Assembly (NCBI GenBank): GCA_000818095.1
Contig: CP009416.1
Location: forward strand, 2,960,501 to 3,024,500
Direction: 5' to 3'
DNA: 64,000 nucleotides
Origin: Jeotgalibacillus malaysiensis
GTDB lineage: Bacteria > Bacillota > Bacilli > Bacillales > Jeotgalibacillaceae
Shown here: positions 1 to 64,000 of the stretch, piece after piece
Layout: each line of letters starts with the position of its first letter
Numbering within the stretch: position 1 is the first letter of the stretch
Notes under the pieces: model-generated
Seen by the model: only the letters and a program-made list of their open reading frames with translations
Databases searched by the model: none
What the model was told of the DNA's origin: nothing
Program-made: the position numbers and the translations under genes

Positions 1-2
1 AC

Positions 3-662
3 AGAGCCTCACCTTCTCCAGGCACATTTAAAACTCTGCTCGAATTCACAAGCGTCCATTACTCTCCTGTACAGCAGCAAATGCTCTATGACAGACTGCT
101 TGCTGACGGCTACGATGAACCTGCGAGGAATGCATTCAAAGAATACATCAGAAACCATCACCCGGTTGAAGCCATTCACTTACTGGCACAGTATCCATTT
201 ACACTGAGGGCGTCAGATGTCCGGGATCTGAGAGCACTGCTGCACGACCAGGATAACCTGAGATCACTTTCGTTCGAGACACTCTGCAGCAAGCTTGCAC
301 CTCTGCTTGCTGACTATCCTGAGGAAATGAACGAGATGATTCTGGCCGCCATTAAATATGTGCCTGATCACGATGTAAATACGCTATTACACCATCTGAC
401 ACCACTCACAAACCTGCCAGTCTATGACCTGATTAAACAACTGGCGGACATCGCAGAAGACCCTGAACAGCAGGCCGCTGCAGGCGAACTCTACGAAAAA
501 ATCGGCTTCTATCCTGAAGCCATTGACTGCTACACATACGAAATGGAACTCCATCCGGAATCTCGTGAACCGGTTGAACGCCTGTCACGCACCTACCTTG
601 CTGCCGGACAGGCTGAGGAAGCAAAGGCTTATCAGGATCTGCTGAAGACGATGGTTTCATAG
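3..662 (+). CDS. TPR-containing protein, C-terminal part
   Basis: The reading frame is open from the window edge, so the gene starts upstream. The first in-window ATG at 81 has no ribosome binding site and is probably internal. The visible ~219 residues are all helical. The last ~60 (YEKIGFYPEAIDCYTYEMEL and what follows) read as one or two tetratricopeptide repeats; the rest is TPR/HEAT-like helical pairs. No catalytic motif is visible. TPR proteins act as protein-interaction scaffolds; the partner is unknown. A factor-independent terminator follows immediately. I do not recognise a specific family. Confidence 0.6.
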   Translation, partial: RASPSPGTFKTLLEFTSVHYSPVQQQMLYDRLLADGYDEPARNAFKEYIRNHHPVEAIHLLAQYPFTLRASDVRDLRALLHDQDNLRSLSFETLCSKLAPLLADYPEEMNEMILAAIKYVPDHDVNTLLHHLTPLTNLPVYDLIKQLADIAEDPEQQAAAGELYEKIGFYPEAIDCYTYEMELHPESREPVERLSRTYLAAGQAEEAKAYQDLLKTMVS

Positions 663-669
663 AAAAAAG

Positions 670-696
670 GACATTCCGTTTTGGAATGTCTTTTTT
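670..696 (+). terminator. Terminator after TPR gene
   Basis: Stem GACATTCC / GGAATGTC with a GTTTT loop, followed by TTTTTT, eight bases past the stop codon of the TPR gene. Confidence 0.85.
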
Positions 697-782
697 GCGG
701 CGCATTGGGGACGGAGTTGCGTGCGCCATTTTTAGAATCATTCTAAAAATGAATCACTTAACTCCGTCCCCGCTGCGCCGCT
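696..782. repeat. Family P palindrome, copy 1
   Basis: Inverted repeat with GCGGCGCA / TGCGCCGC outer arms, GGGGACGGAGTT (707-718) against AACTCCGTCCCC (760-771), and a perfect inner palindrome CATTTTTAGAAT / ATTCTAAAAATG. The whole element folds into one long hairpin. It sits between the convergent TPR and DUF2254 genes. Related sequences recur at 2121, 14401 and 53276. Confidence 0.85.
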
Positions 783-786
783 TTTC

Positions 787-2079
787 TCATCTACCAGTCA
801 TCTTCTCTACCGCCTGCAATTTTTGGTTAATCCACTCACGGTCCATTGCTGGCATCTGATCAAGCTCAGCTTTTTCAATCACATACCCGGCAATTTCTTT
901 TAGTGTGCTGAGATGCTGCTGCGGTGCGCCTTCTCCTGCGAATGCGATGGCTTCGAGCATGGCGGTTAAGACTGAGACATCTTCTTTTCCGTAATGACGA
1001 AGCTGGAAGAAGGTTTTGTACAGGATATCCCTGTATGACGGCAGGATGATTTTCACCAGTCCTTCTCCCTTTTCATCTGTAAGGAGAATTGGTCGCATGG
1101 GAAACTGCGCCATATTTCCAAGTAGTCGACCAATATGTCTGATGCTGTCGTTTGCTGTATTGGGGTCGTTAATTCCCGGTGAAATAGCACGCAGCGCGAC
1201 TTCAACCATTTTTTGGAGGGCAAAAACCGGATCCTGTCTCACATCTCTTTCATTTCCAATCATAAAGCTTTGTGCGAGCGGTAAATCCCTGACTTCAGGC
1301 AATCTTTCCGGCTGAACATAGACAGTCAGCAGCGGAGTCGCTTTATGCACATATTCGCCGATCGGTACATTCACTTCAATTTTCACACCGTGCTCAGAAG
1401 CCTTTTTTCCAAGCTGATCCAGATCAATATATTGCACGTAGCCATAATGCTGTGCCTGTACCTGGTAAAAAGTCTGACCGGTTGTCCAGTTTTCACCTGC
1501 GTGCTCAAGTGAAACATCTTCTTTTTGCATGAGTTTGAAATAATAGTCCGTTACATTATCCGTATCCCCTGCAAGGCGCTCTACAAGTCTGCTTGCCTGA
1601 ATATCATTCGCTACATGATGGATAAAAATAGCAAAGAACACAAGGCACAGAATCGCAATTAAAACGCCAACAACACCGGCAATCACTGGATCATCAGAAA
1701 AGCTGTCTCTCATAAACAGCATCGAAAGCGTGGAATAAATAAAGCCCCCCATAAAAATGCCGAGCACTCTCAGTGTCAGCGGGTCAGTAATAAAATTCTT
1801 GATTGTTTTAGGTGAATACTGTGAAGCATACGTTGTGAGCACAACCATAATCGTCGAAAAAGTAAAAGTTGTCATCGTCAGAAGTGCTGTAATCAGGGCC
1901 GTTAAAATAGCCTGAGCCAGCTCAATCTCTGTATAAAAAATTGGCGGTAAACCCGCAATACCTGGCCCATATTCAATATCAATATAGCCGACAAGCGCCG
2001 CGAGCATAACAGCAAACAGGCTATATCCACCAGGTCTTAACCATACTTTATCTTTTAAGTTGATCCACCACGTTTTCAA
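787..2079 (-). CDS. DUF2254 membrane protein
   Basis: 430 residues. The N-terminal ~165 residues hold four hydrophobic segments (from SLFAVMLAALVGYI; ILTALITALLTMTTFTFSTI; LGIFMGGFIYSTLSMLF; VIAGVVGVLIAILCLVFF). A soluble C-terminal domain carries the family-typical SPGINDPNTAND motif. This arrangement and length fit DUF2254, an uncharacterised integral membrane family. The start is TTG at 2079, chosen because AGAGGTG lies seven bases upstream. It is a single gene transcribed towards the family P palindrome. No role can be deduced beyond a membrane location. Confidence 0.85.
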   Translation of the reverse strand: MKTWWINLKDKVWLRPGGYSLFAVMLAALVGYIDIEYGPGIAGLPPIFYTEIELAQAILTALITALLTMTTFTFSTIMVVLTTYASQYSPKTIKNFITDPLTLRVLGIFMGGFIYSTLSMLFMRDSFSDDPVIAGVVGVLIAILCLVFFAIFIHHVANDIQASRLVERLAGDTDNVTDYYFKLMQKEDVSLEHAGENWTTGQTFYQVQAQHYGYVQYIDLDQLGKKASEHGVKIEVNVPIGEYVHKATPLLTVYVQPERLPEVRDLPLAQSFMIGNERDVRQDPVFALQKMVEVALRAISPGINDPNTANDSIRHIGRLLGNMAQFPMRPILLTDEKGEGLVKIILPSYRDILYKTFFQLRHYGKEDVSVLTAMLEAIAFAGEGAPQQHLSTLKEIAGYVIEKAELDQMPAMDREWINQKLQAVEKMTGR

Positions 2080-2120
2080 TTTGCTTCACCTCTTTTTGTT
2101 TTTAGTTCTATTATACATGA

Positions 2121-2260
2121 GGCGGCACAGTGGGGACGGAGTTTGCTGTGCCATTTTTAGAATCATTCTAAAAATGACTCACTTAACTCCGTCCCGGCAT
2201 GCACCATTTTTAGAATCACTACAAAAACGTCTCACTCACCTCCGTCCCCCCTGCGCCGCG
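2121..2260. repeat. Family P palindrome, composite copy 2
   Basis: One left arm (GGCGGCACAG then GGGGACGGAGTT, 2132-2143) is followed by two successive inner-palindrome plus right-arm segments: one ending AACTCCGTCCC near 2195, a second diverged one ending CCTCCGTCCCC near 2248. This looks like a partial tandem duplication of the element. It lies upstream of both DUF2254 (-) and the PTS gene (+). Confidence 0.8.
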
Positions 2261-2281
2261 CTCACCAAAAATTTTTCTATA

Positions 2282-2350
2282 AAAACGCTTGCAACTTCCT
2301 CTTCTTGTATATACAATATTCTACATGAACAATTAGTGCAAACGGTTGCA
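2282..2350 (+). promoter_or_regulatory. PTS promoter with LacI/cre-type operators
   Basis: Promoter TTGCAA (2289-2294), 17-bp spacer, TACAAT (2312-2317). A LacI-type half-palindrome AAACGCTTGCAA overlaps the -35 box. A full palindrome TGCAAACGGTTGCA (2337-2350) lies just after the predicted start point. The second site also fits the CcpA cre consensus at 13 of 14 positions. The central CG of both sites is typical of LacI-family binding. The likely binders are the LacI protein at 5128 and/or CcpA. Confidence 0.65.
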
Positions 2351-2411
2351 TCAAATTGTACATAATAAAATGATTTACTCTATTTATACATAGAACCTTG
2401 GAGGGCTTGTT

Positions 2412-4061
2412 ATGAAAAAGATTTTCGGTTCCTTTGATTTCTGGCAAAAGTTCGGTAAAGCGCTGCTTGTTGTGGTTGCTGTTATGCCGGCTGCCGGGAT
2501 CATGATTTCACTTGGTAAGCTGCTTGCGATGATGACTGGTGACATCGTGTTAATGCAAACGATTGCACGTGTCATGGAAGACATCGGTTGGGCAATCATT
2601 ACGAATCTGCATATTCTTTTTGCAGTCGCAATTGGTGGCTCGTGGGCAAAGGATCGCGCTGGCGGTGCTTTTGCTGCATTGATTGCTTTTCTATTAATTA
2701 ATCGGATTACAGGCGCGATCTTCGGCGTAAATGCTGATATGCTCGCTGACCCTTCTGCAACGGTTACTTCTCTTTTAGGAGCAGAGCTTGTTGTTGCTGA
2801 TTACTTTATTTCAGTTCTTGGTGCACCTGCACTGAATATGGGTGTGTTCGTCGGAATTATTTCCGGTTTCCTTGGAGCTGCACTGTATAACAAATATTAT
2901 AATTTCAGTAAGCTTCCACAGGCACTTGCTTTCTTCAACGGTAAACGTTTTGTACCTTTCGTTGTGATCGCAGGTTCTGTCGTAGTGGCATTGATTATGT
3001 CTCTTGTATGGCCATTTATTCAGGGACTGCTGAATGATTTCGGCCAGTGGATTGCGAATTCAAGAAACTCTGCACCGATTGTGGCACCATTTATTTTTGG
3101 TACGCTTGAGCGTCTTTTACTGCCATTTGGCCTTCATCATATGCTGACTGTTCCGATTAACTATACGGAGCTTGGCGGTACTTATGTGATTCAGACTGGT
3201 GCAAGTGCAGGCAGCATGGTATCAGGACAGGATCCACTGTGGCTTGCGTGGGTAACGGATCTTTACAATATGCTTCAGCAGGGTAACACTGCTGGTTACA
3301 ACCAGCTGACTGAAGAAGTTGTCCCAGCCCGTTTTAAAGTTGGACAGTTCATTGCATCATCTGCAGCGCTGATCGGACTTGCGCTTGCGATGTATTTAAA
3401 TGTAGATAAGGAAAAACGCACGAAGTATAAATCAATGTTCCTTTCAGCAGGACTTGCTGTATTTTTAACAGGTGTAACTGAACCAATCGAATTCATGTTC
3501 ATGTTCGCAGCACCACTTCTTTACATCGTATATGCAGTGCTGACTGGTGTATCATTTGCACTTGTTGATTTAATTGATCTGCGTATTCACGCGTTTGGAT
3601 TTATTGAATTCCTGACAAGAACGCCTTTAATCGTGAATGCAGGACTAACGCGTGACTTGATCAACCTGATATTAGTCTCTGTGGTAATGTTCGCTGTCAA
3701 CTTCGGAGCAGCTTACTTCCTGATCAAACGCTTTAACTTCCCTACTCCGGGACGTGCAGGAAATTATATTGAAGATACGACTGAAGAGAAGATTTCATCT
3801 AAAACAACTGATGGCAACAAAGATTCACAGGCTGTTGCGATTATCGGTCTTTTAGGCGGAGAAGAAAATATTGAAGATGTGGATGCATGCATGACGCGTC
3901 TTCGTGTAACAGTTAAAGATGTTGGTCTTGTAGCAGACGAGAGAATCTGGAAGCAAAACGGTGCCCTTGGACTTGTCCTTCGCGACCGCGGTGTACAGGC
4001 CATCTATGGACCTAAAGCAGACGTTCTTAAATCTGATATCCAGGACGAGTTAGGAGCTTAA
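2412..4061 (+). CDS. PTS sugar transporter, IICB
   Basis: 549 residues. An EIIC domain of the glucose/glucoside superfamily (about residues 10-430, many hydrophobic helices, signature ERLLLPFGLHHMLTVP) is followed by a linker and a EIIB domain (about 468-549) with the phosphocysteine motif DACMTRLRV, Cys493. There is no EIIA domain, so it must borrow one. It takes up and phosphorylates a sugar at the membrane. The sequence resembles alpha-glucoside-type permeases, but the nearby secreted GH16 beta-glucanase makes a beta-glucan oligosaccharide possible too. The ribosome binding site TTGGAGGG precedes the ATG. Three bases separate it from the next gene. Confidence 0.88.
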   Translation: MKKIFGSFDFWQKFGKALLVVVAVMPAAGIMISLGKLLAMMTGDIVLMQTIARVMEDIGWAIITNLHILFAVAIGGSWAKDRAGGAFAALIAFLLINRITGAIFGVNADMLADPSATVTSLLGAELVVADYFISVLGAPALNMGVFVGIISGFLGAALYNKYYNFSKLPQALAFFNGKRFVPFVVIAGSVVVALIMSLVWPFIQGLLNDFGQWIANSRNSAPIVAPFIFGTLERLLLPFGLHHMLTVPINYTELGGTYVIQTGASAGSMVSGQDPLWLAWVTDLYNMLQQGNTAGYNQLTEEVVPARFKVGQFIASSAALIGLALAMYLNVDKEKRTKYKSMFLSAGLAVFLTGVTEPIEFMFMFAAPLLYIVYAVLTGVSFALVDLIDLRIHAFGFIEFLTRTPLIVNAGLTRDLINLILVSVVMFAVNFGAAYFLIKRFNFPTPGRAGNYIEDTTEEKISSKTTDGNKDSQAVAIIGLLGGEENIEDVDACMTRLRVTVKDVGLVADERIWKQNGALGLVLRDRGVQAIYGPKADVLKSDIQDELGA

Positions 4062-4064
4062 TCG

Positions 4065-4853
4065 ATGAAACTGCTCACACTGAACTGTCACTCATGGCAA
4101 GAAGATCAGCAGCTTGAGAAGCTTGATATTCTGGCAAAAACGATCACTGAGCGTGATTATGATGTAATCGCCCTGCAGGAGGTCAGTCAACTGACTGATG
4201 CCCCTGCAGAAGGCACTTATAAAAAAGGACATTTTGGTCTCGAACTGCTGAAACGATTATCATCATTCGGCAGAAAAGACGACCGGATGCACTGGTCATT
4301 CTGTCATTACGGCTATGATATTTATGAAGAAGGCGTTGCACTCCTTTCGCGCCTTCCTGTAACAGAAATGGATTCATTTTTTATCACAAAGTCTATAGAT
4401 CCTGATCATTGGAAAACACGTGCCGTACCACGTATCACTGTTGACGCCGGCAATCGACTGATTGACTTTTATTCATGCCACCTCGGCTGGTGGAGTGATG
4501 ACGAAGAACCTTATATTGATCAGGTTGAACGCTTAATCGAAAAACAGCACCCTGACAGACTTTCATTTTATATGGGAGACTTCAATAATCATGCCGGTTT
4601 AAAAAAAGAAGGCTATGATCTCCTTTTATCAAAAGGTCTGAAGGACACTTACACACTTGCTGAAACAAAAGACAGCGGCACAACCGTATTCGGTGAAATC
4701 GCAGGCTGGGAAGGAAACGCCCAGCCGCTCAGAATCGACTACATTTTTGCTTCGGAGCCTGTAAAAGTAAAGTCTTCTAAAGTGATTTTTAATGGTGAGC
4801 ATCACCCAGTTGTATCTGATCATTTTGGTGTTGAGGTGGAAATAGAGATTTAA
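4065..4853 (+). CDS. Endonuclease/exonuclease/phosphatase family protein
   Basis: 262 residues with the DNase I-like EEP fold motifs in order: LTLNCHSW at the N-terminus, the metal-binding Glu in ALQEV, MGDFNN near residue 170, RIDYIFAS, and SDHFGVEVEI at the end. The family contains nucleases and phosphodiesterases or phosphatases. The PTS gene directly upstream in the same transcript suggests a phosphorylated small molecule rather than DNA as substrate (inference). The start has GGAG eight bases upstream, inside the end of the PTS gene. Confidence 0.85.
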   Translation: MKLLTLNCHSWQEDQQLEKLDILAKTITERDYDVIALQEVSQLTDAPAEGTYKKGHFGLELLKRLSSFGRKDDRMHWSFCHYGYDIYEEGVALLSRLPVTEMDSFFITKSIDPDHWKTRAVPRITVDAGNRLIDFYSCHLGWWSDDEEPYIDQVERLIEKQHPDRLSFYMGDFNNHAGLKKEGYDLLLSKGLKDTYTLAETKDSGTTVFGEIAGWEGNAQPLRIDYIFASEPVKVKSSKVIFNGEHHPVVSDHFGVEVEIEI

Positions 4854-4920
4854 TAGATGAAATTGGATCTGTAATAAAACAAATTAATTTTACTGGACAA
4901 ATTCCCAAAGATAATTAAGT

Positions 4921-5045
4921 GTAGCGGAGCGGAAGGCGGCGACTCCGGGACGAGTAGCGGGACAGCTGAGACCCCGCAGGCGCTCGCGCTGAGGAGGCTC
5001 AGCGTCCGCCGTCCGGAAAGCGTCCGCCTGAAGCGCAGCGAAACG
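4921..5045 (+). repeat. Family R element, copy 1
   Basis: ~125-bp GC-rich intergenic element. The core has GACTCC, then GCTGAGACCCCGC, then GAGGAGGCTCAGC, and it ends GGAAAGCGTCCGCCTGAAGC and CAGCGAAACG. It lies in the lacI leader direction, about 80 bp upstream of the lacI start. Confidence 0.85.
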
Positions 5046-5051
5046 ATTCGA

Positions 5052-5086
5052 GAGTCTGAGACATCATTGTCCCAGGCTCTTTTTTT
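5052..5086 (+). terminator. Terminator after PTS-EEP operon
   Basis: Twelve-pair stem starting GAGTCTGAGACA (one mismatch, one G-T), loop TCAT, then a run of seven T. It lies after family R copy 1. Confidence 0.8.
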
Positions 5087-5096
5087 CAGCTATAAT
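5067..5096 (+). promoter_or_regulatory. lacI promoter overlapping the terminator
   Basis: TTGTCC (5067-5072), 18-bp spacer, TATAAT (5091-5096). The -35 box lies in the 3' arm of the preceding terminator hairpin. The ribosome binding site CAGGAGG lies before the ATG at 5128. Confidence 0.6.
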
Positions 5097-5127
5097 AAAC
5101 TCTATAAGCAACACTCAGGAGGAAAAA

Positions 5128-6150
5128 ATGGATATATTTGATATAGCAAAGCTCGCTGGCGTATCGAGAAAGACGGTCCAGCGGGTATTAAACGACTCTC
5201 CCCAGGTAAAAAAAGAAACGCGTGAACGCATCCTTCAAATCATGAATGAACACAACTACCACCCTAACGTCTCTGCAAGACGTCTCACAAAAAAGAAAAC
5301 GCAGACGCTCGGGTTATTTATTATTCAGGATCCTGAAAAACATAATATTTACGCAGATGACCTCTTTTACAGCACCGTCATCAGCAGCATGATCAGCTCG
5401 TGTGCGGACCGCGGCTACAACGTTCTTGTCACAACATCTACCATTGAGAACACTGCACCTATTTTAAAACTGTACCGTGAAAAAAGCATTGATGCGGGGA
5501 TGATCATCAGCTGGTCGAGCGTGCAGCAGACGGTTAATGAAATCAGGGCAGCCGGCTTTTTGGTCGGTGTGTTTGACCAGAACAATCTGGATCCGGATCA
5601 GCCGGATGTTCCTTTTCCACTTTTGCTGAATGAAGAATCTTCTTTTCAGGCAGCTCATCATCTGATCAGTCTTGGACACGAGAAGATCGGGATCATTACA
5701 GGTGAACTGGAAAATCGTGCAGCTGTTGAGCGTCTTGATGGATACAGAAGAGCTTTAAAAGAATCAGGCCTGAAAGAAGGTCCTGTTTTTGAAGGCAGCT
5801 TTGTGGAGCAGTCCGGATATGAGGCCATTTCAGACTGGATCAAAAAAGATGTTCTCCCGACAGCCGTTGTCTGCTCAAATGATTTGATTGCTATTGGGGC
5901 ATTGAAGGCTCTGGGAGAACGTGGCATTTCAGTACCGGAAGACATCTCGCTGATCGGCTTTGATAATATCAGACTGACTGAGTATACAAACCCTTCACTG
6001 ACAACGATGCAGCTGCCGAGAGTTGAGATGGCAGAGTACCTGGTTGAGCAGCTGATCCACCGTGTGGAATTCGGTTCCCCTGCCCCAACCCAAGCTTTTA
6101 CTGCCGGATTGATTGAACGGGATTCATGCGCACCTGTTAAAATAAACTGA
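5128..6150 (+). CDS. LacI-family transcriptional regulator
   Basis: 340 residues. The N-terminal helix-turn-helix runs from DIFDIAKLAGVSRKTVQRVL, with the hinge helix around NVSARRLTKKKT. It is followed by a periplasmic-binding-protein-like effector domain (LGLFI to the end; typical AVVCSNDLIAIGAL and LIGFDNIRLTEY segments). It lies between a PTS operon and a secreted glucanase. LacI-type palindromes occur before the PTS gene and before the glucanase, so it probably represses both until its sugar ligand appears (inference). The two palindromes differ in arm sequence, so it may bind only one. Confidence 0.88.
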   Translation: MDIFDIAKLAGVSRKTVQRVLNDSPQVKKETRERILQIMNEHNYHPNVSARRLTKKKTQTLGLFIIQDPEKHNIYADDLFYSTVISSMISSCADRGYNVLVTTSTIENTAPILKLYREKSIDAGMIISWSSVQQTVNEIRAAGFLVGVFDQNNLDPDQPDVPFPLLLNEESSFQAAHHLISLGHEKIGIITGELENRAAVERLDGYRRALKESGLKEGPVFEGSFVEQSGYEAISDWIKKDVLPTAVVCSNDLIAIGALKALGERGISVPEDISLIGFDNIRLTEYTNPSLTTMQLPRVEMAEYLVEQLIHRVEFGSPAPTQAFTAGLIERDSCAPVKIN

Positions 6151-6187
6151 TTTTTCACACTAGATCAATAGTACCTTTTTGCACATG

Positions 6188-6239
6188 AAGCATTCATTAT
6201 TTTAAAAAAAGGGTTGTCAAAAATGATGAATGCTTTTAT
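6188..6239 (+). terminator. Long-stem terminator after lacI
   Basis: A 16-bp stem (6188-6203 with 6220-6235, arm AAGCATTCATTATTTT) with a 16-base loop and a T-rich tail. The -35 box of the next gene lies inside the loop. Confidence 0.75.
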
Positions 6240-6242
6240 AGT
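6214..6242 (+). promoter_or_regulatory. GH16 gene promoter
   Basis: TTGTCA (6214-6219), exactly 17 bp, TATAGT (6237-6242). The predicted start point is near 6249, giving a ~36-base leader with AAAGGAGG before the ATG. Confidence 0.7.
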
Positions 6243-6252
6243 TATACTCAAA

Positions 6253-6268
6253 TGTCCCACGTAGGACA
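6253..6268. promoter_or_regulatory. Operator palindrome in GH16 leader
   Basis: TGTCCCACGTAGGACA is a 16-bp palindrome with one inner mismatch and a central CG, the hallmark of LacI-family sites. It lies a few bases after the predicted start of transcription and before the ribosome binding site, where a bound repressor would block elongation. The adjacent LacI protein is the obvious candidate. Confidence 0.6.
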
Positions 6269-6284
6269 AAAAGGAGGCAATTGA

Positions 6285-9212
6285 ATGCTGAAAAAGAGTA
6301 GCGCACTGCTGTTAGTCTTCTCGCTGTCTATGTTCAGCTTTGCAGGCACCGGTTTTGCCAAAAAAGACTCAGTGAATCTGAAAAATGATGTACTGAGTAA
6401 TGAAGTCATCAAAGGCGATCTTCATATTACACCAGCCGCAGGTAAAAATATCACACTCGACAATGTCACGGTGGAAGGAACGGTTTACATAAAGGGTAAA
6501 GCGCCGGAGAGTCTGACAATCAACGATTCCTCCCTTCAGACACTTTCTGTTAAAACGTCTTCTCACGACTCATCATTTACAGTATCAGGTGATTCAGTCA
6601 TTGAACGCACGCTGTACGATGGAAATGGTTCACTGACAGAAACGGAGCTGACTGCTGAAGGGTTCAAGAGCGTTTCTTTATTGAACGGTTCAGCATTGGA
6701 TCTTTCAGGCGAATTTACTTCAGTCACTGCTGAAGGTAAAAATAAGGGTCAGGTGAAGCAGCTGAATGAGTTGTCTGTTGACGGTGTTGTCGATCAGCTA
6801 ATTTTGAATGCGCTTACAGATATCGACCATCCGCTTGACAGTCTGATCAAATCACTTTACGCATCCCCGCTTGCTGCCGGTTCAACGTTAAGTGGAGACG
6901 GTGTGATTGAAAGTGCTGAGCTCGAAACGTCACTCGATCTAAATGGCGTGACAACAAATAACCCTGAGGATTTTGTCTCTCCATGGTCACTGATCTGGCA
7001 TGACGAGTTCAATGGCACTGAAATCGATCGCTCTAAATGGGTATTTGAGATCGGTAACGGCTTTTACGATGCAAACGGAACATTCGTCCCTGGATGGGGA
7101 AATAACGAAAAGCAGTACTACACTGACCGTCCTGAAAATGCACGAACTGAAGACGGGAACCTTGTCATTACAGCGCTTGAAGAAGAATACGAAGGCTTTT
7201 CTTACACTTCAGCGCGTCTGAAGACAAAAGGTCTTTTTGCAAAAACGTACGGGAAATTTGAAATGAAGGCCTCTCTTCCGACTGGAAAAGGCTACTGGCC
7301 GGCATTTTGGATGCTGCCTGAAGAAGACCGCTACGGCGGCTGGGCTGCTTCAGGGGAAATTGATATTTTAGAAGCACAGGGAAGCAACCCCCACCACGCA
7401 ATCGGCACAATCCACTATGGTGAAACGTGGCCGAACAATAAATACACCGGTGCAGAATACACATTCCCGGATGGTTCAACCATCGCTGATGAGCACGTCT
7501 ATTCAGTTGAATGGGAACCAGGCGAGATCCGCTGGTATGTAGATGGCGTATTGACGCAGACGCAGAACAACTGGTACAGCAAGGAACAAAATGCTGCTGC
7601 AAACCATACGTACCCTGCTCCATTTGACCAGCCATTCCACATGCTGCTGAACCTTGCGATTGGCGGTAACTTTGATGGTGACCCGACTGAAGAAACAATG
7701 TTCCCTCAATCAATGAACGTTGATTATGTACGTGTCTATGACCTGACTGGACGCGACTACATGACACCTGAGCTGCCTGTTGTTGAAGCAGAGCCGCTTC
7801 CTGAAGGCGCTAAGCTCCCACTTGAAGACGGTAACCTGGTTTACAACAATGATTTCACTGAAAATACTGGCACTGTAAAAGGGGTTGAAGGTGTTCCTGG
7901 AACGGATCACTGGTACTTCCTTGCACTGCCTGACTTTGGCGGACAGGCTTCACTCTCACTTGATGATGTGGACGGACAGACATTTGCAAAAGCAGATATT
8001 CAAAACGGCGGTAATCAGCCTTATGCCGTACAGCTCATTCAGGATGTAACAATCGGAAAAGGCCGATACTATAAAGTGAGCTTTGATGCAAAATCATCTG
8101 GTAACCGTGACATCAATGTAAAAGTAAGCGGTGACGCTGAAAGAGATTACGCAACTTATTCAAACAGTGAATCTTTCTCACTGACAAATGAAGTACAGAC
8201 TTACGAAACAGTTTTCCAGATGACAGAAGCAACTGACCTGAAGGCAAGACTTGAATTCAACCTCGGTCTGTCAACACTGCCAGCCTGGATTGGGAACGTC
8301 AGAATTGAAGAAACAGAAGCACCGGCCTTTAATCCCGACGCTTCAAAAGCACCACTTAAAAACGGAAACCAGATCTACAACGGAACATTTGACCAGGGCT
8401 TCCCTGACAGACTTCTGTTCTGGCACGTTAATGGAGATGGTGTCTCAGTTGATCCCGACAGCCGCGTACTGAACGTAAACGGCTCAGGGGAGATTGTACA
8501 AAAAGGCATTCAGCTTTTAAGCGAAAGTCCTTATGAACTAACACTTGATGTAAAAGCAGATCAGCAAAGCGACATGCAGATTGAACTGCGCAGCGAAGAT
8601 GGTTCAACTGTTTATGCGAGTGAAACCGTGACAGCAGGTACTGAATGGTCAACGCAAAATGTTGCGTTCACTATGCCTGAGGTGACTGACATGAATGCAC
8701 AGTTTGTTGTTTCATTTAATGGTGAAGGACATGTTGAACTAGATAACTTATCGTTGAAAAGAGTCGGCGGACCAGCTGGCGATGTGCTGATTCAGAATGG
8801 AACATTTGATGAGAGTCTTGAGCCTTGGGTAACTTATGAACATTTCGATACTGATGCAACAGTGCAGAGCGTTGATGGTCAGGCACTGATTCAGATCGGC
8901 CAGCAGAGCGTTGAGCCTTGGGGCGTACAGCTTTATCATGAGAACCTGTCACTGCTTCCTGGAAAAACATACACGCTGAAATTTGATGCAAGCTCAACTG
9001 TTGACCGGAAGATTGAAGTGACACTGGAAGATAAATGGTACAATCGTTCTTTATCTGAAGTAGTTGAACTTACAGAGGATCAGCAGACATACGAATTCTC
9101 GTTTACTGCCAATACGACAGAAATTCTTAGCCTGAAGTTTCTACTGGGCACTGTTGCCGGTGAAGCAAATGAAGCGCATGACATTAAGATTGATAATGTA
9201 ACTTTGGAATAG
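6285..9212 (+). CDS. Secreted GH16 endo-beta-glucanase with CBM modules
   Basis: 975 residues. The signal peptide (MLKKSSALLLVFSLSMFSFA) probably ends near residue 26. Residues ~30-230 are a beta-strand-rich repeat region resembling the polymer-like domains of S-layer-associated proteins. A GH16 catalytic domain (about 234-486) follows. Its catalytic stretch is E358-I-D-I-L-E363, where E358 and E363 are nucleophile and acid/base; the laminarinase-type layout points to beta-1,3- or mixed-linkage glucan. Three carbohydrate-binding modules of the CBM4/9 type follow (about 518-690, 696-825, 835-975), each opening with a Y/Q-N-x-x-F motif. No SLH domain or LPXTG anchor is visible, so it is probably released or held by glycan binding. 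Strong ribosome binding site AAAGGAGG. Confidence 0.88.
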   Translation: MLKKSSALLLVFSLSMFSFAGTGFAKKDSVNLKNDVLSNEVIKGDLHITPAAGKNITLDNVTVEGTVYIKGKAPESLTINDSSLQTLSVKTSSHDSSFTVSGDSVIERTLYDGNGSLTETELTAEGFKSVSLLNGSALDLSGEFTSVTAEGKNKGQVKQLNELSVDGVVDQLILNALTDIDHPLDSLIKSLYASPLAAGSTLSGDGVIESAELETSLDLNGVTTNNPEDFVSPWSLIWHDEFNGTEIDRSKWVFEIGNGFYDANGTFVPGWGNNEKQYYTDRPENARTEDGNLVITALEEEYEGFSYTSARLKTKGLFAKTYGKFEMKASLPTGKGYWPAFWMLPEEDRYGGWAASGEIDILEAQGSNPHHAIGTIHYGETWPNNKYTGAEYTFPDGSTIADEHVYSVEWEPGEIRWYVDGVLTQTQNNWYSKEQNAAANHTYPAPFDQPFHMLLNLAIGGNFDGDPTEETMFPQSMNVDYVRVYDLTGRDYMTPELPVVEAEPLPEGAKLPLEDGNLVYNNDFTENTGTVKGVEGVPGTDHWYFLALPDFGGQASLSLDDVDGQTFAKADIQNGGNQPYAVQLIQDVTIGKGRYYKVSFDAKSSGNRDINVKVSGDAERDYATYSNSESFSLTNEVQTYETVFQMTEATDLKARLEFNLGLSTLPAWIGNVRIEETEAPAFNPDASKAPLKNGNQIYNGTFDQGFPDRLLFWHVNGDGVSVDPDSRVLNVNGSGEIVQKGIQLLSESPYELTLDVKADQQSDMQIELRSEDGSTVYASETVTAGTEWSTQNVAFTMPEVTDMNAQFVVSFNGEGHVELDNLSLKRVGGPAGDVLIQNGTFDESLEPWVTYEHFDTDATVQSVDGQALIQIGQQSVEPWGVQLYHENLSLLPGKTYTLKFDASSTVDRKIEVTLEDKWYNRSLSEVVELTEDQQTYEFSFTANTTEILSLKFLLGTVAGEANEAHDIKIDNVTLE

Positions 9213-9213
9213 G

Positions 9214-9257
9214 AAAAAGCCGAGATGCGGGGTGATGCCCGTGTCTCGGCTTTTTTG
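9214..9257 (+). terminator. Terminator after GH16 gene
   Basis: Stem AAAAAGCCGAGA / TCTCGGCTTTTTT directly after the stop codon. Confidence 0.9.
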
Positions 9258-9267
9258 TGGTATACCG

Positions 9268-9444
9268 GGTGCGATAGTATAACTTAAAAGGTGACGTGAT
9301 TCTTTCAAAAGGTGATAGAATTAATTCAATTGGTGACAGAATTCCCGCCACTCAGGCCTCGGGACATCGAATAAACAAAAAGATGATAGATAAAACCATA
9401 AAGGTGACAGATATCCAAACATTGATGATAGAATAACCGTACCA
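9268..9444 (+). repeat. Family C array, 21-bp degenerate repeats
   Basis: Units begin GGTGAYAGAAT or GATGATAGA at 9290, 9311, 9332, then, after a 29-bp step, at 9361 (diverged GGGACATCGAA), 9382, 9403 and 9424. A further diverged unit may start near 9269. All other steps are exactly 21 bp. It fills the gap between the convergent GH16 and acyl-CoA dehydrogenase genes. Confidence 0.75.
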
Positions 9445-9462
9445 CCACTCCAGCCTGCTGCC

Positions 9463-10608
9463 TTACTCACCCACCATCATTTTCCCAAACTGCCCTTTCA
9501 CCATATCTTCCATCGGCGGATTATGCAGTCCCATCCGCACGTCGCGGTAATAGCGCTGCATCGGACTTTTCGCAGACATACTCTGCGGTCCGACAATTCG
9601 CATTGATTTTTCCACAATATCAATTGCAGCATTTGTCACATGCACTTTGGCTGAGCTTAAGAGCACACGAACGTCCTCTTTATTTGCAGCCCGCTCATAG
9701 GCCTCAGCTGTATGATAGAGCACCTGCCTCGCACTTAACAGCTTCACCTGCAGATCACCGAGCTTTTCCTGCACATTTGGCAGGCTGCCGATCGGTTCGC
9801 CTAATGAAGCAGGTTCATAAGCGGTCGCAAAAGCAGTGGCGTCTTCAAGAGCCGCACCTGCAATCCCGATATAGCACGCCGGGATATGCAGAAGCCAGCT
9901 CATTGGCGGCTTGGCATCGGCTTCTTTTCCATCCTTCAGCAGGTAGCGCTCAGGCACTTCAACCTGATTCATTACAAGATCGTGGCTTGCCGTACCATGC
10001 ATCCCGATACTGTCCCAGGATTCTCGAATCGACACACCTTTAGCATCCCCAGGGATAATAAAGGTTCCGACCTGTTCAGTTCCTGCAATCACCGCGGTGA
10101 CGAAAATGTAATCAAGCATCGGTGCAAGTGAAGTATAGGATTTCTCACCTGTAATTTCCCAGCCTGATGCTGTTTTAACAGCCGTCGTTTTCGGAAGCGC
10201 TCCTCTTGCAGGACTGCCTGCACCTTTTTCAGTGGCGGCCGTATTTACAATGGCACCGTTTTTTATTTTCTCCAGGATAAAATCGGCTGCTTCCTTTTTC
10301 CAGTGACGTCTTTCACTGAATTCAAGCAGCGTACCAGTATGCCAACCAATGGAGAGCGCAGTTGCACCGCTCCCTTTTGCGATTGCTTCCTGACCAAGTA
10401 CGAGTTCGTAAAGCCCTTCTCCCTGACCGCCGAATTCCTTTGGCAGCGTCAATGTTGAATAGCCGTGATCAATCAGTTCTTTTATATTTTCTTCTGGATA
10501 AGCATTTGGTTCATCAAGTAAATGTTCACGTTTTTTAAATGAAGGAATGAGTCTGTTCAAATCAGCCAGCATTCTCTTCTGTGCATCTGTTTTTGTAAAA
10601 TCGTACAC
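9463..10608 (-). CDS. Acyl-CoA dehydrogenase family protein
   Basis: About 380 residues with the acyl-CoA dehydrogenase order: helical N-domain (LPKEFGGQGEGLYE), middle beta-domain (ATEKGAGSP, GEKSYTSLAP), and helical C-domain ending RYYRDVRMGLHNPPMEDMV. It should be an FAD enzyme. This subgroup also contains flavin-dependent monooxygenases such as DszC/SfnC relatives, so a desulfurisation-type reaction is an alternative to beta-oxidation. No acyl-CoA ligase or enoyl hydratase is nearby. Start choice: GTG at 10608 has AGGAG eight bases upstream; an ATG at 10614 is only two bases from it. Confidence 0.8.
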   Translation of the reverse strand: MYDFTKTDAQKRMLADLNRLIPSFKKREHLLDEPNAYPEENIKELIDHGYSTLTLPKEFGGQGEGLYELVLGQEAIAKGSGATALSIGWHTGTLLEFSERRHWKKEAADFILEKIKNGAIVNTAATEKGAGSPARGALPKTTAVKTASGWEITGEKSYTSLAPMLDYIFVTAVIAGTEQVGTFIIPGDAKGVSIRESWDSIGMHGTASHDLVMNQVEVPERYLLKDGKEADAKPPMSWLLHIPACYIGIAGAALEDATAFATAYEPASLGEPIGSLPNVQEKLGDLQVKLLSARQVLYHTAEAYERAANKEDVRVLLSSAKVHVTNAAIDIVEKSMRIVGPQSMSAKSPMQRYYRDVRMGLHNPPMEDMVKGQFGKMMVGE

Positions 10609-10680
10609 ACACATCACTCCTGCGTTTTCGTATAAGTTTACAGGACGTTCTTTTTAACACCAACCAATCTGCTCGGAAAA

Positions 10681-11322
10681 TCACGCATGATACGCTGCTG
10701 GTTTTGTATCTTTTGCAAGCAGTTTCGTGAGGGCAAGCTGACTTTGCGGCAGCGACAGATTAACAATCGTACCGGTAAAAAATGCAATTAGAATCGTTCC
10801 GATACCGACAGGACCACCTAATAGCCAGCCTATAGCGAGTGCCACAATCTCAATACTGCGGCGTACTTTAGACACATTCCACCCCGTTTTTCTCACAATC
10901 ATCATCATAATCGTATCTCGGGGCCCCTCACCAAGATTTGCAGATACATATATTCCTACACCATAACCTGATACAATAATGCCTGCCAGTAAAATAGCAG
11001 TCGCTCCGACGATAGACTGCGGCTCCGGTATCAGCCAGTTAAAGAAATCAATAAATACTCCGATTAACAGCATATTCAAAATTGCACCAATGCGTGGCGG
11101 CTTTTTCGTCATTAATACCGTTAATCCAATGATCAGTGCACCAACTAAAATGGCCCATGTCCCGACAGTCAGGCCAAACTGCTGGAACAATCCGACATGC
11201 AGCACGTCCCACGGTCCGATACCAAGCTGCTGACCCTTAATTGTCAGGGTAATGCCAAGCCCTAATATCACAAGACCTGTCAGGAAAAAGCTCCAGCGCA
11301 GCGTCTTTTCTCTTTTGTTCAT
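10681..11322 (-). CDS. YczE/YitT-like membrane protein
   Basis: About 213 residues with five or six hydrophobic segments and the conserved GQQLGIGPWDVLHVGL and NLGEGPRDTIMMMI stretches typical of the YczE/YyaS group of integral membrane proteins. Their substrate is unknown. The start at 11322 (MNKREK) has AGAAGGA about eight bases upstream; the longer frame from 11340 lacks a site. The single gene is followed by the acyl-CoA dehydrogenase gene on the same strand. Confidence 0.82.
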   Translation of the reverse strand: MNKREKTLRWSFFLTGLVILGLGITLTIKGQQLGIGPWDVLHVGLFQQFGLTVGTWAILVGALIIGLTVLMTKKPPRIGAILNMLLIGVFIDFFNWLIPEPQSIVGATAILLAGIIVSGYGVGIYVSANLGEGPRDTIMMMIVRKTGWNVSKVRRSIEIVALAIGWLLGGPVGIGTILIAFFTGTIVNLSLPQSQLALTKLLAKDTKPAAYHA

Positions 11323-11427
11323 ATATAATCCTTCTTTCATTCAATCAATCTTATTTTCACTTAGACTACTTTAACATATTTAATATTTTTTTGGTTGATG
11401 TGGGGTTTGGGGTGCCGGATATGGCGG

Positions 11428-11553
11428 GTTCGGCGGAAAACGTGTAATGTTCGGGGAATGACGATTGGTGTTCAGCGGTAAATCATCAATGTTCGGAGGA
11501 TAAGCGGTTACGTTCGGCGTTTAACCAGACTTGTTCGACGCTTAGTGAAAATA
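11428..11553 (+). repeat. Family A array 1, six 21-bp units
   Basis: GTTC(G/A)G motifs start at 11428, 11449, 11470, 11491, 11512 and 11533, exactly 21 bp apart. It lies between the start of the YczE-like gene and the end of yflT, both on the minus strand. Unit consensus across all loci: GTTCGGAGAAWAA plus about eight variable bases. Confidence 0.85.
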
Positions 11554-11620
11554 TACCTATGTCCCCTTCCTTTTTCCACAAAAAAATCTGCCCTGCTAAG
11601 AGGACAGATTTTATTTCAAG

Positions 11621-11953
11621 TTATACTGTAAAGCCTGCCGGTGCGTCTTTTACAACGACGATGACTTTACCTTCATCGAGTTTTTCTTCTAACGTTTCAG
11701 CTTCTGATGCTGTGAAACCAAGATCCTTGAACTGGTCACGCAGCTCATCGCCTTTTTTACTGAAAATATTTTTTGCTTTCGTTGCGAATCCGCCTGGCGT
11801 ATTTGCGTCAGCGTTGTCCGCAATTCGTTTTGTACGGTCATCATCATGTGTCACGACGTAGATCGTATCCTCGTTAACACCTTTTGCTTTAATGGAGCCA
11901 ATTGCATTTACTACTTCCTCATCGTTTGTGAACTCTTTGTAAAATAGACTCAT
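11621..11953 (-). CDS. yflT: YflT-type general stress protein
   Basis: 110 residues matching the heat-induced stress protein YflT family: N-terminal FYKEFTNDEEVVNAIGSIKAKG and YVVTHDDDRTKRIADNADANT, then an acidic C-terminus with EAETLEEKLDEGKVIVVV. The fold is small and soluble with no enzyme motif. Relatives belong to the sigma-B general stress regulon; I did not find a clear sigma-B promoter here. Strong ribosome binding site GGAGGAGATAAGC before the ATG. Confidence 0.85.
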   Translation of the reverse strand: MSLFYKEFTNDEEVVNAIGSIKAKGVNEDTIYVVTHDDDRTKRIADNADANTPGGFATKAKNIFSKKGDELRDQFKDLGFTASEAETLEEKLDEGKVIVVVKDAPAGFTV

Positions 11954-12040
11954 GCTTATCTCCTCCTGGTTAATTGCTGTAAATTGCTCTACAAAACAAC
12001 TCTACCCGGCAGGAGAAATAGTTAAACTTTCGAAACTTTT

Positions 12041-12514
12041 TTATGAGAGTATCACGAAAGCTCCATCCGTGATACGACTGAGGTCTTCAGGATTTATTTC
12101 AATTTGTTTACCAATCTGCCCAGCGCTTACCAAAATCGATTGATGCATGTTTGCAGTCTCATCTATAAATGTTGGAAACTGCTTTTTCATCCCGATTGGA
12201 GAGCATCCGCCTTTTATGTAACCTGTAATATGCTGAAGGCTTTTCATCGGAATCATCTCTACCTTCTTTTCCCCTGCTGCAGCTGCTGCTTTTTTAAGAT
12301 TCAGCTCGCGGTCAACCGGGATGACAAAAACATAGTATTGCTTTGACGTTCCTTGAGCAACAAGGGTTTTAAAAACTTCATCCGTTTTTCTTCCGACCTT
12401 TTCAGCAACTGACACACCGTCTGTCAGGCCGTCCTTTGAATCGTATTCGGTTGTACCATAGGAAATAGATGCAGCATCCAGTATTCTCATTGCATTAGTC
12501 TTCCCTTTCGCCAT
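12041..12514 (-). CDS. ybaK: YbaK/EbsC family Cys-tRNA(Pro) deacylase
   Basis: About 157 residues covering the YbaK editing domain: AMRILDAASISYGTTEYD, DEVFKTLVAQG, YYVFVIPVDRELNLKKAA, GYIKGGCSPIGMKKQFPTFID. The conserved Lys and GGCSPIG loop are present. The enzyme hydrolyses Cys wrongly attached to tRNA-Pro, in trans to prolyl-tRNA synthetase. The start is ATG 12514 with AAAGGGG nine bases upstream, rather than TTG 12520, which is too close. A hairpin GTATCACG / CGTGATAC overlaps the last codons but lacks a good T run. Confidence 0.9.
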   Translation of the reverse strand: MAKGKTNAMRILDAASISYGTTEYDSKDGLTDGVSVAEKVGRKTDEVFKTLVAQGTSKQYYVFVIPVDRELNLKKAAAAAGEKKVEMIPMKSLQHITGYIKGGCSPIGMKKQFPTFIDETANMHQSILVSAGQIGKQIEINPEDLSRITDGAFVILS

Positions 12515-12640
12515 GACCAAACGCCCCTTTTGTGTTTTCTGATTATTTTTATTTTACACGAATCCGGCTAAACCGTTTTACAATTTTCACTTAAGGCTCT
12601 ATGATTATTTTGGATAGCGAAATAAAATTCCTTTAATAAA

Positions 12641-12770
12641 CGCAGCTGATTGGAGCTTCAGGGGGACGCTTTCCGCGGCCGGGCGGTGAGCCCCTCCAGC
12701 TTCGCCGTATGTTCTCACCTGTCCCTTTTCCGCCGCTGGAGTCCCCGCCTTCCGTTCCAATCATCTGCTT
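12641..12770 (-). repeat. Family R element, copy 2
   Basis: Minus-strand copy. Read on that strand it starts GCAGATGATTGGA and ends TCCAATCAGCTGC (one mismatch), with core GACTCCAGC, GGTGAGAAC and GGCTCACC. It is upstream of and co-oriented with ybaK, about 127 bp from its start. Confidence 0.85.
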
Positions 12771-12836
12771 TAAAAGTATTATTTAACTTTGTGGCACATT
12801 AAATCTTAGTTAATATTCATTTTATAATTCGTACCC

Positions 12837-12966
12837 AGCTGCCTCTTGGAGTGGGGAACGGAGACTCCCGCCCCAGGAAAGTACAGGTGAGACCCCGCAA
12901 GCGGAGCTGAGGAGGCTCACCGGCTGGGGGCAGGAAAGCGCAGTTCCCCACGGAAAGAGGCAGCGG
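12837..12966 (+). repeat. Family R element, copy 3
   Basis: Plus-strand copy with ends CTGCCTCTT and AAGAGGCAG and inner arms GTGGGGAA / TTCCCCAC, core GGTGAGACCCCGC and GAGGAGGCTCACC. It ends about 46 bp before the MFS start codon. It faces copy 2 across a 66-bp AT-rich gap. Confidence 0.88.
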
Positions 12967-13011
12967 TTGTCAAATTCCATCTTTACAAAACAGAAAGTAA
13001 GAGGTTTTAAC

Positions 13012-14391
13012 ATGACAGATATAAAAGAAGTTCCTGATAGTCAGAAGAAAAAGCTGACTTTTTTAATTTGTTTAATACTCGCGTTTACGGTAATGAATGG
13101 GACAATGTTCAACGTGGCGATTCCGGATATCGCTGCAGATTTTGGTTTGTCCCCTTCACAGGTCAGCTGGGTGCTGACCGGCTATATATTGGTGTTTGCG
13201 ATCGGATCGCTAATGTATGGAAAGCTTGCTGATTTGTTTGCGATCCGTACTTTGTTTACAATTGGGATTTCCTTTTTTGCGATCGGTTCATTAATTGGAT
13301 TTTTATCGCCTAACTTTGCCACTTTAATTGTCGCAAGAATATTTCAGGCGATGGGGGGTGCGAGTATTCCGGCACTTTCATTCATTATTCCGGCAAGGTT
13401 TATGCCTTCAAGCCGCGGTAAAGTGTTTGGATACGTGGCATCGACGGTTGCATTCGCTTCCGGTGTAGGACCGATTGTCGGTGGATTAATTGGCGGCGTG
13501 CTGGATTGGCGCTTTTTATTTATTTTATCGATGATGTCTGCGCTGTCGATCCCGCTTTTCAGAAAGTGGCTGCCGATTGAGGAACGCCGAAAAGGAAGTA
13601 TTGATATTCCCGGTGCTATTTTAATCGCAATTACAGTTGCGAGTCTGCTGTTTGTCATTACAACATATACGTTATGGATTCTTGCTGTGACGGCGGTTGC
13701 CGGAGGGTTGTTTATCTGGTGGACGTTAAAGGCAAAAAATCCGTTTATCCAGCCGGCTATTTTGAAAAATAAGCGCTATACTGTGACTGTGCTGACAAGC
13801 TTTTTCGGCACGTCATGCCTGTTCGGACTGATCTTCATCATCCCGATCATGCTGCGTGATTTAAATGCTTTATCTACGATTGGTATTGGCTTAGTTCTCT
13901 TTCCTGGCGCCATTATTTCAGGCTTTCTCGGTCAGTATGGCGGGCGTGTCATTGATAAGCGCGGTGGTGTGCCGGTTGTGATTACTGCACTGCTGCTGAT
14001 TGCAGGCGGTTGCCTGCTTATTTCAACATTTGCCGGCAGTCAAGCGTGGATTATCTCAATTTGTATGCTGGTAGCCTACCTCGGCTTCCCGCTTGTACAG
14101 AGTTCAACTGCTGACATTCTCTCTTCTACGCTTAGCCGTGAGGAAAATGGGGTAGGCATCGGACTGTTCAACCTGCTGAACTTTATGGGTGGAGCATTTG
14201 CAAGTGCGATCTTTGGAGCCGTTCTTGAGATCCAGGGTGTGACGCTGAGACTGAACCCGTTTTCTTCAAGTGGTGATAACGTTATTTACAGTAACCTCTT
14301 TCTCGTATTAACGCTTCTTGCAGCTGCGAGTGTGACGTTCTTTATGATTTTTTATAAGCAAGCTTCTGCTAAGGGTGCGGAAGTGATCTGA
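13012..14391 (+). CDS. MFS drug exporter, DHA2 (Tet(K/L)-like)
   Basis: 459 residues from the ATG at 13012 (AGAGG upstream), about 14 hydrophobic segments. MFS motifs: SWVLTGYILVFAIGSLMYGKLADLFAIRTLF (motif A region), ARIFQAMGGASIPAL (motif B), and ASGVGPIVGGLIGG (antiporter motif C). The layout matches the 14-helix DHA2 family that includes Tet(L), Tet(K) and LmrB. It is an H+-coupled exporter; the substrate cannot be called from sequence, and I would not infer tetracycline resistance. Single gene, with family R copy 3 in its leader. Confidence 0.85.
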   Translation: MTDIKEVPDSQKKKLTFLICLILAFTVMNGTMFNVAIPDIAADFGLSPSQVSWVLTGYILVFAIGSLMYGKLADLFAIRTLFTIGISFFAIGSLIGFLSPNFATLIVARIFQAMGGASIPALSFIIPARFMPSSRGKVFGYVASTVAFASGVGPIVGGLIGGVLDWRFLFILSMMSALSIPLFRKWLPIEERRKGSIDIPGAILIAITVASLLFVITTYTLWILAVTAVAGGLFIWWTLKAKNPFIQPAILKNKRYTVTVLTSFFGTSCLFGLIFIIPIMLRDLNALSTIGIGLVLFPGAIISGFLGQYGGRVIDKRGGVPVVITALLLIAGGCLLISTFAGSQAWIISICMLVAYLGFPLVQSSTADILSSTLSREENGVGIGLFNLLNFMGGAFASAIFGAVLEIQGVTLRLNPFSSSGDNVIYSNLFLVLTLLAAASVTFFMIFYKQASAKGAEVI

Positions 14392-14400
14392 CATATTTCA

Positions 14401-14486
14401 GGCGACTCACTGGGGACGGAGTTGTGTGGTTCATTTTTAGAATGATTACAAAAATGGATCACTTAACTCCGTCCCGGCTGTGCCGC
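14401..14486. repeat. Family P palindrome, copy 3
   Basis: GGGGACGGAGTT (14413-14424) against AACTCCGTCCC, inner arms TCATTTTTAGAAT / ATTACAAAAATGG with one change, outer GGCGACTCAC and TGTGCCGC. It lies between the convergent MFS and topB genes. Confidence 0.85.
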
Positions 14487-14492
14487 TACCCC

Positions 14493-14534
14493 CAAAAAAG
14501 CGTTTCCCTCCACCGAGGAGAGAAACGCTTTTTC
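14493..14534. terminator. Bidirectional terminator, MFS / topB
   Basis: Stem AAAAAGCGTTTC (14495-14506) / GAAACGCTTTTT (14522-14533) with A and T tracts on both sides. It serves the convergent MFS and topB genes. Confidence 0.88.
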
Positions 14535-16685
14535 TTATAGCTTCAGGTTTTTCAGGGCATCTGCCAGTGCTGTGTTCACTGGCTCTTCTTTGTCCTGCTT
14601 TTTCATGTATTTCTTAACGTCCTGTTTACCTGCTTTGTTTTTCTGGTTTTCTTTACGGCGTTTCTGGAAGGCGTCCATTTTTTCGCGGTAGCCGCAGACG
14701 CAGCTGAATGTCTGTGCATCGCCTTCCCCGCGCAGGTCCATTTTCTTTTTACATTTTGGACAGCGCGCGTTTGTTTTCTTGGCGATATTTTTACGATGGC
14801 CGCATTCACGGTCCTGGCAGACAAGCATTTTGCCATTCTTTCCGTTTACTTCAAGCATCAGCTTGCCGCAGTCAGGGCAGTGGGTACCTGTCATATTGTC
14901 ATGCTTGTATTGCGCTTTGCTGTTTTTAATTGAGCGCACCACATCTTTGGAGAACTGCGTCATTTCGCTCATAAATGCCTGCTGCTGCAGCTTCCCGTCA
15001 GCAATTGCAGACAATTTCTGCTCCCACTCAGCTGTCAGTGCCGGCGATCTTAATTCTTCCGGAACAAGGTCAAGCAGCTGGCGTCCCTTTGATGTAAGGA
15101 AAATATCGTTGCCCCGCTTTTCGATTAAAAAGCCGTTAAACAGTTTTTCAATAATGTCTGCACGTGTGGCAACTGTACCTAGCCCGCCGGTTTCTCCGAG
15201 CTTTTCAACGAGTTCTTTCTTTTCCCCCTGCATATACGCTTTCGGGTTTTCCATCGCTGACAGGAGTGTTGCTTCATTGAATCTTGCAGGCGGCTGAGTT
15301 TCCCCGGTTGTGATACTGACGCTCTGGACCTTAAGGCGGCTCCCTTTTTCAACGTCAGGCAGTGCCGCATGCTGTTCATCTTCACTTTGATCCAGCTCTT
15401 TAAAACCAAGCTTGATTGGAATATTTCCTTTAGCGGTAAAGGTTTCACCGCCGATTTCTGCTGTAACGACTGTCTGCTCGTATTCATAAGGAGGCATCAA
15501 AACAGCGAGAAACCGCTCAGCAATCAGGCTGTAGATTTTCCATTCGCGGTCATTGAGCTTTTCAATCCGCAGCGTCTCCTCCGTCGGAATAATCGCATGG
15601 TGATCAGATACTTTTGCGTCATTGATAAAGCTGCCTGCTTTAATCGGCTTGCGCAACAGTTTTACAACATGTGGCGCGTAAGGCTGCACCTTCATCCCTT
15701 TCAGACGGTCAGCAAGCGTCTCCGTCATATCAGATGACAGAAAGCGCGAGTCTGTTCTAGGGTACGTGACGAGCTTATGCTGTTCATATAATTTCTGGAG
15801 GATGGAAAGCGTCTCTTTTGCTGAAAAATGATAGCGTTTGTGCGCATCACGCTGCAGCTCAGTCAGGTCGTATAAAGGCTTTGGATACGTCTTTTTAGGC
15901 GTCTTTTTTACATCCTTAATGACCAGTTCATGACCTTTTGTCTTCACAAACAGATTATCCGCTTTTTGCTGATCAAACGTTTGATTGGTTTTTCCATCTG
16001 TCCATTTCAGCGTTAATCCATCCGCTTTTGCCTGCAGTCCGTAAAACTTTTTCGGCTTAAACTGTTTAATTTCTTCTTCACGCATCGCAATCATGGCAAT
16101 CGTTGGTGTCTGCACACGGCCTGATGATAGCTGTGCATTAAACTTTGTTGTCAGTGCGCGCGTTGCATTGATCCCGACAATCCAGTCAGCCTCTGCACGT
16201 GCGACAGCTGAATGATAAAGTGGTACGTATCGGTCGCCGCCCTTTAAATTTTTGAAGCCTTCACGAATCGCTTTATCAGTTACCGATGAGATCCATAGAC
16301 GCTTGACCGGTTTATTTACTCTTGCCTTTTCTAAAATCCAGCGCGCAACCAGTTCCCCTTCACGCCCTGCATCGGTTGCAATGACGATCTCACCAACGTC
16401 GCCGCGCGTCAGCTGACTTTTTACTGATTGAAACTGCTTGCCTGTTTTTTTAATGACTACAAGCTTCATTTCTTTTGGTAAAATGGGCAGGTCTTCAAGG
16501 CGCCATGATTGATACTGGTCACCATAATGATCCGGGTCTGCATGTGTCACCAAATGACCGAGTGCCCATGTAACGATATATTGATCTCCTTCAAGATAAC
16601 CGTTTCCTTTTTTATGACAGTTCAGTACGCGTGCAATATCGCGGCCAACTGACGGCTTTTCAGCCAGTACAACTGTTTTCTTCAT
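14535..16685 (-). CDS. topB: DNA topoisomerase III
   Basis: 716 residues from ATG 16685 (AAAGGACGG upstream); the longer frame to 16853 runs into a repeat array and has no site. An N-terminal Toprim domain (VVLAEKPSVGRDIARVL, IATDAGREGELVARWI) is followed by the type IA core with the active-site tyrosine in LVTYPRTDSRFL. The C-terminus adds two four-cysteine zinc ribbons (HCPDCGKLM...CQDREC, RCPKCKKKM...CVCGY) and a Lys-rich tail. It relaxes and decatenates DNA by single-strand passage, in the cytoplasm. The length is normal for Bacillus TopB. Confidence 0.95.
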   Translation of the reverse strand: MKKTVVLAEKPSVGRDIARVLNCHKKGNGYLEGDQYIVTWALGHLVTHADPDHYGDQYQSWRLEDLPILPKEMKLVVIKKTGKQFQSVKSQLTRGDVGEIVIATDAGREGELVARWILEKARVNKPVKRLWISSVTDKAIREGFKNLKGGDRYVPLYHSAVARAEADWIVGINATRALTTKFNAQLSSGRVQTPTIAMIAMREEEIKQFKPKKFYGLQAKADGLTLKWTDGKTNQTFDQQKADNLFVKTKGHELVIKDVKKTPKKTYPKPLYDLTELQRDAHKRYHFSAKETLSILQKLYEQHKLVTYPRTDSRFLSSDMTETLADRLKGMKVQPYAPHVVKLLRKPIKAGSFINDAKVSDHHAIIPTEETLRIEKLNDREWKIYSLIAERFLAVLMPPYEYEQTVVTAEIGGETFTAKGNIPIKLGFKELDQSEDEQHAALPDVEKGSRLKVQSVSITTGETQPPARFNEATLLSAMENPKAYMQGEKKELVEKLGETGGLGTVATRADIIEKLFNGFLIEKRGNDIFLTSKGRQLLDLVPEELRSPALTAEWEQKLSAIADGKLQQQAFMSEMTQFSKDVVRSIKNSKAQYKHDNMTGTHCPDCGKLMLEVNGKNGKMLVCQDRECGHRKNIAKKTNARCPKCKKKMDLRGEGDAQTFSCVCGYREKMDAFQKRRKENQKNKAGKQDVKKYMKKQDKEEPVNTALADALKNLKL

Positions 16686-16758
16686 TGTTAAATCCGTCCT
16701 TTTTTGAGTTGAATTCTGTAAGTGAGTATAACATATCTGAGAGGGTGGGGTTGTGTGC

Positions 16759-16899
16759 AGGCGTTCCGTGGAGATTGATACAATGTTGAGGTGGAAAGCG
16801 ACATCTCGCCGGGTGTATCGATACAAATCCAGGCAGAACCACGACAATTCCACGCAGAACCGCTACAAATCCAGCAAAAACACAGACATTTGCCCCGCC
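16759..16899 (+). repeat. Family B array 1
   Basis: Units starting ACA at 16780, 16801, 16823, 16844, 16865 and 16886, with a weak earlier unit near 16759. Spacing is 21 bp except the 22-bp special unit at 16801, which contains CGCCGGGTGTATCG. Typical units read ACAATTCCACGCAGAACC. It lies in the gap between topB (start) and the antiporter gene (end). Confidence 0.82.
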
Positions 16900-16927
16900 C
16901 CCCTCACTATACCCCGTCTCCAAACTT

Positions 16928-16962
16928 AAAAATCCGGAAGACGCATCACTGCATCTTCCGGA
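16928..16962 (-). terminator. Terminator after CPA1 antiporter
   Basis: Stem ATCCGGAAGA / TCTTCCGGAT followed by TTTTTAAG on the minus strand, just after the antiporter stop. Confidence 0.82.
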
Positions 16963-16967
16963 TCCTA

Positions 16968-18803
16968 TTACTTATCACCATTTAGCTTCTGTTTGACCTT
17001 CTCGACTTCTTTTGTCTGAGCCGTCAGCCTGATCAATGTATCTCCAGGGTTGATCACTTCCTCCCAGTCTTTAACGAAAGGTTCAAAGTGACCCGACTTG
17101 TTCAGAACACCAATCAGGAAGTCATCCCCGTTTATTTCTTCTTTATATTTATCATACGTATATTGCTCTGTAATCTGCGTACGTCTGAATACATGGCCGT
17201 TATCGACGCGACGAATCAGTTCCTGCAGCGTTGCTTTTTCATTGAACAGCACTCTTCCGCCAACTGTGTGACGCAGTCCAGCGAGATCAGCATCATGGGT
17301 TTTTTCCATGGATACCTGGAATAGATGCTTACGTCCGATTGACGGTGTAAAGGTCGAGCAGACGAGCGCATTGTATGAATCCAGTGAGGTAGCAGCCAGA
17401 ATCGACTCATAAGGTGTCATATCCAGTCTGTACTCAGTCTGTTCAGATAAAAGCTCTCCGTGGAATGTTGGTACCCCTCTTTGTCTTGCAGGAGCAAGGT
17501 TACGCCAGGTTGAATCTACCAGAATCACAGGCACTTTCATTTCATGAAGTGTATGGGTCAGGCCTCTTGTAAATGCATTACCGCCAACCACAATGACACC
17601 AGGCCCTTCATCATTGGCAAGCTTAAGCTTTTTCGCAACCAAGCCAATTGAAAAGCCGTGTGCGACAACCGTTGAGAAAACGAGCGCAAATGTCAGTGCA
17701 GTCAGGATTTCAGCATCCTCAAAGCCTGTATCCAGCAGAACGGATGCGAAATAGCCTGAAACGGTCAGTGCGACAATTCCACGTGGTGCAATCCATCCGA
17801 CAAGCGTTCTTTCCTGCCAGGACAGATCAGTTCCAATTGTGGAAAGCCAAATGGAGAGCGGTCTCACGATTAGTAGCATCAGAACGACGTAACCGATAAT
17901 TCTCAGGTTAAAGATCTCAAGTAACGTTTCCACCTGAAGAGAAGCCGTCAGCATAATAAAAATCGTTGAGATCAGAAGAACTGATATATTTTCCTTAAAA
18001 TGACGCATATCCCCAATAGAAGAGATATGCATATTCGCCATTGTCATCCCCATTGCTGTAACCGACAGCAGGCCTGTCTCATGCATGACTTCATCTGCTA
18101 CACTGAAACAAAACAGTACCACTGCGAATAAAACAGGTGACTTTAGAAATTCAGGAATATATCCCTTTTCAAACATCCATCCCATCCCGCGTCCAAGCAC
18201 CCAGCCGAGTACTGTGGCAAATGCAGCAGCGCCAAAGAATAGCAGCAGGCTCGTAAATGTAACTTCTTCATCGACAAAGAACAGGATAATCTGGAATGCA
18301 AATAAAGCAAGCAGGACACCAAGCGGATCAACAATAATCCCTTCCCATTTCAATATTTTTGCAGGGCGGGGTTTAAGCTTGGCCTGTCTTAGTAGCGGTA
18401 AAATAACGGTTGGTCCGGTTACGATAAACAGTCCACCGATAACGAAAGCAACCGGCAAGGACAATCCTGCTATGTAATGCGCTGTTAATGAACCGAGAAT
18501 CCAGGCGATAAATGCCCCGAAAGTGACGATTCTGAATACAGGCTTTCCGAGATCACGAATCTCCCGAAAATCCAGCTGAAGACTTCCTTCAAATAAGATA
18601 ATAGCAACCGCCATTGAAATAATTGGACCGTATAAATCCCCAAACTCCTGTTCAGGGTTAATAAATCCAAGTACTGGCCCTACAATTATACCGGCAACTG
18701 ACATCACAACAATTGCAGGAAGCCGGATGCGCCATGAGAGCCACTGTGAAAGGATTCCTAAAAAGACGACAAGCATCGCCGTAAATAACAGAGAATTAAA
18801 CAA
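16968..18803 (-). CDS. CPA1-type cation/proton antiporter with TrkA domains
   Basis: 611 residues. The N-terminal ~390 residues have about 12 hydrophobic segments of the Na+(K+)/H+ exchanger fold (VIGGLFIVTGPTVILPLL, then the ion-site stretch WEGIIVDPLGVLLAL). The C-terminal part holds a Rossmann-like TrkA-N segment (VIVVGGNAFTRGLTHTL) and a TrkA-C-like domain (DDFLIGVLNKSG...GDTLIRLTAQ), which usually senses nucleotides. It resembles NhaP2/KefC-like exporters. The start is TTG 18803, with AAAGGTGG about ten bases upstream; the start is uncertain. Confidence 0.85.
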   Translation of the reverse strand: MFNSLLFTAMLVVFLGILSQWLSWRIRLPAIVVMSVAGIIVGPVLGFINPEQEFGDLYGPIISMAVAIILFEGSLQLDFREIRDLGKPVFRIVTFGAFIAWILGSLTAHYIAGLSLPVAFVIGGLFIVTGPTVILPLLRQAKLKPRPAKILKWEGIIVDPLGVLLALFAFQIILFFVDEEVTFTSLLLFFGAAAFATVLGWVLGRGMGWMFEKGYIPEFLKSPVLFAVVLFCFSVADEVMHETGLLSVTAMGMTMANMHISSIGDMRHFKENISVLLISTIFIMLTASLQVETLLEIFNLRIIGYVVLMLLIVRPLSIWLSTIGTDLSWQERTLVGWIAPRGIVALTVSGYFASVLLDTGFEDAEILTALTFALVFSTVVAHGFSIGLVAKKLKLANDEGPGVIVVGGNAFTRGLTHTLHEMKVPVILVDSTWRNLAPARQRGVPTFHGELLSEQTEYRLDMTPYESILAATSLDSYNALVCSTFTPSIGRKHLFQVSMEKTHDADLAGLRHTVGGRVLFNEKATLQELIRRVDNGHVFRRTQITEQYTYDKYKEEINGDDFLIGVLNKSGHFEPFVKDWEEVINPGDTLIRLTAQTKEVEKVKQKLNGDK

Positions 18804-18876
18804 CTCCGTGACACCACCTTTACGTTCAAACTGATATGCCTAATACTTTACCAGTTATCACTTCTGATAAGAAGAA

Positions 18877-19524
18877 TTAAGCTTTTGTTTCTCTTCTTTT
18901 TGTATTTTCAATTTCACCTGATTGATAGATTGCAAGCGTCGGGAATCGCTCGTCCAGTGCTTTTTCAGTCATTGCCAGTGCAAGCTGGGATGCCCTGATG
19001 CCTTTATACGTTTTCAGCGGACCGATCATTGCCCAGCCTGCAAAAGTCATGGCTCTTTCGGCTACTGATTCCTTCACGCCGTATTCAACTGGATCTGTCA
19101 ATAAAATAGAAGGACGGAAAATATGCAAAGAGGGAAAGGCAAGCCTTTGAAGCTGCTGCTCGTATTTTCCATAACGACGGTTAAGCCTCAGCACTGACCG
19201 GGCGTCTGCACCCATGGAAGATATAACGAGATATTGTGAAGCATTACTGTGTTTCACTGCTGAAGCAAGCTTTAGCGGATCGAACCAGTCGTCATCTGCA
19301 GAGGGCTGAATGCAGCAGAACACGTCATCCACAACGCCAAAGTGGGCTGCTTCAATGTATCTGAAATCAATGATCCGTTCTGATATTTTTTCGTGCGTGT
19401 ATGATGTATGAGATTCAGATAAAATAATAACTTCATCATATATTTTGCGTGAACATAACTCTTTTATCAGCTCAGCGCCGGTTGCTGTATGGGAGCCGAT
19501 GACTGCTGCGGTTCTTGATCTCAT
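18877..19524 (-). CDS. NAD(P)-binding protein, atypical SDR (HTATIP2-like)
   Basis: 215 residues. The N-terminus AAVIGSHTATGAELIKEL is a degenerate nucleotide-binding GxxxxxG loop of atypical short-chain dehydrogenases. SSMGAD and a Y-x-x-x-K-like RYGKYEQQLQ stretch follow where the family has its Ser-Tyr-Lys region. It resembles the TIP30/HTATIP2 and NmrA-type oxidoreductase group. The substrate is unknown. ATG 19524 has AAGGCGG eight bases upstream and is preferred over TTG 19545. Confidence 0.7.
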   Translation of the reverse strand: MRSRTAAVIGSHTATGAELIKELCSRKIYDEVIILSESHTSYTHEKISERIIDFRYIEAAHFGVVDDVFCCIQPSADDDWFDPLKLASAVKHSNASQYLVISSMGADARSVLRLNRRYGKYEQQLQRLAFPSLHIFRPSILLTDPVEYGVKESVAERAMTFAGWAMIGPLKTYKGIRASQLALAMTEKALDERFPTLAIYQSGEIENTKRRETKA

Positions 19525-19604
19525 CCTGTCCACCGCCTTTACCAATATATCGACAGTTATCTCGATTTCTAAACAATTCAGGCAGTGGGGATGTGTTCGA
19601 TGAA

Positions 19605-19645
19605 TCTAAAAAAGCTATGTGTCAAGCGCGCAACACATAGCTTTC
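19605..19645 (-). terminator. Terminator after transglutaminase operon
   Basis: Stem AAAGCTATGTGT / ACACATAGCTTT followed by T on the minus strand. Confidence 0.88.
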
Positions 19646-19658
19646 AAGATAAGGCATT

Positions 19659-20510
19659 TTATTGATCCAGCAGCTTTACACTGACCTTTACATCAAGCTC
19701 CTGCTCGCCGCCGCGGTATACACCCTGCAGCGGGCTGACGTCAGCATAATCACGGCCGACGCCGACTCTGATATGATTCTCGAGTGCTTCTACATTATTA
19801 GTCGGATCAAGGCCAACCCATCCAATACCCGGCACCATCACTTCAACCCAGGCATGTGTTGCCGCATCGCCGACAAGTGCGGAATCCTCTCCTACATAGA
19901 GGTAACCGCTGATATACCTGGCTGGAATGTTGTGTGCTCTCAGCAGACCGATCATCACGTGGGCATAATCCTGACATACCCCTTTGCAACCTTCAATTGA
20001 TTCTATTGCTTTTGTATTTACATCTGTTGCCTGAGGATCATAAGTGAACAAATCATACACATATTTCATCAGGTCCAGTGAGAATCTGACAGGGTTCTCA
20101 GTGTTACCAATTTCATTAATCACTTTATTGACCTGGTCCTGATTAACAAATGTGTACATTGTCTGATTCAAAAACGGTAAATACTGCTGTCTGAAGATTT
20201 TCGAATGAAAGATTGATTTCATTTCAGGTGAATAATCAATCCGTTCAATAAACGGACTGCGTTGAATGCTGATCGTTGAGATCGTCTTCACTTCAAGTGA
20301 CTGATGCATTTCAGCAATGAAGAAGGACTCAACATTATTACCCCAGATATCGGAGTACTCCTTAGTCAGTGCAGCCGGCGTCAGTTCAGTGCGATATGCA
20401 AGCAATCGCTGACATTCATCTGTTCTCGGCTTCAATCTGATTTCATTCATGCTTTGATCCACTGTTGTTGAATAGTTAAATGTGTTTGTATGTGTAATTT
20501 CGTACTTCAT
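19659..20510 (-). CDS. Transglutaminase-like protein
   Basis: 283 residues. The N-terminal beta-domain (YEITHTNTFNYSTTVDQSMNEIRLKPR) is the transglutaminase-like N-region. The papain-like core has the catalytic triad: Cys in EGCKGVCQDYAHVMIGLLRA, His in AATHAWVEVMVPG, and Asp in VGLDPTNN. It is the third gene of a minus-strand operon with alpha-E and ATP-grasp proteins. Likely a peptidase or amidotransferase acting on a peptide made by the ATP-grasp partner (family-level inference). Confidence 0.9.
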   Translation of the reverse strand: MKYEITHTNTFNYSTTVDQSMNEIRLKPRTDECQRLLAYRTELTPAALTKEYSDIWGNNVESFFIAEMHQSLEVKTISTISIQRSPFIERIDYSPEMKSIFHSKIFRQQYLPFLNQTMYTFVNQDQVNKVINEIGNTENPVRFSLDLMKYVYDLFTYDPQATDVNTKAIESIEGCKGVCQDYAHVMIGLLRAHNIPARYISGYLYVGEDSALVGDAATHAWVEVMVPGIGWVGLDPTNNVEALENHIRVGVGRDYADVSPLQGVYRGGEQELDVKVSVKLLDQ

Positions 20511-20561
20511 CGGTCGTCCGCTCCCTCGTGTTGTGAGTTTCTCCTCCTGATTCTTACCCTT

Positions 20562-21530
20562 TCAAGAGGATTTTGACGGTTCGACGAGATAATAAGTCTC
20601 AGAAAAAATTCGTCCGATATCATTACACTTATTCTGGAAATCATCCAGGAAAGCGCTGATTCCTTCTTCTTTTAATGATCTGATCTTCTGCTCGTCAAAC
20701 TCATCAATGATCAAATCCAGCGCCGCATACATTCTCCAGGAATAATGCGAAACGCGTCCACCTTCGAGAGAAATAATCGACTCTCTAATATGGTCTATAC
20801 AGTATTGAATTGCCCTAGGAAATGAAAAGTCTGATATTAGGAATGTCAGCACATCCCTCTCATTCATTCTAGGCGGATACTTTTTTAAATATTCCTCGTA
20901 TCCATTTACCAGCTGCAGCGCAGATCGCCAGTAGTAATAATTTGTTCCATCCGCTTTTTGCTGATCCGCAGCGGACTGGTCATTTAAAATATTGAGAATG
21001 CGGGCTGTTTTCTCTCCGCGTTCAAGCCACTTTGCGATATTGAAAAACCTGTATGGTACACCGCGCGTCATCATGGAATCCACAATTCCGTGTGAGGTCA
21101 GCGCAGCGATTTTTACCTTGTTCAAAAAGTGCTGGATATCCCTTAATGATCCTTCTGAAATTTTAACCTCAGTCATTTCGAGGTAAAGGTTATTCCAGAC
21201 TTCAAATAAATCGTTTGGAATAATGTCACGGGTTGTTCTTGCGTTTTCACGCGCAAATTTAATACAGCTCAAGATCGAATTCGGATTCGCTTCTGAAAAA
21301 GCCAGGTAGTCGATCATATGACTCGTACTCATTTTCGGGTAAAGCCTGTTAAAATCCGCTACTGAGCCACAAATCTCAAGCACGGTCTCCCAGTCATGGC
21401 GTGCGAGCGTCTCTTCAGATGAAGCTTCAAGCATCTGGATCAGCTGTACACCGAGTACGCGTGCATTATTTTCCGCTCGTTCGATATTCCGTGACATCCA
21501 GTAAAGTGAATCAGCTACTCTGCTCAGCAT
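20562..21530 (-). CDS. Alpha-E domain protein
   Basis: 322 residues, all helical, starting MLSRVADSLYWMSRNIERAENNARVL, which is the signature opening of the alpha-E (DUF403) family. There is no known enzymatic activity. It is consistently encoded beside a circularly permuted ATP-grasp protein and a transglutaminase. Its start overlaps the end of the ATP-grasp gene by 20 bp, with AGGAGG inside that gene, so translation is probably coupled. Confidence 0.92.
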   Translation of the reverse strand: MLSRVADSLYWMSRNIERAENNARVLGVQLIQMLEASSEETLARHDWETVLEICGSVADFNRLYPKMSTSHMIDYLAFSEANPNSILSCIKFARENARTTRDIIPNDLFEVWNNLYLEMTEVKISEGSLRDIQHFLNKVKIAALTSHGIVDSMMTRGVPYRFFNIAKWLERGEKTARILNILNDQSAADQQKADGTNYYYWRSALQLVNGYEEYLKKYPPRMNERDVLTFLISDFSFPRAIQYCIDHIRESIISLEGGRVSHYSWRMYAALDLIIDEFDEQKIRSLKEEGISAFLDDFQNKCNDIGRIFSETYYLVEPSKSS

Positions 21531-22977
21531 GATTGCTTTCGCCTCCTTTTAACACCCATGTATCTTTTCCGCCGCCACCCTGTGATGAATTCACGACAAG
21601 TGAGCCTTCCTTCAGCGCAACTCTTGATAGTCCGCCCGGCAGCACATGCGTTTTCTTTCCTCTCATCACAAATACCCGGAGATCTACATGGCACGGATAA
21701 AAACGTCCGTCCTGGAAAGCAGGTGCCCTTGACAGCTGAATGGTCGGCTGGGCAATATACTGATGCGGTTCCTCTTCAATCTTCTTTTTAAAGCGGTCAA
21801 TCTCTTCATTTGTTGCATGCGGTCCGATCAGCATATCGTAGCCGCCTGAAGCGCCAACGTTTTTCACAACGAGCTGATCAAGATTTTCCAGCGCCCATTT
21901 ACGCTGTTCTATGTTTCTCATAAAATAGGTATCCACATTCGGGATAATCGGATCTTCATTTAGATAGTAGCGGATCATTTCAGGGACAAATGCATACATC
22001 GCCTTGTCATCCGCCACACCGTTACCAACCCCGTTCAAAATTGATACGTTTCCTTTTTTATATGCACTCATTAACCCTGGTACACCGAGTGCTGAATCTT
22101 TATTAAATACCTGCGGATCAAGAAAATCATCGTCAATGCGGCGGTAAATGATATCAACGCGCTGCATGCCGCGGATCGTCTTAACGTAGACGATGTTGTC
22201 CCTAACATGAAGATCACGGCCTTCAACAAGCTCAATGCCCATTTGCTGGGCGAGGAAGACGTGGTCATAGTAAGCCGAATTGTACATCCCAGGCGTCAGC
22301 AGAACCGCCCTCGGCTCAGCAAGACAATTGATCGGGCAGTGATCGAGTACTGCATCATGCATATGGGACAGCTGATGCTCAAGTGAATGAATGCTGTGAC
22401 GGTTAAAGAATTCAGGATACACCTGACGCATAACATAGCGGTTTTGATAAACATAGGACATACCTGAAGGGTTTCGCAGGTTATCTTCAAGCACGCGGTA
22501 TGTACCTTCCTGATCACGAATCAGATCGATTCCTGCAAGAAAGATGTGATTTTTAAGCGGCACATCGATACCTGTCACCTGTTTCTTCAGATAATAGGGG
22601 TTCTGTTCGACAAATTCTCTCGGGATCACACCGTCTTTAACGATCGCTGCCTCATGATAGACATCATCGAGAAAACGATTGAGCGCTTCAACACGCTGCC
22701 TCATACCTTTTTCAATCATCGTCCAGGTCTCTGGAGGCATGATGATCGGAATAAAGTCAAAAGGCATTGTGCGTTCTGTTCCAATATTGTCGTTATAAAC
22801 AGTAAATGTAATGCCCTGTCTTAAAAAGCTGAGCTGAGCTGTTTCGTGCTTTTCTCTCAGCTCAGCTTCACTGAACTGGTCCATGACTTTGTGAAAATCC
22901 TGATAGTGCGGCCTGACTGAGCCGTCTTTTTCAAGCATTTCATCAAAATTTCTTTCAGACTGATATGGCTTGAACAT
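21511..22977 (-). CDS. Circularly permuted ATP-grasp type 2 protein
   Basis: 488 residues of the CP_ATPgrasp_2 family (DUF404/DUF407): YHEAAIVKDGVIPREFV, LEDNLRNPSGMSYVYQNRYVMR, MQRVDIIYRRIDDDFLDP, NGVGNGVADDKAMYAFVPEMI, KNVGASGGYDMLIGP, and HVDLRVFVM. The family is predicted to ligate amino acids using ATP. It is the first gene of the trio with alpha-E and transglutaminase. Ribosome binding site GGGGGA seven bases from the ATG. A family R element lies 34 bp upstream in the leader. Confidence 0.92.
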   Translation of the reverse strand: MFKPYQSERNFDEMLEKDGSVRPHYQDFHKVMDQFSEAELREKHETAQLSFLRQGITFTVYNDNIGTERTMPFDFIPIIMPPETWTMIEKGMRQRVEALNRFLDDVYHEAAIVKDGVIPREFVEQNPYYLKKQVTGIDVPLKNHIFLAGIDLIRDQEGTYRVLEDNLRNPSGMSYVYQNRYVMRQVYPEFFNRHSIHSLEHQLSHMHDAVLDHCPINCLAEPRAVLLTPGMYNSAYYDHVFLAQQMGIELVEGRDLHVRDNIVYVKTIRGMQRVDIIYRRIDDDFLDPQVFNKDSALGVPGLMSAYKKGNVSILNGVGNGVADDKAMYAFVPEMIRYYLNEDPIIPNVDTYFMRNIEQRKWALENLDQLVVKNVGASGGYDMLIGPHATNEEIDRFKKKIEEEPHQYIAQPTIQLSRAPAFQDGRFYPCHVDLRVFVMRGKKTHVLPGGLSRVALKEGSLVVNSSQGGGGKDTWVLKGGESNHAEQSS

Positions 22978-23010
22978 TTACCTGTCCCCCTTTTTATAAT
23001 AACTTTTTAA

Positions 23011-23150
23011 AGCTGGCTGCTGATTTCCGCTTCAGGGGGACGCTTTACGCGGCCGGGCGGTGAGCCTCCCGGGCGCTTCGCGTCTGCGGGGTCTCACCTG
23101 TCCGGCTTCTCCTGCTGGAGTCGCCCCCCCTTCCACTACAATCACCAGCT
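23011..23150 (-). repeat. Family R element, copy 4
   Basis: Read on the minus strand it begins AGCTGGTGATTG and ends AATCAGCAGCCAGCT, with core GACTCCAGCAGG, GGTGAGACCCCGC and GGCTCACC. It ends 34 bp before the ATP-grasp start codon and has the same orientation. The remaining sequence to 23357 is AT-rich; I see no gene in it. Confidence 0.85.
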
Positions 23151-23357
23151 GTGCAGATACAACAATGGTGTTTAACACAGCTAAATAATAAAAAAACTGT
23201 ACAATATCTTTCTTTCAACAATTATATACAGGATTCCTCTAAATTTTCTGAAAATACTCTAATCTTTACCCTTCTTCTCTGTAACGTAAGCGCAATTGTA
23301 TTAAGTTTTGTCGGGGGAATTGTAAATTTGTTAAAATAGAGAAATGGAGGGATGACG

Positions 23358-23528
23358 ATGACACAAAGTGAGATTCAAAATAGAATTGCTGAGTTAAAGA
23401 TGGAGTATATTAGGGCACAGGATGACCTTGAGAAACTTGAATCTGTCGGTCGTGATGGCGCATCCGCTCAGAAAAGACTGACGCTGATCGAGGATGAGCT
23501 GTCCGAGCTCAGAAAACTTGAGGAGTAA
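23358..23528 (+). CDS. SE1832 family small protein
   Basis: 56 residues, too short for the usual ORF cut-off. It starts MTQSEIQNRIAELKMEYIRA, contains the family-typical DLEKLESVGRDGASAQKRL, and ends ELSELRKLEE. It is highly charged and predicted to be one or two coiled-coil helices. The function of SE1832 proteins is unknown. GGAGGGATGACG lies just upstream of the ATG, and a strong terminator follows six bases after the stop, so it is its own transcript. Confidence 0.85.
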   Translation: MTQSEIQNRIAELKMEYIRAQDDLEKLESVGRDGASAQKRLTLIEDELSELRKLEE

Positions 23529-23533
23529 GTGTG

Positions 23534-23572
23534 AATAGCCGGTTGCCCGGGCAGGCAATCGGCTATTTGTTT
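23534..23572 (+). terminator. Terminator after SE1832 gene
   Basis: Stem AATAGCCGGTTGCC / GGCAATCGGCTATT (one G-T or mismatch), then TTGTTT. Confidence 0.82.
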
Positions 23573-23633
23573 CCCCGGAATCAGGTTTCGTATATAATCT
23601 GACTATACAAGTTCAAGGAAAGCAGGTTGATCC

Positions 23634-25700
23634 ATGACTCTTCCATTACAGGAGCCGGTTCTCGTATTTGGACTGGCTGTGATGATTTTTCTTATTTCAC
23701 CATTTCTGATGAGTAAGCTCCGGATCCCGGGCATTATCGGACCGATTATTGCCGGTGTGATCATCGGACCTAATGGACTCGGTCTGCTCGAACGCGGAGA
23801 GACGATACAGCTGTTGGGTACGGTCGGGCTGTTATTTATTATCTTTATTGCAGGACTGGAGCTTGATATTGACGGTTTTAAAAAATACCGCTCCAGAAGT
23901 ATAAATTTCGGACTGCTATCATTTTTTATTCCTTTATTACTCGGAACTGCACTCGCTTATTACCTTGGCTTTTCTTTCAGCGCAGCCATTTTACTCGGAT
24001 CAATTGTCGGGTCCCATACGCTGCTCGCCTATCCGATCGCTTCAAGGCTTGGCATTGCCAAGAATAAAGCTGTTACGACTGCGATTGGCGGAACATTGCT
24101 GACTGATACATTTGCTATGCTGGTCCTTGCTGCAGTCGTCGGGCTTGCCGGTGGAGATACCAGTGCGGCTTTTTGGTTCCAACTGGTGGTGTCTACGATT
24201 ATATTCGGACTCGTTGTACTCGTTGGAGCGCCCCTTACAGCTAAATGGTTTTTCAGAAATTCAAACAATGACGGCCAGATGGAGTTTAATTTCGTTCTGG
24301 CAGTGATGTTCATTGCAGGTGCACTGGCACTTTTGGCAGGACTTGAACCAATTATCGGTGCTTTCCTCGCCGGCCTTGCACTGAACCGCTATATTTACGA
24401 CCACGGCACTTTAATGAACAGAATCCGATTCACCGGGAATGCACTGTTTATCCCGTTTTTCCTGCTGTCAGTCGGCATGCTGATGGATTTATCCGTACTG
24501 TTTTCAAGCCTGGATGCATGGATTATGCTCGGCGTGGTGCTTGGATCTGTGCTGATTGGTAAATCTATTGCAAGTATGGTGACGAGTAAAATCTATCATT
24601 ATAACAAACTCGAAAACTTCGTAATCATCGGTCTGACAACACCACAGGCTGCTGCTACACTTGCCGCTACACTTGTCGGCTTTGAGATCGGACTCCTTGA
24701 TGTCGCTACTGTCAATGCAGTCATTGTGATGATTCTGCTCACCTGTATCACAGGACCTTATCTCACTGAAAAATTCGGTCGTAAGCTTGCAGAAAGTGAA
24801 ACGTTAGAAGCACCTCAACTGAACGATGAGCGTCCCGAGAGAATTCTCATTCCCGTTGCCAATCCGAAGACGACAGAGACCTTACTCGACTTAAGCTTTG
24901 TCGTCAGGCGGGCAAAAGCTTCAGCGGAACCAATCTATCCGCTCAGTGTCGTACAGCGTGATGTGAAATCCGTTGAAAATGCAGTCGCAAGCGCTGAGAA
25001 AATGCTGACACAGGCAATCGCACATGCTGCAAGCGCTGAGATCCCGGCCAGGTCTCTGATTAAGGTGGACCGGAATGCAGGACGGGGAATTGAACGCGCT
25101 GTTGCAGAAGAACGGATCACAACGATTATAGCCGGCTGGAACGGACAGAAATCCACTAAAACGAAGCTTTTCGGCAGTGTCATTGACAACTTTTTAGATC
25201 ACACGAATGAACGGGCAATGATTGTGAAGCTTGGCCATCCGCTGAATACAACAGACAGGATTATACTGCTCGTTCCAAGTGGTTCTGACCATAAGCCAGG
25301 CTTTACTGATGCACTCAAAATTGTTAAAGGCATGGCTGCACAATTAAATACGCTGCTCGAAGTGCTGGTCATCCGTGATCAGACTGCGCCTTATGAAAAA
25401 ATACTCGCGGGTATAAAGCCTAACGTGACAACAGTGGTCCACAGACTCTCTTCCTGGCAGGAGCTTTATCAAAAGCCTGTTGAGTCGCTTCGTAAAAATG
25501 ATCTCGTGATTGTCATGAGCGCCAGAAAAGGAACCATCGCCTGGCATCCGCAGCTTGAACAGCTTCCTGGACGGCTTGCGGTTGCAAACCCTGAAAGCTT
25601 TATTATTTTCTATCCGAAAGAAACCGGTGAAACTGATGTCCGCGGCGCCCGTGGAACAGAGGTACCGAAAGAAGTACTATTCAGACGCGATTATGATTAA
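23634..25700 (+). CDS. CPA2 (Kef-type) cation/proton antiporter with USP-like tail
   Basis: 688 residues. Residues 1-~385 hold about 12 hydrophobic segments of the Kef/NapA-type exchanger (LRIPGIIGPIIAGVIIGPNGLGLL, FIIFIAGLELDIDGFKKYR, GGTLLTDTFAMLVLA, where the Thr-Asp pair lies at the ion site). Residues ~403-688 are two soluble alpha/beta domains resembling universal stress proteins (ERILIPVANPKTTETLLDL...; RIILLVPSGSDHK...). The tail probably regulates transport. Single gene ending in a bidirectional terminator. A second, CPA1-type antiporter lies 5 kb upstream. Confidence 0.87.
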   Translation: MTLPLQEPVLVFGLAVMIFLISPFLMSKLRIPGIIGPIIAGVIIGPNGLGLLERGETIQLLGTVGLLFIIFIAGLELDIDGFKKYRSRSINFGLLSFFIPLLLGTALAYYLGFSFSAAILLGSIVGSHTLLAYPIASRLGIAKNKAVTTAIGGTLLTDTFAMLVLAAVVGLAGGDTSAAFWFQLVVSTIIFGLVVLVGAPLTAKWFFRNSNNDGQMEFNFVLAVMFIAGALALLAGLEPIIGAFLAGLALNRYIYDHGTLMNRIRFTGNALFIPFFLLSVGMLMDLSVLFSSLDAWIMLGVVLGSVLIGKSIASMVTSKIYHYNKLENFVIIGLTTPQAAATLAATLVGFEIGLLDVATVNAVIVMILLTCITGPYLTEKFGRKLAESETLEAPQLNDERPERILIPVANPKTTETLLDLSFVVRRAKASAEPIYPLSVVQRDVKSVENAVASAEKMLTQAIAHAASAEIPARSLIKVDRNAGRGIERAVAEERITTIIAGWNGQKSTKTKLFGSVIDNFLDHTNERAMIVKLGHPLNTTDRIILLVPSGSDHKPGFTDALKIVKGMAAQLNTLLEVLVIRDQTAPYEKILAGIKPNVTTVVHRLSSWQELYQKPVESLRKNDLVIVMSARKGTIAWHPQLEQLPGRLAVANPESFIIFYPKETGETDVRGARGTEVPKEVLFRRDYD

Positions 25701-25703
25701 GCT

Positions 25704-25735
25704 AAAAACCCCCTCAGCAGCTGAGGGGGTTTTAA
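25704..25735. terminator. Bidirectional terminator, antiporter / MATE
   Basis: AAAACCCCCTCAG, loop CAG, CTGAGGGGGTTTT: a perfect GC-rich stem with A/T tracts on both sides, between convergent genes. Confidence 0.93.
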
Positions 25736-25736
25736 A

Positions 25737-27116
25737 TTAACTGTGTGCTTCTGCCTGCCTCAGTTTTGGTGCAGGTGTCTTTTGAAATAGGCTTCTGCGG
25801 TCTCTCCACACAAAGAACAGCGACAGCAGGAAAGCCAGTCCATCAGCAATCGGGAACGCCAGCCAGACACCCGTTAAACCAAGGAAGCCTGGTAAAATTA
25901 ATACAAGCGGGATGAGGAAAATGAGCTGTCTTGCCATCGATAGGATAAATGAAATTTTTGCTTTTCCAAGCGCCTGATACAACCCGCCTGTGACCATCTG
26001 GAATCCAATAATCGGTACGACCAGGAAGATAAAGCGCATCGCTTCCTCTCCACCTGCAATGACTGCAGGATCCGTTGAAAAGACGGACATCATCGCTCCC
26101 GGGAACAGCATCGTCACTGCCCACACTCCAATTGCCATTACAGTTGAGGTTCCAATTCCGAGCTTAAGTGTTTCACTTACACGATGGTGCAGCTTCGCAC
26201 CGAAATTATACCCAATGATTGGCTGCATTCCCTGAACGATTCCAAACATCGGCATAATCGCAAACATCATGATCCGGTTAATAATCCCAAAAATCGCAAC
26301 TGCAGATTCACCGCCGTAAATGACAAGCATCCAGTTCACAGCAATAAACATCAGACTTCCTGCAGTCTGCCGTACAAATGTAGCAGAGCCGATCTGCGTG
26401 ATTTCGCGTACGACACGCCAATCAGGCAGCAGACCGATCCATTTGAATTCAAGCGAACTTTTTCCGGCACGGAAATATAAGAATAACCAGATCGCACCAA
26501 CAGCCTGAGAAATCACTGTCGCAATCGCCGCTCCAGCCATACCCATATCGAGTGTGAAAATAAAGATCGGGTCAAGGATAATATTCAAGCCTGCTGAGAT
26601 CACCATCGTCAGCATCGCCATCTTCGCATTCCCTTCAGAACGCACGACGTTATTCATCGACATTGCAAATGCCTGGAAGATTGCGCCGTACAAAATAATC
26701 GACAGGTACTCTGCTGCATAAGGAAGGATCTCTTCAGTCGCACCGAATGTCACCAGAATCGGCTCTAAAAATACGAGCGCCGCAACAACCATCAGAACGC
26801 TCAGGAACCCGACAAGCCAGATTACATTTCCGAAAATTTTATTCGCTTCATCTAGTCTGTTCTCACCGAGGCGTCTCGAAATAATGGACGCACCACCAAT
26901 CCCGATCGCTGCAGCAAATGCTGTAATAATCAATTGAAGCGGAAATGCGATTGATAGCGCCGCAACCCCGACTGTACCGATTCCTCGTGCAATAAAGAAT
27001 GTATCTGCAATATTATAAAACGCCATCACAAACATTCCGATAAATGCCGGAACAGAAAACCGTACCATTAATGATGGAATTTTTTCAGTTCCAAGTCTTT
27101 CACTCTGCTGCTTCAT
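25737..27116 (-). CDS. MATE efflux transporter (MepA-like)
   Basis: 459 residues with 12 hydrophobic segments and two homologous halves (GIGTVGVAALSIAFPLQLI; FGIVQGMQPIIGYNFGAK). It opens SERLGTEKIPSLMVRFSVPAFIGMFVMAFYN, as MepA-type MATE exporters do. It exports cationic drugs or metabolites in exchange for Na+ or H+. It overlaps the upstream marR gene by 17 bp, the same arrangement as mepR-mepA, so it is probably controlled by that regulator. Confidence 0.9.
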   Translation of the reverse strand: MKQQSERLGTEKIPSLMVRFSVPAFIGMFVMAFYNIADTFFIARGIGTVGVAALSIAFPLQLIITAFAAAIGIGGASIISRRLGENRLDEANKIFGNVIWLVGFLSVLMVVAALVFLEPILVTFGATEEILPYAAEYLSIILYGAIFQAFAMSMNNVVRSEGNAKMAMLTMVISAGLNIILDPIFIFTLDMGMAGAAIATVISQAVGAIWLFLYFRAGKSSLEFKWIGLLPDWRVVREITQIGSATFVRQTAGSLMFIAVNWMLVIYGGESAVAIFGIINRIMMFAIMPMFGIVQGMQPIIGYNFGAKLHHRVSETLKLGIGTSTVMAIGVWAVTMLFPGAMMSVFSTDPAVIAGGEEAMRFIFLVVPIIGFQMVTGGLYQALGKAKISFILSMARQLIFLIPLVLILPGFLGLTGVWLAFPIADGLAFLLSLFFVWRDRRSLFQKTPAPKLRQAEAHS

Positions 27117-27567
27117 CCCGTGTCACCTCTTCCCTTCCTTCGACTTCACGGACTGCATTGCCGGCCATCCGCTTCAGCAGTTCAATTGCCTGCTTCTGCT
27201 CTTCATCTGTAAAGCCTGCTGTTAATGTTTCAGTCCAGTACGTCATTTCCTTTTTCACAAATGATTCGATATCCTTTGCTTTTTCAGTCAGATAAATATA
27301 ATTCGATCTTCTATCAGATTCATGCGGCTGCCTTTTCACGTAGCCTTCTGTCTCAAGCTTACGGACAGCACGTGCCACAGTCGCCTTATCAATATTTAAT
27401 TCATTCGCCATATACTCCTGCGTCAGCCCATCCTGTTCAAAAAGCATCATTAAAAATTTTATCTGCCCCTGCCCGATTCCGTATTCAGCAAAGGTCTTAC
27501 TTAAAAATATATAGCTATACCGGTGCACCGTTGACAGCCAGCGCCCGGCAGTATGTGCGTGTTTCAT
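27100..27567 (-). CDS. MarR-family regulator of the MATE gene
   Basis: About 155 residues with the winged-helix MarR core: GIGQGQIKFLMMLFEQDGLTQEYMANEL, recognition helix DKATVARAVRKLE, wing VKRQPHESDRRSNYIYLTEKA. It forms the first gene of an operon with the MATE exporter. A palindrome overlapping its own -35 box suggests autorepression released by a drug-like ligand. ATG 27567 (AAGAG nine bases upstream) is preferred over 27576, which abuts the site. Confidence 0.88.
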   Translation of the reverse strand: MKHAHTAGRWLSTVHRYSYIFLSKTFAEYGIGQGQIKFLMMLFEQDGLTQEYMANELNIDKATVARAVRKLETEGYVKRQPHESDRRSNYIYLTEKAKDIESFVKKEMTYWTETLTAGFTDEEQKQAIELLKRMAGNAVREVEGREEVTRDEAAE

Positions 27568-27600
27568 CAATATCATCTCTTTTCTATTTCACTGCTGATT

Positions 27601-27631
27601 AGTATAAACCTATTTAGTTGCATACGCAACT
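27601..27631 (-). promoter_or_regulatory. marR-MATE promoter and operator
   Basis: Minus strand: TTGCGT (27624-27629), 17-bp spacer, TATACT (27601-27606). The palindrome AGTTGC-ATAC-GCAACT (27616-27631), a common MarR-family site shape, overlaps the -35 box. Confidence 0.75.
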
Positions 27632-27715
27632 TTACAGCTTCCGAAGGTTTTTATGGTGGCAGGAATAGGTTACATCCATTATGATGTAGGAAGACTTTGA
27701 TTTTGGAGGACGAAC

Positions 27716-29272
27716 ATGAGTGTACTAACTGTAAGTAAGCTGTCCCATTCGTTTGGCGACCGCACGCTTTTTAAAGACGTTTCTTTCCGGTTATTAGCCG
27801 GTGAACATATTGGACTTGTCGGTGCAAATGGCGTTGGTAAATCAACGCTGATGAATATATTAACGGGTGAACTTATTCACGATGAAGGAAAAGTGGACTG
27901 GCTGCCCGGCACGCATTACGGTTACCTCGATCAGCATACACAGCTGACACCGGGCCGTACGATGCGCGAAACACTTGGTGATGCCTACCTTCCTCTATTT
28001 AAAAAGGAAGAAGAGTTAAATGAAATCACAGGTAAAATGGCAGATGCCACACCTGAAGAACTCGAAACACTTTTAGAGGAAATGGCTGAGATCCAGGATG
28101 CGCTGGATGCAGGTGACTTCTACACGCTTGATATTAAAATTGAGGAAGTCGCACGTGGACTCGGGCTTGATGCAATCGGGCTTGACCGGGACGTGTCTGC
28201 ACTGAGCGGCGGTCAGCGTACAAAGGTGCTACTGGCAAAGCTGTTACTTGAAAAGCCAAAAGTATTACTGCTGGATGAGCCGACCAACTACCTTGATGTC
28301 GAGCATATCCGCTGGCTGTCAATGTATCTGAAGGATTATCCGCATGCATTCCTGCTGATCTCTCACGATACAAACTTTATGAATGACACAGTGGACATTA
28401 TCCTGCACCTTGAGTTTGCCCGTATGAACCGCTATACGGCAAGCTATGATAAATTTATTGAGCTTGCTGAGCTGCATAAAAATCAGCACCTGCAGGCGTA
28501 TGAAAAGCAACAGGAGTTCATTAAAAAGCAGGAAGACTTTATTGCAAAAAATAAAGCGCGTTATTCAACAACCGGCCGTGCAAAAAGCCGTCAGAAGCAG
28601 CTGGACAGAATCGAGCGGATCGACCGTCCGGAAACAGCTGCAAAACCGACATTTGAATTCAAGGAATCCCGCGGCAGCAGCCGATATGTCATTGAAGCTG
28701 AGGACCTTGAAATTGGTTATGTCGAGCCACTTTTGCCGAAGATGACGCTTGAAATTGAGCGCGGTGAGAAAATCGCTGTTGTCGGCTGTAATGGTGTTGG
28801 TAAATCAACGCTTTTAAAAACGATTATGGGTAAACTTGATCCTTTAGGCGGAAAAGTGATTCATGGTGATTTCCTGTACCCTTCTTATTTCGAACAGGAA
28901 ATGAAGCCAAAAGCGATTACGCCGATTGAGGATGTATGGAGCGAGTTCCCTGGCATGGACCAGCATCAGGTGCGCGCGGCGCTTGCACGATGCGGACTGA
29001 AGAATGAGCATATTTCACGCCAGATGAATCAGCTGTCAGGTGGTGAGCAGGCGAAGGTTCGTCTGTGTAAGCTGATGATGCATGAGAGTAACTGGCTGCT
29101 GTTTGATGAGCCGACGAATCATTTAGATGTGACGGCGAAGGAAGAGCTGAAGCGTGCGTTGAAGGCTTATAATGGAACGATTGTGCTTGTGTGCCACGAG
29201 CCTGATTTTTATGAGGATTGGGCGACGCGTACGTGGAATGTTGAGGAGTGGAGTGAGAAGGTAAACGCATAG
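27716..29272 (+). CDS. yfmM: ABC-F protein YfmM
   Basis: 518 residues, two ABC domains in one chain and no membrane segment, which defines ABC-F ribosome-associated ATPases. Walker A: GANGVGKST and GCNGVGKST. Signatures: LSGGQRTKV and LSGGEQAKV. Walker B: LLLDEPTNYLD and LLFDEPTNHLD. The linker (about 245-315) is Lys/Arg-rich. Length and sequence match B. subtilis YfmM. ABC-F proteins rescue or modulate stalled ribosomes; resistance is not implied. Ribosome binding site TTGGAGGACG before the ATG. Confidence 0.88.
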   Translation: MSVLTVSKLSHSFGDRTLFKDVSFRLLAGEHIGLVGANGVGKSTLMNILTGELIHDEGKVDWLPGTHYGYLDQHTQLTPGRTMRETLGDAYLPLFKKEEELNEITGKMADATPEELETLLEEMAEIQDALDAGDFYTLDIKIEEVARGLGLDAIGLDRDVSALSGGQRTKVLLAKLLLEKPKVLLLDEPTNYLDVEHIRWLSMYLKDYPHAFLLISHDTNFMNDTVDIILHLEFARMNRYTASYDKFIELAELHKNQHLQAYEKQQEFIKKQEDFIAKNKARYSTTGRAKSRQKQLDRIERIDRPETAAKPTFEFKESRGSSRYVIEAEDLEIGYVEPLLPKMTLEIERGEKIAVVGCNGVGKSTLLKTIMGKLDPLGGKVIHGDFLYPSYFEQEMKPKAITPIEDVWSEFPGMDQHQVRAALARCGLKNEHISRQMNQLSGGEQAKVRLCKLMMHESNWLLFDEPTNHLDVTAKEELKRALKAYNGTIVLVCHEPDFYEDWATRTWNVEEWSEKVNA

Positions 29273-29286
29273 TTTACTCTTCAAAA

Positions 29287-29417
29287 ACCGCTGGGGATTT
29301 CCGGGCAGGACTGCGCTTTCCGTGGCCGGGCGGTGAGCCAGCAGACTTCGCCATGCTTTGTCTCACCTGTCCCTTCCTGCCACAGGAGTCTCCGTACTGA
29401 CCTCCAATCACCAGCTG
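29287..29417 (-). repeat. Family R element, copy 5
   Basis: Minus-strand copy. The 5' end CAGCTGGTGATTGG pairs with the 3' end AATCCCCAGCGG apart from one mismatch. It lies between the convergent yfmM and proC genes, so unlike most copies it is not in a gene leader. Confidence 0.83.
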
Positions 29418-29501
29418 GATGGTAGGAATCAAGCTTCTCTTTCTTCTAATTTAGAGAGTAAAAACCAGATTGTTATGTGAGTTTATATGTAGTTTTGACA
29501 C

Positions 29502-29537
29502 AAAAATAAGCAGCGCCGCGGCGCTGCTTATTTTTTA
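29502..29537 (-). terminator. Terminator after proC
   Basis: AAAAATAAGCAGCGC / GCGCTGCTTATTTTT, near-perfect symmetric stem, so it can act in both directions. Confidence 0.9.
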
Positions 29538-30337
29538 TTGCCTAGTTCTTTTACGGTTGTGGTGCAGCTTTCCATGGCTTCTAGGATTGCGCCTCTAAAG
29601 CGGTGCTTTTCAAGGGCTTCTGTTGCTGCAATGGTCGCGCCGCCGGGGGATGTCACCTGGTCTTTTAGTTCACCCGGATGCTTACCGGTATCCAGGACCA
29701 TTTTCGCTGCGCCGAGTACTGCCTGGGCTGCGAGTCTGTAGGCCTGGTCACGCTTTAGCCCCTGACGGACGCCGCCGTCTGCCATGGCTTCGATCATCAT
29801 GTAGACGTAGGCCGGTGATGAACCGCTGATTGCAGGGATGCTGTCCATCAGATCCTCTGAAATTACTTCTGTTTTGCCGAATGAACGGAACAATTTAAGC
29901 ACTGTCTCAAGCTCTTCTTCAGTGACTTCATCATTCACGCTGATTGCTGACATCCCTTCTCCTGCAAGTGAAGGTGTATTTGGCATTGTTCTGATGACCT
30001 TCAGCTTTTTGCCGGCAAATGCAGAGATATCAGCGGTCGTCAGTCCTGCTGCGATTGTGATGATCACTGTATCTGCTGACAAATGTGAGTTGATTTCTTC
30101 TAGGATCTGCTTATGAAGTCCAGGAACAATGCCGAGAAATAAAAGATCTGCTTCTTTGGCTACTTTTGCGTTATCCCCGGTTACCTCAATCCCAAATTGG
30201 TCTGATACTTTTACTCTTGTGTCTTTTGTTGTTGCGCTTGCAATAATGGATGAGGCTTTCACTGTTTTAGAGCGGATCATGCCGCCGATCATTGCCTGAG
30301 CCATTTTCCCGCAACCGATAAATCCGATTTGTGTCAT
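29528..30337 (-). CDS. proC: Pyrroline-5-carboxylate reductase
   Basis: 269 residues. N-terminal Rossmann motif IGFIGCGKMAQAMIGG, conserved VIRTMPNTPSLAGEGMSAI, and the C-terminal PROSITE-type region PAISGSSPAYVYMMIEAMADGGVRQGL followed by SPGGATIAATEALE. It reduces pyrroline-5-carboxylate to proline with NAD(P)H, the last step of proline synthesis. It is preceded by a 35-codon ORF whose stop codon overlaps the proC Shine-Dalgarno sequence (TAGGAGG), suggesting coupled translation. Confidence 0.95.
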   Translation of the reverse strand: MTQIGFIGCGKMAQAMIGGMIRSKTVKASSIIASATTKDTRVKVSDQFGIEVTGDNAKVAKEADLLFLGIVPGLHKQILEEINSHLSADTVIITIAAGLTTADISAFAGKKLKVIRTMPNTPSLAGEGMSAISVNDEVTEEELETVLKLFRSFGKTEVISEDLMDSIPAISGSSPAYVYMMIEAMADGGVRQGLKRDQAYRLAAQAVLGAAKMVLDTGKHPGELKDQVTSPGGATIAATEALEKHRFRGAILEAMESCTTTVKELGNKK

Positions 30338-30346
30338 GTAGTCCTC

Positions 30347-30454
30347 CTACTTTTTTGCTCTTGAGCTGATATATAAAATGCCTGCCGTAACGACTGCAAT
30401 TGTAACAACTGTTAAGATCAGCGATGTGCTGAATAACGGGAATCCTTCCATCAT
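30347..30454 (-). CDS. Small single-pass membrane peptide upstream of proC
   Basis: 35 codons: MMEGFPLFSTSLILTVVTIA, then VVTAGILYISSRAKK. It is one ~22-residue hydrophobic helix with a short positively charged cytoplasmic tail. GGGAG precedes the ATG. Its stop overlaps the proC ribosome binding site. I do not recognise it. It could be a leader peptide or a membrane microprotein; synteny would tell. Confidence 0.5.
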   Translation of the reverse strand: MMEGFPLFSTSLILTVVTIAVVTAGILYISSRAKK

Positions 30455-30582
30455 CCATCTCCCTTTCATGCCGGTTTTGTTTACTATCTCATATTTTCCC
30501 GGAAAGCTCTATCTAAAACGCTGTCATGTTTCTTAAGGGCATAAAGAGGGGTCTATGATACACACGGTGCGGGCGGATCTGA

Positions 30583-30700
30583 ACATCTTTTGGACGGATT
30601 GGTACAAGTTCAGCTGCGAAGGTACATCTTCCCTGGTGTATCGCAATATTCCAGCAGCGAATTGATACAATTCCGGCAAAAACCACAACATTTCCCCCTC
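30583..30700 (+). repeat. Family B array 2
   Basis: Units at about 30583, 30604, 30624, 30645, 30667 and 30688 (steps 20-22 bp, six units). The third carries CCCTGGTGTATCGC, the conserved special core. It lies in the divergent gap between proC and arsR. Confidence 0.75.
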
Positions 30701-30744
30701 TGCCCTTGTCATATAAAATTTACAATTAAATTAAGATAAACATA

Positions 30745-30773
30745 TTGCGTATATAAGCATATGCCTATATACT
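30745..30773 (+). promoter_or_regulatory. ars operon promoter and ArsR operator
   Basis: TTGCGT (30745-30750), 17 bp, TATACT (30768-30773). A 24-bp near-perfect palindrome covers 30749-30772 with the centre GCATATGC, filling the spacer and -10 box, where ArsR would exclude RNA polymerase. Confidence 0.78.
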
Positions 30774-30806
30774 AATCAGCGGATGAATTAAATGGAGGTG
30801 TGAGCC

Positions 30807-31154
30807 ATGCTCGCAAAGGAAGCCATTTCAATTGAAAAAGCTTCAGCCGCTTTAAAGCTGATGGGTGATAAAACGCGTTTGACAATGCTGCGTATTCTCG
30901 CAGATCATGACTGCTGCGTATGTGAATTCGTCGAAATTTTTCAGATGAGTCAGCCTTCTGTCAGCCAGCATGTCCGGAAAATGAAGGACATTGGCATGAT
31001 CAAGGAGCAGCGAAAAGGACAATGGATTGTGTATTCGCTGAATGATTCCTTTGAGGGCTACGACATGATCCGAAGCATCTTAGAACAGCTGCCTGCGCAG
31101 GATCACCATCTCAAACAGCTGATAGAGCAGGGAAAACGTGTTTCCTGTAACTAA
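30807..31154 (+). CDS. arsR: ArsR-family metalloregulator
   Basis: 115 residues, winged helix (DKTRLTMLRILADHDCCVCEF, MSQPSVSQHVRKMKDIGMI). The Cys-Val-Cys pair at the start of the DNA-binding helix is the classical As(III) site. It is followed 19 bp later by arsB and represses from the palindrome overlapping its promoter. As(III) binding should release it (family knowledge). Confidence 0.9.
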   Translation: MLAKEAISIEKASAALKLMGDKTRLTMLRILADHDCCVCEFVEIFQMSQPSVSQHVRKMKDIGMIKEQRKGQWIVYSLNDSFEGYDMIRSILEQLPAQDHHLKQLIEQGKRVSCN

Positions 31155-31172
31155 ACTTAAAGGAGTCTCGTC

Positions 31173-32468
31173 ATGGATGTTTTTTTAGCAATACTGATTT
31201 TTCTTATTACATTAACACTTGTCATCTGGCAGCCTAAAGGTCTTGGCATTGGCTACTCTGCCATGGGTGGTGCAGTCATTGCACTGATACTTGGCGTTGT
31301 GTCCATGCAGGATGTTGCTGATGTGACAGCGATCGTGTGGAATGCCACACTGACATTTGTTGCACTCATCATTATTTCATTAATTCTAGATGAGATTGGA
31401 TTTTTTGAATGGTCTGCACTGCATATGGCGCGCTTTGCTAAAGGCAGCGGGATCAGAATGTTTATCTACGTCACATTACTCGGAGCGCTTGTTGCTGCAT
31501 TTTTCGCAAATGACGGCGCTGCACTGATTTTAACGCCAATTGTACTCGCAATGGTGCGAAACCTGAACTTTAAAGAAGCGATGATTTTACCATTCATTAT
31601 GGCCAGCGGTTTCATTGCTGATACAGCTTCCCTTCCGCTGATTGTCAGTAACCTGGTGAACATAGTATCTGCCGACGTATTTGGCATTGGCTTTGCAGAA
31701 TACGCAAGCCGGATGATCATTCCAAACTTTTTTAGTATCGGGGCAAGTATTTTAGTGCTCTGGCTGTTTTTCCGCAAAAGCATTCCGGAAAATTATGATT
31801 TATCGCAGCTTCGGAAACCTCAGGAAGCACTCAAGGACCCGAAAATGTTCCGACTGTCATGGGGCGTACTCGCAATTCTGTTAGTTGGTTACTTTACAAG
31901 TGAATTTGCTGAAATTCCGGTATCAATCATTGCCGGTATAATCGCGATCATCTTCCTGCTGATTGCAAGAAGAAGTCCTGCTGTCAACACGGCAACTGTC
32001 GTGAAAGATGCACCATGGGCGATTGTATTTTTCTCAATCGGTATGTATGTCGTCGTTTACGGTCTCCGAAACGTCGGTCTGACGAGCCTGCTCGCTGACG
32101 TACTTGATGCAACAGCTGATCACGGTCTGCTTGCGGCAACGATGGGTATGGGATTCATCGCTGCATTCCTGTCTTCGATTATGAATAACATGCCAACCGT
32201 GATGATCGATGCACTCGCAATACAGGAAACAGCAACAACCGGCGCCGTACGTGAAGCATTAATTTATGCAAACGTGATCGGTTCTGACCTTGGTCCGAAA
32301 ATCACACCAATCGGCTCACTCGCTACGCTATTATGGCTGCATGTACTGAGCAAAAAAGGCTTCAATATCAGCTGGGGCTACTATTTTAAAGTAGGAATTA
32401 TCCTGACAATTCCTACACTGTTTATTACACTGTTCGGATTGTATCTGTGGCTGCTGATTATTTTGTAA
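31173..32468 (+). CDS. arsB: Arsenite efflux permease ArsB
   Basis: 431 residues with about 11-12 hydrophobic segments of the ArsB/NhaD ion transporter fold. Motifs include [41 protein letters not shown] and [17 protein letters not shown]. It exports As(OH)3 driven by the proton motive force; no arsA is present. It starts after AAAGGAGTCTCGTC and sits in one operon with arsR. Two family R copies separate it from arsC. Confidence 0.93.
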
Positions 32469-32487
32469 GTATATATTCCTTTAATAA

Positions 32488-32617
32488 CGCTGCCCCTCTC
32501 CGTGGAGGACTGCGCTTTCCTGCCCCCGGGCGCTGAGCCCGCAGGCTTCGCCATGCTTGGTCTCACCTGTCCCTTCCTGGGGCGGGAGTCTCCGTCCTCC
32601 ACTACGAGGGGCAGCTG
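32488..32617 (-). repeat. Family R element, copy 6
   Basis: Read on the minus strand it begins CAGCTGCCCCTC and ends GAGGGGCAGCG, with inner GTGGAGGACGGAGACTCC against GTCCTCCAC. It is immediately downstream of arsB, pointing back at it. Confidence 0.87.
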
Positions 32618-32704
32618 AGTAATACTTTTTTACTCAGGAGCTTTAAATTAAATAGAGTCGTGACTTTGTACAACCCTTTATATCAAACTAATGAAGCAAC
32701 ACCT

Positions 32705-32829
32705 AGCTGAGTGTTGGAGTGGAGGGCGAAGACTCCTGTGGTATAGAAGCGACAGGTGAGACCCCACAGGCGAAGCCTGACCCACCGCGCGGCCGCGGAA
32801 ATCGAAGCCCTCCACTGAAACACTCAGCG
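32705..32829 (+). repeat. Family R element, copy 7
   Basis: Begins GCTGAGTGTTGGAGTGGAGG and ends CCTCCACTGAAACACTCAGC, core GGTGAGACCCCAC. It ends 35 bp before the arsC start in the same orientation. It faces copy 6 over an 88-bp gap. Confidence 0.87.
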
Positions 32830-32865
32830 GTTCTTAAACCAAACTAATTTCAAGGAGTGTTTCTC

Positions 32866-33285
32866 ATGTCTAAAAAAACATTATATTTCCTATGCACAGG
32901 TAACTCTTGCAGAAGTCAGATGGCTGAAGGCTGGGGCAAGCAATATTTAAGCGACGAGTGGAATGTACTGAGTGCAGGTCTTGAAGCACACGGACTCAAT
33001 CCAAATGCAGTAAAAGCAATGAACGAAGCAGGTATCGATATTTCAAATCAAACGTCCGACACAATTGATCCTGACATTCTGAATAACGCTGATCTAGTCG
33101 TAACACTATGCGGACATGCTGCAGACCACTGCCCTGTTACACCACCGCACGTAAAGCGCGAGCACTGGGGCTTTGATGACCCGGCAAAAGCGGAAGGCAC
33201 TGACGAAGAAAAATGGGCGTTCTTCCAGCGCGTTCGTGATGAGATTGGGTCAAGAATTAAAGAGTTTGCTGAAACAGGCAAATAA
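32866..33285 (+). CDS. arsC: Arsenate reductase (thioredoxin type)
   Basis: 139 residues, low-molecular-weight phosphatase fold. P-loop catalytic motif [14 protein letters not shown] at the N-terminus, then the paired redox cysteines in [15 protein letters not shown], as in B. subtilis ArsC. It reduces arsenate to arsenite with thioredoxin; ArsB then exports the product. ATG 32866 has AAGGAG eight bases upstream. Whether it shares the arsRB transcript or has its own promoter after the repeat pair is unclear. Confidence 0.93.
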
Positions 33286-33383
33286 TACGGTAAATACTGC
33301 CAGCTGAACAGCATCATACTTGCGTTTCTCTCCCTTTTCACACATCATAAATGTATAAGCTTATGTGAGAAAGGAAGACAAAC

Positions 33384-33668
33384 ATGATTATTACAGATGA
33401 AGCAAAAGAAGCTTTCAAAACGCTATTTCACCAATATGAATCTGAAAACATCCGCGTTTATTTTGCGGGACAGGGAGAAGGCAGTCCTGAAATCGGCCTG
33501 TCATTCGATGTACCGGAGGAAAATGATGTGATTCAGACGATTAATGGCATTAAAGTAGCGATTGATCCGCAGATTTTATTCGTCGCAGAAGAATTAACGC
33601 TTGATGTTCAGGATACTCCTGAAGGCCGGGGCATTGTGATGACCGGCGGACCTGAACAGATTATGTAA
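33384..33668 (+). CDS. IscA/HesB-like protein lacking cysteines
   Basis: 94 residues of the HesB/YadR/IscA fold (IITDEAKEAFKTLFHQYESENIRVYFAG, then VAIDPQILFVAEELTLDV). It contains no cysteine at all, whereas iron-sulfur carriers of this family use three. The stretch AGQGEGSPEIGL stands where related HesB-like (seleno)proteins have Cys or Sec. It cannot bind a cluster by the usual ligands. It follows arsC by ~100 bp and has its own GAAAGGAAG site. Role unknown; the arsenic context suggests a divergent function. Confidence 0.78.
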   Translation: MIITDEAKEAFKTLFHQYESENIRVYFAGQGEGSPEIGLSFDVPEENDVIQTINGIKVAIDPQILFVAEELTLDVQDTPEGRGIVMTGGPEQIM

Positions 33669-33673
33669 AGATC

Positions 33674-33706
33674 GCATCCGGAACAGCATTTGTTCCGGAT
33701 GTTTTT
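33674..33706 (+). terminator. Terminator after IscA-like gene
   Basis: CATCCGGAACA / TGTTCCGGATG stem followed by TTTTT. It also lies just downstream of the minus-strand CC-peptide gene. Confidence 0.9.
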
Positions 33707-33710
33707 ATTT

Positions 33711-33806
33711 TCAACAGCACTTTTCTTCTTTTATCTCAACAATTTTCACATTACAACAATCTTCTTTTTTAACCGGTTTTAAAATCGAAATCATTTTTTT
33801 AAACAT
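33711..33806 (-). CDS. Small CC-pair peptide after arsP
   Basis: 31 codons: MFKKMISILKPVKKEDCCNV, then KIVEIKEEKCC. It has two vicinal Cys-Cys pairs, the second at the very C-terminus. A full-strength ribosome binding site (GGAGGTG, seven bases upstream) overlaps the end of the arsP-like gene, so it is clearly set up for translation. Vicinal dithiols bind As(III) and similar soft metals. A metal-buffering or delivery peptide for the permease is a reasonable guess, not a known function. I do not recognise a named family. Confidence 0.7.
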   Translation of the reverse strand: MFKKMISILKPVKKEDCCNVKIVEIKEEKCC

Positions 33807-33821
33807 AATGCGTCACCTCCT

Positions 33822-34676
33822 TTAAAATAGATAAAAAATAAAGCCTGAGATAGAAGCCATAGTCAACACTGACAAAACAAATACAGCAACCAGCTGGATA
33901 CTGAAAATGGATTTTAAAAGCACAACTTCCGGCAGACTAGCTCCTGCTGAACTGATCAATAGCGCCATAATTGGACCAAGTGCCATTCCTTTCATCAGTA
34001 ACACCTGAGAGATTGGAATCATACTTGATAGCCTGATGTATAAAGGAATTCCGAGAAGTGCCGCAAGCGGGATCAGCCACCACGCCTGATGCCCAAAGTT
34101 TTCAGCAATGAATGAAGCAGGTACTAGCCCAAGGATCCCGGCGCCAATGGCTGCTCCAATGAGTAAAAATGGAAATACTGATTTCATCATCTGAACGGTC
34201 TCCTGCAAAGCCCGCTTCACGTCCCACTTTTTCTGTCCCGACTGATACCCTTCCACCATGACAGGCTTTACGTACTTTTCAAATCCCAGTCTCTCCAGCG
34301 TGAACCCTAAAATCAGTGAAAAAACAGTGGTGACAACCGTATAAATAGCTGTTGTCTGCCAACCGAGAATGACCCCCATCACTGTCAGAATAGTCGGGTC
34401 CAGAAGTGGTGATGAAAATAAAAATACCATTGTGAGTCCGAACGGGACTTTATTGCGCAGCATATTGACTACTACCGGAATCGTTGAACACGAACAAAAC
34501 GGTGTGATAAATGCAAACACAATGGCAAACAATCCAGCTTTCCATTTTGAGCGCGTTCTCAGATAATGTTCCACCTTTTCATAAGGGATGACTGACTGCA
34601 GTAAAGATAAAACAAATGAGATGATGACAAACAACACTGTAAGTTCAAGTGCAATCCATAAAAATGAGGTTAACAA
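33822..34676 (-). CDS. arsP: Permease of the UPF0718/ArsP family
   Basis: About 284 residues with eight hydrophobic segments. The signature FAFITPFCSCSTIPVVVNMLRNKVP holds the FCSCS cysteines seen in ArsP and other UPF0718 permeases; ArsP exports trivalent organoarsenicals. The second half has ALLISSAGASLPEVVLLKSIF. The start is TTG 34676 with GGAG eight bases upstream; GTG 34685 directly abuts that site and cannot use it. It lies in an operon with an ArsR regulator (upstream) and the CC peptide (downstream). Substrate inferred from family and neighbours. Confidence 0.8.
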   Translation of the reverse strand: MLTSFLWIALELTVLFVIISFVLSLLQSVIPYEKVEHYLRTRSKWKAGLFAIVFAFITPFCSCSTIPVVVNMLRNKVPFGLTMVFLFSSPLLDPTILTVMGVILGWQTTAIYTVVTTVFSLILGFTLERLGFEKYVKPVMVEGYQSGQKKWDVKRALQETVQMMKSVFPFLLIGAAIGAGILGLVPASFIAENFGHQAWWLIPLAALLGIPLYIRLSSMIPISQVLLMKGMALGPIMALLISSAGASLPEVVLLKSIFSIQLVAVFVLSVLTMASISGFIFYLF

Positions 34677-34692
34677 TTGGCTCACTCCTTAT

Positions 34693-34730
34693 ATCAAATT
34701 TTTTTGATTTATTGATCAAATTTTTTTGAT
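34693..34730. promoter_or_regulatory. Two ArsR-type boxes before arsP
   Basis: Two identical palindromes ATCAAATTTTTTTGAT at 34693-34708 and 34715-34730, 22 bp apart (two helical turns), in the arsR-arsP intergenic gap. The same box type recurs at 35107 and 35165. Confidence 0.75.
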
Positions 34731-34768
34731 TTATTATTCAGACTTCAGGTATACTCCGGGAAGTCTTT

Positions 34769-35089
34769 TCAGCAGCTATCATCATTTCTGAATAGACAGC
34801 ATAGTTCACGCGATAACACTTCATTGATACCTTCATCTTCAATCGAATAATAATTCCATGTACCCTTCTTTTCTACCTTTAAAAATCCTGCATCCAGCAG
34901 CTGTTTTAGATGGTAGGACAATTTGGATTGGGGCATATCAATATGCTCTGCCAGATCACAGACACAAAGCGACTGATGCTGCTGAATCAGATGCAAAATC
35001 TCCAGCCTTTTACGGTCAGCAAGCGCCTTAAATTTCTTCTCATATTTGATAAACGTTTCTTCATTCGCTGCAATTGTTTGAGATGTCAT
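34769..35089 (-). CDS. ArsR-family metalloregulator (second)
   Basis: 106 residues. Winged helix FKALADRKRLEILHLIQQHQSLCVCDLAEHIDMPQSKLSYHLKQLLDAG, with a Cys-Val-Cys pair in the same place as classical ArsR, and a Cys pair near the C-terminus (RELCCLF, DDSC). It differs from the ArsR at 30807 and uses a different operator (ATCAAA-N4-TTTGAT). It heads the arsP operon and faces a divergent hydrolase gene. GAGGAGAG precedes the ATG. Confidence 0.88.
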   Translation of the reverse strand: MTSQTIAANEETFIKYEKKFKALADRKRLEILHLIQQHQSLCVCDLAEHIDMPQSKLSYHLKQLLDAGFLKVEKKGTWNYYSIEDEGINEVLSRELCCLFRNDDSC

Positions 35090-35106
35090 TACATTCTCTC
35101 CTCTAC

Positions 35107-35180
35107 ATCAAATTTATTTGATATTTAAATCATATTCCCGATATTTAAATATGTCAATGATTAAATCAAATTATTTTGAT
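35107..35180. promoter_or_regulatory. Divergent ArsR-type boxes
   Basis: ATCAAATTTATTTGAT (35107-35122), close to the arsR start on the minus strand, and ATCAAATTATTTTGAT (35165-35180), upstream of the hydrolase on the plus strand. A further palindrome ATATTTAAATAT lies between them. One regulator probably controls both directions. Confidence 0.72.
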
Positions 35181-35258
35181 TTAACAACTGTAAATGATTG
35201 GTGTACATCTAAAAGTTTCGGGTATACAACTATTATTCTAATCTCAGGAGGTTTTTGG

Positions 35259-36065
35259 ATGTCACATCGAATTGAAGTTGAAAAAGGTGTATCACTATTT
35301 GTAGAGGATATCGGCGAGGGACAGCCGGTTATTTTTATTCATGGATGGCCGGTTAATCACCGTATGTTTGAATATCAGATCAATGAAATCGTAAACCTTG
35401 GCTACCGTTTTATCGGGATTGACCTTAGAGGCTACGGACAATCTGATAAGCCGTGGAGCGGTTATGATTATAATCGGAAAGCGGATGACGTAAAAGCAGT
35501 TATTGATCACTTAGGATTGGAAAACGCAACACTTGCGGGGTTTTCAATGGGTGGGCCGATCGCACTCAGATATATGGCGCGTCATCAGCAGCACGGCGTT
35601 TCCAAGCTGATGCTGCTTGCACCCGCTGCACCGAGATTCACAAAAACAGATGATTTTCCTTATGGGATTGAAGCCAAAGAAATCGATGGGATGATTGAAA
35701 GTATTCAAAAAGACCGTCCGGCTTTCTTAGAAGAATTTGGTAATATGTTCTTCCATCAGGAGCCTGCAGAAGCGTTCAGACACTGGTTTGGCACACTCGG
35801 TCTACAGGCCTCTGCACACGGGACGATCCATTCCGCTGAAGCCCTCAGAGATGAAGATGGCCGTGGTGACCTTGAGCATGTAACAGTGCCAGTCTTGCTG
35901 CTTCACGGTGTAAACGATGAGATCTGCCCAATCGATTTTTCTGAATATCTGCAGTCTCACCTTCAACATGCAGAGCTTGTTAAATTTGAAGAAAGCGGAC
36001 ATGGACTTGTATTTGAAGAGACTGAAAAGCTGAACGCAGAAATTTTAAAGTTTTTGCGTGATTGA
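35259..36065 (+). CDS. Alpha/beta hydrolase
   Basis: 268 residues. Alpha/beta-hydrolase fold with oxyanion segment FIHGWPVNHRMF, nucleophile elbow GFSMGG (Ser), acid in GVNDEICP, and His in ESGHGLVFEE. It resembles chloroperoxidase-like esterases and arylesterases. The start is ATG 35259 with CAGGAGG; the longer frame has no site. It is divergent from arsR-arsP and carries the same ArsR-type box upstream, so it may be part of the arsenic response. Substrate unknown. Confidence 0.85.
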   Translation: MSHRIEVEKGVSLFVEDIGEGQPVIFIHGWPVNHRMFEYQINEIVNLGYRFIGIDLRGYGQSDKPWSGYDYNRKADDVKAVIDHLGLENATLAGFSMGGPIALRYMARHQQHGVSKLMLLAPAAPRFTKTDDFPYGIEAKEIDGMIESIQKDRPAFLEEFGNMFFHQEPAEAFRHWFGTLGLQASAHGTIHSAEALRDEDGRGDLEHVTVPVLLLHGVNDEICPIDFSEYLQSHLQHAELVKFEESGHGLVFEETEKLNAEILKFLRD

Positions 36066-36111
36066 TATTTAATAGAATATACAATAATACTCTAGTGCAG
36101 CGTAACGATTA

Positions 36112-36146
36112 AAAAAGCTGGAACAAAGATGTCCCAGCTTTTTTAA
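36112..36146. terminator. Bidirectional terminator, hydrolase / ATP-grasp
   Basis: AAAAAAGCTGG / CCAGCTTTTTT with a 12-base loop, between convergent genes. Confidence 0.88.
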
Positions 36147-36155
36147 CTTATAAAG

Positions 36156-37112
36156 TTAAGCTTCCACAACCGAATACTCACGCTCAAGCTTCTTCTTCAG
36201 AAACTTCGCAAGTTCAAGCATTCCGAATGTACCGTGCGCTGCTTCAGCATCCGCATTGTAATTTGTGTTTGTATTAATGTCATACACATAAATTTCACCG
36301 TCAGCGTCTTTGATGAACTCAATTCCAGCTACCGCAATATCATTTTTTGCGAGGAAATACTCAAGCTGCGTGATTAATAACGGTTCATTAAAATCTTTTA
36401 CTACCTGGAATTTAGGCTTCTCTTCCACCTCTTCACCAACCGGGCAGAACAGATCATCAATCTGGCACGCATCTGCCGGGCACAGTTCAAAGCCCTCAGA
36501 CGTATCTACACGGACCGCATATACAAACTTACCGCCTACAAATTCACAGCGTGTAATATAAGATTCCGGTGACTCAATGTATTCCTGAATCAGCGTAATT
36601 CCGTCCACCGGCAGTTCAAAGTCATCACCATTTACATACTGCTTCAGCGCATCAATTGAATGGAATAGCTGTACGCCAAGCCCTTTACCTGCGCGGTTAT
36701 GTTTTGTAATAAATGAAGGCTTATCGAGCTTTTCAGCCGCTTCAATAATCTGCTTTCGTCCAACCGCTGCGATCGTATCAGGTGTTTTGATTCCATTTTG
36801 CTGAAGGGCTGTGTACTGATTGACCTTGCTCACTTCAAGGCGCAGCGCACGTGAGCCGTTCAGGACGGTTCTGCCGTGCTGCTCTAGCCATGCAAGTACT
36901 GATTCTGTTAATTCCGGCGCGAATCGGTGTCCACGCGTATGTGATGATGCACTCATTCTGCTGTAAAAAATACCTTCCGGCGGCTCTTTTGTTAAATCAA
37001 CAATGCCTTCATCAAGATGCCACACTTCATAAGGTACCTCAAGCTCATCAAGTCTTTTCGTCAAATGAACCGTCCACTCATCATTTTCATGCAAAATATA
37101 CGCTTTACTCAT
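36156..37112 (-). CDS. RimK-like ATP-grasp protein
   Basis: 318 residues with an N-terminal pre-ATP-grasp domain and a RimK-like core: PSFITKHNRAGKGLGVQLF (nucleotide loop), LIQEYIESPESYITRCEFVGGK, and AGIEFIKDADGEIYVYDINTNTNYN (metal-binding Asp/Asn). Such enzymes form amide or peptide bonds from a carboxylate and an amine using ATP. It is 12 bp downstream of the flavin monooxygenase and therefore also under the SAM riboswitch. The substrate is unknown; a sulfur-containing amino acid derivative is a guess from the regulation. Confidence 0.82.
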   Translation of the reverse strand: MSKAYILHENDEWTVHLTKRLDELEVPYEVWHLDEGIVDLTKEPPEGIFYSRMSASSHTRGHRFAPELTESVLAWLEQHGRTVLNGSRALRLEVSKVNQYTALQQNGIKTPDTIAAVGRKQIIEAAEKLDKPSFITKHNRAGKGLGVQLFHSIDALKQYVNGDDFELPVDGITLIQEYIESPESYITRCEFVGGKFVYAVRVDTSEGFELCPADACQIDDLFCPVGEEVEEKPKFQVVKDFNEPLLITQLEYFLAKNDIAVAGIEFIKDADGEIYVYDINTNTNYNADAEAAHGTFGMLELAKFLKKKLEREYSVVEA

Positions 37113-37124
37113 GCTGTTTTCCCC

Positions 37125-38183
37125 CTAAATGTTGATTTCCTGCTGAATCTTTCTCTTTTGCTCAACCAGTGGCATTACTTTTTCAGAAAAACGCTTCATC
37201 TCTTCAAGCTGAGGTGAGAATTGAAGCAATAAAAGATCAAGACCTGCATTTTCAAATTCAATAATTCGATCGGCAATCTGTTCAGGCGTTCCGATCAGGT
37301 TCGGTCTGAGTCCGCGGTTTGATACTGAGTAATCCATCAGCTTCACTTGCTGCTCAAGCTGTGACTTACTGACGAAATCATTGTACCCGGCATACCCGCT
37401 CACATCTTTTACATCTGTAATCCGTTCAAGCTCAGCCTGCACTTCCTCTTCCGTATCGCGACAGACAATAAATGCAGCCATGCCGAACGAACCAAATGGA
37501 TCTTTCCCAGCTTCAGCACGTCTTGTTTTCATATCCGTAATCTTTGTTTCAATTTCTTCAACTGTGCCGCCATGCATCACGTAAGAGTCGCAGTTTTCAA
37601 CAATCGACTGCTTGCCGCGCGGGCTTTCACCGCCTGCATAAAGAATTGGATTTGGACGCTGAACCGGTTTAGGCTCAAGTTTTGTATTTTCAATATCATA
37701 ATATTTCCCTTTAAAGCTGAACGTATCTTCTGTCCAGAGCCCTTTTAAAATTGTCAGGAACTCATCTGTACGCTCATAACGCTCATCATGTTCTGTAAAA
37801 GCACCGCCATACTGCTTCGCTTCCTCAGCCCACCAGGCAGATACAACATTCAGTGTGAACCGGCCGTTTGAAATGTGGTCGATATTCGAAGCCATTTTTG
37901 CAGCAACTGCCGGATTATGAAACCCAGGGCGGATAGCTGTCATGATTTCAATCTTTTCAGTAACGGCTGCAAGTGCCGCTGCAGTCGACCAGGCTTCAAT
38001 TGAATCCCGCTCTGGTCCTTTTATATCGTTCAGGTACAATTCAGCAATCAGTGTTGTATCGTAACCCCACATCTCTGCTGACTGAATCACCTTTTTCGCA
38101 TAATCAAATGTCGGTGGCATGTTCTCATCTTCAACATTGCGTAGCCACCCGCCAAAAATCGGAAGCCAGAAACCGTATTTCAT
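37125..38183 (-). CDS. LLM-class flavin monooxygenase (SfnG/SsuD-like)
   Basis: 352 residues of the luciferase-like monooxygenase family: MKYGFWLPIFGGWLRN at the N-terminus, WGYDTTLIAELYLND, TAIRPGFHNPAVAAKMASNIDHISNGRFTLNVVSAWW, and NPILYAGGESPRGK. It is closest in layout to dimethylsulfone monooxygenase SfnG and alkanesulfonate monooxygenase SsuD, which release sulfite or sulfinate from organosulfur compounds with FMNH2. The SAM riboswitch upstream supports a role in sulfur supply. No flavin reductase or ssu transporter is adjacent. Followed by an ATP-grasp gene. Confidence 0.87.
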   Translation of the reverse strand: MKYGFWLPIFGGWLRNVEDENMPPTFDYAKKVIQSAEMWGYDTTLIAELYLNDIKGPERDSIEAWSTAAALAAVTEKIEIMTAIRPGFHNPAVAAKMASNIDHISNGRFTLNVVSAWWAEEAKQYGGAFTEHDERYERTDEFLTILKGLWTEDTFSFKGKYYDIENTKLEPKPVQRPNPILYAGGESPRGKQSIVENCDSYVMHGGTVEEIETKITDMKTRRAEAGKDPFGSFGMAAFIVCRDTEEEVQAELERITDVKDVSGYAGYNDFVSKSQLEQQVKLMDYSVSNRGLRPNLIGTPEQIADRIIEFENAGLDLLLLQFSPQLEEMKRFSEKVMPLVEQKRKIQQEINI

Positions 38184-38216
38184 CCTGATCCACTCTCCTT
38201 GTCCTGTTCATAAAAT

Positions 38217-38248
38217 AAAAAAACTCCCTCTGCGACAGACAGAAGAAG
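38217..38248 (-). terminator. SAM riboswitch terminator
   Basis: Minus strand: CTTCTTCTG pairs with CAGAGGGAG (two G-U pairs, 7-base loop), followed by seven T, directly downstream of the S-box aptamer. Confidence 0.82.
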
Positions 38249-38265
38249 AAACCTCAGAACTCCTG

Positions 38266-38368
38266 TCTTATCTTTCAGGCAATGCCTGATGGATGTAGCA
38301 CCTTTCTGACAAAGTCAGCGGTTGCCGGGCTTCACAGGGCCATATCCCTCCACCACTCTCGATAAGAG
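38266..38368 (-). ncRNA. SAM-I (S-box) riboswitch
   Basis: Minus strand. P1 arms CTCTTATC and GATAAGA; then the conserved GAGTGGTGGAGGGA, TGGCCCTGTGAAGCCCGGCA and GGTGCTACATCC core elements in the right order. This is the standard SAM-I aptamer found before methionine, cysteine and sulfur genes in Firmicutes. A terminator follows, then the monooxygenase and ATP-grasp genes. Binding SAM should stop transcription, so the operon is on when methionine/SAM is scarce. Confidence 0.96.
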
Positions 38369-38494
38369 CTATTCACTTTAATACGCTAATCCTATAACAT
38401 CACTTGGTATTAGTCAAGATCTAATGTGTGAATTTTCAAATCTATTCGATGAACGAAAGATAAATTATATGAGAAAGTATTAATCTTCTTTAAC

Positions 38495-38621
38495 CGTTTC
38501 GCTGCGCTTCAGGCGGACGCTTTCCGCAGGGCCGGCGGTGAGCCTCCTCAAGCTTCGCTTTGCGGGGTCTCACCTGTCCGACTTCTCCTGCTGGAGTCGC
38601 CGCCTTACGCTTCGCTGCACT
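38495..38621 (-). repeat. Family R element, copy 8
   Basis: On the minus strand it begins GCAGCGAAGCGTAAGGCGGC and ends GTCCGCCTGAAGCGCAGCG, core GACTCCAGCAGG, GGTGAGACCCCGC, GAGGAGGCTCACC. It is upstream of the SAM riboswitch, in the same direction. Confidence 0.87.
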
Positions 38622-38698
38622 GGGAATTTTATAAAAAAAAAATAAGTATTCCGGTAATACTTCGCGTACATTACTATAGAAATTGCTTTTAAATACAG

Positions 38699-38731
38699 AA
38701 AAAAGCTGATGGCATATGCCATCAGCTTTCG
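38699..38731 (-). terminator. Terminator overlapping end of CNNM/CorC gene
   Basis: GAAAGCTGATGGC / GCCATCAGCTTTTTT. The stop codon TGA of the upstream gene is inside the 5' arm. Confidence 0.9.
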
Positions 38732-39993
38732 GTGTCGATATCTTTATCATCCGCAACGCCGTCAATGACGCGTTTTTCGATGCGAACTTTTGTGATTTTA
38801 TTTTTTTCCATTTCAAGTACGGTAAAGCGCAGGTGCTGGAAATCGAATTCATCGCCTTCTTCAGGAAGATGACCGATTTCCTTTAGCACAAATCCTGCAA
38901 GTACGTCCTGCTCTTCAGGGATTTTAGTTGAAAAAACTTCATTTAGACGATGGATGTTAAGCTTTCCGTGGCAGACGATCGTTCTTTCAGTCAGTTCATC
39001 AATCCACGATTCTTCTTCATCATCATTTTCATCGGCAATTTCCTGACCGATCATCGCTTCGATAATGTCTTCATGTGTAATGATCCCAAGCGTTCCACCG
39101 TATTCATCAAGAACGATCGCAAAATGCTTTTTTGCTTGAAGCATACGTTTAAAAATGCGCTCAATGGATGTCGTTTCTACAGTGAACAGCGGATCATTAT
39201 CCATAAACTCAGTCAGCGGTTTCTCAGGTGTCAGTGACCATTCAATCACCTGCTTCGAATGAAACACGCCGACGATATTATCCATATTTTCTTTATACAC
39301 AGGATAACGCGTATAAGGGTTATCAATTACGTAATCACGTACTTCTTCATATGTTGTCTCAATCGGAATACCGATAATATCAACACGCGGCGTCTTCATT
39401 GCATCGCCTACGTCTTTTTTCTGAAAATCAAGTACACCTTTAATCCGCAATGACTCGTCTCCAAGGAATGTTCCTTCAGTTGATGCAATATCAACCATGG
39501 TACGGAGCTCTTCTTTTGTAATAGTGGCTTCTTTAATATCCCCTTTTGAGAGGATACGGATTACGATATTCGTGAATTTTGATAAAAACCAAGTAATCGG
39601 TTTAAAAATTGTCATTAACACGCGGATCACAGGCGCTACAATATAAGCAATCCGATCAGCAAATGTTGCTGCAATCGTTTTTGGCAGCACTTCTGAAAAG
39701 ATAATCAGTGTTACAGTCAGAATCCCTGTTGCAAGTGCAACTTCGACATTATACTCAATTGCAATCACTGTCACGAGTACAGGTAATAGAATATTTGAGA
39801 TATTGTTCCCGATCAGAATGGTTGTAATCATCTGGTCCGGCTTCGATACCTGTTTCAACAGCTTTTCAGCCGCACGATCACCCTGCTCAGCACGGGTTTT
39901 AACCTTCATTTTATTAACAGCAGTCAGTGCTGTCTCACTTCCTGATAAAAAGAATGAGGCAAAAAGCAAAGCAGCTATGGCTATAAATTCCAA
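38722..39993 (-). CDS. CNNM/CorC (hemolysin-type) transporter
   Basis: 423 residues. DUF21 membrane domain with about four hydrophobic segments (ASFFLSGSETALTAVNKMKVKTRAEQGDRAAEKLL), a CBS pair (about 215-340; TPRVDIIGI..., AIVLDEYGGTLGIITHEDIIEAMIG), and a C-terminal CorC/HlyC domain. The family is now linked to Mg2+/Co2+ export; hemolysin is a historical name. The start codon is TTG at 39993 with AGGAGG seven bases upstream. A long non-coding region with a strong minus-strand promoter lies upstream. Confidence 0.9.
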   Translation of the reverse strand: MEFIAIAALLFASFFLSGSETALTAVNKMKVKTRAEQGDRAAEKLLKQVSKPDQMITTILIGNNISNILLPVLVTVIAIEYNVEVALATGILTVTLIIFSEVLPKTIAATFADRIAYIVAPVIRVLMTIFKPITWFLSKFTNIVIRILSKGDIKEATITKEELRTMVDIASTEGTFLGDESLRIKGVLDFQKKDVGDAMKTPRVDIIGIPIETTYEEVRDYVIDNPYTRYPVYKENMDNIVGVFHSKQVIEWSLTPEKPLTEFMDNDPLFTVETTSIERIFKRMLQAKKHFAIVLDEYGGTLGIITHEDIIEAMIGQEIADENDDEEESWIDELTERTIVCHGKLNIHRLNEVFSTKIPEEQDVLAGFVLKEIGHLPEEGDEFDFQHLRFTVLEMEKNKITKVRIEKRVIDGVADDKDIDTES

Positions 39994-40121
39994 CGATATT
40001 CCTCCTGATAAAATAGCAATATGTAAAAAAAGTAGATAGAACTAGCGTATACTATCCCGTTTAAAAATTCCACTGTCATTCACTGAAAAGTCAATCTTTT
40101 TAAGGATGGATGGAAAGAAAA

Positions 40122-40150
40122 TTGAAATGAGTTTCATTTAGGAGTAATGT
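40122..40150 (+). promoter_or_regulatory. Possible plus-strand promoter
   Basis: TTGAAA (40122-40127), 17 bp, TAATGT (40145-40150). It could drive transcription through the RNA region into the dipeptidase gene. It is weaker than the minus-strand promoter at the other end. Confidence 0.4.
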
Positions 40151-40159
40151 TAAAGAGGA

Positions 40160-40566
40160 TTGGTGATCTGCCTTACGGGAGCGGCATTACATAATACCTA
40201 AAACAACGAAAGCCCTAACCTCTCTTTCGTCCTTGCAGCTCCGAAGCTGCGCCAGTGTGAATCAGATATTACTTTAAAACGTTCAATTCGTTTATAAAGT
40301 AATCTGGAATTTTTGGTCTGAATCGGTTCGGTGAGATAGAACCTTTAGAAGTGCACAGTTACTGCGTAGTAGTTTGAAGTACTGTCTCCGGGCAACGACC
40401 CCGGCATTTTCTAGAGGGTTTTTGCTTCAATCGGTGAAATAGCTTAACTGCTTAGCGTACTCAGAAGGTGAGTCGCTGAAATTCAGGCCTTGGATTTCCA
40501 GACCTTGTTATTAAATTAATGGCGGTTGGCGATATCCGCCCAACAACCGCTCCCGTAAAACGATCA
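40160..40566 (-). ncRNA. Candidate ~400-nt structured RNA, unidentified
   Basis: Non-coding region closed by a perfect 12-bp inverted repeat: TTACGGGAGCGG (40173-40184) and CCGCTCCCGTAA (40547-40558). On the minus strand the strong promoter below starts RNA within about ten bases of the closing stem. Inner hairpins seen on that strand include AGCG-ACUCA/UGAGU-ACGCU, CCGGG/CCCGG, a stem with arms CAGAUUACUUUA and UAAAGUAAUAUCUG, GCAGCU-UCGG-AGCUGC and ACGAAAG/CUUUCGU. It does not match tmRNA, RNase P, 6S, SRP or intron motifs that I know. There is no long U-run terminator. The strand is inferred from the promoter. Confidence 0.6.
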
Positions 40567-40572
40567 ACCATA

Positions 40573-40601
40573 AGCATAACAAAGCACCACCCTGCTGTCA
40601 A
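40573..40601 (-). promoter_or_regulatory. Strong promoter for the candidate RNA
   Basis: Minus strand: consensus TTGACA (40596-40601), 17-bp spacer, TATGCT (40573-40578). The predicted start is near 40565. No coding region follows for about 570 bases, until the TTG start of the CNNM/CorC gene. Confidence 0.8.
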
Positions 40602-40624
40602 CATAATTAAAGGAGTGTTTGAAC

Positions 40625-41998
40625 ATGGCATTAGATCAATATTTCCGCGACAATCGCGAACGGCATTTGGCAGAACTGACAGACTGGCTTTCAATCCCAA
40701 GCGTCAGCTCACTGTCAGAACACAAGCAGGATACGTTAAAAGGCGGTGAATGGATCGCTGAAAACCTGCGCAGTATCGGTATGGAAAACGTCCAGATCAT
40801 CCCGACTCCCGGTCATCCGGTTGTATATGGCGACTGGCTTCACGCAGAAGGCGCACCAACTGTCCTCGTATACGGACACTATGACGTCCAGCCGGTCGAT
40901 CCCCTTCATTTATGGGAAACAGAACCCTTCAAGCCTGCGATCCGCGACAACAAAATTTTTGCACGTGGCGCAACAGATGATAAAGGACAATCCTTTATGC
41001 ATGTTAAAGCAGTAGAAGCTTTATTGAAGGAAAACGGCAGTCTGCCGGTCAACCTGAAGTTTCTCATTGAAGGTGAAGAGGAAATTGGCAGCGTTAACCT
41101 GCCAAAGTTTGTTGAAGAAAATCAGGACCTATTGTCATCAGATGTGATTGTCATTTCAGATACAGGCATGCAGGAAAAAGGACAGCCTGCTATCTGTTAC
41201 GGTCTGCGCGGACTTGCCGGCATTCAGATTGATGTGAAAGGTGCAAAAGGCGACCTTCATTCAGGTCTTTATGGAGGCGCTGTGCAAAACGCACTTCACG
41301 CGCTCGTCAGTCTGCTTGACTCTTTCCGTGATGAAAACGGCGTGATCCAGGTAGACCGCTTTTATGATAAAGTCGAGCCGCTCACTGATGATGAAAAGGC
41401 TGCCTATGAAGCACTGAACTTTTCAGATGAAGCTTTGAAAAAAGAGCTTGAAGTAGGAGCGCTGTTCGGTGAAAAAGGCTATACGTCACTTGAGCGCATG
41501 TGGACACGACCAACACTTGAAATCAACGGTATGTGGGGCGGCTTTGAAGGTGAAGGTATTAAAACCGTTTTGCCAAATGAAGCACATGCGAAGATTACAT
41601 GCCGCCTTGTCCCGCATCAGGATCCTGATGAAATCGTCGAACTTTTAACAAAGCATGTTGAAGCACACACGCCACCAGGTGTAACAGTTGAAGTTACGCC
41701 ATTTGACAAAGGGGCGCCATACGTAACACCTTACGATCACCCTGCTATTCAGGCTGCCGGTGCATCTTATGAAAAAGTGTACGGCGTACCAACTCAGTTC
41801 ATCCGCGGCGGCGGTTCGATTCCGATCGTTGCAGCGTTTGATCAGATTTTACAGAAGCCGATTGTATTGATGGGATTCGGCCTGCCAGGCGAGAATTTCC
41901 ATGCACCGAATGAGCACTTCCATTTAGAGAATTTTGATCAGGGACTGCGCGTGATTGCGGATTATTACAGTACGCTGCCTGAGATTTTGAAGAAATAA
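40625..41998 (+). CDS. M20-family dipeptidase
   Basis: 457 residues. Metallopeptidase M20 with the metal-site segments VYGHYDVQP (His, Asp), ARGATDDKGQ, EGEEEIGS (catalytic Glu pair) and late GLPGENFHAPNEHF. The central dimerisation domain contains DLHSGLYGG. Length and order match dinuclear-zinc dipeptidases of the carnosinase/DUG1 type (cytosolic non-specific dipeptidase group). ATG 40625 has AAAGGAG about eight bases upstream; TTG 40619 is too close. The upstream gap holds the candidate RNA on the other strand. Confidence 0.9.
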   Translation: MALDQYFRDNRERHLAELTDWLSIPSVSSLSEHKQDTLKGGEWIAENLRSIGMENVQIIPTPGHPVVYGDWLHAEGAPTVLVYGHYDVQPVDPLHLWETEPFKPAIRDNKIFARGATDDKGQSFMHVKAVEALLKENGSLPVNLKFLIEGEEEIGSVNLPKFVEENQDLLSSDVIVISDTGMQEKGQPAICYGLRGLAGIQIDVKGAKGDLHSGLYGGAVQNALHALVSLLDSFRDENGVIQVDRFYDKVEPLTDDEKAAYEALNFSDEALKKELEVGALFGEKGYTSLERMWTRPTLEINGMWGGFEGEGIKTVLPNEAHAKITCRLVPHQDPDEIVELLTKHVEAHTPPGVTVEVTPFDKGAPYVTPYDHPAIQAAGASYEKVYGVPTQFIRGGGSIPIVAAFDQILQKPIVLMGFGLPGENFHAPNEHFHLENFDQGLRVIADYYSTLPEILKK

Positions 41999-42008
41999 TT
42001 GGTTTTGG

Positions 42009-42041
42009 ACCGCCGCTCGTTTTGTGAGCGGCGGTTTCTTT
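42009..42041 (+). terminator. Terminator after dipeptidase
   Basis: ACCGCCGCTC / GAGCGGCGGT followed by TTCTTT. Confidence 0.88.
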
Positions 42042-42075
42042 AGGATGGGGGACGTGCTGCGGGAGTTAGTAGGTC

Positions 42076-42201
42076 TTTTTACACTCTTCTGCGAACGTCC
42101 TTGTTTTTTCTCCGAACATACTTGAATAAACGTCGAACATGACCGGTTGAACGCTGAACAATCGATGTTTTTCTCCGAACATGGCCATTTATTCTACGAA
42201 C
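42076..42201 (-). repeat. Family A array 2, six 21-bp units
   Basis: On the minus strand GTTC begins at 42201, 42180, 42159, 42138, 42117 and 42096: exactly six units at 21 bp. The last reads GTTCGCAGAAGAGTGTAA, matching the last unit at other loci. It lies between convergent genes, just past the dipeptidase terminator. Confidence 0.88.
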
Positions 42202-42225
42202 CAGCCAGCCCGCCCGCAAACACAA

Positions 42226-42266
42226 AAAAACCGCCCGGCACCTACCCACCAAACGGTTCTCGTCAC
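42226..42266 (-). terminator. Probable terminator after 70-aa gene
   Basis: Minus strand AACCG...CGGTT with an imperfect inner stem, followed by seven T. Confidence 0.6.
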
Positions 42267-42271
42267 ACGAT

Positions 42272-42484
42272 TTAAGTATCCATCAGCCGATTGCTCGCAA
42301 TCAATCTGTACACTGTACTCACTGATCTATTTTTCTCTTCCCATTCCGCAGTAATGACATCAGGGATTTCATAAGACTGTTCCATCCGGATCATCAAATC
42401 AGCATATCGTTCATCAAGTAAATCTACTGGAATGGACTCCGCTTTTAATGTATGGAATTCCTGCAAAATGCTTTGAAGCGTCAT
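42272..42484 (-). CDS. Small hypothetical protein, 70 aa
   Basis: MTLQSILQEFHTLKAESIPV at the start, acidic with one Trp, no Cys, no membrane segment and probably helical. ATG 42484 has GAGG ten bases upstream; the TTG at 42493 abuts the site. I do not recognise a family. It has its own terminator, so it is likely expressed; it may form a transcript with the exonuclease gene upstream. Confidence 0.55.
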   Translation of the reverse strand: MTLQSILQEFHTLKAESIPVDLLDERYADLMIRMEQSYEIPDVITAEWEEKNRSVSTVYRLIASNRLMDT

Positions 42485-42583
42485 TTCTGACAATCCTCTC
42501 TATGTTCAATTTACTTCGTGCACCTTACTATTCCCACATAACAAAATGTTTCAAACCATTTCCAGCATATTGTAATAAATTTG

Positions 42584-43234
42584 TCACGGTGTCCTCGATG
42601 AACGCAGTGCGAGAAGTTCCCCCCAGGTTGTGATCCCTCTTTCTTTCACACGCTCACAAAGCTCACAAAAAAGGTAGGCCGCAGTCAGCGCATCACCGAG
42701 CGCCGTGTGCCTGTCATACATCCTCGTTTCAAAGACAGACGCATAGTAGGCAAGGTCCTTCATTTCCCAGGTTGGTACGAGATAGGCAAGCAGGTCGAGT
42801 GTATCCATTGCCGGCGGCTCCTGATAGCGGAGCGAGTTTCTTCTGAGCTCATGTTTGAATACGAGCAGATCAAATGAAATATAGTGTCCGACAAGCGCAT
42901 GGGTTTCAAGTTGTTTCCCTTTTTCAAAAAGCGCTTCAATGACCTCCATTGCTCCAGGCGCATCCGCTACATCCGACTGCTTAATCGATGTCAGGTCGGT
43001 GATGAGAGGCGGGATGTCTCTGTCCGGATTCACGTACGACTGAAATGACTCTTCTTCTAGTACCTTCAACCCCTTCACCGGAACGGCGCCAATTTCAATC
43101 ATTCTGTCATCCTTCCCTACTGCAAAGCCTGTTGTTTCAGTATCAATGACGAGCAGGTTCAACTCATCAAGCGGAGTGGAAAGCGGAATATCTGTGATGA
43201 TCTGATCATCAAATTTCTTTGACCATATCGCCAT
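42584..43234 (-). CDS. DEDDh 3'-5' exonuclease (DnaQ-like)
   Basis: 216 residues. ExoI VIDTETTGF (Asp-Glu), ExoII in VGHYISFDLLVF, and ExoIII HTALGDALTAAYLF (His and Asp). This is the epsilon-type exonuclease fold of DNA polymerase III, here as a separate protein with an N-terminal ~40-residue extension. It is the last gene of the symporter/DUF294 operon, an arrangement seen in other bacteria with VC_2705 symporters. ATG 43234 has GGAGGG upstream and overlaps the DUF294 gene end region only in the longer frame. Confidence 0.88.
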   Translation of the reverse strand: MAIWSKKFDDQIITDIPLSTPLDELNLLVIDTETTGFAVGKDDRMIEIGAVPVKGLKVLEEESFQSYVNPDRDIPPLITDLTSIKQSDVADAPGAMEVIEALFEKGKQLETHALVGHYISFDLLVFKHELRRNSLRYQEPPAMDTLDLLAYLVPTWEMKDLAYYASVFETRMYDRHTALGDALTAAYLFCELCERVKERGITTWGELLALRSSRTP

Positions 43235-43247
43235 GGTGTCCCTCCTT

Positions 43248-45122
43248 TCACACACCCATTTCCCTGACCGCCGCCTGCTGGAAGTGACGCAGCGATTCAA
43301 GTGATTTTGACAGTAAGGCTTTCTCTCTTGAAGTCAGCTGATCCGGACGGACTTCGGATGTTCCTTCCTGCTTACGCTGAAGGTTTAGCGACAGAATAAA
43401 ATCGATGCTTTCCTTCAGATCTGTGTCTTCTTCAATCTTTCCCTTTTCAGTCAGCTTTGCAATTCGCTCAGCAGTTGATCCTTCAAGTATGCCTGCACGA
43501 ATTGAACTGATCTGCAGTGCATGGTGGAACGGAAACAGCACCTGCTTTTTCAAGTCTATGACTTTCCCTTCACGTAAAATCAAGCTTCTGATCCGGTGGT
43601 CGATCGATGGGATGGGCGCTGATCTGATTTCCTCTGCCATTTGCCTGAGCAGGACGCCGGAGTGATCCAGCTCTTTTTTCAGCCCCTGCATAAAAGCATG
43701 ATGAACCTCGGCATTTCCATAAAGCCATCTCATCGCAAAAAAGTTATAGGCATATAGGATGTTTTGCGGTGTAGAGCGAAGTGCCCACCTCCTGATCCGC
43801 TGCTGCCAGTCAGTCACAGAGCCTCTCCACATCGGGTTGCTGACCATCATATGACCGTCACATAATCTGAAGCCGGCTTTCTCAAGCAGAGACGTGATTT
43901 CTGAGCCCAGCTTTTCAAAATAAGCCTCTTCTTTCTCACCGTTTTGTTCAAATACAAGAAAATGATCCTGGTCTGTCATCTGGAACTGCTCACCGCGGCC
44001 CGCACTGCCCATTTGATAGAAGGCAAACTCACACGGCGGCTCCCCGGTATTTCTAACTGCATCACTCAGCAGCTTTCCTGTCAGCTGATCAAAAAGCGGT
44101 GTCATAGCTGAAGACAACATGCGGATACTCGCCCGTTCAGAAATGAGCTGTGAAGCCATTTTCTTCAAATCCTCTGACAGCTTTTCAAGTGATGACGGGT
44201 TAACTGACTGAATTTCTTTCATCAGGTGCTGGATGGATCTGTGACGCTGTTTTAAGACATCTGAAAGGGTCAGCATGCCGATCGGACGCTCTCTTTCATC
44301 CAGTACCACGATGTGGCGCAGGTCACCTTTCATTTGAAAAACAGCGAGCGCATCATAATAAAATGCACTTCGCTTAATGACGGCACATTCCTGACCGATC
44401 TCTGACAGCTGTGCAGTAAGCGGTACTTTTTCAGCGATCGCTTTCATCACTTCTCTCATCGACACGATATAAGGAACTTCATTTTTCACAAATACAGCAG
44501 CACTCAGTTTATGACGTGCCATAAAACTGATGCCTTCTTCGATTGTACTGTCAGGTGAAACGGTAAGCAGCGGGGAGGACATCATGTCCTGCACCCGCTG
44601 AAATACCTGCTTCTGCTGTTCAACCCATCCTGCCTGCTGCATCTGTTCAGTTAATGACTGATACACATCCTGCAGGCGGAAGATTGCTTTTTCCAAAAAG
44701 TACTGCTGTACTGAAGGCTCCCCCCAGAGCGCTTGCAGTACGCTGTATGGAATAAATAATCCCTGTGTTGTTTCAAGTGCTAAAATCTCAACGGTATGAA
44801 CAGGTTCATCCGTCGGTTTCAGCATCGTACTGATACTTGCAAGCCCGACAATTTCGCCGGGGCCTGCAAACTCAAGCACTTCTCTTTCATCCCGGAACCC
44901 TGCTGCATATACTTCAGCAAGTCCTGAAGTGATCAGCAGAATCCCTTCCCTTTTTTTACGCGCATCCGCAATTAAAACACCCTGGTCGTACTGCCGCTCC
45001 TGACATTGGTCATAAAGCCGGCTGAACTCACTTTCAGATCTGTTTTTAAAAAGCGGTGTCTCTTTGATAAATGCTTTGATTGATTCACCGTCACTTGGAT
45101 GGCGGTACGTCGTTTCCGTCAT
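43248..45122 (-). CDS. cNMP-CBS-DUF294 nucleotidyltransferase-like protein
   Basis: 624 residues. An N-terminal cyclic-nucleotide-binding-like domain (about 20-140), a CBS pair (about 165-290; MSSPLLTVSPDSTIEEGISFM, IGMLTLSDVLKQRH), the putative nucleotidyltransferase DUF294 (FYQMGSAGRGEQFQMTDQDHFLVFE, with a GSxxRxE-type active-site region) and DUF294_C. It is thought to be a signalling protein related to GlnD-like uridylyltransferases. It overlaps the symporter gene end by 32 bp. It probably regulates uptake by the symporter. ATG 45122 has GAGG nine bases upstream. Confidence 0.87.
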   Translation of the reverse strand: MTETTYRHPSDGESIKAFIKETPLFKNRSESEFSRLYDQCQERQYDQGVLIADARKKREGILLITSGLAEVYAAGFRDEREVLEFAGPGEIVGLASISTMLKPTDEPVHTVEILALETTQGLFIPYSVLQALWGEPSVQQYFLEKAIFRLQDVYQSLTEQMQQAGWVEQQKQVFQRVQDMMSSPLLTVSPDSTIEEGISFMARHKLSAAVFVKNEVPYIVSMREVMKAIAEKVPLTAQLSEIGQECAVIKRSAFYYDALAVFQMKGDLRHIVVLDERERPIGMLTLSDVLKQRHRSIQHLMKEIQSVNPSSLEKLSEDLKKMASQLISERASIRMLSSAMTPLFDQLTGKLLSDAVRNTGEPPCEFAFYQMGSAGRGEQFQMTDQDHFLVFEQNGEKEEAYFEKLGSEITSLLEKAGFRLCDGHMMVSNPMWRGSVTDWQQRIRRWALRSTPQNILYAYNFFAMRWLYGNAEVHHAFMQGLKKELDHSGVLLRQMAEEIRSAPIPSIDHRIRSLILREGKVIDLKKQVLFPFHHALQISSIRAGILEGSTAERIAKLTEKGKIEEDTDLKESIDFILSLNLQRKQEGTSEVRPDQLTSREKALLSKSLESLRHFQQAAVREMGV

Positions 45123-46767
45123 CAAGCCACACCTCTCCATCCCGGTATGTCATCTGCTCAGGATAACGAAGGTCAATAACCTCTTCCTGAATCTTCTGTG
45201 ATGGCGGCTTTGTTGCAAGTGATACGACTACGTTTGCAATAATCGCAGCAGATGCACCGAAGACCCCAGCTCCTGTATCAATAATGCCCAGAATCGTAAA
45301 TCCGCCATATTTAGCTGCGAAAATATAACCAAGCGTTACTGATAAACCGACTAGCATGCCGGCAATAACACCTTTCGCATTCGACCGTTTCCACCATACA
45401 CCAAGCAGCAGTGCCGGGAAGAAGGATCCGGAAGCAAGCGCAAACGCCCACGCAACAATCTGCGTAATCGCACCAGGCGGATTCAGCGCAATCACACCCG
45501 CTGCAAGTGAAGCAAGTACGATTGACCAGCGTCCAACTGCCAGACGTTTTTTATCTGATGCATTTGGATTAATTGAACGGAAGTAAATATCATGTGACAG
45601 TGATGCAGAGATCGCAATCATCAGACCACCGGCCGTTGACAACGCGGCAGCCATCGCACCTGCTGCCATCAGACCGATGACAAAGATACCAAGGTTCGCA
45701 ATTTCAGGTGTTGCCATAACGACAATATCGTTGGCAATCTGAAGCTCCTGCCATTGCAGTACGCCATCCCCGCTCGTATCGGCAACTTGCAGCATGCCGG
45801 TATCCACCCATGAAGCTGTCCATGCAGGCAGCTGATCGATTGGTGAACCTGCAACCTGCGTCATCAGGATAAAGCGTGAAAATGCAGCATATGCAGGTGC
45901 TGAAAGATATAGAAGTCCAATGAATAACAGCGCCCACGCACCACTCCAGCGGGCAGCTTTCATTGTTGATACGGTGTAAAAACGTACAATAACGTGTGGA
46001 AGTCCTGCAGTACCGGCCATCAGCGTGAACATCAGCGCAAGGAACTGCCACTTGGTTCCTTCTGTAAATGGCACGACATATTCAGAAATTCCAAGCTCCC
46101 GGTCCAGCACCCTCATTTCCTCAATGACTGAACCATATGAAATCCATGGCAGTGGATTATTCGTCAGCTGAAGCGCCATAAAGATAACAGGTACAAGGTA
46201 CGCTGTGATTAACACACAATACTGTGCCACCTGCGTCCACGTGATCCCTTTCATCCCGCCAAGCGCTGAATAAAAGGCGATTAGACAGGCACCAATAATG
46301 GTTCCGATCCGGTAGTCCACTTCAAGCAGGCGACCGATCACAACACCGGATCCTGACATCTGTCCGATTGAATATGTAAAACTGATGATAATCGTTGCTA
46401 CAGCAGCAATCAGTCTCGCAAGATTACTTCCGTAACGGTCACCGATAAACTCAGGAACCGTATAACGTCCATATTTACGAAGCTGAGGCGCCATTAGGAA
46501 GGTTAATAGTAAATAACCGCCTGTCCACCCCATGATGTAGCCCAGGCCGTCATACCCCATGACCATGACAGTTCCGGCCATCCCGATGAATGAAGCAGCA
46601 CTCATCCAGTCAGCGCCAATCGCCATCCCGTTGTAAATCGGCGGTACGCCTCGTCCTGCTACGTAAAAGTCTGATGTTGCTTTCGCCTGATTATAAATAG
46701 CAATTCCTATGTAAAGACCAAATGTAACAAGTATAAAGGCCAGCGAAACAATAAACTGACTATCCAT
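45091..46767 (-). CDS. Sodium:solute symporter, VC_2705 subfamily
   Basis: 558 residues, about 13 hydrophobic segments of the SSS family (DFYVAGRGVPPIYNGMAIGADWMSAASFIGMAG; YSIGQMSGSGVVIGRLL; GLMAAGAMAAALSTAGGLMIAISASLSHDIYF). It is closest to the VC_2705 group, relatives of the acetate permease ActP. An external loop contains a complete EF-hand-like loop DTSGDGVLQWQE. It is encoded after its small subunit and before the DUF294 regulator. It likely imports a carboxylate such as acetate with Na+. ATG 46767 follows GGGGGAG. Confidence 0.9.
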   Translation of the reverse strand: MDSQFIVSLAFILVTFGLYIGIAIYNQAKATSDFYVAGRGVPPIYNGMAIGADWMSAASFIGMAGTVMVMGYDGLGYIMGWTGGYLLLTFLMAPQLRKYGRYTVPEFIGDRYGSNLARLIAAVATIIISFTYSIGQMSGSGVVIGRLLEVDYRIGTIIGACLIAFYSALGGMKGITWTQVAQYCVLITAYLVPVIFMALQLTNNPLPWISYGSVIEEMRVLDRELGISEYVVPFTEGTKWQFLALMFTLMAGTAGLPHVIVRFYTVSTMKAARWSGAWALLFIGLLYLSAPAYAAFSRFILMTQVAGSPIDQLPAWTASWVDTGMLQVADTSGDGVLQWQELQIANDIVVMATPEIANLGIFVIGLMAAGAMAAALSTAGGLMIAISASLSHDIYFRSINPNASDKKRLAVGRWSIVLASLAAGVIALNPPGAITQIVAWAFALASGSFFPALLLGVWWKRSNAKGVIAGMLVGLSVTLGYIFAAKYGGFTILGIIDTGAGVFGASAAIIANVVVSLATKPPSQKIQEEVIDLRYPEQMTYRDGEVWLDDGNDVPPSK

Positions 46768-46840
46768 TCTGTCTCCCCCTTTGAATGACACTCATCCAAT
46801 TAGTTGTCTAGACAACCATCTCCTCAGCCATCCCCGCTGA

Positions 46841-47143
46841 TTAATGGTCGACCGTCTTACCAGAACCAATCGATTCATTTCTTGCTTCATCAATGCCGTA
46901 CTTCTTATCAACACGGTCACTAACAATCGCATTGACAAACAGCAGAATAATAAATGTCAGCACCGCACCCTGAGCACCCATGTAGTAATGAAGCGGAATC
47001 CCGTTAAATGTGACCTCAGACAGTGGTTCGGCAAACAATACAACACCATACGATACCGTTGCACCAATTGCTAAGTAGATCATAATGAGCGTCGTCCGCG
47101 TTTTGAAATACGAGTCCGCCACTTTCTTGTCAATTTTCTTCAT
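46841..47143 (-). CDS. Symporter small subunit (DUF4212)
   Basis: 100 residues, two hydrophobic helices (TRTTLIMIYLAIGATVSYGVVLFA; YYMGAQGAVLTFIILLFVNAIV). It matches the conserved small membrane protein always found beside VC_2705-type sodium symporters, probably a subunit. It is third-from-promoter in an operon of five genes, after a 61-aa membrane protein. Confidence 0.88.
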   Translation of the reverse strand: MKKIDKKVADSYFKTRTTLIMIYLAIGATVSYGVVLFAEPLSEVTFNGIPLHYYMGAQGAVLTFIILLFVNAIVSDRVDKKYGIDEARNESIGSGKTVDH

Positions 47144-47160
47144 GATTCTCCCCCTTTACA

Positions 47161-47346
47161 TTAACTTCTCAAGTCAAAGATAAATGTCACCGTATCCCAA
47201 AACGGCATTGGCACTTTCACAATCTCAATCACAATTAACGCACCCACACCAAGCACCGGTGTTAAAAGAAGACGCTTCTTCTTCAGCTTTAAAGCCAGGA
47301 AAACCGATACAACTGTGAGTATTCCTAAAAACCATACTGCAAACAT
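47161..47346 (-). CDS. Small membrane protein heading the symporter operon
   Basis: 61 residues with two hydrophobic helices (MFAVWFLGILTVVSVFLALK; LLLTPVLGVGALIVIEIVKV) separated by a KKKR cluster. A good site AAAGGAG lies just before the ATG, and a perfect cre box covers 47360-47373 directly upstream. The gap to the small-subunit gene is only 14 bp. I do not recognise the family; an accessory symporter component is plausible. Confidence 0.65.
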   Translation of the reverse strand: MFAVWFLGILTVVSVFLALKLKKKRLLLTPVLGVGALIVIEIVKVPMPFWDTVTFIFDLRS

Positions 47347-47700
47347 CCCATCACTCCTTTGTAAGCGTTAACAATTTAGCTTGTAAAAAAGACTTGAATC
47401 TGTATCTACAGCAGCCCCCCTCAGCTGAGAAACAGTTGCCGATTACAAACCACCGGTCATTTTATAAACTTTCATCAAAAAGAATGAATATTCAACCTTT
47501 TTACATTATTCATTTAATTAGCACCTGATGTCAAGAATTGTTCACAACCTGAAAGGGGTATTTTGTCCTGTAATACTGACCGGTCAGGTAGCTGTACTGC
47601 CATAAAAATACTGTCATACCGTTACTTTCGTTTAAAAAAGAATCCTGTATTATGTCAGTTCACTTTTAAATTTTTTTTGCGAAAAGATCAGTAGAAGTGA
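47347..47700. other. AT-rich upstream region of symporter operon
   Basis: No gene is visible on either strand. Besides the cre box at 47360 it has a GAATGAATATTC palindromic stretch near 47481-47492 that could bind a regulator. I could not settle on a minus-strand promoter. Confidence 0.4.
47360..47373. promoter_or_regulatory. Catabolite-responsive element (cre)
   Basis: TGTAAGCGTTAACA fits the CcpA cre consensus TGWAARCGNTWNCW at every position. It lies just before the ribosome binding site of the first gene of the symporter operon, a roadblock position. Glucose should repress uptake of the poorer carbon source. Confidence 0.82.
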
Positions 47701-47761
47701 CGATTATTGGAGGTTGCCTTGTGTGATATACTAAGAAAAAACCGAAACGGGGTAATATAGC

Positions 47762-47953
47762 ATGAACGGACAGAAACGAAACGACATCGCACCCGGCAAA
47801 AAGGTCGATATTGTCTTAAAAAAAGACCAGCGATCAGGGAACCTGACAGCTGGTACAGTAAAAGATATTTTAACCAATTCCCCAAGCCACCCGCATGGCA
47901 TCAAGGTGCGCCTTGAGGATGGCCAGGTTGGACGTGTGAAGAAGGTATATTGA
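47762..47953 (+). CDS. ywbE: YwbE family protein
   Basis: 63 residues: NGQKRNDIAPGKKVDIVLKK, DQRSGNLTAGTVKDILTNS, PSHPHGIKVRLEDGQVGRVK. This is the full-length KOW-like YwbE family, small beta-barrel proteins of unknown function widely conserved in Bacillales. The upstream site is weak (GGGGTAAT). It has no obvious operon partner; a family A array follows. Confidence 0.9.
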   Translation: MNGQKRNDIAPGKKVDIVLKKDQRSGNLTAGTVKDILTNSPSHPHGIKVRLEDGQVGRVKKVY

Positions 47954-48018
47954 TATTGCATTTGCGCGATCCGGGAGGCTTGGCTTCCGGTTCGTATTTT
48001 GTGGTCGGGGCATAGGTC

Positions 48019-48144
48019 TAATGACACTCTTCTACGAACGATGGTGATTTTTCTACGAACCTGTCATGTATTTCTAAGAACCACACGATCTATTCTCCGA
48101 ACATACCATGTTTTTCTAAGAACATCCCGCGCTTTTCCACGAAC
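48019..48144 (-). repeat. Family A array 3, six 21-bp units
   Basis: On the minus strand GTTC begins at 48144, 48123, 48102, 48081, 48060 and 48039. The last unit is GTTCGTAGAAGAGTGTCA. It lies between the convergent ywbE and helicase genes. Confidence 0.88.
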
Positions 48145-48160
48145 CACAAGCACCACTCCC

Positions 48161-50407
48161 CTACTTCCACTCCTCCGGCAGCAGCTTCTGATACTGCGCC
48201 GTCAGATAACGATCATCAATCAGCAGCAGAACGCCGCTGTCCTGCTCAGTTCTGATCAGCCGTCCGCCTGCCTGCAGGACCTTATTCATCCCTGGAAATA
48301 CATAAGCATACTGATAACCGTTCAGCCCTTTATCCTGAAAATATTTCTTAAGCTGATCACGCTCAGGATTGATCTGCGGAAGACCGACCCCAACGATTGC
48401 AACACCTGTCAGCTGGTCGCCAGGCAGATCCACCCCTTCTGAAAAGACACCGCCAAGCACGGCAAAAGCCGCTACTCTCCGTCCATTTTTAAAAGAAGCT
48501 AAAAATGAATCGCGCTCTGCTTCATCCATCCCGGAGGACTGCATGATGAGCTCGACTCCCTCAACCCCTTCTTCTTCAAAAAACTCATACGCCATTTTCA
48601 TATAAGCATACGAAGGGAAAAAGATCATAAAGTTGCCGGAATGCCTTTCAATCGAGCTTCTCAGTTCGTCAGCAATCCGCGCGATCGTTGCTTCACGGTC
48701 CTTATATTTAGTCGAGACAGGCACCGTTTTCACTTCAATCTGTTCTTTGCTAAATGGGGACGGCAGATCGAGCTGAAAATCTTCCTGCTCGCCTCCAAGC
48801 ATTGTCCTGATATATGAGACAGGCTGCATGGTAGCACTGAAAAAGACCGACGCCCGGTATCCTTTTGCAGACCCCTGAATAAAAGCTGAAGGGTCCATGC
48901 AGACAATTTTGATCAGCACATCATTTCGCATTTTCTGAATGTAAATATAAAAGCGTTCATCCAGCTGTTCAGCTGCAGCAGTCAGCTGACGCACAGCAAA
49001 GTACTGATCAATCAGCTGATCATCGCGAACGCCTGACTGAACGAGCCTTTCAGCTTCTGTTAAAAATGTCTGCACGGCTTCAAGCCATTCTTCAGGCAGT
49101 TCATTTACAATGGCAAAGGATTCATCCAGGCTTTTTTTAACCTCGAGAAAAGCCTTGTTCACGCGCTTTGCGGCCTGCTGCAGCGCAGGGTGCTGATCGT
49201 TTCTGCTGAGCTGTAAAAACGGTGATTTCATAAGCGAAGCTGAATACATATTACTCGCACGGTCCGGCAGATTATGCGCCTCGTCAACAAGCAGGACAGA
49301 GCGGCTCTTCTGCTCACCAGCCATCCGTTTTCTAGAGACGCGCGGGTCAAATACATAGTTATAATCCCCGATCATCGCATCCGTTATATAGGAAAGATCC
49401 ATTGAGAACTCGAATGGACATACGCGGTGCTTCATGGCATACGTCTCAATCACACTGCGCGTCATCAGTTTTTCATTTTCGAGAATATCCATCATCGCCC
49501 CATTAATCCGGTCAAAATGTCCATCAGCAAACTCACAGTACTCCTTCTGACAAATTGTTTTCTCCTTAAAACAGATCTTATCTTTTGCAGTCATTGATAC
49601 AGCCGACATCTCCAGCCCCTGACTGTGCATCAGGCTGAAAGCTTCTTCTGCAGCAATACGCGTCGTTGTTTTAGCAGTCGTGTAGACGATCTGGTTAATC
49701 TTTTCTTCACCAGCCGCTTTTACAGCAGGAAATAATGTCGAAATCGTCTTTCCGATGCCAGTCGGCGCCTGTGCAAACAGCTTCGCCTTTTCATTAATCG
49801 TCTTATATACAGAGCCGGCAAGCTCCCGCTGACCAGGTCTGAACGAATCAAAAGGAAAGCTAAACGTATCAATCGAGTCCTGACGATCCTTTCTCAGACT
49901 TTGCATCAGCAGGGCAAATGGCTCATAGATTTTAACCATCTCAATGACTTTTTCTTTTAAAAAGGAGGCGCTGTATGTTTCAACAAAGCGCATTTCCTCG
50001 TGAGTCGCAGACTGTACATAAGTGACCTGCACCTGGATCTCCTTCAGACCGAGATCTTCTGTTACAATCCACGCATAAACAAACGCCTGCGCTTTATGGA
50101 CCTCTGCAGGCGACTCTATATCCTCAAGCTGTCTTGAGGTGGATTTGATCTCATCTATAACATAACCGCTCTCACGCTTCAACAGGCCGTCACAGCGTCC
50201 CTCTAATATGAATGTTTTGCCATCGAGGTCCAGTGCCCGTGAAAGAAATTTTTCCTTCTCATCTTCCTCACCGTACGTTTTCTGGATCGCCTGATGGATT
50301 CTCGTTCCCTCCATCATGGCATTGGCGCTTCCGATTGCAGCGTCTATACTGCCGCTGCGGTGTACGTATTCAGCAAGTCTTCTTGCAGAGAGTGTAACGG
50401 GCTCCAT
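48161..50407 (-). CDS. XPD/DinG-type helicase with N-terminal PD-(D/E)XK domain
   Basis: 748 residues. The N-terminal ~190 residues look like a PD-(D/E)XK nuclease fold (LEGRCDGLLKRESGYVIDEIKST). Then helicase motifs: FAQAPTGIGKT (Walker A), an iron-sulfur-type cysteine cluster (KICFKEKTICQKEYCEF and HRVCPFEFS), VDEAHNLPD (DEAH box), FFSATM, and QAGGRLIRTEQDSGVLLLID (motif VI). It should be a 5'-3' DNA helicase for repair. The ATG at 50407 has GGAGG seven bases upstream. Single gene. Confidence 0.88.
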   Translation of the reverse strand: MEPVTLSARRLAEYVHRSGSIDAAIGSANAMMEGTRIHQAIQKTYGEEDEKEKFLSRALDLDGKTFILEGRCDGLLKRESGYVIDEIKSTSRQLEDIESPAEVHKAQAFVYAWIVTEDLGLKEIQVQVTYVQSATHEEMRFVETYSASFLKEKVIEMVKIYEPFALLMQSLRKDRQDSIDTFSFPFDSFRPGQRELAGSVYKTINEKAKLFAQAPTGIGKTISTLFPAVKAAGEEKINQIVYTTAKTTTRIAAEEAFSLMHSQGLEMSAVSMTAKDKICFKEKTICQKEYCEFADGHFDRINGAMMDILENEKLMTRSVIETYAMKHRVCPFEFSMDLSYITDAMIGDYNYVFDPRVSRKRMAGEQKSRSVLLVDEAHNLPDRASNMYSASLMKSPFLQLSRNDQHPALQQAAKRVNKAFLEVKKSLDESFAIVNELPEEWLEAVQTFLTEAERLVQSGVRDDQLIDQYFAVRQLTAAAEQLDERFYIYIQKMRNDVLIKIVCMDPSAFIQGSAKGYRASVFFSATMQPVSYIRTMLGGEQEDFQLDLPSPFSKEQIEVKTVPVSTKYKDREATIARIADELRSSIERHSGNFMIFFPSYAYMKMAYEFFEEEGVEGVELIMQSSGMDEAERDSFLASFKNGRRVAAFAVLGGVFSEGVDLPGDQLTGVAIVGVGLPQINPERDQLKKYFQDKGLNGYQYAYVFPGMNKVLQAGGRLIRTEQDSGVLLLIDDRYLTAQYQKLLPEEWK

Positions 50408-50489
50408 CAGGGGTCCTCCTTTCAAAATGATTTGTACTATATAACCGCTGTTCCTTTCCGCGGAAAAGGCCAGCTGGATTTGAACCTGA

Positions 50490-50612
50490 TCAAATCCGGG
50501 CCGGATTCAGACAAATGGCGGCTGAATACAGACATATCCCCGGGTGTATCGCGACATTCTACAGCACAATAGAGACAATCCCGGCCCCAATACCGACATA
50601 TCACTATCCACA
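50490..50612 (+). repeat. Family B array 3
   Basis: Units at 50490, 50511, 50532, 50554, 50575 and 50596: six, spaced 21 bp with the third 22 bp. The third contains CCCCGGGTGTATCG. It lies between the helicase start and the RlmI-like gene end, both minus strand. Confidence 0.85.
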
Positions 50613-50630
50613 CCACGCAGACTCGACCAA

Positions 50631-51812
50631 CTACATCGTTTGGATCACGCAAACCTTCAGATAATCTCCAGCCGGATAGCCTTCGGTTGTGCGGAAGTCT
50701 TCCGGAAGTGAGAACGTTTCAATGATTTTATAGCGTGCCCCTTTTTCCTTGAAAGCCTGATCAATAAAGGAGCGGAACTTTTTCATATCAAATGATGCCG
50801 CATTTGTAGAAGCGACAATCATACCTTTCTTCTCCGTAATATCAATTGCCTGCTTCACAAGATTCTTATAATCTTTTGATGCAGAAAATGTATGTTTTTT
50901 CGAGCGCGCAAAGCTTGGCGGATCCATGATGACGAGGTCGAATTTGACTTCGTTTTTCACGCAGTAGTTGAAGTAGCGGAAGACGTCACGCACGAGGATG
51001 TCCTGCGCTTCATAGTCAATGCCATTCATGCTGAACTGTTCAATTGTTTTCGGTACACTGCGGTTCGCAAGGTCAACGCTGGTTGTTTTCACAGCACCAC
51101 CAAGCGCTGCAAAAACGGAGAAGGCACCTGTATATGAAAATGTATTAAGTACTGTTTTACCTTCAGCGTACTTGTCCCTGACTGCTTTCCTGACATTACG
51201 CTGATCAAGGAACACCCCTGTCATCGCCCCGTCGTTCAGGTAGACAGCAAAATGTGCACCGTTTTCTTTTACAACGAGCGGAAAATCGGGACGCTCACCT
51301 TTTACAAAATCATCATCTTCAACGTACTGCCCTTTTGAGTCAAAGCGCTTTTTTTCATAAATGCTTTTATAGGGAAGAATCTGTTCGAATGCAGACAGAA
51401 TCTCATCTCTGAACTGATAGATCCCGATGCTGTACCACGTGAACAGATAATGACCTGCATAGTGATCGATCGTCAGACCCCCGATTCCGTCTCCTTCACC
51501 ATTAAAAAGACGAAAGGCATCTGTCTGATTGTCATTAAAGAAGTCTTTACGATAAGCAGTTGCTTCTTCAAGCTTCTTTTTAAAAAGAGGCTCGCCAATT
51601 TCTTCGTGCTGCTTCCATGTCAGCAGCCAGCCTGATCCTTTATTTTGTTTACCAAGATAGCCTTTTGCGAGAAACTGCCCGCGCGGATCAATCGCTGTAA
51701 ATACTTTACCTTCCTGCTCGATGTTGCCCTGCTGCACCATTTCCTTTGTCAGCAGCGGGAACCCTTCACGGATCTTCTCTGAAAAACCTTTTTTAATCGT
51801 TATTTTCGTCAT
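50631..51812 (-). CDS. RlmI-like rRNA methyltransferase (PUA + class I SAM)
   Basis: 393 residues. An N-terminal PUA-like domain (TIKKGFSEKIREGFPLLTKEMV, DPRGQFLAKGYLG) is followed by a RlmI-type middle region and a Rossmann methyltransferase: VFLDQRNVRKAV, VLNTFSYTGAFSVFAALGGA (SAM loop), DLVIMDPPSFARSKK (catalytic DPPS). It resembles the 23S rRNA m5C methyltransferase RlmI. It overlaps the SRPBCC gene by 20 bp. ATG 51812 has GGAGG six bases upstream. Confidence 0.88.
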   Translation of the reverse strand: MTKITIKKGFSEKIREGFPLLTKEMVQQGNIEQEGKVFTAIDPRGQFLAKGYLGKQNKGSGWLLTWKQHEEIGEPLFKKKLEEATAYRKDFFNDNQTDAFRLFNGEGDGIGGLTIDHYAGHYLFTWYSIGIYQFRDEILSAFEQILPYKSIYEKKRFDSKGQYVEDDDFVKGERPDFPLVVKENGAHFAVYLNDGAMTGVFLDQRNVRKAVRDKYAEGKTVLNTFSYTGAFSVFAALGGAVKTTSVDLANRSVPKTIEQFSMNGIDYEAQDILVRDVFRYFNYCVKNEVKFDLVIMDPPSFARSKKHTFSASKDYKNLVKQAIDITEKKGMIVASTNAASFDMKKFRSFIDQAFKEKGARYKIIETFSLPEDFRTTEGYPAGDYLKVCVIQTM

Positions 51813-52263
51813 GCGTGTCCTCCGTACGGCTTTCAATGTATTTTTTCAGCTTTTGTAAATGGAATAACTCTTCTTTTGAGATCATGCGAACGATCATCCC
51901 TTTAAATAAAGAGCGTGCAAATCCCTCTGTTGTGATGGTGCCGTCGAACGTTACAAATGTGCTGTTCTGGCCTTCTTCACGAAATGTATATCTGAACTTA
52001 ATTTTCACGCCGTTTTGCTCACTTGTTACTGCGTAAGATTGATTCTCTTCAAATTCAGTGACCACAAGCTCTGACTGGACCTTTCTGCCACCCAGGTCCC
52101 TGACTTCCTCATAGCGGGTCCCTTCACCAATCGGTCCTTCAGTCAGCTTTTTCACACTGATTACCTGGTCCATAATTTCAGGTGATTTTTCCATTTGTAT
52201 CGTTTCATTAAAAACCGTCTCAATTGGACGTTCGATGACCATTGTCTGATTCAAAGCTCCCAT
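51793..52263 (-). CDS. SRPBCC-family protein
   Basis: 156 residues with the START/polyketide-cyclase-like fold: TMVIERPIETVFNETIQMEKSPEIMDQVISVKKL, YEEVRDLGGRKVQSELVVTEFEENQSYAV, and a C-terminal amphipathic helix rich in charge. Ligand unknown. It is the first gene of a two-gene operon with the RlmI-like gene. AGGTTTTTAA precedes the ATG. Confidence 0.78.
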   Translation of the reverse strand: MGALNQTMVIERPIETVFNETIQMEKSPEIMDQVISVKKLTEGPIGEGTRYEEVRDLGGRKVQSELVVTEFEENQSYAVTSEQNGVKIKFRYTFREEGQNSTFVTFDGTITTEGFARSLFKGMIVRMISKEELFHLQKLKKYIESRTEDTHDENND

Positions 52264-52343
52264 TTAAAAACCTCCTGTACCAATTGTCTAACTTCTATTA
52301 TAACGCGTTCGTCCTGTATATGCCGAGAAGGACGGCAGACCTA

Positions 52344-52372
52344 TTGAGGTTTTATTACATTTTTGTTACAAT
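52344..52372 (+). promoter_or_regulatory. GDSL hydrolase promoter
   Basis: TTGAGG (52344-52349), 17 bp, TACAAT (52367-52372). Confidence 0.6.
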
Positions 52373-52420
52373 TACATTTATAACGTGTTACCGCAAAACG
52401 AAAGGAATGTACCTGACAAG

Positions 52421-53230
52421 ATGAAACATTTAACCAAGTTGCTGTTGATCAGCTGTGTGTTCCTCGTACTGATGGGAATGGTACGCGGCGAATACCGCTC
52501 AAAGCAAAGCGCTGTAGCGGAACAAATGCACAAACTTAACCCTGCACATAATACCGATCTTTCATATATTGATTTTCTAACGTACCGTGTCCTGAAAAAC
52601 GGCTCAGCTCGCGTTGCCGTCCTTGGCAGCAGCGTAACAAAAGGGGTTGGCGCAAGCACGCCATCACATAACTGGAAATCACTTCTGCAAAGTGAAATCC
52701 GCAGCACATCAAGACCATTAAAGCATGTCACAATTGCGAATCACGGACATTCCGGCTACACCTCCGAGATGCTTCTGCGCCCCGAAGTCATTGCAGGCGT
52801 CCTGAAGAGTAGACCAGACCTTTTAATCCTTGAAACGTCTGTCATTAATAATTATCGTCAAAGCGTTTCTTTAGAAACGACGAAATCTTCTCTTGAAGAG
52901 CTGTATCGCACATTTACCCAGGAAATCCCGGGTGTTGAGATTCTGTTTATCTCACCGAACCCGATTCTAAAAACAAACCTGACAGAATCAGGGCTGAACA
53001 AACTCGGCTTAACTTTTGCCGATTATAACAACCTGACAAAAACACTTGCCGCTGAAAACGGCTGGCACTACTTCGATACCCATGACGCGATCCTGAACGA
53101 AATGACCGAACGCAACATCGCCATCGAAGACATGCTTGCTGACAAAATTCACCCGAACGACCTTGGATACCAAATGTGGTTCAACCAGCTATACCAAAAC
53201 AAAATGACACTTCCGAAGTTTGGGGAGTAA
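52421..53230 (+). CDS. SGNH/GDSL hydrolase, membrane-anchored or secreted
   Basis: 269 residues. The N-terminal hydrophobic segment MKHLTKLLLISCVFLVLMGM is a signal or anchor (not a clean lipobox). SGNH blocks: Block I VAVLGSSVTKGVG (Ser, in GSS rather than GDS), Gly in IANHGHSGYTS, a diverged Block III, and Block V DKIHPNDLGYQMW (Asp and His). It is an esterase or deacetylase acting outside the membrane, perhaps on cell-wall polymers. The nearest AAAGGA is 14 bases upstream, so initiation may be weak. Confidence 0.82.
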   Translation: MKHLTKLLLISCVFLVLMGMVRGEYRSKQSAVAEQMHKLNPAHNTDLSYIDFLTYRVLKNGSARVAVLGSSVTKGVGASTPSHNWKSLLQSEIRSTSRPLKHVTIANHGHSGYTSEMLLRPEVIAGVLKSRPDLLILETSVINNYRQSVSLETTKSSLEELYRTFTQEIPGVEILFISPNPILKTNLTESGLNKLGLTFADYNNLTKTLAAENGWHYFDTHDAILNEMTERNIAIEDMLADKIHPNDLGYQMWFNQLYQNKMTLPKFGE

Positions 53231-53234
53231 TGTG

Positions 53235-53267
53235 AAAGAGCCGGAGAATGGTCTCCGGCTCTTTTTG
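53235..53267 (+). terminator. Terminator after GDSL hydrolase
   Basis: AAAGAGCCGGAGA, loop ATGG, TCTCCGGCTCTTTTT. Confidence 0.92.
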
Positions 53268-53275
53268 TATGATTT

Positions 53276-53364
53276 GGGCGACTCAGCGGGGACGGAGTTC
53301 AGTGGTTCATTTTTAGAATGATTCTAAAAATGGATCACGCAACTCCGTCCCCACTGTGCCACTT
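53276..53364. repeat. Family P palindrome, copy 4
   Basis: GGGGACGGAGTT against AACTCCGTCCCC with the perfect inner arms CATTTTTAGAAT / ATTCTAAAAATG and outer GGGCGACTCAG and CTGTGCCAC. It lies between the convergent GDSL and 102-aa membrane protein genes. Confidence 0.87.
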
Positions 53365-53367
53365 ACA

Positions 53368-53676
53368 TCACCCGCCAAACATCGTCGCAAAAATAAACGT
53401 AAACAAAATCGGTGCAATCCACACAATCGGCAGGCTGTTCACAAGCAGCATCTTCTTCCAGTTATATTTATGGTAAGACATCCAGGAGATCACGATGGCA
53501 ATCATCAAAATCACTGGGTATGACCCGACAGCATAGAGCACCATGCGTCCTGCAAATGATCCATCCTGCTCTATATTCATGAGCGATACGCCGTAAAAGG
53601 TGAACCAGATCGGCAGAAATAATAAGTAAAAAAACTGGCTTCCGAATAACAGCAAAGCCACCTTGGCATTTTTCAA
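53368..53676 (-). CDS. Small membrane protein, 102 aa
   Basis: Three hydrophobic segments (VALLLFGSQFFYLLFLPIWF; MVLYAVGSYPVILMIAIVIS; MLLVNSLPIVWIAPILFTFI). No recognised family and no charged residues of obvious function in the membrane. It is 14 bp downstream of msrAB on the same strand, so probably co-transcribed. Confidence 0.65.
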   Translation of the reverse strand: MKNAKVALLLFGSQFFYLLFLPIWFTFYGVSLMNIEQDGSFAGRMVLYAVGSYPVILMIAIVISWMSYHKYNWKKMLLVNSLPIVWIAPILFTFIFATMFGG

Positions 53677-53690
53677 CAGAAGGTCCTCCT

Positions 53691-54644
53691 CTAATCTTTC
53701 TTTAATGCAAATAATATCATAAAGTCACCGTAACCTTCTTCATCCAGCCGCTCTTTTGGAATAAACTTTAGCGCTGCTGAGTTAATGCAGTAGCGCAGCC
53801 CGCCTTTATCCTGTGGACCGTCTTCAAATACGTGCCCCAGATGCGAGTCAGCATGACGGCTTCTGATCTCTCGGCGCGTATTTTTGGTGGACACGTCCCA
53901 CTTCTCCTCAACCATTGAATCTGTGATCGGTTTTGTAAAAGACGGCCAGCCGCAGCCAGCGTCATACTGGTCACGTGATGAAAAGAGCGGTTCTCCTGAT
54001 ACGATATCCACATAAATCCCTTCCCGGTCATTATCCCAGTATTCATTTTCATAAGGATCCTCAGTACCATTTTCCTGCGTGACAAAGTACTGGATTTCAG
54101 TGAGTTTTTCTTTTAAATGGGTTCTGTCTTTCGGCCAATATTTACGCTGAAACTTTTCACGTCCTGACCCTTGAACGTAAAGCGCGTATCGGAAGCTGTT
54201 TTTCAGGTCAAAGTCCTGATGGAAGTCCTCTGCCGGATAAAAGGGTCCTGCTTCCTTTATCTCTGTCACAATCGGCTTTTCAAAGCGGCCGCTCTCTGCA
54301 AGCTGACTTCTGGACTCAAGTGCCGTCTGCCTCTGCTCATCTGTATACGTAAAAATGATGGATCTGTAAGCTTCACCACGGTCTGAAAACTGTCCTTCCG
54401 CATCAGTAGGATCAGTCAGCGGCCAGTAAATCTCAAGTAATTCCTCATAAGAAATCCGCTCAGGGTCATATTCAATATAAACAGCTTCCACATGACCTGT
54501 CCCGCCGTTTTTCACCTTTGAATACACAGCGTCATCTTTTGCGCCGCCAGTATAACCGGAAATCACCTTCAGCACACCGTCGCGTTCATGAATCGGTCTG
54601 ACAAGGCACCAGAAACAGCCGCCTGCGAACATTGCTTTTTCCAT
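53691..54644 (-). CDS. msrAB: Fused methionine sulfoxide reductase MsrA-MsrB
   Basis: 317 residues. MsrA part first: MFAGGCFWC (catalytic Cys) to about residue 165. MsrB part follows: [39 protein letters not shown], and [13 protein letters not shown] (catalytic Cys). It repairs both S- and R-methionine sulfoxide using thioredoxin. MsrB lacks the CxxC zinc pairs of some forms. Likely cytosolic; no signal peptide. Confidence 0.94.
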
Positions 54645-54659
54645 TTTTGTTCACCTCTA

Positions 54660-55445
54660 TCAATTACCGTGCTGCAACGCGCTCATCCAGTAACACACAA
54701 CTGCAGCAGCAAGTGTTTTTTCCTTCTCAGAAAGCTGATCTCCTACTTTTACAAGATCCAGCGCAGCGGACTTCTGGAACTGCGGCTTCATGACATAATC
54801 AAAATACCCTTGTCTATACGATGCAAAGAATCTGCCGTCCTGCGTCGATAAGTCAAAGTCCCCTGCCATCGATTTCTTTTTCACATCACACAGCAGCTCT
54901 CTATCAGCGGTATAGATCGATCCACTGATTTTAGTCAGCTTTCTTTCTTCTTTAAGATAACCTGCTGTTTCCCCGTTATGGTCTCTGATTTCAAGCACAG
55001 TGCACCCATCTTCTTTTCTTTTTTGAAAAGCGACTGCTGGTTCATTATGCGAGGTAAAGATCCCTGCTGTAAAAGAAAAGTATGTTTCCAATCCGGCAAA
55101 AGCGGCAGAAATCACTTTTTTAATAAACGGCTGGTTCACAATTTTATAAGCGCCAATGTACTCTCCGTCTTTATTCAGTATCGTCATAACCCCTGCCGAA
55201 CTTCCACCCCACTCAAAAATCCACTCACCTTCATCTAGTATTGACCGACCCTCAAGCTCAGCAGCCTTAGCCAGCCACTTCGCCTGTTTTTCCTTCGATC
55301 TTATGTAAAAGTACGGGGACATCCCGATTGCGAAAACCGGAAATGCCAATGCACTTAAAAATTCGACGTCCACATAAAGCATAAGTGCAACAACCGCCCC
55401 CATAAATACAAATCCTGCCACCAACGCCACATTTTCTTTTTTCAT
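54660..55445 (-). CDS. Hypothetical membrane-anchored protein, 261 aa
   Basis: It starts MKKENVALVAGFVFMGAVVA at 55445 (GGGGTG upstream). Two adjacent hydrophobic helices (residues ~5-50), then a soluble domain of about 200 residues with a repeated beta pattern (DEGEWIFEWGGSSAGVMTIL, EIRDHNGETAGYLKEER). It resembles scramblase/tubby-like beta-barrel proteins in pattern but I cannot assign it. It is 16 bp upstream of msrAB on the same strand. Confidence 0.6.
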   Translation of the reverse strand: MKKENVALVAGFVFMGAVVALMLYVDVEFLSALAFPVFAIGMSPYFYIRSKEKQAKWLAKAAELEGRSILDEGEWIFEWGGSSAGVMTILNKDGEYIGAYKIVNQPFIKKVISAAFAGLETYFSFTAGIFTSHNEPAVAFQKRKEDGCTVLEIRDHNGETAGYLKEERKLTKISGSIYTADRELLCDVKKKSMAGDFDLSTQDGRFFASYRQGYFDYVMKPQFQKSAALDLVKVGDQLSEKEKTLAAAVVCYWMSALQHGN

Positions 55446-55507
55446 CCCGGACACCCCACTTTTTCTCACTATTTATACGGTTAGATGTGTAAATTGTTTC
55501 ATTTATA

Positions 55508-55634
55508 TTTGGTCCGGGAGAGGTTGTTTGTATTTCAGACCAGGTTGCAGGGTATCTCCGTTCAGGACGTCGCGATATACCCGGGAGCTTGTCGGTCTTC
55601 ATGCGTCAGTTATCTGTATCCGTCCTATGCTTGT
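55508..55634 (-). repeat. Family B array 4b
   Basis: On the minus strand units begin at 55634, 55613, 55592, 55570, 55549 and 55528. Six units at 21 bp with the third one 22 bp and containing CTCCCGGGTATATCGCG. Confidence 0.82.
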
Positions 55635-55719
55635 TCGCTACCTCTATCAGAATTGCCTGCACCACTCCTCTTAATGCATTTAGACACTAAAGCCTGTTTC
55701 CCAAGTGCATGCAGGGCCT

Positions 55720-55846
55720 GGCGGGCAGGCTCGCATATGTCGCTATGATCGCTGGAATTGCCTCTATTCCACCGCAGCACATCTCGATACACCCGGGAAT
55801 TTGACTGCATCCCCGCGTAAGTTGTGCGTATTTCCCCTGAGCTTGT
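55720..55846 (-). repeat. Family B array 4a
   Basis: On the minus strand units begin at 55846, 55825, 55804, 55782, 55761 and 55740. Six units with the third 22 bp long and containing TTCCCGGGTGTATCGAG. About 85 bp of unassigned sequence separates it from array 4b. The two arrays fill the 475-bp gap between the 261-aa gene and the response regulator. Confidence 0.84.
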
Positions 55847-55883
55847 TCAGTTCCGCTACCTAAATTATTCTATTAAACCCAAA

Positions 55884-55916
55884 AGAAAAACTCCCGGGCT
55901 TCTGCCAGGGAGTCAG
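55884..55916 (-). terminator. Terminator after response regulator
   Basis: ACTCCC / GGGAGT with a 12-base loop, then TTTTTC on the minus strand. Confidence 0.75.
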
Positions 55917-55920
55917 TCAT

Positions 55921-56289
55921 CTATTTCAATCTATTTTTTAAATGCTGAGTTAAAGTCGTTCTTAACATTTCCGACGTCAGCGGCAACACATCTCCGGTGG
56001 TTTTCTTACCTTCTCTTGCCACTTGTAACCCTCTTGTTGCATCTTCGTGATGCCACAGATACACAATCGGACATTTGGAATACTCTCTGATTTGACGGAA
56101 CCAGTAAAAACCGTCGAAAAAAGGTAGTTTCACATCCAAGAGCACCAGGTCTGGCTTTTCTTCGATGAAATGCTCTATAATCCGTTCAAAATCTGTGACC
56201 GGTATGGATTGATACCCCAGGTCAGAAACCTGTTCTGTGAGATCCAAGCGAAGGTCAGCGTTATCTTCAATAATCATGATTCGCTGCAT
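55921..56289 (-). CDS. Truncated BceR-like response regulator (receiver only)
   Basis: 122 residues. Receiver domain with acidic pocket IIEDNADLR and phospho-acceptor Asp in LVLLDVKLPFFDGFYWFRQIR. The FFDGFYWxRQIR segment is typical of BceR/NsaR/GraR regulators of antimicrobial-peptide sensing. After PIVYLW the switch Thr/Ser and the conserved Lys-Pro are missing, and no OmpR-type DNA-binding domain follows. It is either a decayed gene or a stand-alone receiver. No histidine kinase is nearby. A possible promoter with TTGACA lies near 56440-56450 on the minus strand. Confidence 0.7.
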   Translation of the reverse strand: MQRIMIIEDNADLRLDLTEQVSDLGYQSIPVTDFERIIEHFIEEKPDLVLLDVKLPFFDGFYWFRQIREYSKCPIVYLWHHEDATRGLQVAREGKKTTGDVLPLTSEMLRTTLTQHLKNRLK

Positions 56290-56492
56290 GCTGATGACCT
56301 CCTAACTACTTCATTCCATAAGCCTGATGGTCACATTTATTAACTGATTTAAATTTAGAAAAAAATACGCTCCTTACATTTGAAAACAATCGTTCAACAG
56401 GTTGCGATCTGTTGTTCCCATCTTTTCATACTTAACCGTTTTTGTCAAAGGCTGTAAGCAAAACTTATTTGTTTACCTCATAATAATAAGTC

Positions 56493-56864
56493 TTAAACGT
56501 GGTATTCCAGAAATTCTAACTTATTTCCAAAAGGATCTCTGACAAAAAACCTGGTTCTTCCTTCGATCGGCTGCTCTTCCTGAATAGTGATGTTCTCTTC
56601 AGATAAACGAATGCGAAGTTCCTCCAGGTGCTTGACTACAAAGGCTGGATGCGCCTTACGCGGAGAAGTATACGGCTCCTCACGCCCGATGTGTATTTCC
56701 TGGTTTCCACACAAAAACCAGCAGCCACCGTTCCCACGAAGGTTAACAGGCTTAGGTGTTTCTTTCAACCCCAGCAGGTCAGAATAAAATCTGCGCGCCT
56801 CATCTTCACTGCCTGCAGGTGCCGTCAATTGTACGTGATCAATGCCCTCAAACTGAAAACTCAT
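56493..56864 (-). CDS. VOC/glyoxalase-family protein
   Basis: 123 residues. A single vicinal-oxygen-chelate domain: FEGIDHVQLTAPAGSEDEARRFYSDLLGL (metal His), CWFLCGNQEIHIGRE, and FVRDPFGNKLEFLEY (metal Glu). Such proteins include lyases and antibiotic-binding proteins; the substrate is unknown. Its ATG overlaps the stop of the upstream gene (TGATG), so translation is coupled. Confidence 0.85.
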   Translation of the reverse strand: MSFQFEGIDHVQLTAPAGSEDEARRFYSDLLGLKETPKPVNLRGNGGCWFLCGNQEIHIGREEPYTSPRKAHPAFVVKHLEELRIRLSEENITIQEEQPIEGRTRFFVRDPFGNKLEFLEYHV

Positions 56865-57127
56865 CACATCATCCCCTTTATTTTTTCTTCTACTAATTTA
56901 ATAAATTCGATTGGATTTTCTCTTACTTTATAAGGGTAAAGTCCGCGGGTCGTATGCACATATAAAAGACCAAAGCTTCTTTGGCTTTCTCTGTAAGAAA
57001 GGTCAAGAATTTCGTGGAAATAAAATTCATTGGAGTCGTCAGTCAGTTTTTGAGGGTAAAGGTGCAGAAAGCTTTTATGTTCAATGATATGTTGTTCTTC
57101 CCACTCAATCTTACGTGTGATCATCAC
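56864..57127 (-). CDS. Conserved-looking hypothetical protein, 87 aa
   Basis: Soluble protein with a mixed alpha/beta pattern (EFYFHEILDLSYRESQRSFG, LLYVHTTRGLYPYKVRENP). It ends in the TGATG overlap with the VOC gene, so the two form an operon. No family recognised; the YPYKV-type stretch resembles PH-like folds only loosely. Confidence 0.55.
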   Translation of the reverse strand: MMITRKIEWEEQHIIEHKSFLHLYPQKLTDDSNEFYFHEILDLSYRESQRSFGLLYVHTTRGLYPYKVRENPIEFIKLVEEKIKGMM

Positions 57128-57324
57128 ATACGGATGCGAAGCGATGCGGCTGATAAAAAAACCTCCCTTAAAATCGATTACTTCCTATTATTTTAACGAA
57201 TTTACCTTAAGAAAGATATCCGCAGGGCTTAGTCACAAACATTTAATCTCGCTGTAATCTTTTCTTCATTAAAGAGGATTTACACAGATTTATCAAAAAA
57301 GTTTATTCCTACTGCCATCTATAT

Positions 57325-57338
57325 TGTAAGCGTTACCA
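57325..57338. promoter_or_regulatory. cre box upstream of argC
   Basis: TGTAAGCGTTACCA matches the CcpA consensus TGWAARCGNTWNCW at all positions. It lies about 50 bp upstream of the argC -35 box, a place where CcpA can activate or repress. Confidence 0.7.
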
Positions 57339-57373
57339 TAAACTGAATTGCGTAACATTTTATAAAAATACGG

Positions 57374-57402
57374 TTGATTTTATTTTTATACATCTCTATA
57401 AT
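57374..57402 (+). promoter_or_regulatory. argC promoter
   Basis: TTGATT (57374-57379), 17 bp, perfect TATAAT (57397-57402). The AT-rich sequence around it (for example TGAATTGCGTAACA at 57343) holds only partial ARG-box matches, so AhrC/ArgR control is likely from biology but not proven here. Confidence 0.82.
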
Positions 57403-57433
57403 ATGCCTAACATATTTTTTTGGAGTGATGGAT

Positions 57434-58465
57434 GTGAAAGTTGGAATTATAGGTGCAACCGGTTATGGCGGTCTTGAGCTCATCAGGCTTTTACATCGTC
57501 ACAGCGGAATTACATCAATTGACTTGTTTACTTCGTCTGATGAAGGAGAGTTATTTTCTCATAAATATACATATTTAATGAATATTTATGACACGCCTCT
57601 TCATAAAATCAGAATTGAACATTTAGCAAAACTGGATGTTATATTCACAAGTACACCAAGCGGCGTAACAAGCAGATTGCTGCCTCCTCTGATCGGTAAG
57701 GGGCCGCGGATTATTGATTTGTCAGGCGATTTTCGTCTATCAGCTGAAGATTACAGTGAATGGTACGGCAAGGATGCAGCACCGGAGTCTTCTCTTCAAA
57801 AGTCAGTATATGGACTGACCGAGTGGAATCGGGATGCTGTAAAGGATGCTGTTATGGTCGCAAACCCGGGCTGTTATCCGACAGCTGTACTGCTGAGTCT
57901 GCTTCCTGCTGTTAAAAACGGATTGATTAACACAGACAATCTGATCATCGATGCGAAAAGCGGTGTATCAGGTGCAGGAAATAAGCCGAATCAAATGACT
58001 CATTTCAGCGAAACAAATGAAAGTCTTTCTATCTATAAAGTAAATAAACATCAGCATATACCTGAAATCGAAACGGGCCTTGCCCGGTTTGCGGAGAAGA
58101 CACGACCCATCACCTTCAGCACCCACCTCGTGCCAATGACGCGGGGAATCTTGGCAGCCGCTTATGCACCGCTTGCTGACGGTGTAACTGAAAAGCAGCT
58201 GCAGGAATGTTATCAGGACAGCTACCAGAATGAAACATTCGTCAGAGTGATGCCGCCGGGACCGAAGTTCAGCACAAACCAGGTATATGGCTCCAATTAC
58301 TGCGACCTTCAGATCCACGTGGATAAGCGGACGAACCGCGCCACGATCGTCTCAGTGATTGATAATCTTGTAAAAGGCGCTGCAGGTCAGGCGATCCAGA
58401 ATATGAACGTTCAGTTCGGATTTAAAGAAACAGAAGGACTCGATCTGGTTCCTTCGTATATATAA
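57434..58465 (+). CDS. argC: N-acetyl-gamma-glutamyl-phosphate reductase
   Basis: 343 residues. NADP-binding VKVGIIGATGYGGLELIRLL, catalytic Cys in VMVANPGCYPTAVLLSLLP, and His in FSTHLVPMTRGI. Third step of arginine synthesis. The start is GTG 57434, with GGAG eight bases upstream; ATG 57428 is only two bases from it. First gene of argC-J-B-D. Confidence 0.94.
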   Translation: MKVGIIGATGYGGLELIRLLHRHSGITSIDLFTSSDEGELFSHKYTYLMNIYDTPLHKIRIEHLAKLDVIFTSTPSGVTSRLLPPLIGKGPRIIDLSGDFRLSAEDYSEWYGKDAAPESSLQKSVYGLTEWNRDAVKDAVMVANPGCYPTAVLLSLLPAVKNGLINTDNLIIDAKSGVSGAGNKPNQMTHFSETNESLSIYKVNKHQHIPEIETGLARFAEKTRPITFSTHLVPMTRGILAAAYAPLADGVTEKQLQECYQDSYQNETFVRVMPPGPKFSTNQVYGSNYCDLQIHVDKRTNRATIVSVIDNLVKGAAGQAIQNMNVQFGFKETEGLDLVPSYI

Positions 58466-58519
58466 CTGACAACGAACAGCTATTTAAAGAGCACCGCATT
58501 TTAAGGAGATGAAGTTTGT

Positions 58520-59746
58520 ATGACAACTGTCTATCCATCAATTAAGAAAATTTCAGGTAATAATATTGCTTCGCCAATTGGATTTAAAGCTGCGGGACTT
58601 CATTGCGGCATTAAACATAAGAAGAACGACCTTGCACTGCTTGTCAGTGACGTCCCTGCAAATGCTGCGGGTGTGTATACGACGAATGCGGTTCAGGCTG
58701 CTCCTTTAAAAGTCACAAAGGAAGCACTCGCTGTTGAGAAGAAAATGCAGGCAATCATCGTGAATTCAGGAAATGCCAATGCCTGTACCGGAAAACAGGG
58801 CTATGTGGATGCGCAGACGATGCAGCATTTAACAGCAAATCTTTTAAATATTGAATCTCACCTTGTAGGCGTTGCTTCAACAGGCGTAATCGGTGAGAAG
58901 CTGCCAATGGACCGCTTAAAGTATGGGATTCCAAAGCTTGAACCGGTTGCCGGTTTAAAAGGATCAATCGACTTTTCGCAGTCGATCCTGACGACTGATA
59001 CCGTTTCTAAAAATACGGCTTATAAAGTGGACATTGACGGAAAAACCGTGACCGTTGCAGGTACTGCAAAAGGTTCCGGTATGATTCATCCAAATATGGC
59101 AACGATGCTTGGATTCATTTCAACAGACGCTGCGATTGAATCAGATCACCTGCACAGCGCGCTGAAATCCGTTGTAGACCGCTCATTTAACTCCATTACA
59201 GTTGATGGTGATACATCAACAAATGATATGGTGCTCGTGATGGCAAACGGACTTGCTGAAAACGAGACGCTCTCCCCTTCTCACCCTGACTGGAAAGTGT
59301 TCGTTCAGACACTTTTACACGTCTGTGAGGATCTTGGCAAAATGATCGCCAAAGATGGTGAAGGTGCGACAAAGCTGATTGAGGTTGAAGTAAATGGTGC
59401 GAAGAACGATGAGGAAGCGCGTAAGATCGCTAAAACAGTAGTCGGCTCGCCACTTGTCAAAACAGCGGCATTCGGCTGTGATGCGAACTGGGGACGTATT
59501 CTCGCTGCTGTAGGGTATAGCGGCATGACGATTGATCCGAACGAAGTTGAAATTCTGATTGGCTCAACACCGGTCGTTCGAGAAGGAGAACCACTTCCAT
59601 TCTCAGAGGATGAACTGACAGAATATCTGAAGCAGCCTGAAATCAAACTGAAGGTCAACGTGAATCAGGGCGATGGAAAAGGACTTGCCTGGGGGTGCGA
59701 CCTGACATATGACTATGTCCAGATCAACGCAAGCTACAGAACATAA
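58520..59746 (+). CDS. argJ: Ornithine acetyltransferase / N-acetylglutamate synthase
   Basis: 408 residues. The autocleavage site KGSGMIHPNMATMLGF carries the nucleophilic Thr that starts the beta chain. SITVDGDTSTNDM and AFGCDANWGRILAAVGYSG are also typical. It recycles the acetyl group between acetylornithine and glutamate. AAGGAG lies 11 bases before the ATG. It overlaps argB by 38 bp. Confidence 0.95.
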   Translation: MTTVYPSIKKISGNNIASPIGFKAAGLHCGIKHKKNDLALLVSDVPANAAGVYTTNAVQAAPLKVTKEALAVEKKMQAIIVNSGNANACTGKQGYVDAQTMQHLTANLLNIESHLVGVASTGVIGEKLPMDRLKYGIPKLEPVAGLKGSIDFSQSILTTDTVSKNTAYKVDIDGKTVTVAGTAKGSGMIHPNMATMLGFISTDAAIESDHLHSALKSVVDRSFNSITVDGDTSTNDMVLVMANGLAENETLSPSHPDWKVFVQTLLHVCEDLGKMIAKDGEGATKLIEVEVNGAKNDEEARKIAKTVVGSPLVKTAAFGCDANWGRILAAVGYSGMTIDPNEVEILIGSTPVVREGEPLPFSEDELTEYLKQPEIKLKVNVNQGDGKGLAWGCDLTYDYVQINASYRT

Positions 59747-60479
59747 AACAGTGATTAAACTCGGCGGCAGCCTGCTTGAGCGGCTGACACCCGACTTTTT
59801 CAAAGGCATTCAGCAAATGATTGAAAGCGGCAAACGGGTCATCATCGTTCACGGCGGCGGCCCTGCCATTAACCGTAAACTGAAAGAAGCGCAGGTGGAA
59901 ACACATGTTGTAAACGGACTGCGCGTGACCCCTGCTGAGGCGATTGACATTGTCCAGACCACACTGATCGGCTCAGTCAATCCATGGATCGTTCATCAGC
60001 TTGAACAGGCGGATATCCAGGCAGTCGGCTTAAACGGCTTTGACGGCGGATTAATGAAAGCATCATATTTAGATCAGGACACATATGGCTATGTCGGACA
60101 GATCGATCATGTGAACCCTGCCCTGCTCTATCTTTTAAAAGATGCTGTACCGGTGATTTCATGCATTGGAAGAACAGACAAGGGTCAGGCGCTGAACATC
60201 AATGCTGACACAGCCGCTGAAAAGATTGCCGCTGCTATCCAGGCGGACGAACTGCTTTTTGTGACTGATACACCGGGAATTAAAGTAAACGGTCAGACCG
60301 TCACAACCACCCATCCTGATGAAATCAACGGCTGGATCGCTGACGGTACAATATACGGCGGTATGATTCCAAAAGTTCAGGCAGCTGCCGGCTGTCTGGA
60401 CGCAGATATTCCGGCTGTCCGGATTGTTAATGAAATGCTTGAAGGCACAACAATTTTTAAGGAGGTGGCTGTTAAATGA
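59709..60479 (+). CDS. argB: Acetylglutamate kinase
   Basis: About 256 residues. Amino-acid kinase fold: TVIKLGGSLLERL (Lys), VIIVHGGGPAIN, ALNINADTAAEKIAAAI, and GGMIPKVQAA. It phosphorylates N-acetylglutamate, usually the committed step. The exact start is uncertain: ATG 59709 or 59715 lie inside argJ with only a distant GGGGG. Its stop overlaps argD (ATGA). Confidence 0.93.
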   Translation: MTMSRSTQATEHKTVIKLGGSLLERLTPDFFKGIQQMIESGKRVIIVHGGGPAINRKLKEAQVETHVVNGLRVTPAEAIDIVQTTLIGSVNPWIVHQLEQADIQAVGLNGFDGGLMKASYLDQDTYGYVGQIDHVNPALLYLLKDAVPVISCIGRTDKGQALNINADTAAEKIAAAIQADELLFVTDTPGIKVNGQTVTTTHPDEINGWIADGTIYGGMIPKVQAAAGCLDADIPAVRIVNEMLEGTTIFKEVAVK

Positions 60480-61630
60480 GTGCACTTTTTCAAAATTACG
60501 CGCGGCGTTCACTTCATATCGTAAAAGGTGAAGGAACAACCGTCTGGGATGACCAGGGTAAAACTTATCTTGATTTCACAAGCGGCATCGCTGTTGTAAG
60601 CCTCGGACACAGCCATCCGAAAATGGTGAGTGCACTGCAGGCACAGGCAGAAAATCTCTGGCACATTTCAAACCTGTTTGAAAGCCCTGCCCAGGAAAAG
60701 CTCGCTGCTGATCTTGTAAAAGACACACCGCTTTCACGTGCACTGTTTTGTAATAGCGGAGCTGAAGCAAATGAAGCCGCGATCAAGCTTGCACGGAAAG
60801 CAACTGGAAAGCACGTTATCATCACATTTGACCGGTCCTTTCACGGAAGAACAACGGGTGCCATGGCGGCAACCGGTCAGGATAAAGTAAAAGAAGGTTT
60901 CGGTCCGCTCATGCCTGAGTTCCGGACGATTCCTTTTAACGATATAAAAGCTTTAAAAGCTGCAGTTGATGAAGATACCGCAGCCGTCATGCTTGAAGTC
61001 ATTCAGGGTGAAGGCGGCGTGAATCCGATTGATGATGAGTTTGCAGCTGAACTTCAGAAACTGAGTGAATCAGAGGGCTTTCTGCTGGTGATTGATGAAG
61101 TACAAACCGGAATCGGGCGAACGGGCACAAGATATGCGTTCGAACAGACGCCACTTAAGCCGGATATCGTTACGCTCGCAAAAGGACTTGGCGGCGGATT
61201 CCCAGTCGGTGCAATACTCGGCTCAGAAGCGCTAGCCGAATATTTCGGTCCAGGTTCACACGGATCCACATATGGCGGTAACCCGCTCGCTGTCACTGCA
61301 GCCCAGACGGTCGTGGATCATGTATTTGATGAAGCATTCCTTGAAGAAGTCCGGCAAAAATCCGCTTACCTTCGCGAACAGCTCGCTTCACTCTTCGGAC
61401 TCTCGCAGGTAACCTGCATTCAGGGAAAAGGGTTAATGCTTGGCATCGTGCTGAGTACTGAAGCTGCACCGATTGTTAAAAAAGCAGAGGAAAACGGCTT
61501 GCTGCTCGTACCCGCAGGACCAAACGTGATCCGGCTGCTTCCCCCGCTTACTGTCAGCTATGAAGAGTGCAAACAGGCTGCTTCATTGCTTGAGAAGACG
61601 ATGATGCAGGTGGAGTATACGGTGAGTTGA
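60476..61630 (+). CDS. argD: Acetylornithine aminotransferase
   Basis: 384 residues. Class III PLP aminotransferase: YLDFTSGIAVVSLGHSHP, FCNSGAEANEAAIKLAR, VIDEVQTGIGRTGT and the PLP lysine in VTLAKGLGGGFPVG. AAGGAGG sits nine bases before the ATG, inside argB. Last gene before an intergenic region with repeats and a terminator. Confidence 0.95.
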   Translation: MSALFQNYARRSLHIVKGEGTTVWDDQGKTYLDFTSGIAVVSLGHSHPKMVSALQAQAENLWHISNLFESPAQEKLAADLVKDTPLSRALFCNSGAEANEAAIKLARKATGKHVIITFDRSFHGRTTGAMAATGQDKVKEGFGPLMPEFRTIPFNDIKALKAAVDEDTAAVMLEVIQGEGGVNPIDDEFAAELQKLSESEGFLLVIDEVQTGIGRTGTRYAFEQTPLKPDIVTLAKGLGGGFPVGAILGSEALAEYFGPGSHGSTYGGNPLAVTAAQTVVDHVFDEAFLEEVRQKSAYLREQLASLFGLSQVTCIQGKGLMLGIVLSTEAAPIVKKAEENGLLLVPAGPNVIRLLPPLTVSYEECKQAASLLEKTMMQVEYTVS

Positions 61631-61648
61631 GGATTGGGGTTTTAGGAG

Positions 61649-61774
61649 GTTCGGAGAATAATCGTGGATGTTCGGAGAAAAACGTTGTGTGTTCGTAGAA
61701 TGCCGTTGTGTGTTCGGAGAAAAACACCTGACGTTCGTAGAAAAAACACGATGGTTCTTAGAATAGTGTAATTT
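61649..61774 (+). repeat. Family A array 4, six 21-bp units
   Basis: GTTC at 61649, 61670, 61691, 61712, 61733 and 61754. The last unit is GTTCTTAGAATAGTGTAA. It is directly downstream of argD and before the internal terminator of the arginine cluster. Confidence 0.9.
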
Positions 61775-61822
61775 GACCTATACCATCCACCTCTCACTCA
61801 CACCATCAAATCTAAATACCAG

Positions 61823-61856
61823 CTGTCCCGGAAGCCAACACCTTCCCGGACAGTAT
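61823..61856 (+). terminator. Terminator between argD and carA
   Basis: CTGTCCCGGAAG / CTTCCCGGACAG (one mismatch), then TATTCTTATT. It would separate argCJBD from carAB, unlike the single operon of B. subtilis. Confidence 0.75.
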
Positions 61857-61871
61857 TCTTATTCACACAAA

Positions 61872-61907
61872 TGAATAAAATTACATTATTATTTATATTT
61901 ATTCATA
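61872..61907. promoter_or_regulatory. ARG-box pair upstream of carA
   Basis: TGAATAAAATTACA (61872-61885) fits the ARG-box core TGAATWWWWATTCA at 12 of 14 positions. On the minus strand TATGAATAAATATAAAT (61891-61907) matches one half well. The spacing of about 20 bp is typical for AhrC/ArgR hexamers. A carA promoter probably overlaps, but I cannot fix its -10 box. Confidence 0.6.
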
Positions 61908-61931
61908 AAACCACGGACTTTTACATCCATT

Positions 61932-62063
61932 CAAGCGTTGATTGGAGTGAAAGGCGGCGACTCCAACGGGATAAAACGGACAGGTGAGACCCCGCAAGCG
62001 AAGCTGAGGAGGCTCAGCGCCGTTCCCGTGGAAAGCGTCCGCCTGTAACGGAGATCATAAGCG
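61932..62063 (+). repeat. Family R element, copy 9
   Basis: Begins GCGTTGATTGGAGTGAAAGG, core GACTCC, GGTGAGACCCCGC, GAGGAGGCTCAGC, then GGAAAGCGTCCGCC and ends GATCATAAGCG. It lies in the carA leader, about 40 bp from the start codon, same orientation. Confidence 0.86.
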
Positions 62064-62101
62064 ATTACTTACTATCATTTAATTTAAAGGAGGCGGTTCT
62101 C

Positions 62102-63163
62102 ATGAAAGGAACGCTGTCACTGTCTAACGGACAGTCATTTGAAGGAGCATGGAAAGGCGCAGTGAAAGACGTACAGGGAGAAATCGTCTTCTTCACCGGC
62201 ATGACCGGCTATGAGGAAGTGCTGACTGACCCTTCTTATCATGGACAAATTATCGTTTTTTCTTACCCCCTGATGGGTCAATACGGTATTCAGGAAGCTA
62301 ATCTTGAATCAAAAAAAATTCAGCCGGCAGGCATCATTGTCACTGAATTATATGAAGGCACACTCGAGCGCGGCGTATCACTTTTAGAGTTTGCCGTGAT
62401 GCATAATGTCCCCATTATGTCGGGCGTGGATACGCGCTCTGTGATTCAGACAATCCGCGAAGACGGCACAATGCAGGCAGTGATGCAGCTTGAAGGAAAG
62501 CCGCTTCCTGCCTGGGAGCCGATCCGCACATTTGTCGTGCCGCACGTGACTGCAAAGACTGCAGTAACGCACGGTGAGGGATTCCCTCATATTGGCCTGA
62601 TTGACTTTGGCTATAAGAAATCAATTTTACAGGCACTGCTTGACCGCGGCTGTAAAGTGACGGTCTTCCCTTATACAGTATCGACAAATGAACTGATGGA
62701 CGTTCCTTTAGATGGATTACTGTTCTCAAACGGGCCGGGGGATCCTGCATCTCTTATGCATAAAATTGATGATTACCGCGCTTGGGCGAATGCTTATCCG
62801 ACACTCGGGATCTGTCTTGGCCACCAGCTGCTTGCGATTGCATTTGGCGCATCCACTGAGAAGCTGGCGTTTGGTCATCGCGGGGCGAATCATCCGGTTA
62901 TGAACCTGAAAACGAAGCGCGTGAGCATGAGTTCTCAAAATCATAGCTACGTTGTAAAAATGAATTCTATTCCTTCTAATGTAGAGGTTTTATATACAAA
63001 CGTAAATGACAGCAGCGTTGAAGGTCTGCAGCATAAAGAGCTGCCGCTGTTAACCGTTCAGTTCCACCCTGAAGCTTCTCCGGGACCGGCTGAACACCAT
63101 GAAGTATTTGATGAGTTTTTCAATCTGATTCAACAGGAAAAGAAGGTGTCGCAACATGCCTAA
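62102..63163 (+). CDS. carA: Carbamoyl-phosphate synthase small subunit
   Basis: 353 residues. The N-terminal CPSase domain ([21 protein letters not shown]) is followed by a class I glutamine amidotransferase domain with the catalytic Cys in [11 protein letters not shown] and His-Glu in FHPEASPGP. It supplies ammonia to CarB. Placement after argCJBD indicates the arginine-specific enzyme. AAAGGAGG precedes the ATG. It overlaps carB by 8 bp. Confidence 0.95.
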
Positions 63164-64000
63164 ACAACAGGATATAAAAAAAGTATTAGTGATTGGTTCA
63201 GGTGCCATTGTGATCGGACAGGCTGCAGAGTTTGATTATTCAGGCACACAGGCGTGTACCGCCCTTCGTGAGGAAGGTATTGAAGTCATTTTAATTAATA
63301 ATAACCCGGCAACGATTATGACGGACGAAACGACTGCTGACCGCGTTTATTTTGAGCCGCTGACAGTCGAAAGTGTAAAAGACATTCTTGAAAAAGAAAA
63401 GCCGGATGGCCTGCTTGCAACAGTTGGCGGCCAGACTGGACTGAACCTTGCGATGGCGCTGACAGACCAGGGCATTCTTGAAGCGTATGGTGTGAAGCTG
63501 CTTGGTACTGATATTCACTCGATTAAAAAAGCAGAGGATCGTGATGCTTTCCGCTCGCTGATGAAAGAACTGAATGAGCCGGTACCTGACAGTGAAATCA
63601 TTTATAACGAAAAAGAAGCACTGGCTTTCGCTGATTTTTGCGGTTACCCGATTATCGTCCGTCCTGCTTATACTCTCGGCGGATTCGGCGGCGGTATCGC
63701 TAAAGATGAAAAAACGTATTTATCGCTTGTAAAACAGGGGCTTTCAGCAAGTCCAATTCACCAGTGTCTTGTTGAAAAAAGTATCGCAGGCTATAAGGAA
63801 ATTGAATATGAAGTCATGCGCGACGCATCCGGTACCTGCATTACGATTTGTAACATGGAAAACCTTGACCCGGTTGGCGTTCATACAGGTGATTCGATCG
63901 TAACAGCACCGAGTCAGACGCTGCACGATAAGGAATATCATATGCTCAGAACTTCTTCCATTAAAATCATTGAAGCGCTTGGCATTGTCGGCGGATGTAA
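63156..64000 (+). CDS. carB: Carbamoyl-phosphate synthase large subunit, N-terminal part
   Basis: Open from ATG 63156 to the window end, 281 complete codons. It reads [65 protein letters not shown] and finally ALGIVGGCN, the standard first ATP-grasp half. AAGGTG lies seven bases upstream, inside carA. It makes carbamoyl phosphate from bicarbonate, ammonia and two ATP. The rest lies outside the window. Confidence 0.95.

Follow-up and report, generated by a model that had tools for sequence, protein, structure and literature searches.

What are the evenly spaced repeats that recur between genes on this Jeotgalibacillus chromosome, and is there a protein that reads them? The window, by which we mean the whole 64-kb stretch of DNA that was analysed, spans positions 2,960,501-3,024,500 of contig C1 (3,516,439 bp), in a genome of 4.12 Mb that consists of two contigs. 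The initial annotation had described four arrays in it, each with six GTTC tetranucleotides at steps of exactly 21 bp, and the coordinates and strands of all four were borne out; the window contains no further run of three or more GTTC at 21-bp spacing. When periods of 15-33 were scanned without presupposing a motif, the window yielded five arrays at period 21, namely the four already noted and a weaker one at 16763; period 30 gave one array, and the remaining periods gave none. In the comparisons below, G000 denotes the genome containing the window, G001 is J. alimentarius, and the other G numbers are congeners, making a set of 12 Jeotgalibacillus genomes. Several core types can be distinguished: type A is GTTCNNAGAAWAAC, type B, which is often mixed with A inside one array, is GTTCGRCGYWWAAC, type C is GTTCAGGAGATTAC, and the type found in G002 is GTTCGCAGAATTTTG; further types also exist. 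The four arrays of the window, each with the motif that terminates it, are as follows.

11428-11553, + strand: array 1, six 21-bp units, mixed, mostly with type B cores; last unit GTTCGACGCTTAGTGAAAATA
11554-11560, + strand: terminal motif TACCTAT of array 1, after unit 6; positions +1 to +6 conserved between orthologues
42076-42201, - strand: array 2, six 21-bp units, type A, with units 3-4 of type B
42070-42075, - strand: terminal motif GACCTA of array 2, after unit 6
48019-48144, - strand: array 3, six 21-bp units, type A
48013-48018, - strand: terminal motif GACCTA of array 3, after unit 6
61649-61774, + strand: array 4, six 21-bp units, type A; the genes on either side are co-directional, the next one being carA-like
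61775-61780, + strand: terminal motif GACCTA of array 4, after unit 6

A conserved core of about 13 bases had been proposed for all four arrays, and this core turned out not to be uniform: the array at 11428 and units 3-4 of the one at 42076 largely carry GTTCGRCGYWWAAC, mixed with GTTCNNAGAAWAAC. Six, by comparison, is the usual number of units, found exactly in 127 of the 152 arrays collected from seven Jeotgalibacillus genomes, a figure that comes from uneven sampling (56 arrays in G000, 37 in G004, 29 in G001, 13 in G011, 8 in G002, 5 in G009 and 4 in G006) and from a lenient counting rule, by which chance matches can add a unit to an array. In the initial annotation the arrays were interpreted as a defined element whose copy number is fixed and whose last unit is special, and freely varying unit counts without such an end were named as the observation that would speak against it. 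Within the genus both the number and the special end hold, and the marked end is longer than had been claimed, with KACCTA following unit 6 at all four loci; the fixed copy number does not extend beyond the genus, as unit numbers in other genera range from 6 to 27, which goes part of the way towards the counter-observation that had been named.

The borders of the element can be read from 32 orthologous pairs of similar arrays, which are mutually non-independent. Within units 1-5, differences affect bases 1-4 in 0-4% of these comparisons and bases 13-20 in 28-39%; bases 14-21 of unit 6 differ in 3-16%, the six bases that follow in 9-25%, and the flanks past the terminal motif in 34-81%, indel shifts included. 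Phase and core are conserved, and since GTTC, phase and terminal motif are kept while the flanks drift, the borders are sharp, running from unit 1 to KACCTA. The base composition changes across the element, the upstream flank of 32 type-A arrays being G/T-rich (G.46, T.32, C.07 and A.14 over the last 25 bases) and the downstream flank A/C-rich. This pairing of a G/T-rich start with an A/C-rich end prompted us to consider a nested hairpin, which was rejected for lack of covariation: 54 aligned arrays gave neither covariation nor excess complementarity between columns, and the best helix scores amounted to noise with no preferred register.

At least 56 such arrays were collected on the 3.5-Mb chromosome. 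In the same genome the end pattern was found 45 times and its reversed control once; for a four-unit pattern the corresponding counts were 161 and 4, where overlapping registers of one array are counted separately. Six units occur in nine of the 12 genomes when up to two mismatches are allowed, including G003, in which the match is a coding-type repeat, and in seven of the 12 when matched exactly; exact matches number zero in G003, G005, G007, G008 and G010, and G008 has 5 at two mismatches. An order-level scan found six exact GTTC units in 54 of 397 genomes, a figure that is unusable as a count of systems because coding repeats are mixed with the intergenic arrays and the reversed control matches too.

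A candidate partner emerged from a gene at C1:505,285-506,262 of the same genome, which encodes a NERD-domain protein and has an array on each side, with the last units facing the gene. We turned to 63 NERD loci picked by protein match, mostly outside the genus, and scanned each for any phased array within 700 bp. A period-21 array lies near 30 of the 63 genes (26 of 59 without the four loci that were first noticed through their arrays) and a period-20 array near 11, each of the periods 18, 19, 22, 23 and 24 being present at one locus at most; no phased array was found at any of 37 control genes, drawn from 20 arbitrary stretches in ten of the same genomes. In a named set scored at a stricter threshold, 50 of 80 NERD loci have a 21- or 20-bp array (33 at period 21, 18 at period 20), or 45 of 75 once the five loci already seen are removed, and every other period from 16 to 28 stays at 3 of 80 or below (6 of 80 or below at a laxer threshold). 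The earlier suggestion that the units present six sites on one helical face agrees well with this result, periods 21 and 20 alone recurring beside NERD genes.

The motifs differ between NERD genes and are unrelated from one gene to the next, and each array-bearing NERD gene is bordered by a single motif, arrays of the motif types being scattered at gene 3' ends chromosome-wide. Of 26 NERD genes with arrays on both sides, 25 (all but L465) have the same motif on the two sides, above the arrays of every other NERD gene, and the two sides are in direct orientation at 19 of them and inverted at 6; for period 20 this test had only five controls per case. Array presence is clustered on the NERD tree, requiring 29 changes where the minimum of 300 shuffles is 31, and no array at threshold was found beside 51 of 130 NERD genes. 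The choice between periods 20 and 21 is not clustered (19 changes against a shuffle mean of 20.7), and period as a clade trait was thus rejected. Within the genus, G000, G001, G002, G004, G006, G008, G009 and G011 have 6, 4, 5, 3, 7, 3, 5 and 5 NERD genes, respectively, and G003, G005, G007 and G010 have 1, 1, 1 and 0. We consider it highly probable that arrays and NERD genes form one system.

The partner is a protein of about 330 aa with a NERD domain (PF08378; 64.9 bits against a gathering score of 22.1, E 1.1e-17), a zinc ribbon and a predicted C-terminal winged helix, which appears in an AlphaFold2 model (mean pLDDT 93.2) as a terminal three-helix, two-strand fold. The PD-(D/E)XK-type residues E46, D79 and E92-x-K94 are invariant in 15 sequences; across 61 sequences the D and the K are invariant and both E are conserved in at least 90%, and the four zinc-ligand Cys are invariant or nearly so. 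Foldseek places PD-(D/E)XK enzymes at the top, among them the R2 retrotransposon protein and the nickase Nt.BspD6I, with no match at E 0.001 or better. A sequence search of the PDB yielded no convincing match, in PADLOC and NCBIfam only PglW and MAD6 matched, weakly and through their NERD part, and no transposase family is among the partner's Pfam matches. The NERD protein is chromosomal, with one partial match in 72,556 plasmid records and none in 50,697 phage records. Searches of the open-access literature found neither reports of repeat arrays adjoining NERD genes nor such arrays among known repeats.

One NERD gene, NERD-1, with a sucrose-hydrolase-like gene on one side and a GntR/ABC pair on the other, can be followed across the genus: orthologues of at least 44% identity are present in seven of the eight genomes with GTTC arrays and in none of the four without. 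The arrays at this locus are of type A in G000, type B in G001 and G006, type C in G011, and of the GTTTGTGAG type in G002 and G009. The NERD proteins of G001 and G006, both beside B arrays, have an identity of 0.81, whereas those of the sister species G001 and G011, beside B and C arrays, have an identity of 0.57, in a setting where the flanking proteins of these two sisters are 0.99, 0.99 and 0.89 identical. NERD allele and array motif thus switch together at this locus, against the species tree. Contrary evidence comes from the draft assembly of G004, which has many A and C arrays and lacks NERD-1, and, in a typing of scattered arrays that covered genomes other than G002 and G009, from G006, where NERD-1 lies beside B arrays yet the commonest scattered type is A, and from G011, where it lies beside C arrays yet the commonest scattered type is B. 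The state of G004, the mismatch in G006 and G011 and the array-less NERD genes may reflect a turnover under way, or the action of other NERD paralogues.

Turnover is also visible at the arrays themselves. Grouping 114 arrays gave 39 orthologous sites, at which orientation is identical in 120 of 120 site pairs, and, of the 37 sites that two or more of the five nearest genomes have in common, 23 carry more than one array type. The site of array 4 is an example, where G000, G004 and G006 have type A, G001 has type B and G011 type C, and seven other congeners have no array; other array types are likewise found in congeners at the site of array 2, and tandem arrays of two types exist at L003 in G000 and at L196 and L201 in G004. 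At L469 of J. alimentarius, which is orthologous to the site of array 1 with homology on both sides, two old units are followed by a 172-bp tract made up of six units plus 46 bp of another site, 98.3% identical to its source 173 kb away, and the joint falls at the first GTTC, in register. In the present genome, the sequences of two arrays separated by 5 kb align with 93.6% identity over 125 bp, and this alignment ends at the array ends. Arrays are, in other words, copied and replaced in place, although the 98% copy could by itself be the product of ordinary ectopic gene conversion.

On balance, we favour the view that the arrays are the DNA half, and the NERD protein the protein half, of a chromosome-borne two-part element that resembles REPIN/RAYT and is built from unrelated parts. 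The winged helix, together with the zinc ribbon, would bind one unit, and six units placed two helical turns apart would align six copies of the protein on one face of the DNA; the assembled nuclease would then nick or cut at or beside the array, and repair would copy array DNA from another copy or allele. By this route arrays would spread, persist and be overwritten by newer types, in the way that REPINs depend on RAYTs. The data show the association, the single motif per gene, the joint switching, the conserved phase and core and the copying in place; binding, cleavage, NERD-driven copying and any benefit to the host are inferred. It is likely that the winged helix reads the units. A nuclease that drives copying in the REPIN/RAYT manner is the mechanism that we think most likely, at somewhat less than an even chance, and chromosome marking is its main rival. 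More tentatively, one could speculate about a gene-drive-like succession, in which a NERD gene with an array motif of its own enters a genome and its arrays then displace those already there, one site after another and in register. If so, replacement would still be in progress in G011, where the NERD is of type C and most arrays are of type B, and in G006, where the NERD is of type B and most arrays are of type A; G004 would have lost its driver, and the array-poor terminus discussed below would delimit where copying succeeds or is tolerated. The intergenic 21-bp repeats of Bacillales in any case gain a protein partner, and an orphan nuclease-like domain a concrete candidate DNA target. Were the two-part reading correct, it would provide a Gram-positive counterpart of REPIN/RAYT made from unrelated parts, with helical phasing as its recognition code, and a natural series of protein/motif pairs for studying the evolution of DNA specificity.

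The distribution of arrays along the chromosome bears on a different possibility, namely that they are chromosome-organising sites at which NERD or another protein marks, tethers or insulates DNA, as happens at Noc and SlmA sites, the nuclease domain then being structural or only occasionally active. With the origin placed at the ends of C1 (dnaA at the start, parB/noc at the end), the terminus-centred third holds 1 of the 56 arrays in the genome, where a uniform null, which takes no account of how gene density and gene conservation vary along the chromosome, predicts one third (P 4e-9); after merging neighbours within 20 kb it holds 1 of 29 (P 1e-4). The largest array-free gap measures 1.04 Mb, and the 603-kb second contig has 0 arrays against 8.2 expected. 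The conservation of array position and orientation across species points in the same direction, as does SmdA, which is reported to act in S. aureus division (PMC9040797): this membrane protein contains part of a NERD domain and shows that cell-biological roles are possible for NERD-like proteins. However, the total absence of arrays from some congeners, the presence of several motifs per genome and the replacement of one motif by another would be odd for a basic function, and we regard this explanation as rather unlikely. The terminus gap may reflect either a chromosome-marking function or the ecology of the element.

The immediate neighbourhood of the arrays could instead point to transcription punctuation, with arrays next to terminators serving as protein road-blocks or 3'-end elements and the link to NERD being secondary. 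By crude ORF calls, 62 of the 152 arrays have convergent neighbours, 61 and 24 have co-directional ones and only 4 have divergent ones, with 1 left unassigned, and the strong switch from G/T to A/C across the element would suit such a role. Yet REP-type elements likewise avoid promoters and are not terminators, an array is lacking from most convergent sites in bacteria, and at the two sites examined the array-free congeners have close-set genes with a terminator alone. This explanation, which also leaves the arrays beside NERD genes unaccounted for, is in our judgement improbable.

That the parS-like type B units are sites for a ParB-like protein of the ParB/Noc family is suggested by some of these units matching the parS consensus at 14 of 16 positions, but types A and C and the G002 type are unlike parS, the Noc site is present in 12 of 12 congeners, and each of these 12 has exactly two ParB-family proteins regardless of whether it has arrays, which makes the idea very hard to sustain. 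Equally little credit is due to ordinary degenerate tandem repeats or remnants of coding repeats, for which one could cite the variable unit counts in other genera and a deficit of stops in the GTT frame (19 against 37.2 +/- 5.1 under column permutation): frame 1, though full of stops, shows a deficit too (89 against 139.7), a stop interrupts even the GTT frame, the best one, over units 1-5 in 14 of 54 arrays, which together with the lack of a common or consistent upstream start codon upholds the initial annotation in calling coding unlikely, the exact phase recurs with unrelated cores beside NERD genes, and GTTC and phase are kept in orthologues whose flanks change.

How, then, does a two-part element of arrays and NERD protein, the reading we favour, compare with known systems? 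CRISPR arrays combine identical repeats with cas genes; the units here have diverged from one another and measure 21 bp. In plasmid iterons and TnsB-type site arrays, a DNA-binding protein reads direct repeats about 20-22 bp apart; the present arrays differ in being scattered over the chromosome at gene ends, with no linked replication protein or transposase. The nucleoid-occlusion sites of Noc (NBS) and SlmA (SBS) are single palindromic sites bound by a ParB- or TetR-type protein. They resemble the arrays in numbering tens on the chromosome with few or none near the terminus, the second contig being empty here, and differ in that canonical NBS-like sites occur separately in these genomes. The closest likeness is to REPIN/RAYT of Pseudomonas and enterics, in which an enzyme gene is accompanied by repeats of its own type that also lie scattered in extragenic DNA, with several types per genome, and enzyme and repeats co-evolve (PMC3116915); the likeness in scattered repeats carries the caveat that the commonest dispersed type mismatches NERD-1 in G006 and G011. 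The RAYT enzyme is a Y1 (HUH) transposase and its repeats are inverted palindrome pairs, whereas the enzyme here is a PD-(D/E)XK-like NERD protein and the repeats are phased direct arrays of at least six units, the types of which, as a further difference, replace one another at the same sites. The system is apparently widespread, and undescribed in the open-access literature with which it was compared, and it departs from the known system of repeats and enzyme both in the enzyme and in the architecture of the repeats.

In the reading frame that begins at the GTT of GTTC, stop codons are depleted in the arrays (19 observed vs 37 expected), and the last of the units, unit 6, frequently reads GTG TAA. 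We judge the arrays to be non-coding in this frame. The base composition on either side of the type A arrays, one of several classes distinguished by the core sequence of the unit, switches very strongly from G/T-rich to A/C-rich across the element.

At some genes for the NERD protein (domain PF08378), the putative partner of the arrays, including loci L318, L320 and L338 among others, the period is 20 bp in place of 21 bp, and these arrays flank the NERD gene on both sides and carry a single motif. Within the J. malaysiensis genome itself, a second NERD gene lies on the chromosome (within locus L290, C1:2,811,700-2,818,200) with a short array of GGTCAC type at its 5' side, and the second contig (C2, 603 kb) encodes a longer NERD protein of 479 aa, L291, which is without arrays.

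Two further repeats were observed in the window. The one at 9290-9443, in the gap separating two genes, is a degenerate repeat of the 21-bp type with a different core, GGTGACAGAAT, and a spacing partly off register, and is probably an array of another type. The other, at 16763-16889, is a weak period-21 array, TCCANGCAGAACC; a gene on the minus strand has its 5' end close by.

Binding of the type B units by a ParB/Noc-family protein was tested as an alternative and found to be unsupported; the idea had been raised by their likeness to parS, since some of these units closely match the parS consensus.
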